DNA from: Priapulus caudatus
Taxonomy: Eukaryota; Priapulida; Priapulimorpha; Priapulimorphida; Priapulidae
Assembly (NCBI RefSeq): GCF_000485595.1
Contig: NW_014577078.1
Coordinates: 1,153,555 to 1,209,833 of the forward strand
DNA: 56,279 bases
Direction: 5' to 3'
Part shown: positions 1 to 56,279 of the stretch, in pieces
Position numbering within the stretch: position 1 is the first letter of the stretch
How the letters are laid out: each line of letters begins with the position of its first letter
The notes under the pieces: model-generated
Seen by the model: the letters and a program-made list of their open reading frames with translations, nothing else
What the model was told of the DNA's origin: nothing
Databases searched by the model: none
Made by a program: the position numbers and the translations under genes

Positions 1-1240
1 TGCGAAGATAAGAAATAACAACACGAGCGATTTTTTTGCCAACGTTACTGAATTTCATCACCTTAGGTATGGCGCCGCACTTTTACTGCAATCAAGGAGG
101 ACTTTGAAAATAGAAATGTAAGAAAATGTAATATTGCATCAGATCACGTTCATACCTGCTTCCTATCACTATTTCTGTCATTCAGGGCATAAGAGAATAG
201 CCACGAGACTGCTTGTGACCAAAATCGGTTTATCGTAATTAGTCATTGCCATAATAAAGAAGCTTAGCCGTGATATAGTATTATCCCCTCTTCTATTTAA
301 GCAGAGTGCAGTAATCATCTATCACGTAGCGAGAATCATATAACTTAGGTGCCAATCCCTTTGAGGCCGCGTTTGAGGCCTCTATGAATCGCAATAGGCT
401 AAATTCGAGAAAAGAAGATCTTTCTGGTATCGGTCCGCGAATCCTCTACATCGATATGAGACCTCTACGACTCTGAGCATCGCCGTGAACGCAAGTCTAC
501 GAGATTCTACACCGACTAGGACTAAGCTACGACACAAGACATCCACACCGCACATCTACGTTACATTATGGTACTCGTATACGTATTTACACACGTGCAC
601 TGTTTTTATATAATTTATGTGAACGCTGGGTGCGAAACGCCCGAGTGAGGCAAAACGCCCACCACAAAATACAGGTAGTGACGTTATTTCCGGTGCCGTT
701 CGTGGTGATACGCTAGGCGTGCTCTCGTTTTTCGAACAACATTTGGCCGCTTGCCAGCACTGACTAGCACTCCGGATATCTTAATGACAAAGCATGTTTA
801 CTGCTTTCACGCTTCACTATAAGTGGGTGATAATTTCTTGTCACGTGACAGCTGATACAATGTCACATAAAGATGTCAATGGAGCATATCGCCCACTACG
901 GTGGAGCGGAAATTTCATCTCACCATCCATAGTGGGCATTGTGCCTCTCTTAACGTCTTAAGATAGCCCAGTAGGCGTTTGGCCCTAATCACCTGCTTCT
1001 ATCTAATTTATTCTATCTAATCTACTTCGTATATCATCATTACCATCGTTTTTGTAATAATTATAATTAAATTATAATTACTATTGTTGTCGCTATTAAT
1101 ATATTAATTATTATTGATCATTGATTGATGAGTTGATTAACTACACAGTTTTTATTACCGCTTCCACAGTCATCCAGTATCAAAGGTAGACAAATCCATG
1201 GCACAAAGCCTCTCTCTCTTTCTTCCTATTCAGGTACAAA
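1..1240. other. AT-rich DNA without recognisable genes
   Basis: No convincing exon, repeat array or mobile element was recognised. AT-rich simple stretches lie at 1050-1140. Confidence 0.5.
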
Positions 1241-1900
1241 CATGACCAGAAATTGCAAAAGAAACCCCATAAGGGACTCTATATAGGGACTCTATAATAG
1301 GAATCAACAGCTCACATTGGCTCTACAGGCAGTCCGCGCTGCCATGCCCATCTTAAGAGCTGGAAGGGAACTTGGTATTCGACCAAGAACGATATGTGAC
1401 CACAGAGACAGTGGGGGTACCTACTCTAGCACTGTTGCGTCTTGGTGGGGATCGCGTATTACCATGATCGTATGTATTTAAATTTATATACATATATTTA
1501 CGATAATATCAACGGTTGAAGTTGAGAGGGAGCTCTCCGACCATGGGCAGTACATGGAGAATCCTACTTCATATTAAAACTACCCGTGACATCAGACGAC
1601 CAGCGTTTGATGTGGTAGAGAAGGTGACAGACCAGAACCCCCCACCACCACCATAGCTGTGGAAACATGGTAGCAGGTAAGGGATGGTTGTTTGGATTAC
1701 TCTCGCGACATCAATACCTTAGCATTAGGAAACCCCAGGGCACAAACCTATTTCGGGTATTTGGTTTAACAAGGAATTTTTTGTCATGTATTAAGAATTG
1801 CTGGAAATTCAACTTGGGGCATACGCCTATACGCGTGTGGAACGTGGGTGAAACTGGCATTATGGCTGCATTCAATTACGTATTGTTCATTTGTCACTAA
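1240..1900 (+). pseudogene. pogo/Tigger-like transposase remnant
   Basis: Three pieces, in order and in shifting frames, match a pogo-type DDE transposase. At 1300-1400 there is a psq-type helix-turn-helix (LALQAVRAAMPILRAGRELG, IRPRTICDH). At 1580-1630 there is TTRDIRRPAFDVVEKV, like the LTRKDIRRLAF segment. At 1667-1880 there is a CENP-B-type region (AGKGWLFGLLSRHQYLSIRK) that ends in WNVGETGI, the start of the first catalytic Asp block, with the expected Asp replaced by Gly (usual motif NxDETG). Stops and frameshifts separate the pieces. The rest of the DDE domain was not found intact; FINNDETGLM near 2850-2895 may be a second fragment of the same family. A dead copy. Confidence 0.75.
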
Positions 1901-2849
1901 TCAATTTCATGTTTAATTCGCAATATTACCTAACAAATATTGTTAACTTAATTTGAATAAAACTTCGTAATAACACTAATATACATCGTAAGAACACTCT
2001 ACGTAGCAGTAATCTACGGGCTATGCCCGTAGTTTGGAATAAAGACTTTCGTCAGTGTACGAGGATCTATACTGCCGCCCTGTGGATGACTTCTTGCCAC
2101 ATTGGTTACGCATGACATATAAAACGTCATAAAAACTAAATTCAGACATAATTAAATTTTGATATTAATCGAATATTGATTTTTATGCACAGTAGTTTTT
2201 GTGCATTCGCTTTTCCCATTTCCGCATTCACAACTCTTTATTACTCTTGATTTAATAGTCTTTTTCACAACTCTTCCATTTCCTATTCTCCTTTCTGTTA
2301 TGCACTGTTCACGTACCATTACTATACCCGGTCGATCAATATGCCTCTGCTCGATTCCTTTTTTCTTTATTCCTCATTCTTCTAATCACCCTTCTCGTCT
2401 CTCTGCACCCTGCTTTGTCATCTAGGTAACTGTGTACGTACACAGAACTGCTACAAAGACAACGGGGGGAAAATGTATCAAATTCATATAGACATGGACT
2501 TAATTTTCTTTCAGCTTGCTGGGCTTTAAGGTGTTTTATCGCGCTCAACAAGTGGCTAACTCTTACATATAAAAGCACTCCATATAATAATTTGTTAAAT
2601 ATGAAAGATACTATTTCATCTGTTATACAGTACATCGCATATTTAAGGCAAAGAATGGGAATATCACAATTTATACTAACGGACAGACCAGGATTTTTTT
2701 ACTGTCAATGCTAGAAGTTGGGATGAGCCCAGAAAGTATAGCAGGTGCTAGTGATCGCAATATGTAGCTAGGGGATTTACTGAAGCCACCCATGCTAGCC
2801 TTCTCCTCCAATGTTAAGATCCGCATTATTAGAACGGATTATGGTGCCA

Positions 2850-2900
2850 AGGTTTATTAACAATGATGAGACGGGCTTGATGGAGAAATGAACATTAGCC
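2850..2900 (+). pseudogene. possible second pogo-like fragment
   Basis: A short reading of FINNDETGLMEK resembles the first DDE Asp block (NADETGLF) of pogo-like transposases. Only about 12 residues support it. Confidence 0.3.
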
Positions 2901-5200
2901 TGCACACGCCCAAATGACTCGCCAACTGTGGACAGCCACTAATAACGACCGCGGTTTCGTTAAGTGTTGATAATAGTAATATTAACATACATTCACATAT
3001 TCAACATCGGAAACCACGTATTAACATCAATACTGTCATACACCTGGTATACTAATATATAATTCTGTGAAAAACTAACGCTCGATGCAAGATAACAATT
3101 TAGGAACAACAGTGTAATAGTTGCTTGGTATAATACATTACGTGGTAATTTTTACACTCATACGTACAGTTGACAATATAGCATCTACGAGTTTCGCAAT
3201 TAGTTTAGATTGTCTTTAGGCACTCTACTTTCCAGGTAAAAGCGACTAGACATAATCTTTGTTCTCTCACAGTACATATTCGACACCGTAGTGCAAGGTA
3301 CGGAAGACGAACTTGCTATCTCACACTACAGCTTTACTAATCAAAACGTGCTGTTTCGAGAACGAAATATCATCGTCAACAAATCAAGCAATCAAATGCT
3401 TGGCCAACGGCGCAGGCACATATCCTTGCTGGAAATTAGTATCTCGCTTGCCCGGGTTGGCAAACACTATGTAAAAAATGAAAGAAAACATGAAGACAAA
3501 TGATTGACATATCTAATAACAATGATTTGCATGTCGTTAGTCGTAGGACGGTAATAGCCCCAAAACCTATTTAGGGTTCACCGTATCCGCTCGATATATT
3601 GCCCGTAGCTGAACTGTCGTAATTGTATTTCCATGCAAAATCTATGCACATATACTAACCTTGCATTAAATGCGCAAAATGCATGATTAATAGATTGCAC
3701 GCAATTATTGTTATAATGAGAGATTAAAATTATAACCTGCCAGCGTTTTGTACTTATGCCTTCGACCGGCGAGCAGTTATAGGTTCGCCTAGGGTCGTGT
3801 TGACCTTTTGCGTTCGACTGCTAACGCGAGTTAACTTAATGAAACAGAAAATGAGAGACCCGCCGCAAAACAAATGAATTTTTCGGTCGATTAGATACGC
3901 CTTTTGCATCAAACGATGCATCAACTTCACACGTTCTTGGCAGAGCTTTGACTAAATACATTTCATCGCTCCCGTGTGAATGGAAATGATCGCTTTGGGA
4001 CGCGCGTGTGTGCGAAATTTACGTTTTCGGTATAGGTTCAGCGTACGTGCGTGAATTTTATTTGCCCATTGAGTTTGTTTTCACTAGATGCTAGCGACGC
4101 CGATGACAATGGCACAGACGGAATGTCACGAAGAAACATGCTGACGCCGATAACGACAACATCGGTGATGACGTATTCGCTTGAAGAAAGATGACATTTC
4201 GGCTTTAGTATGGTGTCAGACGCTTCAAGCGCGCTTACGTTTATTGTGAGATAGCAGTAGCGTGCAGAAAATATTAGTCGCAATTTGTTATAATTATTAC
4301 TGGACATCTGTCTTAGCACCAAGCGATCGATACTTTCGAATTCTTTGTATTACAGGGCCGACTATCTTATGAAAGATTTGCTACAGACACAGCTAACGGG
4401 ATGATGCTATTGTGTGGAGATGATAGGTTATAGTTTTAATATCATGAGTATTCTTTATCATATTATAATACTGATCATGCAATTATATAACTGATCACCA
4501 CAGTGAGAACTGTTTTATTGAAAGTTGCTCCCATAAATGTGCTACTACCATAAAGGTTCGTAGGCGTGACTTGTTATATTGAGACGCTTTTAACTTAATT
4601 GTTACTGTTTACAACTAGGATAAAGAGCGATTCCAATAAACTTACTTCATATAAAACTAATGTTTTCCCTATTTACATGTGTATTTTCAACAAAATAGTA
4701 TTTGTTTGTTTTGACAGAAACTGTCGCCTTAAAATTAATAAATGGAGCCATTTCAATAGAGAGTTTTCTAATCACTATTTTTTGAGGGGGGAGACACACA
4801 TTATTATTATTATTTATTTATTTATCCCGCTCTAATTAAATGATTAAACTCTTATTATTAAATAAATCCACTTAAAGAGCAATAATATTGTTCTACGATG
4901 AGAGTACCAATATAAACGTACAGCCAGATATATTCGGGTACAACGTTCCCGAAAACACTAGTTCTTAGCAGCGCATTGCAGCGGCGATTACAGAGGGTTT
5001 GCATCCAGTCTAATCCGGATAAGGACATATATCGATCTCGAACCAGTCTCGTATAACGAACGCTACGTGGAGCAGCGTGATCTATCCCTATCGAAGCTAG
5101 TCACCACGGGTAATGGTTAGATCGAACCGCATTCTTCATTTTGCACCTCTTCTCACGTACCGCCTTGCCTCCGGTTACTTACAACAAACACTAGAGCAAG
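2901..5200. other. intergenic, nothing recognised
   Basis: Open frames here (for example 3291-3503 plus and 4038-4322 minus) have no recognisable motifs, splice partners or repeats and read as chance. Confidence 0.5.
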
Positions 5201-5212
5201 TAGTATGCACGC

Positions 5213-5227
5213 GCGCGTGTGTGTCAC

Positions 5228-5279
<52 letters not shown>

Positions 5280-5452
5280 GTGTGTGGGCGCGCGCTGTGT
5301 GGGCGTGCGTGCGTGCGTGGCGTGCGTTCGTGGCGCGTATGTGTGTGTGTGTGTGTGGGGGTGTGTGTGTGTGTGTGTGTGTAGTGTGTGCTGTGGTGTG
5401 TGTGTTGTGTGTGTGTGCCGTGTCGTGTGTTGCGTGTGTGCTGTGCGCGCGA
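5213..5452. repeat. (GT)n-rich microsatellite
   Basis: Long impure GT/GTGC tract. It opens frames on both strands (poly Cys-Val, poly His-Thr) that are not genes. Confidence 0.95.
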
Positions 5453-5474
5453 GATCGAGAATAAATAAGAAGAA

Positions 5475-5772
5475 CGAGAAAGAGTGTGAAGTGACGAAGA
5501 GAGAGGGGGCGTTTGTGTTTATAGACGTGGAGTTAGACCTGGAACTAAGAAAGAGAGCAAACGATAGAGGAGGCTCACTGTGCAAGTCCCTCCGTCTTAC
5601 TTTAAACGGCTTCATTTTGTAAGAGTGTAATTCTTAAACAAGTAGATCGCGCAGTTTTTGTAATTCAAGTGAGTCGAAATCATTTAGACTAACGAAAGAA
5701 AAAAGACCAAAATAAAATGAGAAAAAGAAAGAGAACGATGAAAAAAGAAAAAAGAGAAAGAGAAAGAGAGTG

Positions 5773-5852
<80 letters not shown>

Positions 5853-6115
5853 GTGAACGAGAAAGTGAACGAGAAAGCGAAATGAAACGAGAAAAAGAAG
5901 GAGAAAGAGAAAGAGTGTGAGAGTGACGAAGAGAGAGGGGGCGTTTGTGTTTATAGATTGAGTTAGATGGGAACTGAGAAGGAGAGCAAATGATAGAAGA
6001 GGCTCACTTGCAAGTCCTCGTCTTACTTTAACGGCTTCATTTTGTAAGAGTGTGTTCTTACAAGGAAATGCGCGCAGTTTTTGTCAATTAAGTAAGTCAT
6101 TAAATTAATGGAACG
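5475..6115. repeat. two ~200-bp direct repeats flanking a (GA)n microsatellite
   Basis: The block 5475-5680 (from AAGAGTGTGAAGTGACGAAG through GGCTTCATTTTGTAAGAGTG to CGCGCAGTTTTTG) recurs at about 5908-6115 with small indels. The copies lie about 435 bp apart. Between them is a GA-rich tract with a pure (GA)n core at about 5775-5849. Confidence 0.9.
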
Positions 6116-7940
6116 CACAAATAATAGTTAGTGGGTTAGATGCAGAAATTCTAATATGAGTTAGGAAATTTAATATTAAAACGTTAGATTATTTCATTTT
6201 AATGTTAGATATCTTCAAGTTATTAGAATTCACATATACACTGTATGTTCGAATTCTGATATATATTTCGTCGTATAAACTGCCAGACTTTATCGGTAGA
6301 AAACGACAATGTGTTGATCGTTTATGAGGGATTTTAACAACTATTTCATTCTAATGTATCCTAAGATACAGCAAGCAAAGATAGAAAAAAGACAAAAAAC
6401 ACGATTAAAAATAGAAGCTGAGCAATGGAGAAGTGGTCAATAACAGCGCTAGAGTATAGGTAATTTTATTGCTGAATTTGCTTTCGTGATATGTGTTTGT
6501 GCATGCTTGTGTGTGTGTGCGTGTGTACGTGTATACGTATATGCACGTATGCGAGCGTGTGTGCGTGTGTGTGTCTAAACTCTCCCAAACCCTCCCAAAC
6601 CCGATTACAGTGTGCGTTTCTGTTGCCACAAAAAAATTGCGAATTGTCAAGAGCTGCCCTTATCCGGCGTTGATAGTGATTATTTTAATAGACTCATACA
6701 ACGTGGCAAGTCGCCAATTTCGTTTAGAATTCTGCTGGAATTGTTTTAAGTTTCGACCATGGCAGGAGGAAGATATACAACTATAAGTATAGTATGTCTA
6801 TACGTATTTATCAGCACGGTGTTGCGTGGGTGTGTATAATTGTGTGTACGCATATGTATGTACGTACGCACATGTGCACGGAAGCATAAGTGTGTGCGTG
6901 CGTTGTCACAATGTGGATAACCAATATCTTCCATGAAAGACTTGATCTGTCATTTTATCTTCTGTCAGAAATACATTTCAGTACACTCGACGCGCGAGAT
7001 ATCTAACCCACAAATCACCGCATCATTTTAACAGACTATATAAATCATCCAAATCGTTTGATAAATGAGCTGCTATATCTGCCAACGATTTTAATGGATG
7101 TCTTTTCCTTAAAGACTTTCAACTGCTGGATTGATATCTATCCCGACGTTTTAAGTTTAACGACGATTGATTACAACGATATGTGACACATGGATTAAAC
7201 ACTATGGGGTATTAAATTGCAGGAGGCTTCGCGTGGTGCGTAGGGCGCCGATGGACGTAGTGAAATCATTAAATACAGTTTAGTGTTCTTTCAAGGAAAA
7301 AATAATAGCAGTTGCGAAGAACCTTGCCAACAACTTATCTAACTTTAAGACAGACGATTGGAGAGACGCGAAAATACGGTGAATTCTTAAATTAGTCCAA
7401 CACGAACGGTCTATCAGCGGCGATATCGCATTTTCAATTGTGAGATACGAGTTGTTATTTCACGTAAACGCAATCTTCTTGGAAGGTCTCAGAGCAAAAT
7501 CATGGATTTTACATATTCTAGTCACAAAGATATTTAAAAAAAATCGAGGGAGCCTTTTATCCTGACATTTGCCGGGAACTCACGGCGTTTCTCGAGGTAT
7601 TTCCGAATGGCCAAGCGTATAGGCCTATACACCAAAATCAGTTTTGGCGTAACACGTACACGGCACCTATAGTGTAAACAGTCTTCGTGTATACTGTACT
7701 TTCCAAGAGACGATGTTTGGGAAGCTATAAAGGATAATTTTAGATACCAAATGCCTTTGGGAGAAATGGGAATATCCTGGAGAAGTCCTTATAAGTACGA
7801 GCGCGTGAATAACGCACGCCGTTTCTTGTCATGGCCGCTGCGTGCTTCCAATTTTCTAGCGATTTTAATTCCTCAACAGGTAACTAAGGCATTTGCTGAG
7901 GTAGGATAGCTAAGTTATGTCCTCATGTATCATGCATGAT
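6116..7940. other. intergenic with a short GT-rich microsatellite
   Basis: A GT/GC-rich impure microsatellite lies at 6488-6572 and a weaker one at 6828-6905. No gene recognised. Confidence 0.5.
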
Positions 7941-7946
7941 ACACCC

Positions 7947-8093
7947 ACGCACGCACGCACACGCACGCATGCACACACATATACACGTACACATATACAC
8001 ACACACGCGCGCGCGCACGCGCACGCGCACGCGCACGCGCACACGCACACGCACACGCACACGCACACGCACACACACACACACACACACATA

Positions 8094-8145
<52 letters not shown>
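7947..8145. repeat. compound (CA)n/(GC-CA)n/(AT)n microsatellite
   Basis: Alternating CA and CGCA from 7947 to 8094, then (AT)n at 8097-8145. An all purine-pyrimidine alternating tract, about 190 bp. Confidence 0.95.
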
Positions 8146-8147
<2 letters not shown>

Positions 8148-10100
8148 CCGACGCCATGAGGTATGAAATCAATATCCGGCGATTACCACACTGATATGCA
8201 GCGCTTACTCGAATTTGCTCCGGAATTGTTTACAAATGACGCTAAATGGACGCGCTGAAGGGGGATCCGTCCGGGAAGGCGGAAGGAACATGTTGAGTGC
8301 TTGGTTGTGAGATAACATAGCCACGACTCCGCTGTTCGAAGCGTCGCGTGAGCTCGGCATCCTACTCATATTCATGGGTAATAATCACACAGCATCGTCT
8401 AATGGCTCGTGGATTTTTTTCAAGACATTATATAAGGGTTTGCTGTAGGAACGTTGAATTGACGAGACTGGAAGTAAGAAGCGTGTGAGAATCAATGGTG
8501 CGGGGTGTTTTTCTACTGGCGCTGACGGATCCCGTTAATGTATTATACGGAAACCGTATAACTTGTTTCATAATAGTTCCCATGACCGTTATATATTTAA
8601 CCATCGTCTGGTGGCAGCCTGTTAAAGGTTTGTGAATTAAGGAGCTTATTTTATGGACATATCTTGTTATTGTTAGTATATTATTACTGTCATTATTAGT
8701 TTATTATTATTACTATTATTATGATTTAATTATTATATCGCACATGGGTCTTATGAAATTTCTCAGCTACGAAACAATTCAACTTGTGTCTCGTATGTTC
8801 TTCTGTCTGCGCTTGTTAAGGTAAGATGATTCAAATTAATCTCATGTATTTACGTGATTTCGATCCGACTGTGAAATCGACAGTTCTGGACTATAAGACC
8901 TGTGTTACACGTCATTCGGCAAGTCGCGTTTCTATTTACCTTCTTAGCGCGTTGGCTATTAAGCTCCCCAATCACAAGACACGCCGGTTCTGCGTTTCCC
9001 TGTCACGCAATGACCTTTGGAAAGATAAAATCCATCCGCCTAATTTAATTTAGGAGCAAAAACCGCGACAAGACGTAACTCGCTGACGTATACTCGGAAT
9101 ACAGTCGAGAGCATTGGTGTGTTTTCGCGAACTATAAGGTGTCCTTTGTCTTTTCCTGTCGCTCGTCGTCAGAAATACAAGTAGGTATTGACATCTTTAG
9201 CCTAAAACGTGATACCTTTTGAAGTGAAGGGTCGTGCACAAGTTATGGAATTTTATACGTGTGATAACCAGAGCTAGCTATGTTCGGTGCTTCTGACAAC
9301 GAGCCCCTAGTCATAGCAATACAGTTTCCGTTCAGCCATCAGTTCTTTACACAACTTATTGTCTCGCTCACGCAAGAGCTTGTCTTTCATATTCGAACAA
9401 CGCTATTAGCACTATATGTATGATGAATTGCTTATTCATATATGAATAAATGTTTTTAATTGAAAGTAAGAGCTAATAGTGACCACTGACACGTCACACA
9501 CCTGCTCACTCATCTTTGCCACGGTTTCTTATAACTTTACCGTCTCTGTCGTAACCGGAACCTACGCAACAGTTTACGAACGTTAGCGCACGCCACGTCA
9601 TGATCACTTGCTGCAAATCATTATTCGCATGGCTCTTTCCTATTAACTGCTGCCGCATCAATCGTAGCATGAAAACGCATGGCACGAGGCATCGCGAGGC
9701 ACTGCATGCGTTATTACATCAAAAAACGAACCGATCTTGCAGTTACGCGACGTGCCCACCGAATACGTTTAGGCACCACAATTCACACACAACTCGCCGT
9801 GCCTACATACACACACATCGCGATAGATATTCCGCACGCACCGTTCTATTACATGCATCACGAAACACTCGTCTTCATCGATCCAACTCGATGGTGCTTT
9901 GTCATACCGAGCAAGCAGCGCGATGAATTTACGGCGCTTGAAGTACAAATGCGCATCAAACTCATGCGGTCCGGGCCGCCGCGAGGAGGGTGTATAAATA
10001 ATAAAGACGGTAAACGCATAGAGGCCCAGTTGATATGCGTGAATGCGTAACGAATATGCAGACAACGACAGCATACACGTGGAGTAAGCAGACACAAGAC
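8146..10100. other. intergenic, no supported gene
   Basis: Frames at 8826-9053, 9600-9926 and 9679-10050 (plus) are open but overlap one another in two frames and have no known domain, so none is called. Confidence 0.45.
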
Positions 10101-10405
10101 ATAGTGAGCATGTACATGAATAAAGCACAAAGACGTATAGTGAGCATGTACATGAATAAAGAACAAAGGCGTATAGTGAGCATGTACATGAATAAAATGT
10201 ACATGAATAAAGCACAAAGACGTATAGTGAGCATGTACATGAATAAAGAACAAAGGCGTATAGTGAGCATGTACATGAATAAAGCACAAAGACGTATAGT
10301 GAGCATGTACAAGAAGAAAGCACAAAAACGTATAGTGAGCATGTATACGAAGAAAGCACAAAGACGTATAGTGAGCATGTACACGAAGATATCACGAAGA
10401 CATGC
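10101..10405. repeat. 36-bp minisatellite, about eight units
   Basis: Unit GTGAGCATGTACATGAATAA AGCACAAAGACGTATA, alternating with variants (AAAGAACAAAGGC; later AAGAAGAAAGC). One unit is a partial repeat near 10190. Because 36 is a multiple of 3 and the unit lacks stops in several frames, it opens frames on both strands, including plus VSMYMNKAQRRI repeats. Confidence 0.95.
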
Positions 10406-10913
10406 AAAGAATATGCAGATATAAACCGATTATGCAGAAATAGGCACAAAGCAGGCATAGCGAGAGTGAGGGAGAAAGGATAGAGAAAGAGCGAGGAAAG
10501 ATGGGCAAGAAAAATAGAGAGGGAGAGAGTTGCAGCCGTAGAACATGAGCAGACAGAGAGCATGCACACTTACAGTGCTGCCCATGCACTGATAGATATG
10601 CTGATAGTAGACAGCATATACACATGATACTTATACATGTATACTGCTCGCCAGGCATAGCATATTGCTAACCTGGATAAAGCAGCACACATGATCGCAA
10701 CGAACCGTTAAATCACACTCTAGCATAGCCGGAAAACGAATGGGGTCATCGGAGCAGCAGCAAACCTACGTGATGGCTTCCTGACAGTCACGCTCCGATG
10801 TTCGCGACACCTGCCATGATAGGCATGCACGTGAATGTCTCTGCGGGTAGCGCGAGGGAAGCATACAACGCCATTCATCCATGACCGCGAAACTTCAGGC
10901 ATGTGCTTACTAT
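10406..10913. other. intergenic, nothing recognised
   Basis: A purine-rich stretch at 10450-10550 and no other signal. Confidence 0.5.
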
Positions 10914-11992
10914 ACTAGCCCGGCAGATATGTGAATGAATTGTGATTTTTATGATACAAGCATGAGCTTTGACACACGGTTAGAGCATGTCCTAAGGAAG
11001 ATTTTTGGTTATAGGGCCATCGCATATTTGTCCCATGGCAACAATGGCGGCCATTTTCCAAGATGGCCGCCATTCAAATCCATTATCCTTCATATTCAGC
11101 TAATATTCAACATAGAAACATGATCTTAATTGGTACCTAAACTAACATTATCGGGGTCAATGAACACATTGCAATCAAAATCACTATCGGGCGGTGGCCG
11201 CTATCTTGAATTTCAAAATGGCCGCCATTCAAATCCATTATCCAATTCAATTATTTTATTGCAATTCAATCACTTTATTTACACCTGACAATTACATTTT
11301 AAAGGTATCATATTGGTTCAACAAATTAATTAACAAAGCTAATAAATTAAAATAGTTGTGAAGATTCACAAGAGCTTGTGACCACACATAACCTGCTTAA
11401 TATACACTGCCAGTAGGGCCTACTAGCACATCCGTGTCAACTGTGCGTATTGACACCTTAATGGTATACCCTTCCTTCACAGCATCTGCTAGGTGCAATA
11501 GGATGCGGGTATCAGCCTCCTCATGTGTATCAGCCCTACTCTCTCGGGGCTGAGTATAGAGGATGTCAGCATGATTGGTGCTGATTATTTGTTTGTCAGT
11601 GTCCGTCACACTAAATGCCAGGAAGGAGAACAGCTCAACCTTGTTGTCGTTTATTGTCAGAAACTCCGGCCAGTTTCCAAGAATGGCACTGGATGGCTCA
11701 ACGCGCCTACGAACGATTTTGATTGCAATGTGTTCCTTGACCCCGATAATGTTAGTTTAGGCACCAATATCATGTTTCTATGTTGAATATTAGCTGAAAA
11801 TGAAGGATAATGGATTTGAATGGAGGCCATCTTGGAAAATGGCCGCCATTGTTGCTATGGGAAAAATATACGATGGCTCTACAGCCAAAAATCTTCCTTA
11901 GGGCATGCTCTAACCGTGTGCCAAAGCTCATGCTTGTATCATATATAAAAATCACAATTCCCTCAAATATTGCACATATCTGCCGGGCCTAC
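10914..11992. mobile_element. ~1.08-kb foldback element with 270-bp inverted arms and captured gene fragment
   Basis: The left arm (10914-11182) and right arm (11725-11992) are inverted copies beginning TAGSCCCGGCAGATATGTG. Both include the mirrored ATGGCGGCCATTTTCCAAGA core. The middle holds another copy of the AAAATGGCCGCC motif and a coding fragment on the minus strand. No clear target duplication was found. Confidence 0.85.
11397..11753 (-). pseudogene. fragment of an HEEADTR...RTVDTDV-family protein inside the foldback
   Basis: An uninterrupted reading of about 118 residues contains RRRVEPSSAILGNWPEFLTI, NDNKVELFSFLAF, ISTNHADILYTQPRE and THEEADTRILLHLADAVKEG, then SIRTVDTDVLV before it breaks into unrelated sequence and a stop. 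These motifs recur, in this order and spacing, in a family of uncharacterised invertebrate proteins that are often repetitive. The EAD and DTDVLV acidic motifs are reminiscent of PIN/FEN-like nucleases, which is inference. The fragment lacks both ends and is not expected to be functional. Confidence 0.65.
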
Positions 11993-12805
11993 CTACATAT
12001 CGTGTAGGTCATCGTGTAGCTTTCGTCATAGACTAATAATATTTTCCAGCATTAAATATTATTTGAGGCTACAGTCGAATTCAAAATCATCACATATAAA
12101 CAGAGAAATGCCTGCCGTGGCGAGATCTACATAGTTTACTATGCCTAACACTATTCAACGGGTTTACGCTAGGCGGTTAACTGGATTAGAATGAATAATT
12201 CTCGTTGATCTATGCCACCTGAGAGCTCATCTATATCACTGAAATACATTTATATTTATCCTAATGTTCTGTGTTTTGATGATTGCGCCGTATTCTTCAG
12301 AAAATCACAACCCTAACGAGAAGGTCGTAAAATATATAAAAGCGCGCAACTGAGTTTCTACTGACTCAGCACCTACACGAAATTTAGTTACCACACTGCA
12401 CAATACTATAGACAATACACTATCTATACGCAATTCATAATTTTACCAAACGACAAAGGGTAGCGGTCTACTTACCTAATCCATCTTACATAAGCAAGCG
12501 CTCGTCTTCCTATGAAACAAGGTTTTTTTAGTTTATTATTATTATTGTTATTAATGATGTTGTTATCATTATTTTGTATTTATTAAATCGTTTATCACGA
12601 AATTGTAAATGTTTTTATATTAATAATAATGTTACTAATGCGATTAACGAATGAATATAACGTATTTTCGCGCTAGGATATTTTTTTTTACATATTTCCT
12701 TGGATGCTATGCGTTGTTATTCGATACGCAAATACTTTGCACAAATTCTAGATCTTTTGCACACATTTCTGGTTTATTTATAACTTTTCGCGCTTTTTAA
12801 ATAAT
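11993..12805. other. AT-rich intergenic DNA
   Basis: Nothing recognised beyond ATT-rich simple sequence near 12530-12640. Confidence 0.5.
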
Positions 12806-13375
12806 AGCCGCGTTTACACGTAGCAAGAAATCCGGTATTTAGCGTTCACACGAAGCAAAATGCGCGGTCCAAAAAATACGGTATCTAAACAGATCCGGTA
12901 TTTGATGTAAATATACGCAGCTTCCCAGACCCCGAATAATTTGCCGTGCTTGAGAAATACCGGATTTCTTGGACCGCGCATTTCCTCGTGTGAACGCTAA
13001 ATACGGGATTTCTGAAGCCGCGTATTTTATAGACTGGTCCGCACTCGACAGTTCCAGTGTAACGCGAGTGGAACTGTCGAGCGCGGACCAGTCTACGTAT
13101 TTTATCGGCAGTTGGTGCGCATTGCATTGTTTATTTCGCATTGTTCGCTTGATTGTTTAAAGCAGCTAGCAGCTCGCAAATACCGTATTTCTGGAGCCGC
13201 GAATCAGCGTGTGAACGCTCGGCCGCGTATTTGTCTCAGATTCGGTATTTCGCAAATACCGTATTTCTGGAGCCGCGAATCAGCGTGTGAACGCTCGGCC
13301 GCGTATTTGTCTCAGATTAGGTATTTCGCAAATACTGTATTTCATATATACGAGGTCTCGTGTGAACGAGGCTAA
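12806..13375. mobile_element. MITE with AGCC(G/T)CGTT(T/C)ACACG ends
   Basis: The left end AGCCGCGTTTACACG and right end CGTGTGAACGAGGCT are inverted copies, with AAT on both outer sides. The interior repeats TCGTGTGAACGCTAAATAC-type and CCGTATTTCTGGAGCCGCG blocks, including an 80-bp direct duplication (about 13172-13255 and 13256-13335). A separate hairpin sits at 13030-13095. Confidence 0.75.
13030..13095. mobile_element. 66-bp hairpin flanked by a 9-bp duplication
   Basis: Arms TAGACTGGTCCGCACTCGAC... and its inverted copy differ at one base over 27 bp. CGTATTTTA borders both sides (13021-13029, 13096-13104). The motif CGTATTT is common in the host MITE, so the duplication could be coincidental. 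Confidence 0.6.
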
Positions 13376-14340
13376 TGCAACGATGCTCAAGTAAGTATCT
13401 AATGCATTTCGCCGTGAGGAGGGGGGGGGGCGAATTTTAACGCAGAAGGAAGTCACGGGTTCGTCGCCGGGAAATAACGACATGTGCTGCTTTTAGATGG
13501 AGGTTCTATCATCGATTGTTATTACTTGGCAAATTGGCGACGTGCGATGTAATATGAAGTGAAAATCTACACCAAAGTCAGTGTTGAATAACGGCACCCG
13601 GCTAACTTGTATGGGTTCTTCAATCTCTCCGGGCCGAAGAATTGAAAACGGCCTCTCGACGACCGTGTAATAGGGTTTCTAAACAAGACCCGTCTGCGGC
13701 ATTCCATCGACGAGTGTGTAATTACGATCGGAGGGGCTTAGAATAAAATTCGCGTCGTCGTTACAGATGTGTTGGGCATGTGCTGGCAGGCGCACACGTT
13801 GACAGCCCCCTTACTGCAGAAATGACAATATGTGGCTATGTCTTAGTGTTGGTGAACGCGGGATTCACGGCTTACAATCGCCGTTCTCGGCTAATTCACT
13901 CGACAAGCGCCTGTGTGAAGTTTTCCGGTTAATGTTGGGCACTGATGAGTTAGCTGAGCGCAGAATATGGATGCTATCCGCGTCATTTTATTTCTTAAAC
14001 GCTGACTTCTCACCAGATAAATTCCGTTCAGTATGGTTACATGCGTAGATGAATAAAATAACTAAATACGAGATGCGACAACGAATTAGAATTAAACTGA
14101 AACGGTTATAGACACTTTAAACGTATATTAATGTAAATAGTATATCTATTGAAGGAATTCCTGTAATACAGTAGAAATCAAGAAAAAAATTGGATTAGAG
14201 CAAGCAACGTCTTTCCAGATAATGTCGTGACTCAACATATATTAGGTATTGTCAATAGTTGCAAGGCTTCTAAAATTTGTGAAAAATTAATCAAACACTT
14301 GAATATGGTTTTCATCATGACACGAAGTGATGCAAGCATG
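13376..14340. other. intergenic, nothing recognised
   Basis: The frame 13830-14048 (plus) has no domain or splice support. Confidence 0.45.
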
Positions 14341-14342
14341 CC

Positions 14343-14624
14343 AACACACACACATACGTGCGCGCGCCCCACACACATACCAGCAGCAACACCACCACAC
14401 ACACCACACACACACACACCCCCACACACACGCACCCCACACACACACACCACACACGACACAGCGCGCGCGCAGGCACGCATGCACGGACGCACGCACA
14501 GCACCACACACACACACACACAGCACACACACACACAAGCACGACACTCACACGCACACGACACACACACACACACAGCCGTTCGTCCGAAGTCGGACGC
14601 GCGCGCGCGCCGCACACAACCGCA

Positions 14625-14665
<41 letters not shown>

Positions 14666-14666
14666 A
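14343..14666. repeat. (CA)n-rich microsatellite ending in (AT)n
   Basis: Impure CA/CCA/CGCA tract of about 300 bp followed by (AT)n at 14649-14665. It explains the overlapping open frames on both strands. Confidence 0.95.
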
Positions 14667-15755
14667 ATTATATCGAATTACAATGTAAATATTACTTTTA
14701 ATATGGTATTTATATAGTGACGAAATACCGCCTTGTATTGTCCAGCATTATAATTACTCTCTTACGACTTTATGAGGGAGCGGGGGTTGGGTTACACATA
14801 ATACGCAGAATCAGCAACAGACTCACTAATAAACAATCCTATCTAAATTATGTCGGTGGGCGAGGAAATTAGCCCGAAGGAACAGGAAAGTGAAACATTG
14901 GCAATGGAAATGAGAGTGTCATTGGCAAAGCAGATCATCAACTATTGAAGGAGGAACTTGAGATCAGGAGGGAGCGAAGGAAATGAGTGCAGAGAATGTG
15001 ACGGAAATGATAGTGATGAAAAGAAGGCGGATATATATATATATGCCCAGCGCGCACACATACCGCACACGAAAATGCTATATAGTATGGAGATATGAAA
15101 TCTTCATAACTGATTGCTTCGCGTTTTTTCATTCGTTGCTGGTGGTATTGATTTCGCAACGGTGGAGCGTAACCCTGATAGCTCCCTGGATCGACAGGAG
15201 AATAGATCCCCCGCGAGCATTCACGCGAAGAACCAAGTTCACGAAGACACGCGAGTCATCAATGTATAATAACGCACGGCGTCAAAAACGGGCGCGTCAA
15301 GGACATGCAACCCGATGACGGAATAAACGCTGGCCGACAGACTGAGGGCGCGCAGCGTCTGCAGGTAGGTAGGTAGCCGTCGTCACAGCTCCACGTGTTA
15401 ACATCGATAGCGGGACCCGCCCCCGAAAACCGGTTACATGCGAGGAAGCAGACACGCCCCGCCCGCGATTATAACCGCACAATGTAATAGCAAGCAACGC
15501 GCGGATAATTCTGTCGGCTCTTCCCATGCCGGTAACCAGCAGGGAGAGGGGAAATTCGTTATCAAATGGAGAGGGGTAACTCAAACTAAGGACTATATCA
15601 CTCGGTGCAGTTTAACAGCGTCCTAGCGACGATGCTTCCTTATTCTATCCTTACTATGCCGGGGTCGGCGCCTAGCTCCAGGAGAAATGGCGCGTGCTAA
15701 CGAACGACGACAACGACTATAGTTGGTACCCGGTAATAAAAAATACCCGGTATTC
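14667..15755. other. intergenic, nothing recognised
   Basis: No exon or repeat array recognised. Confidence 0.45.
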
Positions 15756-15759
15756 GCGG

Positions 15760-16005
15760 AACTTCCGACTAGCGACGCCTAGTATCGACAACACCGACGA
15801 GTGCCGACAGCGATACCTTGTGCCGACAGCGCCGCCTAGTGCTGACAGCGCCACCTAGTATCGACAACATCGACGAGTGTCGACAGCGCCGCCTAGTGCC
15901 GACAGCGCCGCCTAGTGCCGACAGCGCCGCCTAGTGCCGACAGCGCCGCCTAGTATCGATAACACCGACGAGTGTCGACAGCGCCACCTAGTGCCGACAG
16001 GGACT
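15760..16005. repeat. 19-bp GC-rich minisatellite (GCCGACAGCGCCGCCTAGT)
   Basis: Three to four perfect head-to-tail units at about 15880-15955, with diverged units (TATCGACAACACCGACGAGTG type) on both sides. Confidence 0.9.
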
Positions 16006-16557
16006 ACTGCACGTTCGCGAAACCTCCCGCAGATATTGAGAAACCAGATTCACAGCAATCTCGTGGCAATATCGATCGTATTATACAAACTAATGCCGTA
16101 TAGTAATTGGTAGTCACGTACGGTACAAGTGGTACGCCTGGGAAGCTCAACAAGTGCCGCAGTGCGACAGGGCTCATCTGGTGTCTGGTGTTCTGCTGAT
16201 AAATTCATTTGTGCATAGCAAGACGTCTTATACATAAGTCTTCTTTATTCTTGTTTGACTTTCGTAGCCAATTCGAACAAATATATCAGCTACACTTTCG
16301 CACCCACCTATTCTCTATGCATTGCAGACACATGTGCATTGCAGGTTGGCAGGCAACAATTATGATTAGAAGCGTGCCAACCATGGGCTGCCCGCGTTTT
16401 TGCCTACCCACGCGAGCATTCACTGATTCAGCCTTCAGGGTGCTATAGACAGACTGCTTTAGAACATAATATGATTTAAGGAGCGTAAACCTTGTTCAAC
16501 AAACATTTGCCTTTGCAATTAAACTGTGCAACTGTAAACTCACATTCACACTAGTAT

Positions 16558-17168
16558 GGGCTCTAATAATAGCAAAAGCAGTTCAGTCCTTTGTTAACAG
16601 TCAACAAATCAATGTTTAACCCTCCTCTTGAGGGTCAAAAGGTTATCCGACACTTACTCTTCGCATGTCAGCGGAAAGTACATTTCATGGTCCTTTTAAT
16701 AAAGCCATAAAAATGGTAGGTCACTGCTGAAACAAAAAAGTTTTTCAATCGCTCCGTCAGACCATGTCCTCAGAAAATGTCTAAAATCTGCCCTGTGCCC
16801 CATTGACCTTTGACATGTGACCTCCAATTTCGGCACAGTGATGGCTTTTCCTACCATGATGCTATACACCGACTATCACGAGCCTACGTTTAGATGTGTG
16901 CCGCAATTGTGCATTTCCTTCCTATACCTTAAGTTAAGGAGGGAATGTTCCCCCTTCTTTTACACCTCTTGACCTTTGACATTTGACCCCCAGCTTCGAC
17001 ATCCCAACTCGTTTTTGGATTACCTCCCCCCCACGTCCCGACTTTCGAATCCGTACGTCGAGCCGTTTAGATTTGTGCCAACTGTTGACGTACGCACGGA
17101 CGGACGGGCGCACGGACAATCATGCGATTCTACAAGCTGCATCTGACTTCGTCAGATGAGCTAAAAAT
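16558..17168. mobile_element. dispersed ~600-bp repeat ending CGGACGGAC...GAGCTAAAAA, copy a
   Basis: Starts GGCTCTAATAATAGCAAAAG and includes CCCTCCTCTTGAGGGTCAAA and GACCTTTGACATGTGACC. It ends with ACGGACGGACGG and a short stem (CATCTGACTTCGTCAGATGA) before GCTAAAAA. Copies: 42067-42531 (partial) and 56077-56279 (cut by the window end). Similar CGGACG...GAGCTAAAAAT sequence ends lie at 55035-55118. No coding sequence seen. Confidence 0.8.
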
Positions 17169-18435
17169 AAGACGTAGTACAAAAGGGACAACGTTAGCGT
17201 TACATGAACAATATTCGGCTTGAGCATTAGTAGTTAAATTCTCACGTAGAAATAGTGTTTTCTAATTGCGATATATATCAGTGGTGTTTATCTGTGGTGA
17301 CAAATTTTTAACCTACTATCCACCCGGTTTGGAAATTCCAGCTAGGAAAATGGGTAGACACGCATATTATTCGCACTTCTAAACGAATATTAACGTGCTT
17401 TTCGTTGCTTAAGAATGCGCCAGATTTGGCGCACGCTGAGAACTTACTCGGGTTAAAATGCTTCTTAAGTCTACCCATAGGCTTCGTGTTATAGCGCCAT
17501 GCAGGAATTAGTTAGCGGTGGCGAAAGAGACCCGGTATTTCAAGCGCGGAATTGTAAGAAACGCACATTTGAAAAACGAAAATCCACGCAGAGTAATATT
17601 AGTCATCCGCACTTGATAATAACTGGTGACGCAGTTCGTGTAACTCAGCACCATGCCGCCAGTAACTGAGACTACAACTGGAAAGCTGGCCATTCAAACC
17701 GTCCACGTCAAAGCCGCGATTCAGCGATAGACTTCAAAGCTTAATTATACGAATACATGTCGTTTACAGTGCAGATTATTTTCACGACTTTGTGCATCTT
17801 TATATTTTGCAAATCCATGACGGTATATCCTCAGCAGCGGAGAAAAACGAAAAATGCGCCGCGCAAATTGCACTGCTAAATCTAACCGTTTATGAATAAT
17901 TTTTAACGCAGTGTTCTTTTTGCCTGGGCCTCCAGCCATGGTATCACAGAATTTTTTTGCGCTACATTCGAATTCGCACTTTTATCCTGTCTTTATATGA
18001 CGTTAACCGAATGAAAATGGAAATGCAATGCCAAAGACATTCAAACGAGACGAATTACTCGCCAGCACAGCCTGTATCCGCACATCCGTCCACTTCACTG
18101 TCCGCTTGACAAGGGATTCACGGACGCATTAATTCCTTTACATAATTGAATAAATTAGTCACGAAACTTGCGAATTACAGCGATCACAAGACCGGTCGTT
18201 CACGCTCGGAACGGGCACGAAGGCTCGGGTTATAGCACGGGCAGTATATACGTTAAACGAATCCACATCGCACCCTAAACTCAAATACCCCGACAAAACA
18301 GCTTTGTGTCCACACTGCGATAGTTCACACGACGCAAGTTCGTAAAGATAATGATAAAAGTTCAAGAAGCGAGTAAGGAGTAGTGTTAACAGTTAAATAG
18401 TGCGCCCTGTTACATTTGATTCGGGTAGACTGGTG
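17169..18435. other. intergenic, nothing recognised
   Basis: No feature supported. Short open frames on both strands appear to be chance. Confidence 0.45.
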
Positions 18436-18444
18436 GTTAGAGTG

Positions 18445-18714
18445 GCTGATAGGGTCTATGTCTCCCTGGGTACTGCCGGAACGTACCATGGGTACGGTCC
18501 GGTATACCGGAACGTACCCTGGTAACTATCTGATATGGTTAGGGTTAGAGTTAGGGTTAGGGAGTAGGCGTAGGCGACTCCCTATATAGACTCGTTAGTG
18601 GAGTAGGCGAGGTACGGTCCGGCATATTAGATAGTACCAGGGTACGTTCCGGTATACAGGACCGTACCCAGGGCACGTTCCGGCAGTACCCAGGGAGACA
18701 TAGACCCTGGCAGC
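18445..18714. mobile_element. telomere-core inverted-repeat element, copy 1 (270 bp)
   Basis: Ends GCTGATAGGGTCTATG and CATAGACCCTGGCAGC, with inverted arms of about 85 bp built from CCGGAACGTACC / GGTACGGTCCGG blocks. Target duplication GTTAGAGTG at 18436-18444 and 18715-18723, 9 bp, perfect. The core is ATATGGTTAGGG followed by TTAGAG/TTAGGG units, then a GAGTAGGCG segment. Confidence 0.93.
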
Positions 18715-18723
18715 GTTAGAGTG

Positions 18724-19311
18724 TAGGTTCTCCATGCACGGGGACCAACAGCGCCGCCATTTAACTCGGGTAATTTTAATTATATTTCCGTTAGGGGTTA
18801 AAATATTTAATCCGGTTCAACCCTAACGTGTGAACCCTTTGATGAAGACAGAGATGAAAGCATAGTCGGCGTGTGATGTCGGGGTGTGATGTAGTCACCG
18901 TTCATACACGTCATTGCAGGCATATACATGTACTGAATTTGACAGCCCGCGTTCTGTCAACCTAAAGGCGGCGATCGTGAATATAAAGCTAAACTCACTA
19001 AACAAGTCTCACACACCGGTATTATGAATACGCATCACTATCATACTGACCAAATACCTCGAGAAAAAAATTATTTCGATGGACACACTCTAAACGCACA
19101 TCACAACGTTAATAATCGCACCATAGTTTAATTGTTAGAATTAGTTTAAAACGACGCAGAATGGCGCTCACAACTGTAAATTTAGCAGGTACGAATAGGC
19201 ACATCAACTTTATTAATCAGAATACTGAACTAAACGTCGAAGTTTCTGTAGTTCAGTGTCATGATATCATCATTTCCGGTACCCACTAGGAGAAAACAAC
19301 AAGAAACTCCG
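18724..19311. other. intergenic between two telomere-core elements
   Basis: Nothing recognised. Confidence 0.45.
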
Positions 19312-19320
19312 CCTATTTAA

Positions 19321-19543
19321 GCTCATAAGGTCTATGTCCCCCATGGTACTGCCGGAACGTACCCTGGGTACGGTCCGGTATACCGGAACGTACCCTGGTA
19401 ACTATTTGATATGGTTAGGGTTAGGGAGTAGGCGTAGGCGACTCCCTAGACTCGTTAGTGGAGTAGGCGAGGTACGGTCCGGCATATTAGATAGTACCAG
19501 GGTACGTTCCGGCAGTACCCTGGGGGACATACACCCTCTCAGC
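19321..19543. mobile_element. telomere-core inverted-repeat element, copy 2 (223 bp)
   Basis: Ends GCTCATAAGGTCTATG and CATACACCCTCTCAGC. Target duplication CCTATTTAA at 19312-19320 and 19544-19552, perfect. The core has only two TTAGGG units and the same GAGTAGGCG segment as copy 1. Confidence 0.93.
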
Positions 19544-19552
19544 CCTATTTAA

Positions 19553-20250
19553 CATCTCACTACCCGATCAAAATAAGTACCACGCACAGCTGTGAATGTT
19601 CTACATGATTTCCACATGTCGCATTTAGTGACGTTTCATAAGATCACCAAATTTTCAAGAAACCATCCATGAATAATTTTTGGAACAAGAAAGGGAACGA
19701 GAAACGTCCCGTTTTATTTAGATACAGATTTCTACTGTACATATTTGTGTTCACGCGTGTGCAACAAATAGAGAATGTAATTTTTCATCACGGAGGTTAT
19801 TACGCATATTGCAGTTCCAGAAGAAACGAAAGAAGTTGAATGCAGTGGCTACACATGTACTTCGTCAATTATTAACGTATTAAGCAAAACGAATACCTAC
19901 ACCCTATAACAAATGCAAGATAATTACACCTACTATTGCAGTATTATTAGCTTCGTACAACTAAAAATACACCACACGAAATATGCAACGAAAACAACAC
20001 ACACATACATTCTGTACAATATAAAAAAGTTTGGACCCCATTCGGATTATGCATAAATCTACGACAAGTCATATCATTTGTTCACATGAACAAGTGTGAA
20101 GAGAAACGTGTCCGTCCTGATAAATGACAAATTAATTGAATGCAATGTTTATTACTCGGTGCCTGTGTCACGCATCACATTTTGCATTACACGTTTATCA
20201 ATAAACGTATCTGATACTACTAGTTTCTATAATAAAGATGAGAACCATTG
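19553..20250. other. intergenic, nothing recognised
   Basis: AT-rich, no feature supported. Confidence 0.45.
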
Positions 20251-20254
20251 CTCA

Positions 20255-20665
20255 ATTGGTATTTCCACTCAACCCAATCATGCATTTGTTAGGTGTCAGA
20301 ACTATTAGATAGTGCTGACACCTACCGTTCTTGTACTAGCAGTACAATGTATATGATTGAGTGCATAGGTATCCTATAACAACTGTTATATGATATCTAT
20401 GGTTGAGTGGTATTATAGGTTTTGGAAAAATTGGTATTTATACTCAACCCAATCATACATTTGTTAGGTGTCAGCACTATTAGATAGCGCTGACACCTAC
20501 CGTTCTTGTACTAGAAGTAATTTGTATTTCTAAACTGGAAAGATTTTATTTTGTTCGTATATTGTAATGTAATTTGTATTCTGTGACAATCGTTTGCGTT
20601 TACTGTTGGTGTCAAGAATAAAGACATTACAATGTATATGATTGTGTTGAGTGGTACTATAGGTT
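20255..20665. mobile_element. pair of related inverted-repeat elements
   Basis: The block CACTCAACCCAATCATRCAT then TTGTTAGGTGTCAG...CTGACACCTACCGTTCTTGT occurs at 20262-20345 and 20438-20512. Each contains a short palindrome (GGTGTCAG...CTGACACC). Inverted partners (ATGTATATGATTG, GTTGAGTGGTA, TATAGGTTTTG) follow at 20349-20425 and 20632-20660. They lie in or beside the 3' UTR region of the MAGUK gene. Confidence 0.75.
20545..20550 (-). other. possible poly(A) signal of the MAGUK gene
   Basis: The first AATAAA on the minus strand that I found below the stop codon, about 700 nt downstream. If used, the 3' UTR would include one of the inverted elements at 20432-20665. Cleavage site not visible. 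Confidence 0.3.
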
Positions 20666-21244
20666 TTGTAAAAAGGGGCAAGCACCTGTTAACTCGTTTT
20701 ATCCTACGTTTACATTATCTTGGAGATCAGACGGACATTCTACAATTAACGGATGGGTAGGTTTTATATCTACTCATTTAACAGTACACGCACACATACC
20801 CACACACAAACACACAAACACCGACACCAACACTTACTACACATTGACAATTCATGCTTACAAAACGCTGTGTGCGCCATTGCTATCTATTGCAGTCTGT
20901 CATGACGCATCATGCTACACTAACTACATTAGACACGTCATATTACTGGAAAGTGATCAAAATAGACGTATGCAAGATTGCTTGGGATTAAAGTGGTATT
21001 CTCTTAGCGAGAACATTTTCATTAGAGACACAATCATTCAACTTTTAAAACAGAGTGTTCACTGCGAATCAGATCAATCATGAATTGTGCATACATTGTG
21101 AACCACACCAGATTAGAATGGGCCGAGTCAATTCAGAAGGTGAGATCTATCATGAATGGCTTTCACTTCAAGTTTTCCGTTGACAGAGGCAGGCATCTGG
21201 CAGGCGGTCGCTCTTCCTTCGCACACCTTGCACAAGGTTGCACA

Positions 21245-21421
21245 TTAGTACACCCAGTTGACAGGCACCCACTGTGGTTCGGTGGCCAACCTCTGGATAG
21301 CGTCGTGCAGCACAACGAAAGTCTTCTCAAAGTCGTCATTGACGATTGTCAGATCAAAGAAGCAATCATAGTTCTTCTGCAAGCGGTAGCTCTCGTTCAC
21401 AGTCCGGTCAAAGTCTTCCTC
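21245..21421 (-). CDS. PALS2/MPP2: MAGUK exon 13 (GK domain end, stop codon)
   Basis: Encodes [35 protein letters not shown] ... [15 protein letters not shown] and TAA. Human PALS2 ends KLRMEPQWVPISWVY. Acceptor TTATGTAG; phase 0 entry. Confidence 0.98.
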   Translation of the reverse strand, partial: EEDFDRTVNESYRLQKNYDCFFDLTIVNDDFEKTFVVLHDAIQRLATEPQWVPVNWVY

Positions 21422-24400
21422 CTACATAACAGGGATAGGACATCACCAGTGACCTTATGAGTAGCTTCATTGCTTACCAGTATCTTGATTCTTATGAAGT
21501 GATAGCAACTAAATATTAAAATTACTGCGCTGAAGGAAGACAGATTAAAAAATACAAACGAACAGGAATAAAATTATCTCAGTTGGAAGAAGTTGATGAA
21601 GAACATTGCTCCCTCGCTATCCTTCTCCTTGATTTAAAATTACGAGTGAATCATTAGTATTACAATTAAAGAATTCCATCTCCTACAAGACTGTATGCAT
21701 ATTACCGTAGGACTACACAAAAATCATTGCAAAAGGTCAATCATATTTGAGCTAAAATGTAATAAATAAATCATTATAAATAATATTGACATAATTGCGA
21801 AAAGCATGCACACTGATACAAAATCATGCACTAAGTGTATCATTCAGTGACAGAAATGTGTGTACAATTTCAGACGTGTGAATATCCAGTTACTAAAATT
21901 AATAAGTAATAATCAAATTAAGGAAAGACCATATAACCGATGTTTTTTGTTGTTGCAATTTTAGGTAATAAATGCAGTCTTTGCATTCTCTTTGCTAGTT
22001 CATACTGCCTCCGCCACCAAGACGATCACAAAAAGACTAGTAGGATTATTATAGCTATGCGCCATAACCTTTAACAGTTATTCTGTGCATCAGTCATGTG
22101 CACATACTATTACAGCTGAGTGAATGTTATTGTAATTGTTACTATATGTCCCAATAAAAAGTATAAATGTTACGTCAAGTTTTCTAAAACTGCAGAAAAC
22201 AAGACACGTTTTAGCATGAAGAACATCATTTATGAGTGTTAGTGTATTTAGTAACTACGTCTAGCAACTGTACCTACAAACTACACTCTCCAGAGCGTGG
22301 GTATTGGTCACAGTCGTGGTGAACAACTTCTGCTCTACACTACCAGCTACTGAGAGTTATTCTGTTGTTAGGTAAGAATTCGTAGCAATCAGATTTACCG
22401 TCATGTCCATGAACTCTGTATCTAATGTGCTCATCGTCACAGATCTGTTCTGCAGCTCACGCTCGTACTGTGATAAAATGAAAAATGTCATGCGGCATGC
22501 AAAAACCGGACAAAATGAAACGTGAAGCATCCAAAAACTATACCACCATCACAGGTTTTTGCAATTGAATGACATGAATTATAATAGAATAACAACATCC
22601 AACAAGCAAAATATGAAAAAAAATGTGCCAAACATAAATCAACAGGTTGAACATTCGCAAGATACACATCATTAAGATGGCATGTTGCAGCAATAGATGA
22701 GACTTGAAACCTAGAATAAATTGATTTACATGCAAGATATAGTAACAGCTTCAATGTGTTACCAAAATCACACCCTAGATTGCGTGAGAGCCCAACCCAT
22801 CCCTCATGTCACATGACACAATACCAAGATGCTCAATGCAATAGACAGTGCAAGCTTCAATATTGTCACCAGATGGCAGCATGCCCCTGTAACACTGCTG
22901 TGTGCCGAAGACAACAGGGCAGCCAGCTGCATGCAAGCATGCTCTACTCACAGCAAGGTTCTTTTGGATGTGGCCCTCGCGCACGGCCTGCTCATGCATG
23001 TTGCGCAGTCGGTTAATGTCAGGTGCTTGCAGGAACACAACAAATGGCATGAACTCCGGCGTGCTCAACTTCTTCAGAGCCTGTTAAAAAGTAAATAAAG
23101 TTAAAATATAAATAAATATGGAAAACGTTATTTTACAACAGTATGCAGCAAATTTATAAGGGAAATATAATATTGTGCGTTTGCAACCTTTTCGAAACGA
23201 TATGGAATTACGTATTACACGAAATCATTACAGACACAATATAAAAACAAAAGCGTCTATAAGACTTAATGCAGGTTATGATTAACAAAGTGTAGGGGCA
23301 GCGTGTAACAAAAACAAGTGGCATCATCATGCAACCGCATCAAGAAGTCGACAAACAAATTTTAATCGTAGCATATTTTGGTGAAAATACTCAATGTACG
23401 AGTCTTCTAAGATATGTTAGCCTCACTTTAGACACTCGCTTTTACGCAAGATACACCCGCAAGTATTGTTATGGTCTGAAAAATATGAAAACGTCGGGAA
23501 GATGGTGCAAAATCATTGCCTTAAGATCCGTAGCATTAGTTCTAGTATTTAGTATTCGTCTACGTACCACAGAGTTGCAGTCGATGACGCACATCTTGCC
23601 GGCGCGCACCACCTGCCGCATCGTGTCCAGCTTGGTGCCGTAGATGTTGCCATCCAGCTCACCGCTCTCCAGGTACTCATCGGCCGCCATGTCGCGCTCC
23701 ATGATCGCACGATCCGTGAAGAAGTACTTCCTGCCGTCCTCCTCTCCCGGTCGCATCGCGCGCGACGTGTCTGCGAGAATGATTACAAGCTGGTGAATGG
23801 CTGGTGAATGTGCGCGCCAGCAAGCCGCGCGATGACACACCTCTCTACTCGTCTACTCATACATTTTATATGCAGCCAATGTCTACTCTACTCTATTTTA
23901 TTTCATCGCTATGCTTTTAACAGTACATAAACTATAGAGCAAACAACTATTAAAACTGAAAACCATGTCTTAGTTCTACTCAAACTAAGAAACGGTACCT
24001 ATGTAGTTCGAACAATGTAATAATATTTAGCAATGCAATAATTAGCTATGCTTGCTTGATTCATAAAGACCAACCCCTTGTCCCTGCTACATTAATGAGC
24101 CAAGCTAGAAGAATGTAGATATGTACCGACCACTGACTCTTAATGCGTTCTGACAGTTTTGCAACCACTATTTCGTGACATTTGGAGCCATGGGAAAGTT
24201 CCATGTGTTTCTGTAACTCATTGATTATAGTTTGATGAAGGGGGTTAATGAAATTTGTGAGCACATGTAGTGTCCGTTTTGTGTATATGCAAGGATGCTG
24301 TGTGCATAGATGCTATATTATCTTCATTGTGTATTGCAGGGAAAAGTGTTCAAGTGTATTTCGGTAATATCAGTTACTAGTGCCAGTTATTATCAGTATC

Positions 24401-27400
24401 TGTCTATACACGAAACAGAATAGACAGATAGATAGAACAACATATTATATGTTCCCATAGCTACAGCCTGCCCCTACTTTAGTATAGTAGAAGCATAGCC
24501 AAATATATGATGCTATGAGCCATGGTCGATGTCACGAGACAAGGGTAATGTAATTTAATGTAATGCATCTAATTTGTGTATGCGCGTGCATTCGTATTAA
24601 TGTATGTACGGTTCTGTATATATTTTACTTCTTTATAACATCCTATCGCTTGACAAAAGCTAGTGTACACTGCATATAAACATTGTAAGCAAATCGAAAC
24701 TGGCACTGACCGACACAAAGGTATCAGAGGTTGCCAGAACTGAGATGCTGGCCAACAAGAAATTTCAATTAAATAAATCGACTTACGTGGAATTGTAGTT
24801 CCATAACGAGTTGGGTCACTGTTTATGAGACGGCTCTTGATGGTTCGTCGACCGACGCCCTGAGCACCAATAAGCACCAGGGTTTTGCGCTGAAACGGCG
24901 GCATGCGGGCAACCTCTTCATACAGCAGCAGTTCGTGTCTGTCCATGTCTGTAACAAAATCAGACAAAAAACGTACAGGCACAAAATCTATCCTTGCTAC
25001 AAGCTACATTCTACATGCTAGGAAAACACTACATTACCTACTTTTTTAATGTTCAATAATAACGTTTTATGAAATAGCATAATGTATTATTTAAATGTTT
25101 TATGATAAGTTATTTCTCTTGACTAACGAAGGAGATATTAAAGCTCTCGTTATGTTAGTAAAAGCATTTAATAATACAAGAGAAGTTTTGCAGCTCTTGA
25201 TTATTTTGTATCACAAATCACAGTTTTAAACCTAAGATAGGAGATGAACGACGTAAGACGTAAAGACGTAAAGACGTTTTCTTTCATTTTGCTGTGGCAA
25301 ACCCATTGGTTTTGTTTATGCACAAGCAGATTTTAGTGAGAAAACACTGGCAATCTGCAGAAATAAAACCTCATAACATGAAATAGGTTAAAAAGCACAT
25401 GGCGTTGGGCAAACATATGCGGACCGAGCTCCACTTCCCACACTACTTACCATGCATTTTTGAAATAGCTTCGGAATAACAAACCATCGTATTTGAGAAC
25501 TATATTTACAAGATAATTATTGAATTAGTTTTGAAAGATATTGGATAAAATAATGAATTTGTGTTCTTTTAAATGATTAAAATTATCATTAAATATTACA
25601 AAATCTTTGTCTCTAGTGTGCACAAAGTCTATTGCATAACTTGACAACATCAACAACTACCTATCTGTAGTTTTTTAAATAAATTATTTATAAAAAAACA
25701 CATCAAACAACAAAAATTGGCATATATAGCAAGAATAAAACAGATTTAACTGAAATAAATTTTAAAAGCTAGATTACAGGTCATCTTTAGGCAGTGCACT
25801 TTTTCATTATGACCAAATGAGAAAAAGTGAGAAAGTGATAGCATTGAACATACTGATGTGCATGACACTGTATGTCCATAGCGGACTATAATGGTGCCGT
25901 TTCACAAAAAGAGCTAGAGGTGGTTTATAAAGCCTGAATTAGATATACTGGCCTAGTGAACACACACATACCTGACGTGTGGTGGTGATTGTAATAGACT
26001 TTCTTCTTTCTTTTTGACGTTGCAAGCGAACCAAATACTAGAATCAAAACAAAATGCATCAAAATAAGATGGGGGACATAACATTGGCCTGATATCAGTA
26101 ACTTACCCATTGTTCTGCTGTGACTGTACAAGACTTTTTTCTTTCGTTTCGCCTTAATTGAACCACAGACTGGAAAACGCAAATCATGGCAAGTTATGCA
26201 AGTGCAGGTTTATCAAGAAATAAACCTTTGTGAACCGGAATGAGTTGTGGCTTAAGCAGATATAACTAAACAACTATGGTGCTTAGTGAGTCAACCATAT
26301 CGCATGAATGACCTAACCCATTGTTGCTGATGAGGATTTTTTGGCAACACTTACCAACCGTCTTGGTGAAGTCAAGTTCAGGTTTGCAAAATGCTTTTCT
26401 GCTCTCCTCCAAATTGAGCGAAGGAATCAGCCCTGCTGCTTTGTCTTCTCCGACCTTTCTCGCCTAGTAAGTAGTGACGAGCGAATAAAGTTTTTCTCGG
26501 CAATATTATAGCATCACTTTAGCATTGATGATACAGTGTACATAGGATTGGAGTGTTCTGCCCATAATTCTTAGTCTACATGACATTCCATACATAAATT
26601 AAGTCATTGCCCTGCATAACTCACAGTGTTCAGTACTGTGTTTGTGTATGGCTAACCTCGACCCATTTAAAAGTGTAATAATAAAAAAAAATCATTAGTT
26701 ACATGAAAAAAATTGTGTAATTACTTAATTATCTCCATTGACTGTTATGAACAACACATAGCTCTAAACACGTACTACAGAACAGTACTTAGAGGTCATT
26801 ACAAACCACTCTCAATTATCACTAAGCTGGATTATCATTGAACTAGCAGGTGCAATACTCTGTATATTCTCACAGGCATCTTTTAAATTTTCAACCATAG
26901 CCACGACATTATGTTCCCTTTGTTCTCCAATTTTCAGACCAACTGTATGGCAACTATGCAAAGGTTTTGCTCCTTAGAACCTATAGGACACATAGACCAA
27001 ATCAGATCAGTCACACAGCACACCCGGAAAACCCACCTGCCACCAGTTGGGATCTTCCTGATTGACAATCTCCAGGATATCACCTTTGTGGAAAAAAAGA
27101 CCTGCTTCCTTGCAAGGAATCAGTGTATCTTTGGAAGGATCATAGGAAAAGTGCACCTTCATAAAAACCTGCAATAAATACACTCACTGTTAACTGTCAT
27201 TTGCACTGTTTGCATTAGTGAATATCAGCATGTTGATATAAATAATTGAAAATGCACAACACTACTACAGTAATACAAAGGAAAAACGGTCACATAGGAA
27301 ATACAAAAGAAAAACAATAAATAACACATACAGGACAACAAGGGGACACAGCAACACTTGAACACACAGGTAGTTTTCTATACACCACTAACTGTTCTAG

Positions 27401-30400
27401 CTATGAACTGCTCAAACAATTTACTGCCAACTGGAAAAGACACCATGTTGACAATGTAAAATAGTCTACGATAACTCCCGCCTCAATGATTCAAAGTACC
27501 TGTGCCGTTGGCAGGGAATCAGTGTAGCTGGGAATGATCTTCAGTGTAATACTACCAACGGCCTTCTTCATGTGCAACTGCAACTCTTCCGGTGTCCTCA
27601 CTTCAATGCCATTCACCTCCTTGATGATATCGCCGACGTGTAACAAACCTGTGGCCACGACACACATAAAAAAGTTCCAGCATTAAATGTTGCGTTCCCC
27701 ACTGCTCGTGAATATGCTACTTGCACCATTCCTCTTCGTTGTTGTTTTTAGATAATCAACACAAATCCATGATAGATTGGATGGTTTTATATGGTTGCAA
27801 ATGCCAATGTCACAGTTGTTGCATTGTGTTCATGCACAAAAGTCCAGCATTAAAATGCATGAACAACTTTCAGTTAAAGTTATGGTTTTACGACAATTTG
27901 GTACACCAATCCAAAATCTTTGCATGTGAGATATAATGCGTGAAAAAGTGTGTTGGGATAACAAACTGTGTTTGGATAAATCGAGTAATACAGATGCTGA
28001 ATTACAGCAAACGAGCATATATGGATTTTAAAATGCATGGTAATCCTAACGTCCATGATGATTCAGGCCCTCTAAATATCATATTGCTTGTTGCCATAGC
28101 CTGGCAATATCTGAATGAATTTTTGATTACCTACCAAATTACTTTTATGTACGTTTTCTGTTAGAATGCTATTTTATGGGTGACTGCAACGACAAGCTGC
28201 TAATGCATGCTACATCACTACGAATGCGACATCTAGCAATCTTTGGTGAACTACCACATCCCTACGAGAAGCATTACCCTGCCGATCAATCATGCCTCCT
28301 TGCAGGATACGGGCGATTGACAAATCTCCATCTTCTGTGGCAATCGTAATACCAAGGGGCTCCCCCTCCACCTGAACAGATGCATAAAAACAACAGTCAG
28401 CAACTTAGCAACACACAGATCAATGTAATAGGTTCAAACAATGTAAGAGAAACACCAATATGCACACAAAGAAGTACAGTCATATGTAACAAATATTCTT
28501 AACCTTCTGGATGAGACACAAGGAACATCACTTTCATACCGGTTCCCCCGACATATTAATCACCTGCAAAGCATACCCGGTTCATTTTTCACACACATGC
28601 ACTTTCAAAGAAACATTATGCTACCAAGAACTATGCACAGTAACACTCTCCAAGCCTATAACAAAGGAATCATATTACATCAAATGTGTTCTAATCACGT
28701 ATTTCTTGGCGAAAGGTATTCCTTACCTTTCTGATGCCGACCATGCGTATGGCATCGGGTGGGGGAGCTGTGTAAACGGGTGGTGCCATTCTACTAGCTA
28801 TCTTTGGCGATGGCAATTTATCGAATTTTTTCTGTGCTATCGTGTCGTGTGCCTCAATAATGGCCCTAAATTTGGAAAGACATAAATCATACTACTGCAG
28901 AAGCAGCAATAAAATGCTAGCACAATCAATGACATGTGAATCTTCTAGCCTAATGAATTGTATGCATGGAATAGCTTTTCAGAGACAGGCCATTTACTTG
29001 CAGAACTTACATGGCATAATGAAAAGCCTTTCAATTTGAACATGGGCACTGGAATAACTACCAAGACATACGTACAGAGAATAAGAACTAGTCAAAAAAT
29101 CTCTGGTTGCCATAACAGTGCTTCATATGTCATAACCTTTACGTTGGTGGGTAGGAATGCAAAAAAAATTCCACACATAGAAACTGTTTTCTTCCTCTTT
29201 TACGTTTAATAGTTGAGAGTGAAAATGGGTATAGGACCTAAAGGTGTCATTCTTAGAGTAGGTGAAACCAAAATTGTCAATTTTCAGTGCCCACGAGTTC
29301 ATTTTCAATCAGTATATATATACAAACCATTGGTAACTGTAAATGAAAAAATAGAAAATTTTGAGTTGGTAACACTTTTACCAGGTCAAGCAACTTAAGC
29401 TGGGTTTACACTACTGACTTTATGTTGTCAAATTGGTGAATTGGACCAACTTCCTAACTATACAACCGATAATCGGCACTGTAAATGCAAAAGTCACGCG
29501 AGCAACTGTTCAACAGCAACTAGTTGGGAGATTAGAACATGTTCTATTTTCGCCAATTTGACAACAAAGTCGGTAGAGTAAACCCAGCTTTACAGAGAGC
29601 AGACAATTTTCCTGACCAACCTGAAAATGCGACACTTACTTGACGTGAGGCTTCCGGAGGATAGTCGACAACTCTGACGCCTTTGTGTTCGAGTACTTGT
29701 GTGGAGCCAAATCAGTGAAGATCTGCTGTATAAGCTCTGTGCTGTTTTCTCCTCCTAGTACGGGCTTTAGGGGTTCTTCTGCATCCAATTTGTCATGTGC
29801 CTGCATGTGTATTCACGACTCACATTATTTATATAACCAACCTTGCCCCTGTGAAAAAGGACGTGTTAGGTGATACAGTACTAGGAGTGGGGGAATGTTC
29901 CACCAGAATTCTTATGAAAAAATTATTTGTCTTGGTGTGTTTTAAGATATTTTGAATATATATACTATATCAAATACCAGTACTCCAGTTTGCATATATA
30001 TGGTAGAAATTCTAACCACGTAGTATCAGTCTTTTAATAATTATTATACCCAAACTTTCACATTCATTGAGATATTTATGTAATCTTACGTCTTATATAG
30101 TAACTGTTTGAAAATTTGAACTTTAAAAAAATAATTCTGTGTAATATATACATGGTATGTGACACATATCAGAATAATTTCAGCATTCAGTAACAGGGGT
30201 AGAAATTAACTTTTGAACAAGGGAGTCCAACGGACTCCCTACCCTCAAAAAGAGGGAGTCCGCAGCAAAATGAGGGAGTCCGCAGTCTGAGGTTCAAAAT
30301 TAAAGATATTAAAGGGAGAGTTTACTCTAGGTTCTAGGGTTATTTTGAGCTAATTTAGGTTATAATTACGCTACATAAAAAGTTTCATGATTCAATCACC

Positions 30401-33400
30401 ATTAGAAATATTTAAAAAAATGTTTTAAAACTAACGACTACAGGTTTGATCTACAACGATTGGGTTGGCGCCACTCAAAGCGACGATATTGCATAAGTTT
30501 GCGCAAACCACTTTCCAGCAAGGCTACAGACGAGCCGTGTTTCTTATTTATTCATTTAAAAAGCAAAAGGATTTGTATATATCTTACATATAAGTGTACG
30601 ACATATAGTTTCAGTTATATTGGATAAATTTGTCCGCCCTAAAATGAATATCGGTTTTCAGTTAAATAGCATTAGGATATAAATATAATTGCACGTTTGT
30701 ATTAGCCCTCAGTTTCTGCTAACGTGCCACAAATAAATTGTTCAACTACGCAAACTTTTCGGGGGTGGCAGCACGGTCGCGGGTGTCATGGCGCCGTTCA
30801 AATTTCGTAGCGTTGATGTGTAATTAATTATAACAATAAAATTAGGTATCTGGTAACAAATACGTGTGGGTATAAACGATTTGTTATACAGTAAGTACAG
30901 TTGTATGCAGTAAAATCCTAGAGGCTACTGTCCCTTTAACATTAACGCATGTGCTTATTTTTAAGATTCATGCAGTTACACGCCTGCCAAATTTTCTTTG
31001 GACATTAGCTAAAAAAAATACAGTAATTCCGCGAGGCCGTGCTCCGGAACAAACTAGTTACTAGTATGGCAGAATTTTCAGGGAGTCACACGGACTCCTG
31101 CATATGTCAAATCAGGGAGTCCAACAGTAAATCAGGGAGTATTTGACTCCGGACTCCCGTTAATTTCGCACCCTGCAGTAAAATGTATCCCTGGAATGAA
31201 ATAGTGATAGCTGTCCAAGGAAATTCATTACTCCAAGACACTCAGGGCCAATAAGGCAACGTAAGCAGAGAGGAGCACCATAGCATAGCAATAGCACTGC
31301 AAGTAATTAAATTAATTTAAGTAGTAAATACGGTTCTGCATTTACTGCGAGCACTGGGAGGCAAGTTTGTACGGCAATTCCTCTTTTCGTTTTCCGTGAT
31401 TGTACCAACGAGTTTTTTGCCAGCTAACTCCGAGAAACCACACAGTCATGCAACCACGCGACATAGAATTCACATACTTAGAAGGATTTTAACATACATA
31501 TAACTAGTACATATACACGTACATGAACTATTCATTTTGAACAACTCTGAGTAATTACTGCACCATTATATATATATATATATACATGTATGTATATCTA
31601 GCCTATAAATATACCTTGATCAGATTTTTCATAGCAGGACTATCAAGCAGGGATTGCAGAAAGACGAGGTCTTTGTGTTGTGCTGTGACATGGTTTATAT
31701 CTGTGTTCGGTGATTTGATAAACTGGTCACTGACAACTGGAAGCAAAGAAACAGAAGAGTCAGATATATGCACACGTACACATGTATGGTGCACAATGGT
31801 ACACATTAATATCCATCTAGTTCACGTCCCTCGAAGCTGACCTGGAAAGTGTAAGTAAAAACTGAAATATAATTTTTAGCACTTATTATCCCTTATGCTA
31901 TGAATTTTAGCTTGTGATTGTTCTTGGGGAATGTAAAATTATTTCAGTTGAGAGATGACAAATGCCACATAGTAAGAGGGTTCATTTCAGCTAGTAGGCC
32001 CTAACAGTTATTTTAAGGACCAATGAATATTAACACAATCCATATTACCACATTCAAGATTTGTAAATATGATATACAAACTGATGCTCATAAGGGTCTA
32101 TGTCCCCCAGGGTACTGCCGGAACGTACCCTGGTAACTATCTAGCTGATATGGTTAGGGTTAGGGTTAGGGTTAGGGTTAGGGTTAGGGTTAGGGTTAGG
32201 GTTAGGGTTAGGGTTAGGGTTAGGGTTAGGGTTAGGGTCCGGCATATTAGATAAGTACTAAATACTAAAACCCTAACCCTGGTACTAAATACTACGGTCC
32301 GGCATATTAGATAGTAGTATTTAGTACCAGGGTACGTTCCGGTATACCGGACCGTACCCAGGGTACGTTCGGGCAGTACTCTGGGGGACATAGACTCTCT
32401 CAGCCAAACTGATCTCCGCAGGGGTTAGAAATGAATTTTTGACTAGGAATATCCAGGTCACCAAAAAGAAATTTATTATCTGACGTTTCAAATTAATGAT
32501 ACCAATATTACAACAATTTAATGCACGAACAATAAACTAAAATGTACTATGTACTTAAATTATTGTATTAGCTGCTATACAGTAGGCCTACTGCAGAATA
32601 AGATTAAAAAATACTAAAAGCAATATTATTTTCAGTGTTTTGGGGGTGTTTTGGTTAAATGTACGCTAGCAAAATTGTCAGAAGTAGCGCAGGCTTCTGC
32701 TGCTGTAAAACCAGAAAGTCAGACAGTGAAAAATGGAATATTTGACTTGAAACTAAGAGTTAATTTGACCCCTGCTAAGGCTTGAGGCACTGCACTCTCC
32801 CACGGCACACAAACCTATATTTAATTTACAACACTAGACTTGTCTACATCTGTGACGATGTCACTTAACCAACCATACAGGTTGCTATATTATATATTAT
32901 ACAGCTATCTATGCTATATTATACAGGAGCACACAGTCACTAGTATACTGCAAAACATCATCATACTGAACAATATCACCTCACTGAGGTCAATGACCTA
33001 TAGACAAGTATGGTCCATAATATTGTCAACAGCTCTAGGATTGAGTGTACAATGACTCCTACTAGCTATTCTTCCCATTTTGGGCAGGTTAACCCATCTT
33101 CAATACAAGATGAGAGAATGAAGAGCTCCTCATAATTTTTCGCATTTACAGGTTTACCACTGCCACTCCAGTAGAAGTGTACCCGTAGAGTACACGGTAA
33201 ATATAATATATATATAAGTATCTGGTTCTACCAACATCAGAGGTGGTGACACTGGTGGAACATCTATTGCCAGACATTCGGTGTCAACCTGTAGGACCTT
33301 TAGTAGTTTTGATATATCACAAAGTACAGTAGGTATCTATACCCACAGAATATTACCCAGGAGAAATTATAAATACTAATAACATACAATAATAATTGTA

Positions 33401-33983
33401 TGATACACATACACACACTCATAGTATAAGGTAACAAGTACATAAGTATACAATATTAACTGCCGTGTCATGTTGTGGGAAGGTGCCAATACCAATCAAT
33501 ATATACACTCATTTTTTACGTGTTTCCCTAAATTGACATTTCAAATCGCAGGCTACACGAACACTCAGAGATCGGCGCAGTAAAATAATACATTTCCTAT
33601 AAATTCATATACAGTAATATAACAGTGAAACAGCAAATACTAGCATATGAAACACTCGACCTAAACAATCTCTCACCATTTATAGAATAAAGGAATGTCC
33701 ACGTCACGACCAACACTGGCAACAGACGCGTTTTCGTGCGTCAATCAAAGAATCAAATCGTGCGTCAATCAAGAAGAAACGCCAATATGGAACCTTGGTC
33801 ACTTTATCTGTACGTACGCTAACAAGGAAGCCGGTGAACACGTATCTCGACTCATGAAATACGGCAGCTAGGACAATTATGTCATCTGTCCTCCAACCTA
33901 CTACACCGCCAGCGACCACTGCATGACAGCTAGAGCTCTCCACTATTCCTACACTTACAAAGCGCAATTGATTTTTCAGCCAT
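21245..33983 (-). CDS. PALS2/MPP2: MAGUK p55-family scaffold protein, MPP2/PALS2 (MPP6)/varicose type, complete 13-exon gene
   Basis: A membrane-associated scaffold with no enzyme activity expected. In the family the L27 motifs bind partner L27 proteins, PDZ binds membrane-protein C-termini, and the SH3-HOOK-GK unit links to protein 4.1 and other cortical partners at junctions or synapses. Coding exons, 5' to 3' on minus: 33983-33959, 31736-31615, 29800-29640, 28865-28727, 28371-28278, 27648-27500, 27168-27037, 26463-26355, 26169-26107 (or 26037-25972), 24948-24787, 23770-23568, 23080-22952, 21421-21245. All junctions are AG/GT and every phase joins, giving 554 or 555 residues (human PALS2 has 540). 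Approximate domains: L27 pair 27-117, PDZ 143-222, SH3 231-300, HOOK 300-335, GK-like 340-554. The GK loop reads GAQGVGRR, with Arg where a kinase has Lys, and the end is [12 protein letters not shown], both as in MPP2/PALS2. The domain order and the [20 protein letters not shown] stretch separate it from CASK, MPP1, MPP5 and MPP7. Confidence 0.97.
22399..22467 (-). CDS. PALS2/MPP2: candidate 69-nt cassette exon in the GK domain
   Basis: Inside the last intron, a 69-nt open stretch has a good polypyrimidine-AG acceptor (TTTTTCATTTTATCACAG) and a usable donor (ACG|GTAAAT). It is phase 0 at both ends, so it would insert 23 residues ([10 protein letters not shown]...TEFMDMT) between KNLA and EEDFDRT. 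The stretch looks less AT-rich than the surrounding intron. No family member I know has this insert, so a chance open frame is possible. Confidence 0.4.
22952..23080 (-). CDS. PALS2/MPP2: MAGUK exon 12 (GK domain)
   Basis: Encodes [40 protein letters not shown] and NLA. It matches KVLRTSEFMPYVVFIAAP of PALS2. Acceptor TTAACAG, donor GTGAGT, phase 0 at both ends. The following intron holds a possible in-frame cassette. Confidence 0.97.
23568..23770 (-). CDS. PALS2/MPP2: MAGUK exon 11 (GK domain core)
   Basis: Encodes [20 protein letters not shown], ... [20 protein letters not shown] then [20 protein letters not shown]. The TSR(x)3PGEEDG, E-Y-L-E-x-G and N-x-Y-G-T motifs of guanylate-kinase GMP-binding regions are present. 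Acceptor CTCGCAG, donor GTACGT, ends in phase 0. Confidence 0.97.
24787..24948 (-). CDS. PALS2/MPP2: MAGUK exon 10 (GK domain start)
   Basis: Encodes [38 protein letters not shown] and [15 protein letters not shown]. The P-loop equivalent GAQGVGRR lacks the Walker Lys, as in other MAGUKs, so no ATP-dependent kinase activity is expected. Phase 1 at both ends; donor C|GTAAGT. Confidence 0.97.
25972..26037 (-). CDS. PALS2/MPP2: MAGUK exon 9b (HOOK variant B, duplicated alternative exon)
   Basis: A 66-nt exon with acceptor GATTCTAG and donor CAG|GTATGT, phase 1 at both ends, 69 nt downstream of exon 9a. Encodes (V)[20 protein letters not shown](S)(D). It shares GS, KRKKKV and Tyr with 9a at matching positions, so it is a tandem copy. 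It can replace 9a without a frame change. Including both also stays in frame. The His-rich end (NHHH) replaces SHSRTM. Confidence 0.88.
26107..26169 (-). CDS. PALS2/MPP2: MAGUK exon 9a (HOOK variant A)
   Basis: A 63-nt exon with acceptor TTTTCCAG and donor G|GTAAGT, phase 1 at both ends. Encodes (V)[20 protein letters not shown](D). The CGxI...KKKKxxY pattern matches FCGTISSKKKKKMMYLTTRN of human PALS2, the basic HOOK patch that binds protein 4.1-type FERM domains in this family. It is closer to the vertebrate sequence than exon 9b. Confidence 0.95.
26355..26463 (-). CDS. PALS2/MPP2: MAGUK exon 8 (SH3 end and HOOK start)
   Basis: Encodes [20 protein letters not shown] then [21 protein letters not shown] is the conserved SH3 end strand, and LEE.RKAF matches LEEKRKAF of PALS2. 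Donor G|GTAAGT leaves one base. That base makes a Val codon with either of the two following HOOK exons. Confidence 0.96.
27037..27168 (-). CDS. PALS2/MPP2: MAGUK exon 7 (SH3 first half)
   Basis: Encodes [20 protein letters not shown] then [20 protein letters not shown] and NWWQ. The SH3 strand a, the KEAGL(x)F RT-loop end and the WW pair of MAGUK SH3 domains are visible. Acceptor TTGCAG, donor GTGGGT; phase 0 at both ends. Confidence 0.97.
27500..27648 (-). CDS. PALS2/MPP2: MAGUK exon 6 (PDZ second half)
   Basis: Encodes [16 protein letters not shown]... [32 protein letters not shown] is identical to the vertebrate MPP2/PALS2 segment. Acceptor GCCACAG, donor GTACTT; ends in phase 0 before the SH3 exon. 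Confidence 0.97.
28278..28371 (-). CDS. PALS2/MPP2: MAGUK exon 5 (PDZ, carboxylate-binding loop)
   Basis: Encodes [20 protein letters not shown] then [12 protein letters not shown]. The EPLGIT loop corresponds to the PDZ carboxylate-binding loop. Donor G|GTAATG splits a Gly codon shared with exon 6. The match to human PALS2 (GEPLGVTFRV ... [12 protein letters not shown]) is very close. Confidence 0.97.
28727..28865 (-). CDS. PALS2/MPP2: MAGUK exon 4 (end of L27 region, Pro-rich linker, PDZ start)
   Basis: Encodes [14 protein letters not shown], a linker rich in Pro ([14 protein letters not shown]), then MVGIRK, the first PDZ strand. Acceptor TTTAG, donor GTAAGG. The linker is the least conserved part of the protein. 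Confidence 0.95.
29398..29589. mobile_element. ~190-bp MITE in MAGUK intron 3
   Basis: Inverted ends AGCTGGGTTTACACTAC and GTAAACCCAGCT, with a second inverted block TTGTCAAATTGG / CCAATTTGACAA inside. TTA borders both sides, which fits PIF/Harbinger-type 3-bp duplications. Confidence 0.75.
29640..29800 (-). CDS. PALS2/MPP2: MAGUK exon 3 (L27 linker and second L27 motif)
   Basis: Encodes [10 protein letters not shown]... [11 protein letters not shown] ... [11 protein letters not shown]. The second L27 motif ends in exon 4 ([15 protein letters not shown] versus ILKEPHFQSLLEAHD in human PALS2). Donor AA|GTAAGT leaves two bases that complete a Lys codon with exon 4. Confidence 0.96.
30194..31175. 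mobile_element. CAGGG-ended element in MAGUK intron 2, with nested TTAA element
   Basis: Left CAGGGGTAGAAATTAAC and right GTTAATTTCGCACCCTG are imperfect inverted ends. CAGTAA (6 bp) borders both sides (30188-30193, 31176-31181). Subterminal GGGAGTCC repeats occur at both ends. The inner 30309-30939 is a later insertion of another family. Confidence 0.8.
30309..30939. mobile_element. TTAA-flanked AGGGA(C/G)AGT element, copy 1, nested
   Basis: Begins TTAAAGGGAGAGTTTACTCT and ends CTACTGTCCCTTTAA, so the ends are inverted and TTAA borders both. It has a same-family copy at 36575-37294 in the opposite orientation. TTAA targets are typical of piggyBac- and Kolobok-like DNA transposons. No transposase is present. 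Confidence 0.85.
31615..31736 (-). CDS. PALS2/MPP2: MAGUK exon 2 (first L27 motif)
   Basis: Encodes [10 protein letters not shown]... through [19 protein letters not shown]. This matches the first L27 motif of MPP2/PALS2 (DLIFLKGIMENP in human PALS2). Acceptor CTTCCAG, donor GTATAT; enters in phase 1 and leaves in phase 0. The first intron (31737-33958) is the longest in the gene and holds a telomere-core element. Confidence 0.95.
32086..32404. mobile_element. telomere-core inverted-repeat element, copy 3 (319 bp), in MAGUK intron 1
   Basis: Ends GCTCATAAGGGTCTATG and CATAGACTCTCTCAGC. Target duplication CAAACTGAT at 32077-32085 and 32405-32413, perfect. The core carries 14 uninterrupted TTAGGG units (32154-32237). 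Confidence 0.95.
32154..32237 (+). repeat. (TTAGGG)14 interstitial telomeric tract
   Basis: 84 bp of perfect hexamers. The MAGUK gene is transcribed from the other strand, so its pre-mRNA would carry CCCUAA repeats. Confidence 0.98.
32419..32774. mobile_element. CAGGGGT-ended element in MAGUK intron 1
   Basis: Left CAGGGGTTAGAAATGAAT and right ATTTGACCCCTG are imperfect inverted ends like those at 30194-31175. No target duplication was found. It lies immediately beside telomere-core copy 3. Confidence 0.5.
33959..33983 (-). CDS. PALS2/MPP2: MAGUK exon 1 (first coding exon, start codon)
   Basis: Encodes MAEKSIAL plus the first base of a Phe codon, followed by a GTAAGT donor. The phase (1) fits exon 2 exactly. 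The chosen ATG (33983-33981) has G at -3 and G at +4, a strong context. An in-frame ATG five codons upstream (33998-33996) has T at -3 and C at +4 and would add MLIKD. An in-frame TAG at 34010-34008 closes the frame above it. There is no homology to confirm such a short N-terminus, so this exon rests on signals and phase only. Confidence 0.75.
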
Positions 33984-34085
33984 GTCTTTAATCAGCATGC
34001 ACCCCGACTACTCCATTTTGGGCCTCGCGCAACTGCGCATGCTGCTGCTAGTGCTAGTCGATCGTGGCACAACTCTCTCTCTAGC
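33984..34085 (-). promoter_or_regulatory. 5' leader and promoter-proximal region of the MAGUK gene
   Basis: This short stretch is richer in GC than its surroundings. It holds an NRF1-like core (GCATGCGCA on minus, about 34034-34042) and a YY1-like CAAAATGGAG (34011-34020). ATGGAGTAG at 34016-34008 would be a two-codon upstream ORF, in the same frame as the main start. A transcription start was not located; this is inference from motifs. Confidence 0.35.
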
Positions 34086-34466
34086 TATGTTACGTAGTTT
34101 AGAGTAGAGATGTGATGTATATATAATAATACATTCATATATATATTCATATATAATAATACATATAATATACATTCATATGTAAATGCTAGAAATATCT
34201 CTTCGTATGAAGAGCATTTTATTAAAGAAATCAACCCACACCATACAACTCAATGGCTAGAACATATTATAGAATATAAAGATAGAATAACGCAATGTTT
34301 AGCAAGCATATATATTACTTGCTTGCGCAACACTTGCTTGTGTAATAACCATGCCTCAATGAATTAATTTACGCCTGTACAGTCAACATACGCGTAGAAA
34401 TAAAAATAAAACAACAGAACATATGCTGAATATATTTGGTATATTGATATATATACAACACATGCA
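34086..34466. other. AT-rich intergenic DNA upstream of the MAGUK gene
   Basis: TATATATTCATATATAATAA-type simple sequence at 34120-34190, nothing else recognised. Confidence 0.45.
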
Positions 34467-34474
34467 ACATATAT

Positions 34475-34513
34475 CAGGAGTAGATAATAGGGGATCCCTA
34501 TTATCTACTCCTG
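34475..34513. mobile_element. 39-bp hairpin element: two 18-bp tips plus 3 bp
   Basis: CAGGAGTAGATAATAGGG, GAT, CCCTATTATCTACTCCTG: a perfect inverted repeat. ACATATAT borders both sides (34467-34474, 34514-34521). The 18-bp tip is identical to the tip of the 766-bp foldback at 45997-46762. Confidence 0.9.
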
Positions 34514-34521
34514 ACATATAT

Positions 34522-35525
34522 CCACCCGGCCAACCACAGGCGACACCCACCAATCAATCCACCTACCCATCGGTCTGCACTATGGTCTTCACAAACACAA
34601 AAGGCCGCAACATGCAATTAATGCGCTGTTTACAAGGACTGTCATGACGGTTGACAGACATGGTAACGTAGCCCTGCCTAAACAGCACGTTTATGCGCGT
34701 TAACACGTCTAGTTCACAATTATCAATTGCTCATATATAGTCATCGAAACCTGAATAGAGACCTGTAAAATTGATATTTTAATTGGGTGGACCCGATCAA
34801 CAGCTAGGATCTCACTATATAGAGTATATGTGGCCCAACCCGAGTATTACTTGGTTCAACACGACTTTAGGACCTCTCGTAAATACACGATGTGATTAGA
34901 GTTCGAGTTAGGGTTAGGGTTATATGATGATGATGACGATGATGATGGTGGGGGTGATGAAGATCACGATCATGATATGCCGGGTATGATGCCGTATGTA
35001 TGATGACGTATGGTGGGTATGATGACGTATGATGCCGATGGTGATCCAGCAATCACTGCGTGTTCCCATGACTATTGACGTACAAACATACCTGTTGCAC
35101 CTTCTTATAATTAACTGATAGTATCATATGTACATCTTAACAATAATTCTATATCCCACAGATCGAGGACACGAAATATTTAATCCGTACGTGTACGTGT
35201 AACCTACTACAGGTAGGAAGAGTAGCGTGAACTTGTTCGATATACGTCATCAACAGGGACGTGCGTGACACCAACACACCTCGGCGAACTGCGCGTGCGA
35301 CTAAATAAACACGCGACCATCCCTATAACTAGTAGTAGTATTACACAAATGTCCTATGTGACACGACATAGGTAAACTAAATTAGATTTACTATCTATGG
35401 GCGACACAATCAAGTAACATCACTGGCAGTGCGAAATCATCTCGTTCTTACCGTGCCTCCTCACACCAAAAATTCCACAATGAACCGCCCACCGTAACCT
35501 GCACAAAGAAATCCTCGTAGAATGG
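34522..35525. other. intergenic with short telomeric and GATGAT tracts
   Basis: GAGTTAGGGTTAGGGTTA at about 34905-34922, followed by a GATGATGAC/GATGATGGTGG minisatellite up to about 35045. No gene recognised. Confidence 0.5.
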
Positions 35526-35660
35526 CTACTGAGCGACCAGGTAGGCCGCTATAGCATCTGGAATGCCAACCACCTCACCGATCGTTTCTAGATGGCTCAC
35601 AATGAATTTTAGCGCAGCCGTTGCAGAGCTTTGCAGCGCTACAAAAACAGGTATTCGGTG
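35526..35660 (-). CDS. weak candidate terminal exon, unrecognised
   Basis: On minus, a TGTTTTTGTAG acceptor is followed by an open stretch ALQSSATAALKFIVSHLETI, GEVVGIPDAIAAYLVAQ and a stop. The residues look protein-like and the stretch seems richer in GC than its surroundings. No domain, no partner exon found. Could be chance. Confidence 0.2.
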   Translation of the reverse strand, partial: HRIPVFVALQSSATAALKFIVSHLETIGEVVGIPDAIAAYLVAQ

Positions 35661-36293
35661 GTGTGAATACTGCTTTGATGACCGTCTACGGTGTGCGCTC
35701 ATGCACGCAGGTATAGGAAGCGTCACAGCCAAAACGGCGTTTAAACTATGGCTGAACCAATCACTTTCAACGCTGCAATATATTTGGCGTAGGTTGGTGT
35801 TTTAGGCGCGTCTGCCCATCCCACATTATAGCGCTATTACTGGATGCTGGGGGAGACAACGAGCTTATCGGCACGATCGAGAAATACCGATGTTACCCAA
35901 CATGTTTTACCGCGGAAACAAATTGGTACAATACTGACAAATAACAGTATAGGTGCGCATATGTGTGCAATGCGCCAACTCAAATCCCTTCTTAACAGTT
36001 TTAAACATAACAGTTCACCCTCTCTTCATACACACAAATTATACTAGACGCGATTTATTTGTTAGCTATATGAATGAGTTGTGTATGCCTCCGCCAGAAC
36101 AAATATAAAAGTGTATATGAGCATGCAGATTCTGTCAACGAAATGTAAGAACTGTCAAAACATGATGAACTCATGAGGGAACGGGAGGCGGGAGAAAAGG
36201 GGGCGGGAAGCGGGAGGGGAAGGAGCGGGAGTAGGGAGGCCAGTGGGCGGGTGAATTTTCATCCAAAACAAACCATTATACTATGTTGTACAC

Positions 36294-36295
<2 letters not shown>

Positions 36296-36338
<43 letters not shown>
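36296..36338. repeat. (GA)n microsatellite
   Basis: About 42 bp of pure GA, preceded by a GGGAGGCGGG-rich stretch (36175-36255). Confidence 0.95.
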
Positions 36339-36340
<2 letters not shown>

Positions 36341-36574
36341 TATACTAAGTAGAGAAAAATAAAAGAAATCCATAGCACGAGAAATAAATACATGAGAAAA
36401 GATGTACATTGTACAGGATTTTAATACATTTATTACGCAAACTGTCAGAGAAACTAAGTGACATTCAAAAAATAAAATGCAAATATATAGATCCTGGTAA
36501 GAAGAATATTGCTACCTATTTTTCCCTAGTCTACCTCATCGTCATCATTGCTGCTACCATAAAACAAACAAATC

Positions 36575-37294
36575 TTAAAGGGACAGTAGCCTCTAGGATT
36601 TTACTGCATACAACTGTACTTACTGTATAACAAATCGTCTATACCCACACGTATTTGTTACCAGATACCTAATTTAATTGTTATAATTAAAGGGACAGTA
36701 GCCTCTAGGATTTTACTGCATACAACTGTACTTACTGTATAACAAATCGTCTATACCCACACGTATTTGTTACCAGATACCTAATTTAATTGTTATAATT
36801 AATTACACATCAACGCTACGTAATTTGAACGGCGCCATGACACCCGCGACCGTGCATGCTGCCACCCCGAAAAAGTTGCGTATTTGACAATTTATTTTGC
36901 ACGTTACAGACCGAGGGCTAATCACAAAAGTGCAATTATAATTATACCTAAATGCTATTTAACCGATCGATATTCATTTTAGGGCAAATTTATCCATATT
37001 ATAACTAAAACTATATGTCGTTTATAAGATATTACAATCCTTTTGCTTTTAAATGAATAAATAAGAAACACCTTCGGTCTGTAGCCCTTGGCTGGAAAGT
37101 GGTTTTGCGCAACATCAGATCGTGCGCTTTGAGTGGCGCCACCGTCGTTGTAATCAAACTGTTGTCGTTAGTTTTAAAACATTTAAAAAAAATATTTCTA
37201 ATGGTGATTGAACCATGAAACATTTTATGTAGCGTAATTATAACCTAAATTAGCTGAAAATAACCCTAGAACCTAGAGTAAACTCTCCCTTTAA
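36575..37294. mobile_element. TTAA-flanked element, copy 2, with duplicated 112-bp tip
   Basis: Inverted relative to copy 1 (30309-30939). TTAA at 36575-36578 and 37291-37294. The first 112 bp (from AGGGACAGTAGCCTCTAGG to TTATAATTAA) is repeated head to tail, with a third TTAA at the junction (36687-36690). Confidence 0.88.
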
Positions 37295-37392
37295 CTGATG
37301 CACAACAGTAGGCCTACTACGTACGACCGCTGGCAGGGATTTGTTGTAAAATTGCGCAAGTAACATTACGAATTTATATCTATAACATGTAT

Positions 37393-37456
37393 CAGGGGTT
37401 AATAATGACAAATCTTTGACACATCTAATGACAAATCTTTGTCATTATTAACCCTC
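37393..37456. mobile_element. ~64-bp hairpin
   Basis: GGGTTAATAATGACAAA and TTTGTCATTATTAACCC are inverted arms around a 28-bp middle that itself repeats AATGACAAATCTTTG. The ends (CAGGGG, ATAAT) resemble the CAGGAG hairpins. No target duplication seen. Confidence 0.6.
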
Positions 37457-38840
37457 GTGTTTGTCGACAATTTGAATTATGGACGCCATGGCAGATGCTG
37501 CGTAAATTGTCACTAGATGGAGACACTGCACAGAAAATTCAGACCGTTTCGCATAACGGCAAACACCATCAGCGAGTCCTACAACCATGAAGGCGGCGTA
37601 CAAAAGTAGAGGACGTCCATAGGCAGCAGGCCGGCATTGAACAGAAATTAATTAAAAATACTAGACGAACGGCCACTTGACGGAATGGCACAATTACAGA
37701 ACAAGACCAATCTCACGTCTCATGCTTTCTAGTACTACTTTCTAGACGTCCACGAGGTATCTACCTTGCGTGCATAAATGCAAATTACTGCAATCTAGTG
37801 CCAAACTTTACCGCCAAAAAATTCAAAAGGTCGTTTCCCAGAGACGAAATAGGGCAACAATTGGCGGAAGGCTACTGTTGTATGCCACCTGAAGACAATA
37901 GTAGAATATGTGTACAGAATGTATGCGCCTACGCGCACTCGCGTGTTTTATGGCGGAATAAGCATCTTATAATATGATACCACAGCATACTCTGGTATTT
38001 CGTCAATAAAAAAAATAAAAAAATAAAATAATAAATCATGATATACATATAATTATATAATATATAATATAATATTTTTTAAATAAAAAAAAAATACATT
38101 GTAAACAAAAATAAAATATAAAACTAAATACACACGCGCCCACATACACGCGCGAGCTAACTCAGAATGAGTATTTTTGGAAATATATTGATTTTACTGC
38201 CGTAGCATCTCCGTACCAACATAAGCAATTGAATAATAAGTACAGGACATTATTTTGCCCAAACCAACGTTACACATAACTGGCAAGCCTTAAAATAATT
38301 GAATTCATTCTTTTTTTTCTGAAACTTCTCAACCCTAATGGCGTGCATCCATATTTTACATGAACTGTGCACGTTAACTTACAGACCCCCAGATGTAAAC
38401 GGCAGTACACTACCTATGGTCAAAATTGCCTGACGTGATGTGATTACCAAAACTTAGAATCCCCGATTGCCATCCTGATGGGATTCGGGATTGAACCGAC
38501 GAACTATAATTTCGCAATGACATGTACTACATACACGTGTAGGCAGCCAAATACCACAGCGTGCAGTTTCTACAGTTTTAGGCACTACATTAATATTATT
38601 AATTTTTAGGGCCAAATTTTATCAAACAAATTTTCAAGGCAAGATATTATCAAACAAGACAATCGGATCATAACTCTTTGTTTAGTACACACTGTAAATA
38701 GTTCTGGTAACGATATTTGTGCATTGGATAACACCTTATAACAACAACAAGAGCATTTTAGCATTGCAATTAATTTGTATTTATACTGGTGACAATTTTA
38801 TAAGCTGATCGAATCCATATCTGGAAGTCCTATTATGGAT
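37457..38840. other. intergenic, nothing recognised
   Basis: AT-rich simple sequence at 38007-38130. No gene supported. Confidence 0.45.
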
Positions 38841-38847
38841 ATATAGC

Positions 38848-38922
38848 AGGACACCCATCGTTGCCCGGGAAATGAAGCGCTCAGTTGGTGACCACTTGGT
38901 TGAAAGTGAAATACCCAAAAAA

Positions 38923-38959
<37 letters not shown>

Positions 38960-39140
38960 GTCTGTGCGTGTGTGCGTGTATGCGTGTGTGCGTGTGTGCG
39001 TGTATGCGTGTATGCATGTATGTATGTATGTATGTATGTATGTATGTATGTATGTATGTATGTATGTATGTATGTATGTATGTATGCATGTATGCATGTA
39101 TGCATGTATGCATGTATGTATGTATGTATGTATGTATGTA

Positions 39141-39171
<31 letters not shown>

Positions 39172-39235
39172 CCATCTATCTATCTATCTATTGATCGATA
39201 GATCGATCGATCAATCGATCTATCTATCTAGTTAT
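38848..39235 (-). mobile_element. SINE-type tail joined to a compound (ATCT)n/(ATGT)n microsatellite
   Basis: AGCAGGACACCCATCGTTGC, CCGGGAAATGAAGCGCTCAG, TTGGTGACCACTTGGTTGAA, then AAATACCCAAAAAATATCTATC and about 300 bp of tetranucleotides. The same tail, also joined to tetra/pentanucleotides, occurs at 40767-41092 and 44414-44710. Confidence 0.8.
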
Positions 39236-39669
39236 GTATCTAATTATGTATGTACTAGTTAGTCTAGATTCTAGAACGTGGATTCGCAATCCCCCTGCAC
39301 AAAAAATTACACCAGAGCAAGTAGTGCATCTATATATTTTAATGACTGAAACAATGGCATAGTGCTGCCAAAATTCTTTCATAAAAATGATGGTAGATGG
39401 CGCTTTTGAAGGAGGCATTTTAGAGATTAGAAATAAAACTTAAAAAATAACAATAAATAATAATGGAAAACAATACCTACACAGTACAATACATTACAGT
39501 ACACTATGGATTATATGATTTTAAGGGATCTTAGCCAAACAGTTGAGAAATTTTACATAGACCCATAACTAATTCTGTGTAGAGATGTTTTAAGCCACCA
39601 CAAACAAACCGTGCACCCACACGTATATCAGTTACAACTTACAAGTAAACAAGAAGCCAAATTACGGCC

Positions 39670-40705
39670 CACAAACTGTGGGGCAAGAAATTTTCGGGCA
39701 CACGAACTCTTCGGTGTCTAAGCAATTTTTTGGTCCACAAACTGTTTGTGGTGTCTAAGAATTTTTTGGTCCACAAACTGTTTGTAGTGGCTAAGAAGTT
39801 TTTTTGGTCCATAAAGGCCCGCTTGTGTCGGCCTTACCTAGTCGCCGACAAGATTTGAATATCGTACGTCAAAAACCGGCCAGATCGTCGATAAAAACAT
39901 CGGCGACCAAACTCGACATGAGTTCTCTTACGATCGAAAATACGGTCGCCGACTGCGATCGCAAAAATAGAACATGTTCTATTTCTATGCGGCTGTTGGC
40001 GACAAATCGTGAGTGGCAGCCAATCACCGCAGCATACCGAGTCACATGATTAATAAAATGGCAGCCTACACAGCACGCCATCAGCAGTTTACAAGGAGGG
40101 ATTATTGCACAAACCCTTTCTCAAGTTTTCCGTATATCACATGAAAAAAATTTCTGCACATGATGATAACGATGTTCAGAAAATTGAAGATAGATTTACG
40201 AAGTTACATGATGTTTACTGGTAAGCGCCATTTTGTTGGTCACGTACGTGACTCGTTTTATGTAGACTGGTCCCGGCGTCAAGCTTGCTCTGTTTGTGCT
40301 AAAGAACTGCTTGTGCTAGTACAAATACTGGGGCCGCGAACCCGTCTACGTTTCATGCAGGAACGCTACGATCTGATCGTGTGTTGCTACGCTGCTAATC
40401 GGCGATAAAGTAGTCGCCGATAGTCAAATCGTAGGCCGACATAAGCGGGCCTTTAACTGTTTGTGGTGGCTAAGAAATTTTTCCATCCACAAACTTTGTA
40501 ATGGTAAAAAATTTTTGGCTCCACAAACTGTTAGTGGTGGGTGGCTAAGGAATTTTTGGGTCTGCAAACTGTTTGTGGTGGCTAAATATTATTTGGTCCA
40601 CAAACTGTTTGTGGTGGCTAAGGAATTTTTGGGTCCACAAACTATTTGTGGTTGCAAAGAATTTCCTTGGTCCACAAACAGTTTGTGTTGGCTAAACATT
40701 TTTTA
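39670..40705. repeat. ~42-bp dyad-repeat array, split by a MITE
   Basis: The unit TTTTTTGGTCCACAAACTGT then TTGTGGTGGCTAAGAA contains the perfect dyad CCACAAAC(T)GTTTGTGG or close variants. About three units lie at 39685-39812 and six to seven at 40455-40705. The segment 39814-40453 is an insertion. Confidence 0.9.
39814..40453. mobile_element. 640-bp MITE inserted in the dyad array
   Basis: Inverted ends AAGGCCCGCTTGTGTCGGCC and GGCCGACATAAGCGGGCCTT (one mismatch over 20 bp). TA borders both sides, a Tc1/mariner-type target. The interior has TCGCCGA motifs but no intact coding sequence. Confidence 0.85.
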
Positions 40706-40766
40706 TCAAATCAATAAAGAAAAAAAGCGTGATAGAAAAACAGATAGTTCACATTTATCAACTAGC

Positions 40767-40859
40767 AGGACACCCTGCGTTGCCTGGGAAATAAAGCGCT
40801 CGAATGACGACGACTTGGTTGAAAGAAAAATACACAAAAATATATCTATCTATCTATAT

Positions 40860-40892
<33 letters not shown>

Positions 40893-41026
40893 CCAACCAA
40901 TCAATCAATCAATCATTCAACCAACCTATCTATCTATCTATCTATCTATGTATCTATCCATCTATCCATCCATCTATCAATCTATAAATCTATCTATGTA
41001 TTTATCTTTTTATCTATCTATCCATA

Positions 41027-41088
<62 letters not shown>

Positions 41089-41092
41089 ACCT
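40767..41092 (-). mobile_element. SINE-type tail joined to (ATCA)n/(ATCT)n microsatellite
   Basis: AGCAGGACACCCTGCGTTGC, CTGGGAAATAAAGCGCTCGA, then GACTTGGTTGAAAGAAAAAT and AAAAATATATCTATC leading into about 240 bp of ATCA and ATCT repeats. Confidence 0.8.
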
Positions 41093-41225
41093 ATCGAAAA
41101 TAGTCTTGCACACTCTGTATCAAGTCAGTGCAAGGTGAATGTTGTTACAACCATGACATGGCGGATGTAATATAATGCATGTATAGTAACGCAATGTAAC
41201 GCACATTGCACAGTAATGCAAGTCA

Positions 41226-41719
41226 GTGCAAAGTGAATCCCGTTTATTTAGTGCTGCTTCAGGGGCCCGTTTATTTAGTGTTGCTGCAGGGGCGCCTTTA
41301 TATAATGCTGCTGCAAAGGCCAGTATATATTTTCCGTTTTTTGGCTTAGATGACCTCGGAGGTCAAATCGAATGTGCCCATGACATTCAGCACAAACATG
41401 TACCCCTACTGAACGTCTTTGACATTCCTAGAGTGCTCGAGAAGATCGATCTCGATAGATTTGCATCGAGAACAGACAAACAGACAATTGACAAATATGT
41501 ATTAGATGGGGAATTGGGCCTCGAACATCGGTCGCCGTTGACTGCTAAGATAATTTTTTTCGGCCATTTTTATACGGTCAAAGTGGAGCCAGGCAGGCTG
41601 CCAGCACGTGCGCATGGTAAAATCAGATATATAATATTCACTTTTCTCGTAGCATCACGCCCTTGGTTGTTATATGGTTATATGGTTTTTATATGGAACA
41701 ACTCTGGATATATATATAT
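41226..41719 (+). CDS. unrecognised open frame
   Basis: About 165 codons are open. The middle (GQIECAHDIQHKHVPLLNVF, DIPRVLEKIDLDRFASRTDK, QTIDKYVLDGELGLEHRSPL) has protein-like composition, but I know no family that fits. The first 40 residues come from a short tandem repeat (TTTATTTAGTGCTGCTGCAG-like) and the end is AT-rich repeat next to a foldback. It may be a transposon remnant or chance. Confidence 0.2.
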
Positions 41720-42056
41720 CAGGAGTGTATAATAGGGAAGAGTGTGACATCAATAAACAAGGGAAATCGTCATTTACTAGCCTTATAATACCTACGATTT
41801 ACTACGCGTAACTCATCCAACTTGAGCTCAAATCGGACACAGTACATTCGCCCATCATCGTACCAAATCGTTTCCTCGTAGACACCCGCAATCCGAAGAT
41901 ACAGCCTAAAACCTACGACACGATTCTCCATATTCTTTGGCCAATAATCCACCGCATAGCGCGCCAATAATTCAAACAAACGGCTGGCAGTTTCTTCCCG
42001 CTCTGTCCACGGCTTGTGCTCACGGCGAGGCGCTGTGGCTCGCAGGGACATTTGAA
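41720..42056. mobile_element. left arm of a CAGGAGTGTATAATAGGG foldback, cut by the assembly gap
   Basis: Begins CAGGAGTGTATAATAGGG and is nearly identical to the arms at 42547-42905 and (inverted) 43478-43830. It runs into the N gap. Its minus strand encodes an open C-terminal segment (ENRVVGFRLYLRIAGVYEET ... LDELRVVNRRYYKASK, stop near 41777). Confidence 0.85.
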
Positions 42057-42066
42057 NNNNNNNNNN
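42057..42066. other. assembly gap (10 N)
   Basis: Ten undetermined bases between a foldback arm and a dispersed repeat. The repeated arm on both sides suggests a difficult or collapsed region. Confidence 1.
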
Positions 42067-42531
42067 ACCAAATACGGTAGGTCAGCGCTGAAACAAAAAA
42101 GTTTTGACAATCGTCCGTTACTACCATGTCCTCCAGAAAATGTCTGATATCTGACCTTGCACCGACTGCCCTTTGACGACTGTGACTCCAATTTCGCAGG
42201 CTGGTGAGTTCCTCCCATCACACTATACATCGACTATTAAGCGCGGTAGTAAGCGCGTTGAATTTGTGCCGCAATTCCGGTATTTCCTCCTATACCTTAA
42301 GTTAAGGAAATATTCCCCTGATCCATTGACACTTATCTTGACCTTTGACCTTGACCAAATTTCGACATCCCGAGTCAGCGCCCGCCCCCCCCCCCGACGT
42401 CCACAAATTATCAAGACCGTCTGTCGAGGCGCTTAAGATTTGTGCCCAAACTTGGTTGACAACGGACGGACGGACTGGACAATCATGCGATTCTACAAAT
42501 TGCATGCCGACTTGCTTCAGCTGAGCTAAAG
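42067..42531. mobile_element. dispersed CGGACGGAC...GAGCTAAA repeat, copy b (partial)
   Basis: Matches 16705-17168 (GGTCAGCGCTGAAACAAAAA, GACCTTTGACCTTGACC, ACGGACGGACGG, GAGCTAAAG). Its 5' part is missing at the gap. Confidence 0.8.
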
Positions 42532-42546
42532 AGAGGTATTATATAT

Positions 42547-43830
42547 CAGGAGTGTATAATAGGGAGGAGTGTGACATACAATAAACAAGGAAATTCGTCA
42601 TTTACTAGCCTTATATAATACCTACGATTTACTACGCGTAACTCATCCAACTTGAGCTCAATCGGACACAGTCATTCGCCCATCATCGTACGAAATCTTT
42701 CCTCGTAGACACCCGCAATCCGAAGAACATACCTAAAACTACGAACACGATTCTCCAATCTTTTGGCCATTAATCAAGCCGTAGAGCGCGCCTATGATTC
42801 AGAACAACAAGGCAAGCACGATTGTGCTGCCCGCTGGCGTGTGGTGGTGGTGGTGAATGTAGGGAAAATGTGGCGTTGTGGCTCGCGAGGAGATTGGACA
42901 TCGACGGCGAAAGCATTAGACGCAACGGCGAGTGCTATTGTAGCCTGTATGCTGTAGCTCTGGAGCCGTGCAGGGCGACGCGGAAGCATTGCGTGCATCT
43001 GTTTGTTATGTTTGTTTCTCGCTGTAAGAAGCCGATAAAAGCAGTAGATACTAACCCAACTTCAGGTAGTATCTATGCGATAAGTGAAAATATCAACAGG
43101 CACCGCGTAAGAATAATCCTAGAAAAGACAGAAGACGAAAAACAGCCACGAAAAGATTCGTGAGCTGCTGACAGAACGCCGAAATTTAAGAAAGTTGTGT
43201 TGGCGCTGTTGAAATGACACCGACGTGCGAAGCATCTAGGCAGGCTAACATTAGAAGCAGTGTTCGAGTAAGAGCTCCATCTCGACCACGGTGATGGCGT
43301 GTCGTGTTGCTTGAGCACAGTAGACAGCGACCTCACACGTCCTGGTGTCGCTTGCTCATAAACATTGTTTATACACGCGTTATACACGCTGGCGCTGAGC
43401 CGCAGAGCTGCTGCTGATTGCGGTTGGGGGGGGGGGCATACTAGCTGCAAATAGGTCATGATTAGCTCGTCTATGGTTGCGTCGATGTCAAATCTCCTCG
43501 CGAGCCACAACGCCACATTTCCTACATTCCAACAGAGCAAACGCAGCGGCAGCGGGCAATCGTGCTGCCTTTTGTCTGAATCATAGGCGCGCTCTACGGT
43601 TGATTAATGGCCAAAGATTGGAGAATCGTGTCGTATGTTTTAGGTTGTATCTTCGGATTGCGGGTGTCTACGAGGCAAAGATTTCGTACGATGATGGGCG
43701 AATGTACTGTGTCCGATTTGAGCTCAAGTTGGATGAGTTACGCGTAGTAAATCGTAGGTATTATAAGGCTAGTAAATGACGAATTTCCCTTGTTTATTGT
43801 TGTCACACTCCTCCCTATTATACACTCCTG
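42547..43830. mobile_element. 1.28-kb foldback element with ~350-bp inverted arms
   Basis: Left end CAGGAGTGTATAATAGGG and right end CCCTATTATACACTCCTG. Arms 42547-42905 and 43478-43830. AT-rich flanks prevent a firm target-duplication call (ATATATAT on both outer sides if the 41720 left end is used). The right arm is open on plus (43620-43779) and ends LDELRVVNRRYYKASK. The left arm has frame-breaking indels. Confidence 0.85.
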
Positions 43831-44099
43831 ATATATATAGATTTGTTACGTTTTTTTATATTTTATTTGGTGAATTTCAGCCCACCATGAAAAAATAATT
43901 AAAATATATTTGATCTGTAACCTACATAGGCTTCCGTGAAGTCTTCCCGTCCATTTGCGCTATTATTATCATCTACCATAGTTTATTCTGGATTTTTACT
44001 AAACTTTTAAATGTAGTAAAAAATTTTAAATTTTTAAATTAACGGTGAAGTGGCCGAAGTACATACTAACCAGTCAAAAACAAAAAGAAACATAAGATT

Positions 44100-44260
44100 C
44101 CCCCAGGTGGGACTCGAACCCAAAATGCCCGGTTTAGGAGACCGATGGCTTATCCATTTGACCACTGGGACGTTATGCGTAGAAAGCATCATTCAGTCAT
44201 TCGAGATGTTAAGCTGTACGCACTGCCATCTATTGTCGAATAGTAAATTAGTAATTTTTT
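44100..44260 (-). mobile_element. tRNA-Arg(CCT)-derived SINE fragment
   Basis: 44171-44100 reads as a 72-nt tRNA-like sequence. It has an A-box-like TGGTCAAATGG, anticodon loop CTCCTAA (CCT), B box GGTTCGAGTCC and acceptor GTCCCAG/CTGGGG. Mismatches in the D stem, T stem and first acceptor pair make a functional tRNA unlikely. The sequence beyond its 5' side (TACGCACTGCCATCTATTG on plus) recurs in the SINE at 44414-44989. Confidence 0.8.
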
Positions 44261-44413
44261 TCAATGTTTAACTTTTTAACTTTTTTTTATTTTTGTTTCA
44301 GCCAGAACCACCTCCGAGACATGCTGATTCTGAATATATTTTCAGTTTTCCTCTAGGCTGCGTAGTTCTCTAGTTATAAGAGTACACACAAACTCAACAA
44401 CTTTATATATATA

Positions 44414-44989
44414 AACTAGCGGGAAACCCGGCGTTGCCCGGGGAAATCAGTGGCGTTACTCAGTTGGTGACCGCTTGGTTGAAAGAAAAATACCCACAAA
44501 ATCTAACTATCTATCTATCCATGCATCCACCCATGCAAGCATGCATCCATCCCATTCCTTTCCCATTGCACCGCATCCCATCCCATCCCATCCCATATCC
44601 CATCCCATCCCATCCCATCTCATCACATCCCATGCCATCCCATGACATCCCATGCCATCCCATCCCATCGCACCGCATCCCATGCCATGCCATGCCATGC
44701 CATCCCATCCCAAACAGTAAAAAATAATAAGAAATCAAAAGATAAGACATTAAAAATAAAAAGTAAAAAGTAAAAAATTAAAAATAATACATACTAAAGA
44801 GGTAGGTAACGGGGAAAAAAGGAAGAAAAGAGGGAAATAAGTTCCCAGCTGGGACTCAAACCCGGAATCCCGGTGTAGAAGACAGATGTTCTAGCAATTA
44901 GGCCACTGCGCCGTTATGGTTATACACCATGGATTCACACGTACGTGATGTTAATCTTTACGCACCGCCATCTATTGATGAATATACTA
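44414..44989 (-). mobile_element. complete tRNA-derived SINE with internal microsatellite (576 bp)
   Basis: The target duplication CTTTATATATATA (13 bp) lies at 44401-44413 and 44990-45002. On minus, in order: a leader with AATAGATGGCGGTGCGTAAA, a tRNA-like head at 44912-44841 (anticodon loop CTTCTAC, B box GGTTTGAGTCC), a T-rich stretch, a GGGAT/GGATG microsatellite (44710-44520), and a tail TTGGTTAGATTTTGTGGG ... ACCAAGCGGTCACCAACTGA that ends in the hairpin CCCGGGCAACGCCGGG and CGCTAGTT. Confidence 0.85.
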
Positions 44990-45002
44990 CTTTATATATA
45001 TA

Positions 45003-45996
45003 GATGAAGTATATGGTCGTGTTCTACTTGGATGTCTACTTGACAGTAAACTGTAATACTACTAAGTACTGTATTAGCTTGAGATGTGTTTAAAATACTT
45101 AACTTTTTATTCTAAAAATGCAGTACTGAATACGATCAGTCCACAACACATGGGCCACCATCGAGTTTAGAATTTACATATCCGGGTTCGTGTTAAATTT
45201 ATTATATGATATACACACTCATGTTTGGTACAATTTCACAACCCGTGCTTCGAAAATATGTTGCGCCATAGATGCAGCTACTGTTGGAAAATCAATGCAC
45301 AACACTCACAGCATGGAATAACGTTATTTCCGTATGAATACGGCACTCCGCGAGAGCTTCTGGTAATAAATTTTTTTTTTATTCGCTACCGCTTTTAGAA
45401 ATATTCAAAGGTCAGCGCTGCATGTGTGCCCCGACATGGACCAGTAAGGTGCAGCCGGCAATATAACAAATCTAACAGCCTACTCTGCAGAACGATGGCC
45501 ACTCCGTTTCTATGGCAACGAGACAGAAAACTAGCGTGCGTATTAGATATACCCGGCGAGACTGATGAGTCATAGGGCGACCACCAACCGTTATTCTCGT
45601 GTGAGAAACAGCATCTCAAAGTGTGCCGATGGAGGGTTGTAGATGAAATTAAGAAAATGATCAGAAGCATGAATAACTGGGCGATTGTAAACTCTGCACC
45701 GATGCTAATAATGTAACATGTGAGAGGCTGATAACACAGAAGCGGTGCTGACAGAATGAAAGCATCAGTGACAGATCACATAATTATGGTGACATTTGTT
45801 TCTAGTTTCATGTCACTCAATTGTTTATTTGTAAATTATTCATCTAAACTGTATTGTCGGCTTACATATGTGTGTACCTTCAGGAGTGAATATATCAAAG
45901 TTGTGTTTTTATTCACCCCACCCCAACAGTTTGTATTATTATGTAGTAATCGTTGTAAAGTAGATGTATGCGTGTATTCATTTAGTTACATTGTAG
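45003..45996. other. intergenic with a perfect X-box
   Basis: No exon recognised. See the X-box entry at 45506. Confidence 0.45.
45506..45519. promoter_or_regulatory. RFX-type X-box motif
   Basis: GTTTCTATGGCAAC fits the reverse of the RFX consensus GTNRCCATNGNAAC at every fixed position. X-boxes mark promoters of ciliary genes, but no ciliary gene was identified nearby, so function is unproven. Confidence 0.35.
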
Positions 45997-46762
45997 CAGG
46001 AGTAGATAATAGGGAAGGAGTGTGACATCAATAAACAAGGGAGATTCGTCATTTACTAGCCTTATAATACCTACGATTTACTACTCGTAACTCATCCAAC
46101 TTGAGCTCAAATCGTAGACAGTAAATTCGCCTAGTATCGTGCGAAATCGTTTCCTCGTATACACAAGCAATCCGGAGATACAGACTAAAACGTACGACAT
46201 GATTATCCATTCTTTGGCCATCAATCCAAAAGTATTCCCCGCCGAACTTGCAAACAAAAGGCAGCTACTAACGCACTGTCGCTCACTCGTCGAGGCGGTG
46301 TGGCTCGCAGGGAGATTGCGGTGGGCGTGCGTGCGTGGGGGGCATACCAACTGTATGCCGGTATGCAGGTATGCCGGTATGTAGCTGTGTGCCGGGTCAA
46401 AGGTTATCTCGCTGAGTGTTGCGTCGATGTCCAATCTCCCAGCGAGCCACACCGCCTCGCCGAGTGAGCGACAGTGCGTTAGTAGCTGCCTTTTGTTTGC
46501 AAGTTCGGCGGGGAATACTTTTGGATTGATGGCCAAAGAATGGATAATCGTGTCGTACGTTTTAGTCTGTATCTCCGGATTGCTGGTGTATACGAGGAAA
46601 CGATTTCGCACGATGCTAGGCGAATGTACTGTGTACGATATGAGCTCAAGTTGGATGAGTTACGCGTAGTAAATCGTAGGTATATAATAGGTTATAAGGC
46701 TAGTAAATGACGAATTTCCCTTGTTTATTGATGTCACACTCCTTCCCTATTATCTACTCCTG
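45997..46762. mobile_element. 766-bp foldback element, intact ends
   Basis: Ends CAGGAGTAGATAATAGGG / CCCTATTATCTACTCCTG, arms of about 320 bp (45997-46318; 46431-46762), interior about 110 bp with ATGCCGGTATGCAGG repeats. ATTGTAG borders both sides (45990-45996, 46763-46769). Both arms keep the ...ELRVVNRRY...KASK-stop reading pointing outward. The right arm has a 9-nt in-frame insertion. Confidence 0.92.
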
Positions 46763-47011
46763 ATTGTAGCTATCAGTACTCACTATAGTAAGAACTATAA
46801 CGCTACCACATAGGAAACGAGTGACTAACGCTTATTCGTGTACCTAATATGAGATTTTAAGAAATAAAGAAATAAAGGAATTAACCTTAGCCACTCTTTC
46901 TCTACAATGACACAGTTTATATTGGAAAGAAATAGCCAGCGGGCTATTGCCCGTAAGCAAAACAAACCGGGGCATCATCCCACCCCTCAATGTCTACTCG
47001 CGCGTACTAGT

Positions 47012-47289
47012 GCTGATAGGGTCTATGTCCCCCAGGGTACTGCCGGAACGTACCCTGGTACTAAAAACTACTATCTAATATGCTGGACCGTACCTCGCCT
47101 ATACTCCGCTAACGAGTCTACCTCGCCTACGCCTACTCCCTAACCCTAGCCATAACCCTAACTCTAACCCTAACCCTAACACCAACCCTAACCATATTAG
47201 CTAGATAGTTACCATGGTACGTTCCGGTATACCGGACCGTACCCAGGGTACGTTCCGGCAGTACCCTGGGGGACATAGACCCTATCCGC
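47012..47289. mobile_element. telomere-core inverted-repeat element, copy 4 (278 bp)
   Basis: Ends GCTGATAGGGTCTATG and CATAGACCCTATCCGC. Target duplication CGTACTAGT at 47003-47011 and 47290-47298, perfect. The core is in the opposite orientation (CCCTAA, with CCATAA, CTCTAA and ACCAA variants) at about 47142-47190. Confidence 0.95.
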
Positions 47290-47496
47290 CGTACTAGTAG
47301 TACTAGTAGTACAACAGGGAAAACCCCCTCACACAACGGAAATTCACTGCCAATCGATAGCAAATATGACTCCGGAGGCGTTTCACTGCCGCACGAACCT
47401 ACACAAGCGAAACAACCGCACTCAACCGAAGCCTCGCAGCAGAAAGAGCCGCGGGTAGGTGACTGACGAGTGGAGGTGTTCGGTATACTTACATCC

Positions 47497-47640
47497 TCGC
47501 TCGTTGTTCTTGTTCAGCTTATCCGTGCTCTCCATCAGCCGGGCCTGCTCTGCGTCCCTCATCGCACGCGTCCGTGCCTCCTCCCAGTACGCAGAACGAC
47601 AGGCGTCTGCAGAACGACAGGCGTCTGCTGTATTGTCTAT
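47497..47640 (-). CDS. candidate exon, charged helix, unrecognised gene
   Basis: On minus, an open stretch (ADACRSAYWEEARTRAMRDA, EQARLMESTDKLNKNNERG) runs to a good donor, GGAT|GTAAGT, at 47496/47497. The charged, Glu/Arg-rich composition suggests an alpha helix or coiled coil. Upstream, an 18-bp unit (CAGACGCCTGTCGTTCTG) is duplicated and supplies two possible AG acceptors. No protein family was recognised and no partner exon was proved. Confidence 0.35.
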
Positions 47641-47887
47641 CTGGCGTTGTACACACACCACTTTACAGCGGTCACCAGCGTCGAGTGACCGTCTCGGTGC
47701 AGACGAGGCCAAAATTCTCCGAGTCTGAACACTGGGTGTAAATATAGCGTCTACGTTTATCTAGTTCGGCAATGATATTCAATCGTAGGCGTCCGAAAAT
47801 CGCTGTAATACAAAGCAAAGCCGTTGCTGTAACGGTGAACTCCAACCACATAAGTCATAGGCATTCACCGCAGAGACGCATGTACAC

Positions 47888-48358
47888 TTGTTCGGAACGC
47901 TAGCTGGCCATTCATCCAATTCCATCATTCAATTCCAATTCATGGGAATTAATTCAGTTCATCCAAGTCAGGGAATACTGCACATTTTCGGTCATCTTCA
48001 CCGCGAGCTGGCTAGACGTGCCTGTCACACATATGCTGCGAAGACTGCAACTTGTTTTGCAATGATTCTCGCCCACGTAAATTGCAATTCACGTTTATTG
48101 TTTACGCAATCGACCACGTCTAACACCAGCACTAGACAAAATGCCAAGACTATGAGCGAGTATGTCCACAAAATGAAAAGCCCAATAGATCTGCATGATT
48201 TAAGCCATGTGACGACGGTTCCCTATACAACCAGAAATCAATGGCTCGCGAGTTCACTAGCGTACGACACGATAAATGCCTTCCATCCAGCCACTCTGAA
48301 TGAGTACTGCACGGTTATAGGCTATGTTAATCAATCACAATCTTGGAAATACCTATAA
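47888..48358 (+). CDS. unrecognised open frame
   Basis: 156 codons are open. The second half (MSEYVHKMKSPIDLHDLSHV, TTVPYTTRNQWLASSLAYDT, INAFHPATLNEYCT) looks more protein-like than the first. The spacing W-L-A-S...I-N...E-Y-C-T loosely recalls the start of Mob-family proteins, but the match is not good enough to name it. No clear donor was found before the stop. Confidence 0.25.
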   Translation: MFGTLAGHSSNSIIQFQFMGINSVHPSQGILHIFGHLHRELARRACHTYAAKTATCFAMILAHVNCNSRLLFTQSTTSNTSTRQNAKTMSEYVHKMKSPIDLHDLSHVTTVPYTTRNQWLASSLAYDTINAFHPATLNEYCTVIGYVNQSQSWKYL

Positions 48359-48919
48359 AATTAATAGTTATACCGATTTCTGATGAAAGCTTGGCGTTTT
48401 CATGACGAATTGCTAGAAAATTACTGAACTTGCTCCACACGGAAGCTAGCCAGCATTTTAAACGAAATGGCACTTGGCTCTCATTTCTGATCGAAAAGTC
48501 AAGCTGTACAAATGCATGCGTTCAAGAATACTTCTCCAGGGGCCATTGTAGATCTCATACATGTCTTTCACTTTCATGCCTCCCTAGTCACCGTAAGGCA
48601 ATGCGACGATGATGGGGAATATCAACAAACGAAACGTCACGGAACATGAACAGGTAACATTAATGAAACCAAAAAAATGTCAGTGGAACAACATGATTAC
48701 TGATGGATGGATGCGACTGATTACTTATTTACACTGATGACGCCACCAGCAATGTTAACAATACTGGTGCTTGATGATGCTGATGATAACCAATGATGAC
48801 GATGTGGCGATGTGGCGATGACATTGATCCATAGACAATGATGTAATGCATTATAAATATAGGCCAGTGTAGCTGATAACCACGTAAGCATAGAAGCTTT
48901 CAACATATAATCATATAAT

Positions 48920-48966
48920 CAGGAGCGTCATAATATAGATTCTGTGTCTATATTATGACGCTCCTG
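48920..48966. mobile_element. 47-bp hairpin element
   Basis: Perfect 20-bp arms, CAGGAGCGTCATAATATAGA and its inverted copy, around a 7-bp loop (TTCTGTG). Flanks ATATAAT and CTATAAT match at 6 of 7. The CAGGAG...ATAAT tip pattern is shared with the 39-bp hairpin and the long foldbacks. Confidence 0.75.
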
Positions 48967-49331
48967 CTATAATGACATATAGCTATTTAATTCGGGCATT
49001 TATGCATTTTACAACGTTGCAACTTTTAACACATTATCTCCTTAACCACGTTAACTAGTATGAGGATTAGAAATTATCTTTTATACACTATAACCATGTA
49101 TCTGTTTCTAACCAAAGTTTACTCCAGCTAAATAAATTGTATTACGATGCTTATTATGATGCATATAATACACGATATATATTCAGCTTATTATTGTTAA
49201 AATTGTGCCCAGTGACTAGTTCCAATCTAGACCTAATCTACAAAAAATTCACAATTTTTGATTATATCTAAAAAGCTGCATTGCTTGTCGGGATCTTTTA
49301 GTGTCAGCTGCTGCTAGTGTCAGCTGCTGCC

Positions 49332-49406
49332 AAAATGTTCAGAACAACACGCATATATAAGAAAAGCTGCATGCTTTTCTTATATGCGTGTTGTTCTGAA
49401 CATTTT
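49332..49406. repeat. 75-bp near-perfect palindrome
   Basis: Arms AAAATGTTCAGAACAACACG, CATATATAAGAAAAGC (36 nt) and an inverted 34-nt copy that lacks one TA, around TGCAT. No target duplication. A direct repeat (GTGTCAGCTGCTGC) lies just left of it. Confidence 0.85.
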
Positions 49407-49786
49407 AGAAATCGATCACGATAGTGACAAGAATCTGCAATTTTGAATTATATAGAGTACATATTATGCTATAAACACATAAAGGAATACATACACACAT
49501 AAAGGAATACAGCGCAGAGACGTAATATAGAAATAAATCATGCAAATGATACCTCTCGCAATCGTGAAATTGCAGTGGCGATTCAGTGTTAAATGATGAT
49601 GATGATAGGTAGTAATAACCCACAGAAATATTAAAGAAACATTATGTGTCAGTATACCAACAGTTTAAGTATCCGCTATCTTGTTTCCAACGGATCTCTA
49701 TAGCGGTCTAAAAAACATCTGAACGACGAAGAGAACAGAAGCATCGCGGAAAGACAGTTTTAAAGTTTTACCAACCACTTCACCAG

Positions 49787-51180
49787 CTAGCACTGCGAGC
49801 CGCAATGACCTAGAAGTGTTAGAGCTGATCAGAAATGTGTGCACCACTGATTTCGATGGCACTCGAGAAACGAGTCATAGTTACAGGGCATGCAGCCGAA
49901 CGGCCTCTTCAGACCATCTTGCCAATACTAACATAGTCATTGCCGATAACCACGAGCCTGTGGGATGGTAAGACACTAAGTGCTCAAGGAAATAGCGGAT
50001 GTCCCAACGAATAATACATTGCGTGAATATGCATGTACAGGTTCTACGTCTACCTATATACTCCAGTTTTACCGGCTATCCGCGGCTGCGTGTCCTTTTA
50101 CTATTGATACCAACTTCGCATCAGTGAAGAAAAGCTCAAGAACTGTCATCTTTTGTCTGTAAACGTTTCTTCCCGATGTCGATTTGAAACAATTATTACA
50201 CACAGTCAAAAACTCGAGCTGTATGATATTCGTCGGATTACCGTTCATGTTAATGAAATTAATGAAATTCGTTCATATAAGTAATCTGGGATGGAAACCT
50301 CGTTGTAGGATTGTCTATGTAGCAGTGACTGAAACGACATTGTGCGCAGGTAATGACACCCGTCTGTGGCGTCAAATCAGCTTAAATGCGTGTGAAACGC
50401 AAGACGTAAAACTACTTTACACAATAACAGTTATAGTAATAGGTGATATTATGTCACAATAATAGCTGATATTTTGGAACATCGGCGGCACAATACAGAA
50501 ACCTACCGCCTTAAATTCATTACACAACTAAGCTCCCTTAGAAAATCATTATATGTCTCCGTATCACGCTATTTCGGAGGCATGAAAACGTCGAAAGTTG
50601 CAGAATAAAGTAGACTAGTAGACGAAAGTGCAATAAACAAGTATCAAGGGAAATCTAATTCAGTTACAGCCGAATATAGATTTTCACGTGTAATAAATCG
50701 TCGCACGTCAATAAGAAACCTTGCGTGCTTTTACTGGCCGACAGTGTTTGTTTTTTAAAGGAAGCACAAGCAGCACAAGTGGCATGGAGAGGTAGAACAT
50801 TTTTCAAAGGTAAATAACCTAACTTAAAACCCTTCGTCATCGATCTTTATTATTGAGTCACTTTTAAGAAACGATGAAACACGTAATATGGAGAAAAAAT
50901 GTCAAGTTACACAGTTTTTTACTGTCATAAACCCTACGAAAAATCAAACGCTACAGCAAAACACATTTGTGATAAGCGTAGAAAAATGAAATCTGACACG
51001 CAATTACCTAGCAGCCACTAAGAGATACTGATGTTGATACAATCTGTAGGAATTGAATACTGATACTATCAATCAACTTGTAAAGCGAGGAAACTGTACA
51101 AGCACGTATGTCTAATTCAGGAGGCTTACCTCCAGAATGTGGCAAACCTTTTCCGCCGAGAAGTGGTTGTATATGCGTAA
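49787..51180 (+). CDS. candidate 3' end of an unrecognised gene, three exons
   Basis: Three exons join in phase. The first, 49787 or 49791 to 49967, is open upstream to 49723 and contains SRNDLEVLELIRNVCTTDFD ... NIVIADNHEPVG, with donor TG|GTAAGA. The second is 50761-50809, with acceptor TGTTTGTTTTTTAAAG, reading WKHKQHKWHGEVEHFSK and donor AAAG|GTAAAT. The third is 51121-51180, with acceptor CTAATTCAG, reading EAYLQNVANLFRREVVVYA and TAA. The splice signals of exon 2 are good. No family was recognised. Other frames of exons 2 and 3 are also open, and exon 3 has a competing minus-strand reading, so this is a prediction only. Confidence 0.35.
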
Positions 51181-52109
51181 TGCGATTCCAAAGAGTTTCT
51201 CATGAGTTCAAGAGGACTACTGCATAACACCTCTCACCGTGCGTCTCTCTCGCCCTCCCTCCCCCTCTGTCTTCCTTCCCTCTCCAATGCTTGCTGAGAA
51301 TACCCTCCCCATCTTCAGCTAGCCCGTATAACGACCCCCACGATTTTGTTAATTTCGCCCATAATCTGACTCACCCTCCTGCATGTGCGTTAGGCCCGCT
51401 GCCTTCCTGCTCGCTTGCAACACCACCGCCCACCCTCTGCACACTGTAACTAACGATGCTCAAGTCACGTCAAGTGTGCTTCAGTCGGCAAACTGCAGGA
51501 CGTGCTGCACGACTGTCGCTGCTGCCACTGCATCTGGGCACGTACGCGATGCCACCACCACCCATGACCGTTACAAGTAACACCCACGACCCGATGATTA
51601 ACCGATTTTTAATCTTGGTAGTAATGACCCTCCATTACGCTGCCCAGCGCATGCATATTATGAATAATTGAGTGGCGGAGCCAATGTGAGCGTGGTATTC
51701 GCACCAAAGAGCTCGGAACTGTCTGACTGTACCATGGCTTCAGTCTAGCAGGCTACATATGATAATGGCGCTAACAGCTATATAATGATTCAATCAGCCC
51801 TGGGCGAAGGCGTGTACGGGGAGGGGTATGGCAGAAATCACTATTCAGATAATTGATTCGTGCGCCCTACATGCAGTGAGAGTAACATGCGAGCGGCTAT
51901 ACCACGTCTACTGTCGACTTGGTGGTGTCATGCCGCCACGCCGAGTGATACCATGTAACAGTATACATAATAAATGTCTGTAGCCATGTAGCTTATGGAT
52001 TGATGCCATGTTGTCGCTGAACTAACGACGGGTCATAATTGCTGTCTCGTATTGGACAAAGCAGAGAAATCGGTTGTTGATGCTGAAATGGCAATTCCTT
52101 TGTGACAAT

Positions 52110-52110
<1 letters not shown>
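51181..52110. other. possible 3' UTR and intergenic DNA
   Basis: An AATAAA at about 51969 could end the gene above. Otherwise nothing recognised. Confidence 0.35.

Positions 52111-52152
<42 letters not shown>
52111..52152. repeat. (CT)n microsatellite
   Basis: About 42 bp of pure CT. Confidence 0.95.
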
Positions 52153-52154
<2 letters not shown>

Positions 52155-52690
52155 CAAAAGGGAGCTGTTTTAGTGTCAGTTAGTTTTAAGGGTGCCATAT
52201 TTACGTAACCGCGACGTTTTTGCTTAGATCGAGCCGAAAAGTTTTTTAAAGTCGAGTTTTCAAGTGTTTTTCAGCTGTTTGCAGTCAGGAGACAACCTAA
52301 CGCGCGTGTAAGTACAACTTGTCCTTACATGGTTAGCAGCAATGTCGTGGCCGAGTTCCCGAGCTATGATCGGCTTCTAACCCTTTTTGGATATTGATCC
52401 AGCTTTATATGCAGATATAAACCAGTCGTTGTTGAGTACAAGGGCCTCGCATCCGAGTATAAAAATTGTACACTAATTGGTTACTATATTTAACCTATTA
52501 GATACCTAACCTATATAACCTAATTAGAAGCTAAATAGTAAAAGAAGAGTAAATTGCTCGGGTTACTCAAAGTGCCAGAAGAGGGACTTTTAGCATCAGT
52601 CAGTCTCGACTACAGCCTGGCATTCCATTCAAATGCCCAGTTCTACACTCAGTTCTACACCCAGTTACTTTCACCATTTGATAGTAAGAG
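52153..52690. other. intergenic, nothing recognised
   Basis: No feature supported. CAGTTCTACACC is doubled at 52640-52665. Confidence 0.4.
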
Positions 52691-52692
52691 TA

Positions 52693-52990
52693 AGCAAGTT
52701 TTAGGGGGTAAAAGGGCTATAATTTTACCGCGGTTAATTATGACCCTTTTTACCCAATCAGGGACCTTGTTACAAATAATTTAACGGTGGATAAATTATT
52801 TTCACTGCGGTAGAAATAATTTAACCACGGTAAAACTATTGCCATTTTACCCAATCAAAGGGCTTAATTGTTACACATAATTTAACTGCGGATGAATAAT
52901 TTTTATCGCGGTTAAATTATGTGGAACAAGGTCTCTGATTGGGTAAAAAAAAGCCATAATTTAACCGCGGTTACATTATTTCTACCGCGG
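52693..52990. mobile_element. inverted-repeat element built of CCGCGG palindromes
   Basis: AATTTAACCGCGGTTA-type and TTTCTACCGCGGTAAA-type palindromes recur in degenerate form along 300 bp. The larger inverted blocks are TTACCCAATCAGGGACCTTG (52750-52770) and CAAGGTCTCTGATTGGGTAA (52929-52948). Confidence 0.75.
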
Positions 52991-52999
52991 TAAAAATAA

Positions 53000-53315
53000 T
53001 TATTTTTGAGTACGATCGCCAACCATAAACGTTTGGATAAGGTGCCCTGAAGCTGTCATATTTACCCTCACTGACCGGAGAAACCATAGTACTTCGCAGA
53101 GCATGACAATGTACACGTGATGTCCTCGAAGATAAACTCAGGCTTTCAATTGAAAATAAGTACAATATTGTGAAAGCACACACAAAAAACTCACCTGGCC
53201 CATGGGGGGAACTGCCCTACCCATTGCCACCCAGTCCAGGATCCTCCCCCACTATAGTGCGACTGCTGCCACTGAGAGTCAGTACGTGATAGTACTATAC
53301 TATATATGTGATATA

Positions 53316-53358
<43 letters not shown>

Positions 53359-54304
53359 ATGATATGATGATGATATATTGGGCGCGTGCTCCTACGCGTG
53401 CTAGGCCGGCTTACTCAAACCCACCGACAGTCTGATGCTGAGTATTACATAAGGTAGAAGCGAGTAGTTCAGGCCATATTTTTTGCTCAGCAAGCTAGCA
53501 ACTAGCAGCTAGCTGTAGCTGCATGACATGCATCTCATAGGAGCTGACAATTGAGTTGTGATATTAAAGTATTGCCTTGCTACTGTTAGTAGAAGAAACA
53601 TGTAGCGAAGCGCATATATATGATATACATGAGTGCTAACCAGGGAATGGCTGTAATCAAATTGAATGGTACCCAGTGTATGTGAATGGTCATGGAACAT
53701 GGAGGCAATCACACTGGTACCCGTACATACTATTCTGATAAATTACGTATCATATTAAATTGTAAATCTCATGAATACGCTATATTATATATGACTTAAT
53801 CATCATTCTGTTTCTCATAATATTGTTGTATTATATTTTATTTCTCGTGAGAGGTCCTCACAACAGCAACTCGTTTCCTAATTTAATCCATAAAATAATA
53901 AAACAAAAATAAAACAACTCATGACACTCTAAGTTTAAAATTCGTTTAGTGCCTTTTCGCATGAGAGAAGGATAGCAAAGTATAGCATAAAAATTCAGCA
54001 TATTTCATGCATACTTTGATCGCTACCGATGCAGCACAATATTGAGCTCACAACGTCTTCCTGACACTCACTGCAGGTTCGCATCACAGTGAAGATAAAA
54101 CAAGTGCCGCAGAGCGACAGCGCTCAACTGACGTGTACTGTAGTCGGGTATTCTTCTGATAAACTCACTGGCAACCGAATCAAGTGCGCCCTCCCGTCAC
54201 CGCGTTCGCGCTCAGAGCATATATCTAGGATACTACTAATACAGATCTAAAATCTATGATAGGCCTTGCTAATTGCTATACCGGTAGTACAGTAATAAAG
54301 ATAC
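53000..54304. other. intergenic with an (AT)n microsatellite
   Basis: (AT)n at about 53318-53354. AACAAGTGCCGCAGAGCGAC at about 54099 repeats a sequence near 16148. No gene recognised. Confidence 0.5.
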
Positions 54305-54310
54305 AGCTGT

Positions 54311-55993
54311 CAGGGCGTCAAGTGACAAGTGACGCTCAAAAAATAGGAAAATAGGAATTTCAGATGTGAAATGAAAGTGTCAATGACACTGTAGCTCACC
54401 ACAAACAAGGACACAAATGAGTGAGTAAGAAGAAGTCAGTTTTAATTGAGCAACCATCGACGTACATTATAGAAACGATTGCCATCTGTATATCGCAATA
54501 ATTTATAAACCAAAATAAATCACAATTTGTGACCGTAGATGGCACTATACCCACTTTGTAGCGATGGCATTTGAAATAAATAGGTTATGCTGCGTTTCGA
54601 CATGTTTTGTAAAACTTTACTCTAATATAGACGTTTTATCGGCAGGGTGGAGAGGAAATACCAATTTTGCATTAAAGATATTGTCAATGAAATCTTGTAA
54701 AACGAACCAGACAAGTGTGACACCACACTGTTATCTGCGTGTCTATATAATATGCTATATAATGCCAAACCTATCTAATTTGCAATAATCGTAGGGTTTT
54801 TTGTAAATATCAAATCCCCTAGCCCTTATTCATTCACATACGCAAAAATGAGGCAAATCCGTTTTGAACCTGCTGACTAATGGCAATTCCGATTTTTGCC
54901 AAAAAATTGCTGTGGCTCGAAAGTATACGTCGGATACAAAATAGGACGTTTAATATGGGAGCATAGCAGTAACAACTATACCCAATTTCAAACATGTGGG
55001 TCAAACGGTTCCTGAGTTATTGTTGACCGTAGCGAAATGTTGACGAACAGACGGACGTACGACGGACGACGACCCATGGCAATAGCTCAGCTTGACGATG
55101 TCAAGGTGAGCTAAAAATAGGAGGAAAATTTTGGTGAGAAAATACATGTTAAATAGGAATATTTGTTGCGTTAGATGGCCTCCCAACACCCCTACAGCCG
55201 TCCCGATCCACCACAAATGGTTTTATTAATATACATATTTGGAGTTACATCACATGCAAACAATATTTTGAGGTTTTAATAAGAAATGCATGTTAAAATT
55301 GATAAGCAGTTTATACATGCATAAGCACCCATACCTGTAGACTACTCCAAAATAGTATGACGTACATGTATACATGGGCGGATCCGGCTTTTTGAAAAAT
55401 AGGGCGTCCAGTAAGAAATAAAGGGCACTTTTATAAAAAGGTGCCAAAGGCAGCTTATGGGACGTGTCTAAGGCACGTTGCCACTTAGGGGGGGGGGTTA
55501 GGGGGAACTCCCCCAAGAAAATTTTTAAAAATTGGTGCATTCTGAGAGCATCTGAGCAGTAATTTTGATGTCTAGAATGCAAGATGAAATTCCAAATTTT
55601 AAGCAGAAAATGATCTTTTATGTGGTTTCCCTTTTTTGGGGTAAAAAAGGGGGGTCCGGACCCCCTGGAACCCTCTTCTGGATACACATACCACATTCAA
55701 CTGAGAAACAACTGTACTGAAATAAAATTTGTGATAGTAAAGAGTATATTACGTTAATTAAAGTAAGGGGTGGGGGTCTGGGGGTCCTCCTCCAAGAAAT
55801 CTTTGAAAATTGGGTCCCCTGAAATGTAAATTCCTGCATTCTGAGAAGGATACACGTATACAATTCTGGATTCAGAAAAATAAAAAGCCCTCAAAAATAG
55901 GAAAAAATAGGAATTTGTCCAGAAAATGGGAGAAAATAGGAATTGCCCATAAAAATAGGAAAAACTAAGAAAAAATAGGAACTTGACGCCCTG
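54311..55993. mobile_element. 1.68-kb CAGGGCGTCAAGT element
   Basis: 13-bp inverted ends CAGGGCGTCAAGT / ACTTGACGCCCTG, with AGCTGT (6 bp) on both sides (54305-54310, 55994-55999). Subterminal AAAAATAGGAA repeats occur at both ends. The interior includes GGGCGGATCCGG, GGGGGTCCGGACCCCC and a CGGACG...GAGCTAAAAAT segment. No transposase recognised. Confidence 0.8.
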
Positions 55994-56076
55994 AGCTGTG
56001 TATCTTTGTCGAGCGCGAGCGTAGTGGTGGTGGTGTGGGAGGGTGAGGGAGGGTGGGGGAGGGGGCAGGTGGAGTT

Positions 56077-56279
56077 GGCTCTAATAGCAAAAGCAGTTCA
56101 GCCCTTTGTTAACAGTCAACAAATCCATGTCTAACCCTCCTCTTGAGGGTCAAAAGGTTATCAGACACTTACTCTTTGCACGTCAGCGGAAAGTACATTT
56201 CATGGTCCTTTCAATAAAGTGATAAAAATGATAGGTCAGCGCTGAAACAAAAAAGTTTTGCACTCGGTCCGTTAGACCA
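56077..56279. mobile_element. dispersed CGGACGGAC...GAGCTAAAAA repeat, copy c (cut by window end)
   Basis: TGGCTCTAATAGCAAAAGCA ... CCCTCCTCTTGAGGGTCAAA ... GCTGAAACAAAAAAGTTT, matching 16558-16765. Runs off the window. Confidence 0.85.

Follow-up and report, generated by a model that had tools for sequence, protein, structure and literature searches.

Interstitial telomere repeats are usually taken as traces of chromosome fusion or of telomerase acting at repaired breaks. The window analyzed here, a 56,279-nucleotide stretch of the Priapulus caudatus genome, raises the question of whether such repeats may also be spread as the cargo of a DNA transposon, as the original prediction had proposed for four short elements. 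All four were located exactly at the predicted positions, each between copies of a different perfect 9-bp duplication (Table 1). The inverted ends, predicted to be about 85 bp long, were so in copy 1, in which the self-match gave arms of 80–87 bp at 94%, but not in copy 2, in which one arm is shortened and only about 35 bp pair, at 97%. The predicted termini, GCTSATA, were present, with the qualification that the two ends of an element do not share the same outermost 7 bp. The tract was found at one internal point, as anticipated, with longest exact TTAGGG runs of 2, 2, 14, and 2 units in copies 1–4 (total tract lengths of 26, 14, 87, and 56 nt); the predicted range of 2–14 units needs adjustment for copy 4, where about nine degenerate units include no exact run longer than two. 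The tract of this copy reads CCCTAA because the element stands in the opposite orientation. The four stretches were confirmed to be real copies of a mobile inverted-repeat element, the family of which is hereafter called family A.

Table 1. Positions of the four family A copies, their target duplications, and their tracts in the window.
Feature	Position	Strand	Remark
Copy 1, 270 bp, GCTGATA...CAGC ends	18445..18714	+	inverted arms 80 bp, 94%
Copy 1 target duplication GTTAGAGTG, left	18436..18444	.	9 bp exact
Copy 1 target duplication GTTAGAGTG, right	18715..18723	.	9 bp exact
Copy 1 TTAGGG tract, 26 nt, one variant unit TTAGAG	18537..18562	+	
Copy 2, 223 bp, right arm shortened	19321..19543	+	
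Copy 2 target duplication CCTATTTAA, left	19312..19320	.	9 bp exact
Copy 2 target duplication CCTATTTAA, right	19544..19552	.	9 bp exact
Copy 2 TTAGGG tract, 14 nt, two units	19413..19426	+	
Copy 3, 319 bp, interior beyond tract rearranged	32086..32404	+	
Copy 3 target duplication CAAACTGAT, left	32077..32085	.	9 bp exact
Copy 3 target duplication CAAACTGAT, right	32405..32413	.	9 bp exact
Copy 3 TTAGGG tract, 87 nt, 14 exact units	32152..32238	+	
Copy 4, 278 bp, opposite orientation	47012..47289	-	
Copy 4 target duplication CGTACTAGT, left	47003..47011	.	9 bp exact
Copy 4 target duplication CGTACTAGT, right	47290..47298	.	9 bp exact
Copy 4 CCCTAA tract (TTAGGG on minus strand), 56 nt, degenerate, about nine units	47138..47193	-	

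A search of the 385-Mb genome with a 34-bp end piece of family A returned 2,100 and 2,094 matches (4,194), whereas the reversed control returned 0, and family A is likely to occupy about two thousand sites or more. Among 57 copies that were reached by their ends alone, a fetched subset referred to as the end-selected sample, the median length was 260 bp. This sample was drawn from perfect pattern matches in contig order and, hence, leans toward young copies. Three of its members exceeded 600 bp, two of them owing to nested sequence. The family copies L041 (716 bp) and L058 (607 bp) have other sequence nested inside, and L039 and L040, chosen for forward and reverse end matches 2–3 kb apart, each proved to contain two separate elements. 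The outer 7 bp are asymmetric, the commonest pair in tract orientation being GCTCATA and GCTGAGA (36 of 53 copies). Family A thus has the features of a MITE, being short, with inverted ends, target duplications that keep one length from site to site, and a high copy number. Unpaired ends in 16 loci were left out of the counts. Ten of these loci, together with L012, were read by eye alone over 420 bp inward; each had either a lone end or a copy that was degenerate, truncated, or interrupted, and no transposase-like sequence was noticed in that reading, which covered the unpaired-end loci other than L022, L023, L024, L036, L037, and L070. At L077, an unpaired end leads into an open frame that we take to resemble TEX10.

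The 9-bp duplications, predicted to mark real insertions, were borne out in the copies fetched from the genome. Among 37 family A copies with intact ends (GCT...AGC), the duplication was exact in 17 and retained at 8–9 of 9 bases in 26, compared with 5 of 1,332 mismatched flank pairs, and 8 copies had fewer than 7 matching bases. Because copy ends were set from terminal letters, with ties broken by the duplication score, an advantage not given to the control, it should be added that more than one end pair was possible in 5 of the 37 copies and that 21 of the remaining 32 had 8–9 matches. Duplications were therefore consistent in most fetched copies with intact ends. The length was also specific, as exact duplications were found at 9 bp in 25 of 67 copies and in none at 6–8 or 10–13 bp. 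The target itself is strongly preferred: 35 of 45 sites had A(C/G)T as the central triplet, compared with 47 of 810 background triplets (5.8%).

The tract, which we call telomeric from its hexamer, TTAGGG, although the host's own telomere repeat may differ, was a nearly constant component of family A. At least one unit was present in 54 of the 57 end-selected copies, at least two in 48, and at least three in 42, and both the internal point of the tract and its flanking junctions were common to most family A copies examined. The two outcomes that the prediction had named as refuting it, inconsistent 9-bp duplications and absence of the tract from most copies, were thus not seen in the copies fetched. 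Among 73 copies in which the tract could be scored, its length ranged from 7 to 134 nt, mostly in steps of a hexamer. Furthermore, tract length differed as much among near-identical copies as among distant ones, the mean difference being 26.1 nt for copies less than 6% apart and 26.4 nt for those more than 12% apart. Thus, in these samples of 57 and 73 copies, a tandem repeat of variable length lies between inverted ends in most copies, and the idea of TTAGGG as the cargo of a mobile inverted-repeat element, with tract length changing independently of the flanks, was upheld. One copy, L015, has family A ends and an 8/9 duplication around a different interior of about 490 bp that has no tract, indicating that ends and cargo are separable.

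Many of the long tracts examined in the genome had a similar setting. Tracts of five or more units gave 1,918 overlapping genome matches. Of 42 examined tracts with at least five exact units, 15 were in family A, 4 in a second family (family B), and 3 in a third (family C), so that at least 22 are cargo of three inverted-repeat families; 8 more lay between other inverted repeats, and 12 were outside any recognized element. More than half of the 42 are therefore in family A or similar elements. When flanking inverted repeats were evaluated in 39 tract tests, 25 exceeded the 95% point and 7 exceeded the maximum of 375 random positions, whereas the 24 runs of other microsatellites in the window, which together with the copy 3 tract form 12 clusters, all stayed within the 95% point. 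Family B ends had 560 and 551 genome matches (control 0), and the three copies with both ends, judged by eye, had two exact 9-bp duplications and one 8/9 duplication, with A(C/G)T at the target center in all three. A 45-bp family B end aligned with the family A end better than 500 of 500 shuffles, and on this likeness, family B is regarded as related to family A. Family C appears to be unrelated to family A and yet carries the same tract; the single tract-bearing loci L099 and L090 also have ends that look unrelated to those of A/B and C. The original notion of one undescribed family with this design was accordingly too narrow, given the tract in families B and C, whereas the telomeric cargo does appear to be new.

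For the mobilizing enzyme, a Mutator-like transposase had been predicted. MULEs are described as having 8–11-bp duplications and long inverted ends (PMC6446971), and the 9-bp duplication of family A falls within that range; its inverted ends (about 35–87 bp in the window copies) are short for a MULE, yet inside the range given there. The genome contains 46 MULE-domain matches, and the surroundings of 10 of them (nine in eight loci and one elsewhere) were read over about 3 kb on each side, with some gaps. No transposase was found between family A ends around these 10 matches, and inverted ends were observed at one locus, L120. These ends resemble those of family B (4 of 500 shuffles were as good) but not significantly those of family A (134 of 500). 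The L120 protein had no match at E 1e-3 among the other MULE loci; its named relatives are mostly from marine animals. A different MULE gene, not flanked by inverted ends, is present at L123. Scattered A/B-like end hits, obtained with a loose pattern at the eight MULE loci, were treated as chance because no inverted repeat surrounded the gene. The duplications and the MULE matches fit the prediction, and a MULE transposase is a plausible candidate for the mover of family A.

Taken together, the most probable account, in which we have reasonable though not full confidence, is that family A is an inverted-repeat element of about 260 bp that makes 9-bp duplications, has TTAGGG in nearly all examined copies, and is likely moved in trans by a MULE. 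Telomeric DNA would have entered the interior of an ancestral element, through MULE-style capture of host sequence or through repair of a break there with the aid of telomerase. The element may then have multiplied by cut-and-paste transposition that relied on an enzyme acting in trans; replication slippage would have lengthened or shortened the tract copy by copy. On this account, many interstitial telomere repeats in this genome would be products of transposition. It is also conceivable, though we consider it unlikely, that several inverted-repeat lineages each captured telomere DNA and have kept it since the tract helps them, through telomere-protein binding, easier replication, or recruitment of repair to the excision gap.

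The same telomere-cargo element might be moved by another transposase with 8–9-bp duplications, such as Merlin, the transposases of which make target duplications of that length. No autonomous family A copy was found around the 10 of 46 MULE matches read, and the target preference of family A differs from what is reported for Muta1 (PMC5225508) and Tm1 (PMC3169594); weak or absent preference is described for these two systems and does not define all MULEs. Given the 46 MULE matches and the family B-like ends of L120, we regard another enzyme as rather improbable. An origin by slippage only, in which each element grew its tract from an ordinary short TTAGGG-like stretch that had no link to telomeres, is possible but doubtful. 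The hexamer steps fit it, and other simple repeats have been described inside MITEs (PMC9659126 and PMC6947457), but one hexamer recurs in the unrelated-looking A/B, C, L099, and L090, and the other microsatellite runs in the window do not lie between inverted repeats.

Insertion of the tracts one by one, by telomerase-aided repair of double-strand breaks, is a mechanism documented for mammals (PMC2246262), and it could cover the 12 tracts outside recognized elements or the founding insertion. Tracts inserted in this manner should each have junctions of their own, whereas family A copies have the same internal point and flanks in most cases, at different sites with different duplications. Apart from the founding event, separate break repair is therefore refuted within family A, and as a general account, it is very unlikely. 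Segmental duplication of a single locus, or its duplication in the assembly, has practically no chance of being the correct explanation: two window copies are only about 600 bp apart, but each of the four sites has its own flanks and its own duplication of exactly 9 bp. These features and the genome-wide counts rule out both segmental duplication and chance, and the end matches against a control of 0, with duplications far above the mismatched-flank control, show that family A is not a chance assemblage.

With at least 22 of the 42 long tracts examined being transposon cargo, tract counts or hybridization signals can report transposon history. Family A offers a natural set, likely of two thousand or more copies, for measuring how TTAGGG arrays inside chromosomes grow or are lost, and it raises the question of why unrelated-looking families have this cargo in common. 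If lineages do keep helpful tracts, interstitial telomere repeats would be a transposon trait rather than scars of chromosome history.

The general kind of element is already known, as MITEs carrying non-telomeric tandem repeats are in print (PMC9659126 and PMC6947457), including the (GTCY)n mobile microsatellites of Lepidoptera, Xmix/Xstir and miDNA4 of Xenopus, and the BIV160 and HindIII satellites of bivalves. Family A resembles them in being short, having inverted repeats, and spreading a tandem repeat; it differs from them, as described there, in its TTAGGG cargo, present in several families of one genome, and in its 9-bp duplications with a preferred target. Our literature searches found no MITEs carrying telomere repeats, and the telomeric cargo appears to be the new part. 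The Mutator/Foldback element Tm1 of Meloidogyne shares 9-bp duplications, composite inverted ends, asymmetric outer 7-bp motifs, and MITE-like copies, whereas it has its own predicted transposase and no target consensus, and "telomer" is absent from its paper (PMC3169594). Muta1 and other Phantom-group MULEs of Aedes and other animals share 8–9-bp duplications and hundreds of non-autonomous derivatives and, as a further likeness, have subterminal repeats in their ends (PMC5225508, PMC6446971); Muta1 is described there as without apparent target preference (PMC5225508), whereas family A prefers A(C/G)T and has a candidate enzyme only. Short interstitial telomeric sequences of mammals are, like the family A tract, internal TTAGGG repeats, but they were inserted singly at breaks (PMC2246262), whereas the family A tract is copied with its element at a fixed internal point.

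The four elements of family A, an inverted-repeat family with an internal TTAGGG array (the tract), which the original prediction had placed in the window, were confirmed exactly, each being flanked by a perfect 9-bp direct repeat of a different sequence. A search of the genome containing the window (385 Mb, 2,952 contigs; the window is G000:C18:1153555–1209833) using a 34-bp piece of the family A end with 3 or fewer mismatches resulted in 2,100 forward and 2,094 reverse matches, compared with 0 for the reversed pattern, corresponding to about two thousand or more copies because each has two ends. Of the 69 copies parsed from fetched loci, 67 had ends that could be recognised, with four or more of the six terminal letters; among these, the 9-bp duplication was exact in 25, matched at 8 of 9 positions in 13 and at 7 of 9 in 7, and exact duplications of 6–8 or 10–13 bp were found in 0. 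When left and right flanks from different copies of this set were paired as a control, 8–9 matches occurred in 17 of 4,422 pairs. A cleaner sample consisted of 57 copies found via end matches alone (L009–L078); it is biased to young copies because perfect matches to the pattern were taken in contig order, together with their neighbours, and unpaired ends in 16 loci fall outside it. The predicted 9-bp duplication was also evident in the 37 of these copies with full GCT...AGC ends, being exact in 17, with 8–9 matches in 26, at least 7 in 29 and fewer than 7 in 8, compared with 8–9 matches in 5 of 1,332 mismatched pairs. Element ends were set by terminal letters, with ties decided by the duplication score, a freedom that the control did not have; more than one end pair was possible in just 5 of the 37, and 21 of the remaining 32 had 8–9 matches.

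In tract orientation (the element read so that its tract reads TTAGGG), the 9-bp target is a near-palindrome of the approximate form n-T-(T/A)-A-(C/G)-T-(A/G)-A-n. The central A(C/G)T was present at 35 of 45 sites with at least 7 duplication matches, compared with 47 of 810 triplets in the surrounding flanks, and at 34 of 43 sites with at least 8 matches in an enlarged set including copies found via the tract; it was present at two of the window's four sites (CAAACTGAT, CGTACTAGT) and absent at the other two. The consensus minus tract, in the same orientation, was 240 bp long, and 73 copies diverged from it by a mean of 5.2% (of 78 parsed, three exceeding 400 bp in length were set aside, as were two whose tract could not be scored). 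In most copies, the tract is preceded by ...TATTTGATATGG (or a close variant) and followed by AGTAGGCGTAGGCGACTCCC.... The outermost 7 bp are unequal between the two ends and covary, the pair GCTCATA/GCTGAGA being seen in 36 of 53 copies and the pair GCTGATA/GCTGCCA in 5.

As for the tract, predicted to be a regular and variable component, at least one exact TTAGGG was present in 54 of the 57 end-selected copies, two in 48 and three in 42, the copies without any being those in L015 and L072 and one of two in L075. The L015 copy has family A ends with an 8/9 duplication around a different interior; this interior, roughly 490 bp and unrelated, may derive from captured host DNA or from a longer element of which it is a fragment. 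In L058, one arm of a family A copy appears to be interrupted by a sequence that, by eye, is tRNA-like (SINE-like). Tract length did vary, from 7 to 134 nt over the 73 copies, mostly in six-nt steps. The mean difference was 26.1 nt for pairs at less than 6% divergence (723 pairs) and 26.4 nt for those at more than 12% (551 pairs), and pairs less than 2% apart differed by up to 60 nt. Thus, the tract evolves much faster than its flanks, because near-identical copies differ in length as much as distant ones, and replication slippage would be the mechanism. A shorter tract was weakly associated with greater divergence from the consensus (73 copies; Spearman −0.32, with a p of 0.006 that is too small because the copies are related). 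Taken together, family A is a genuine transposon family, abundant and non-autonomous, whose cargo is telomere repeats, and it is one part of a broader pattern in this genome.

Five exact TTAGGG units gave 918 + 1,000 overlapping matches in the genome, compared with 0 for the control, and the DNA around 42 distinct tracts on contigs C1–C16, among the matches listed in contig order, was examined for all 42 (38 in L079–L114, four in other fetched loci). Among the matches listed, 15 tracts belonged to family A (both ends recognised in 13, one end in two), four to family B (both ends in three) and three to family C (both ends in two), and 12, one of which borders a gap (L082), had no recognised element around them. 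The other eight (two in L086, plus L090, L094, L099, L102, L103 and L106) were flanked by inverted repeats of other kinds, whose scores lay beyond the 95% point obtained for 375 random window positions. In these loci and in L081, L085 and L096 (family C), TTAGGG lies between arms with ends unlike those of A or B. Tests of this kind on tracts numbered 39, from 36 loci and with one tract entered twice; the 95% point was passed in 25 of them and every random position in 7. The window's 24 other microsatellite runs never passed the 95% point, a small control because the 25 runs, including the copy 3 tract, form 12 clusters. The design is therefore not restricted to a single family, since the tract is also carried by families B and C and other inverted-repeat elements.

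Family B ends gave 560 + 551 matches (control, 0). In its three both-ended copies, 9-bp duplications were seen by eye (AGCAGTAAC/AGCAGTAGC, 8/9; TCAAGTATG and GTCACTTGC, exact), and A(C/G)T is central in all three, also by eye. The 45-bp ends of B and A aligned with a score of 12.0, whereas letter-shuffled sequences averaged 3.4 ± 1.5 and none of 500 did as well, so the two families are probably sisters. Family C arms start near TGCTATCC. A clear direct repeat was found in one of three family C copies (TGCGGGTAG, 9 bp, equidistant from both arms); L099 has TCATTTACA (9–11 bp) and L090 has GTTGTACC (8 bp). This duplication evidence is much weaker than that for A and B because it comes from one copy each. 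The tract junction TTAGGGTTTTTGCATCAT was common to different elements in L085, L086 and L100, with a variant in L096, which hints at shared ancestry or shuffling of cargo.

The proposed Mutator-like (MULE) enzyme is plausible. MULE-domain matches numbered 46 in the genome, and inverted ends were found at just one (L120) of the 10 whose surroundings were read for about 3 kb on each side (nine in eight loci, plus one). The long inverted ends of L120 contain a repeated unit resembling GGTACCTATGTGTCCC; they enclose a MULE-domain open frame, which is followed by an assembly gap, and the flanking repeat of L120, TACGTATT/TACGTAGT by eye, is imperfect. The best database relatives of its protein, several from marine animals, have the Pfam domains PF10551 and PF04500 (FLYWCH). 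Its right terminus scored 8.5 against family B, compared with 3.9 ± 1.6 for shuffles (4 of 500 as good), but showed no resemblance to family A (134 of 500 as good). A MULE is therefore the likeliest mover, short of proof.

Features of the window and of fetched loci (positions without a prefix are in the window)
Feature	Position	Description
Family A, copy 1	18445–18714	
Family A, copy 2	19321–19543	
Family A, copy 3	32086–32404	
Family A, copy 4	47012–47289	orientation opposite to the rest; degenerate tract
Family A ends, no tract	L015:1493–2115	623 bp
Family B copies	L083, L093, L097, L098	ends GCAGATGGGGTCGTTGTCG / GCTSAAGGGGTCGTTGTCG; TTAGGG tract
MULE-domain match	G000:C56:715866–716156	within a stop-free frame of 5,965 codons
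Nested inverted repeats	45997–46762	outer arms 71 nt at 99%, ends CAGGAGTAGATAATAGGG; direct repeat 7–8 bp, ATTGTAGC, last base shared with arm
Pieces related to the 45997–46762 repeat	41708–43842	
Inverted repeat, ~1 kb	10950–11943	arms 178 + 54 nt at 94–96%; flanking duplication not found
Open frames, partial guanylate kinase domain	23469–23852, 24569–25003	minus strand
Direct repeat	16567–16764, 56082–56279	198 nt at 92%; 39.5 kb apart; second ends at window end
tRNA match	44099–44171	

Elsewhere in the window, the nested inverted repeats are likely another mobile family. The two guanylate kinase frames are probably exons of a single gene, the match of the second being just below the Pfam cut-off, with CASK and MAGUK p55 among its solved relatives.

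In searches of open-access papers, judged by title, the beginning of the abstract or selected passages, no description of TTAGGG cargo in a transposon was found, which is weak evidence of absence. According to PMC2246262, the interstitial telomere repeats of mammals originate at repaired breaks. In published work, MULEs make 8–11-bp duplications and often have long ends (PMC6446971); Muta1 of Aedes makes 8–9-bp duplications, with more than 300 putative non-autonomous relatives and no apparent target preference (PMC5225508); and in Tm1 of Meloidogyne the duplications are mostly of 9 bp, the ends are composite and the outer motifs asymmetric, and there is no target consensus (PMC3169594). MITEs with other tandem repeats are covered in two reviews (PMC9659126, PMC6947457), and the tandem-repeat-carrying MITE is, as a kind, already known; the A(C/G)T target rule and telomeric cargo common to several families appear to be new.
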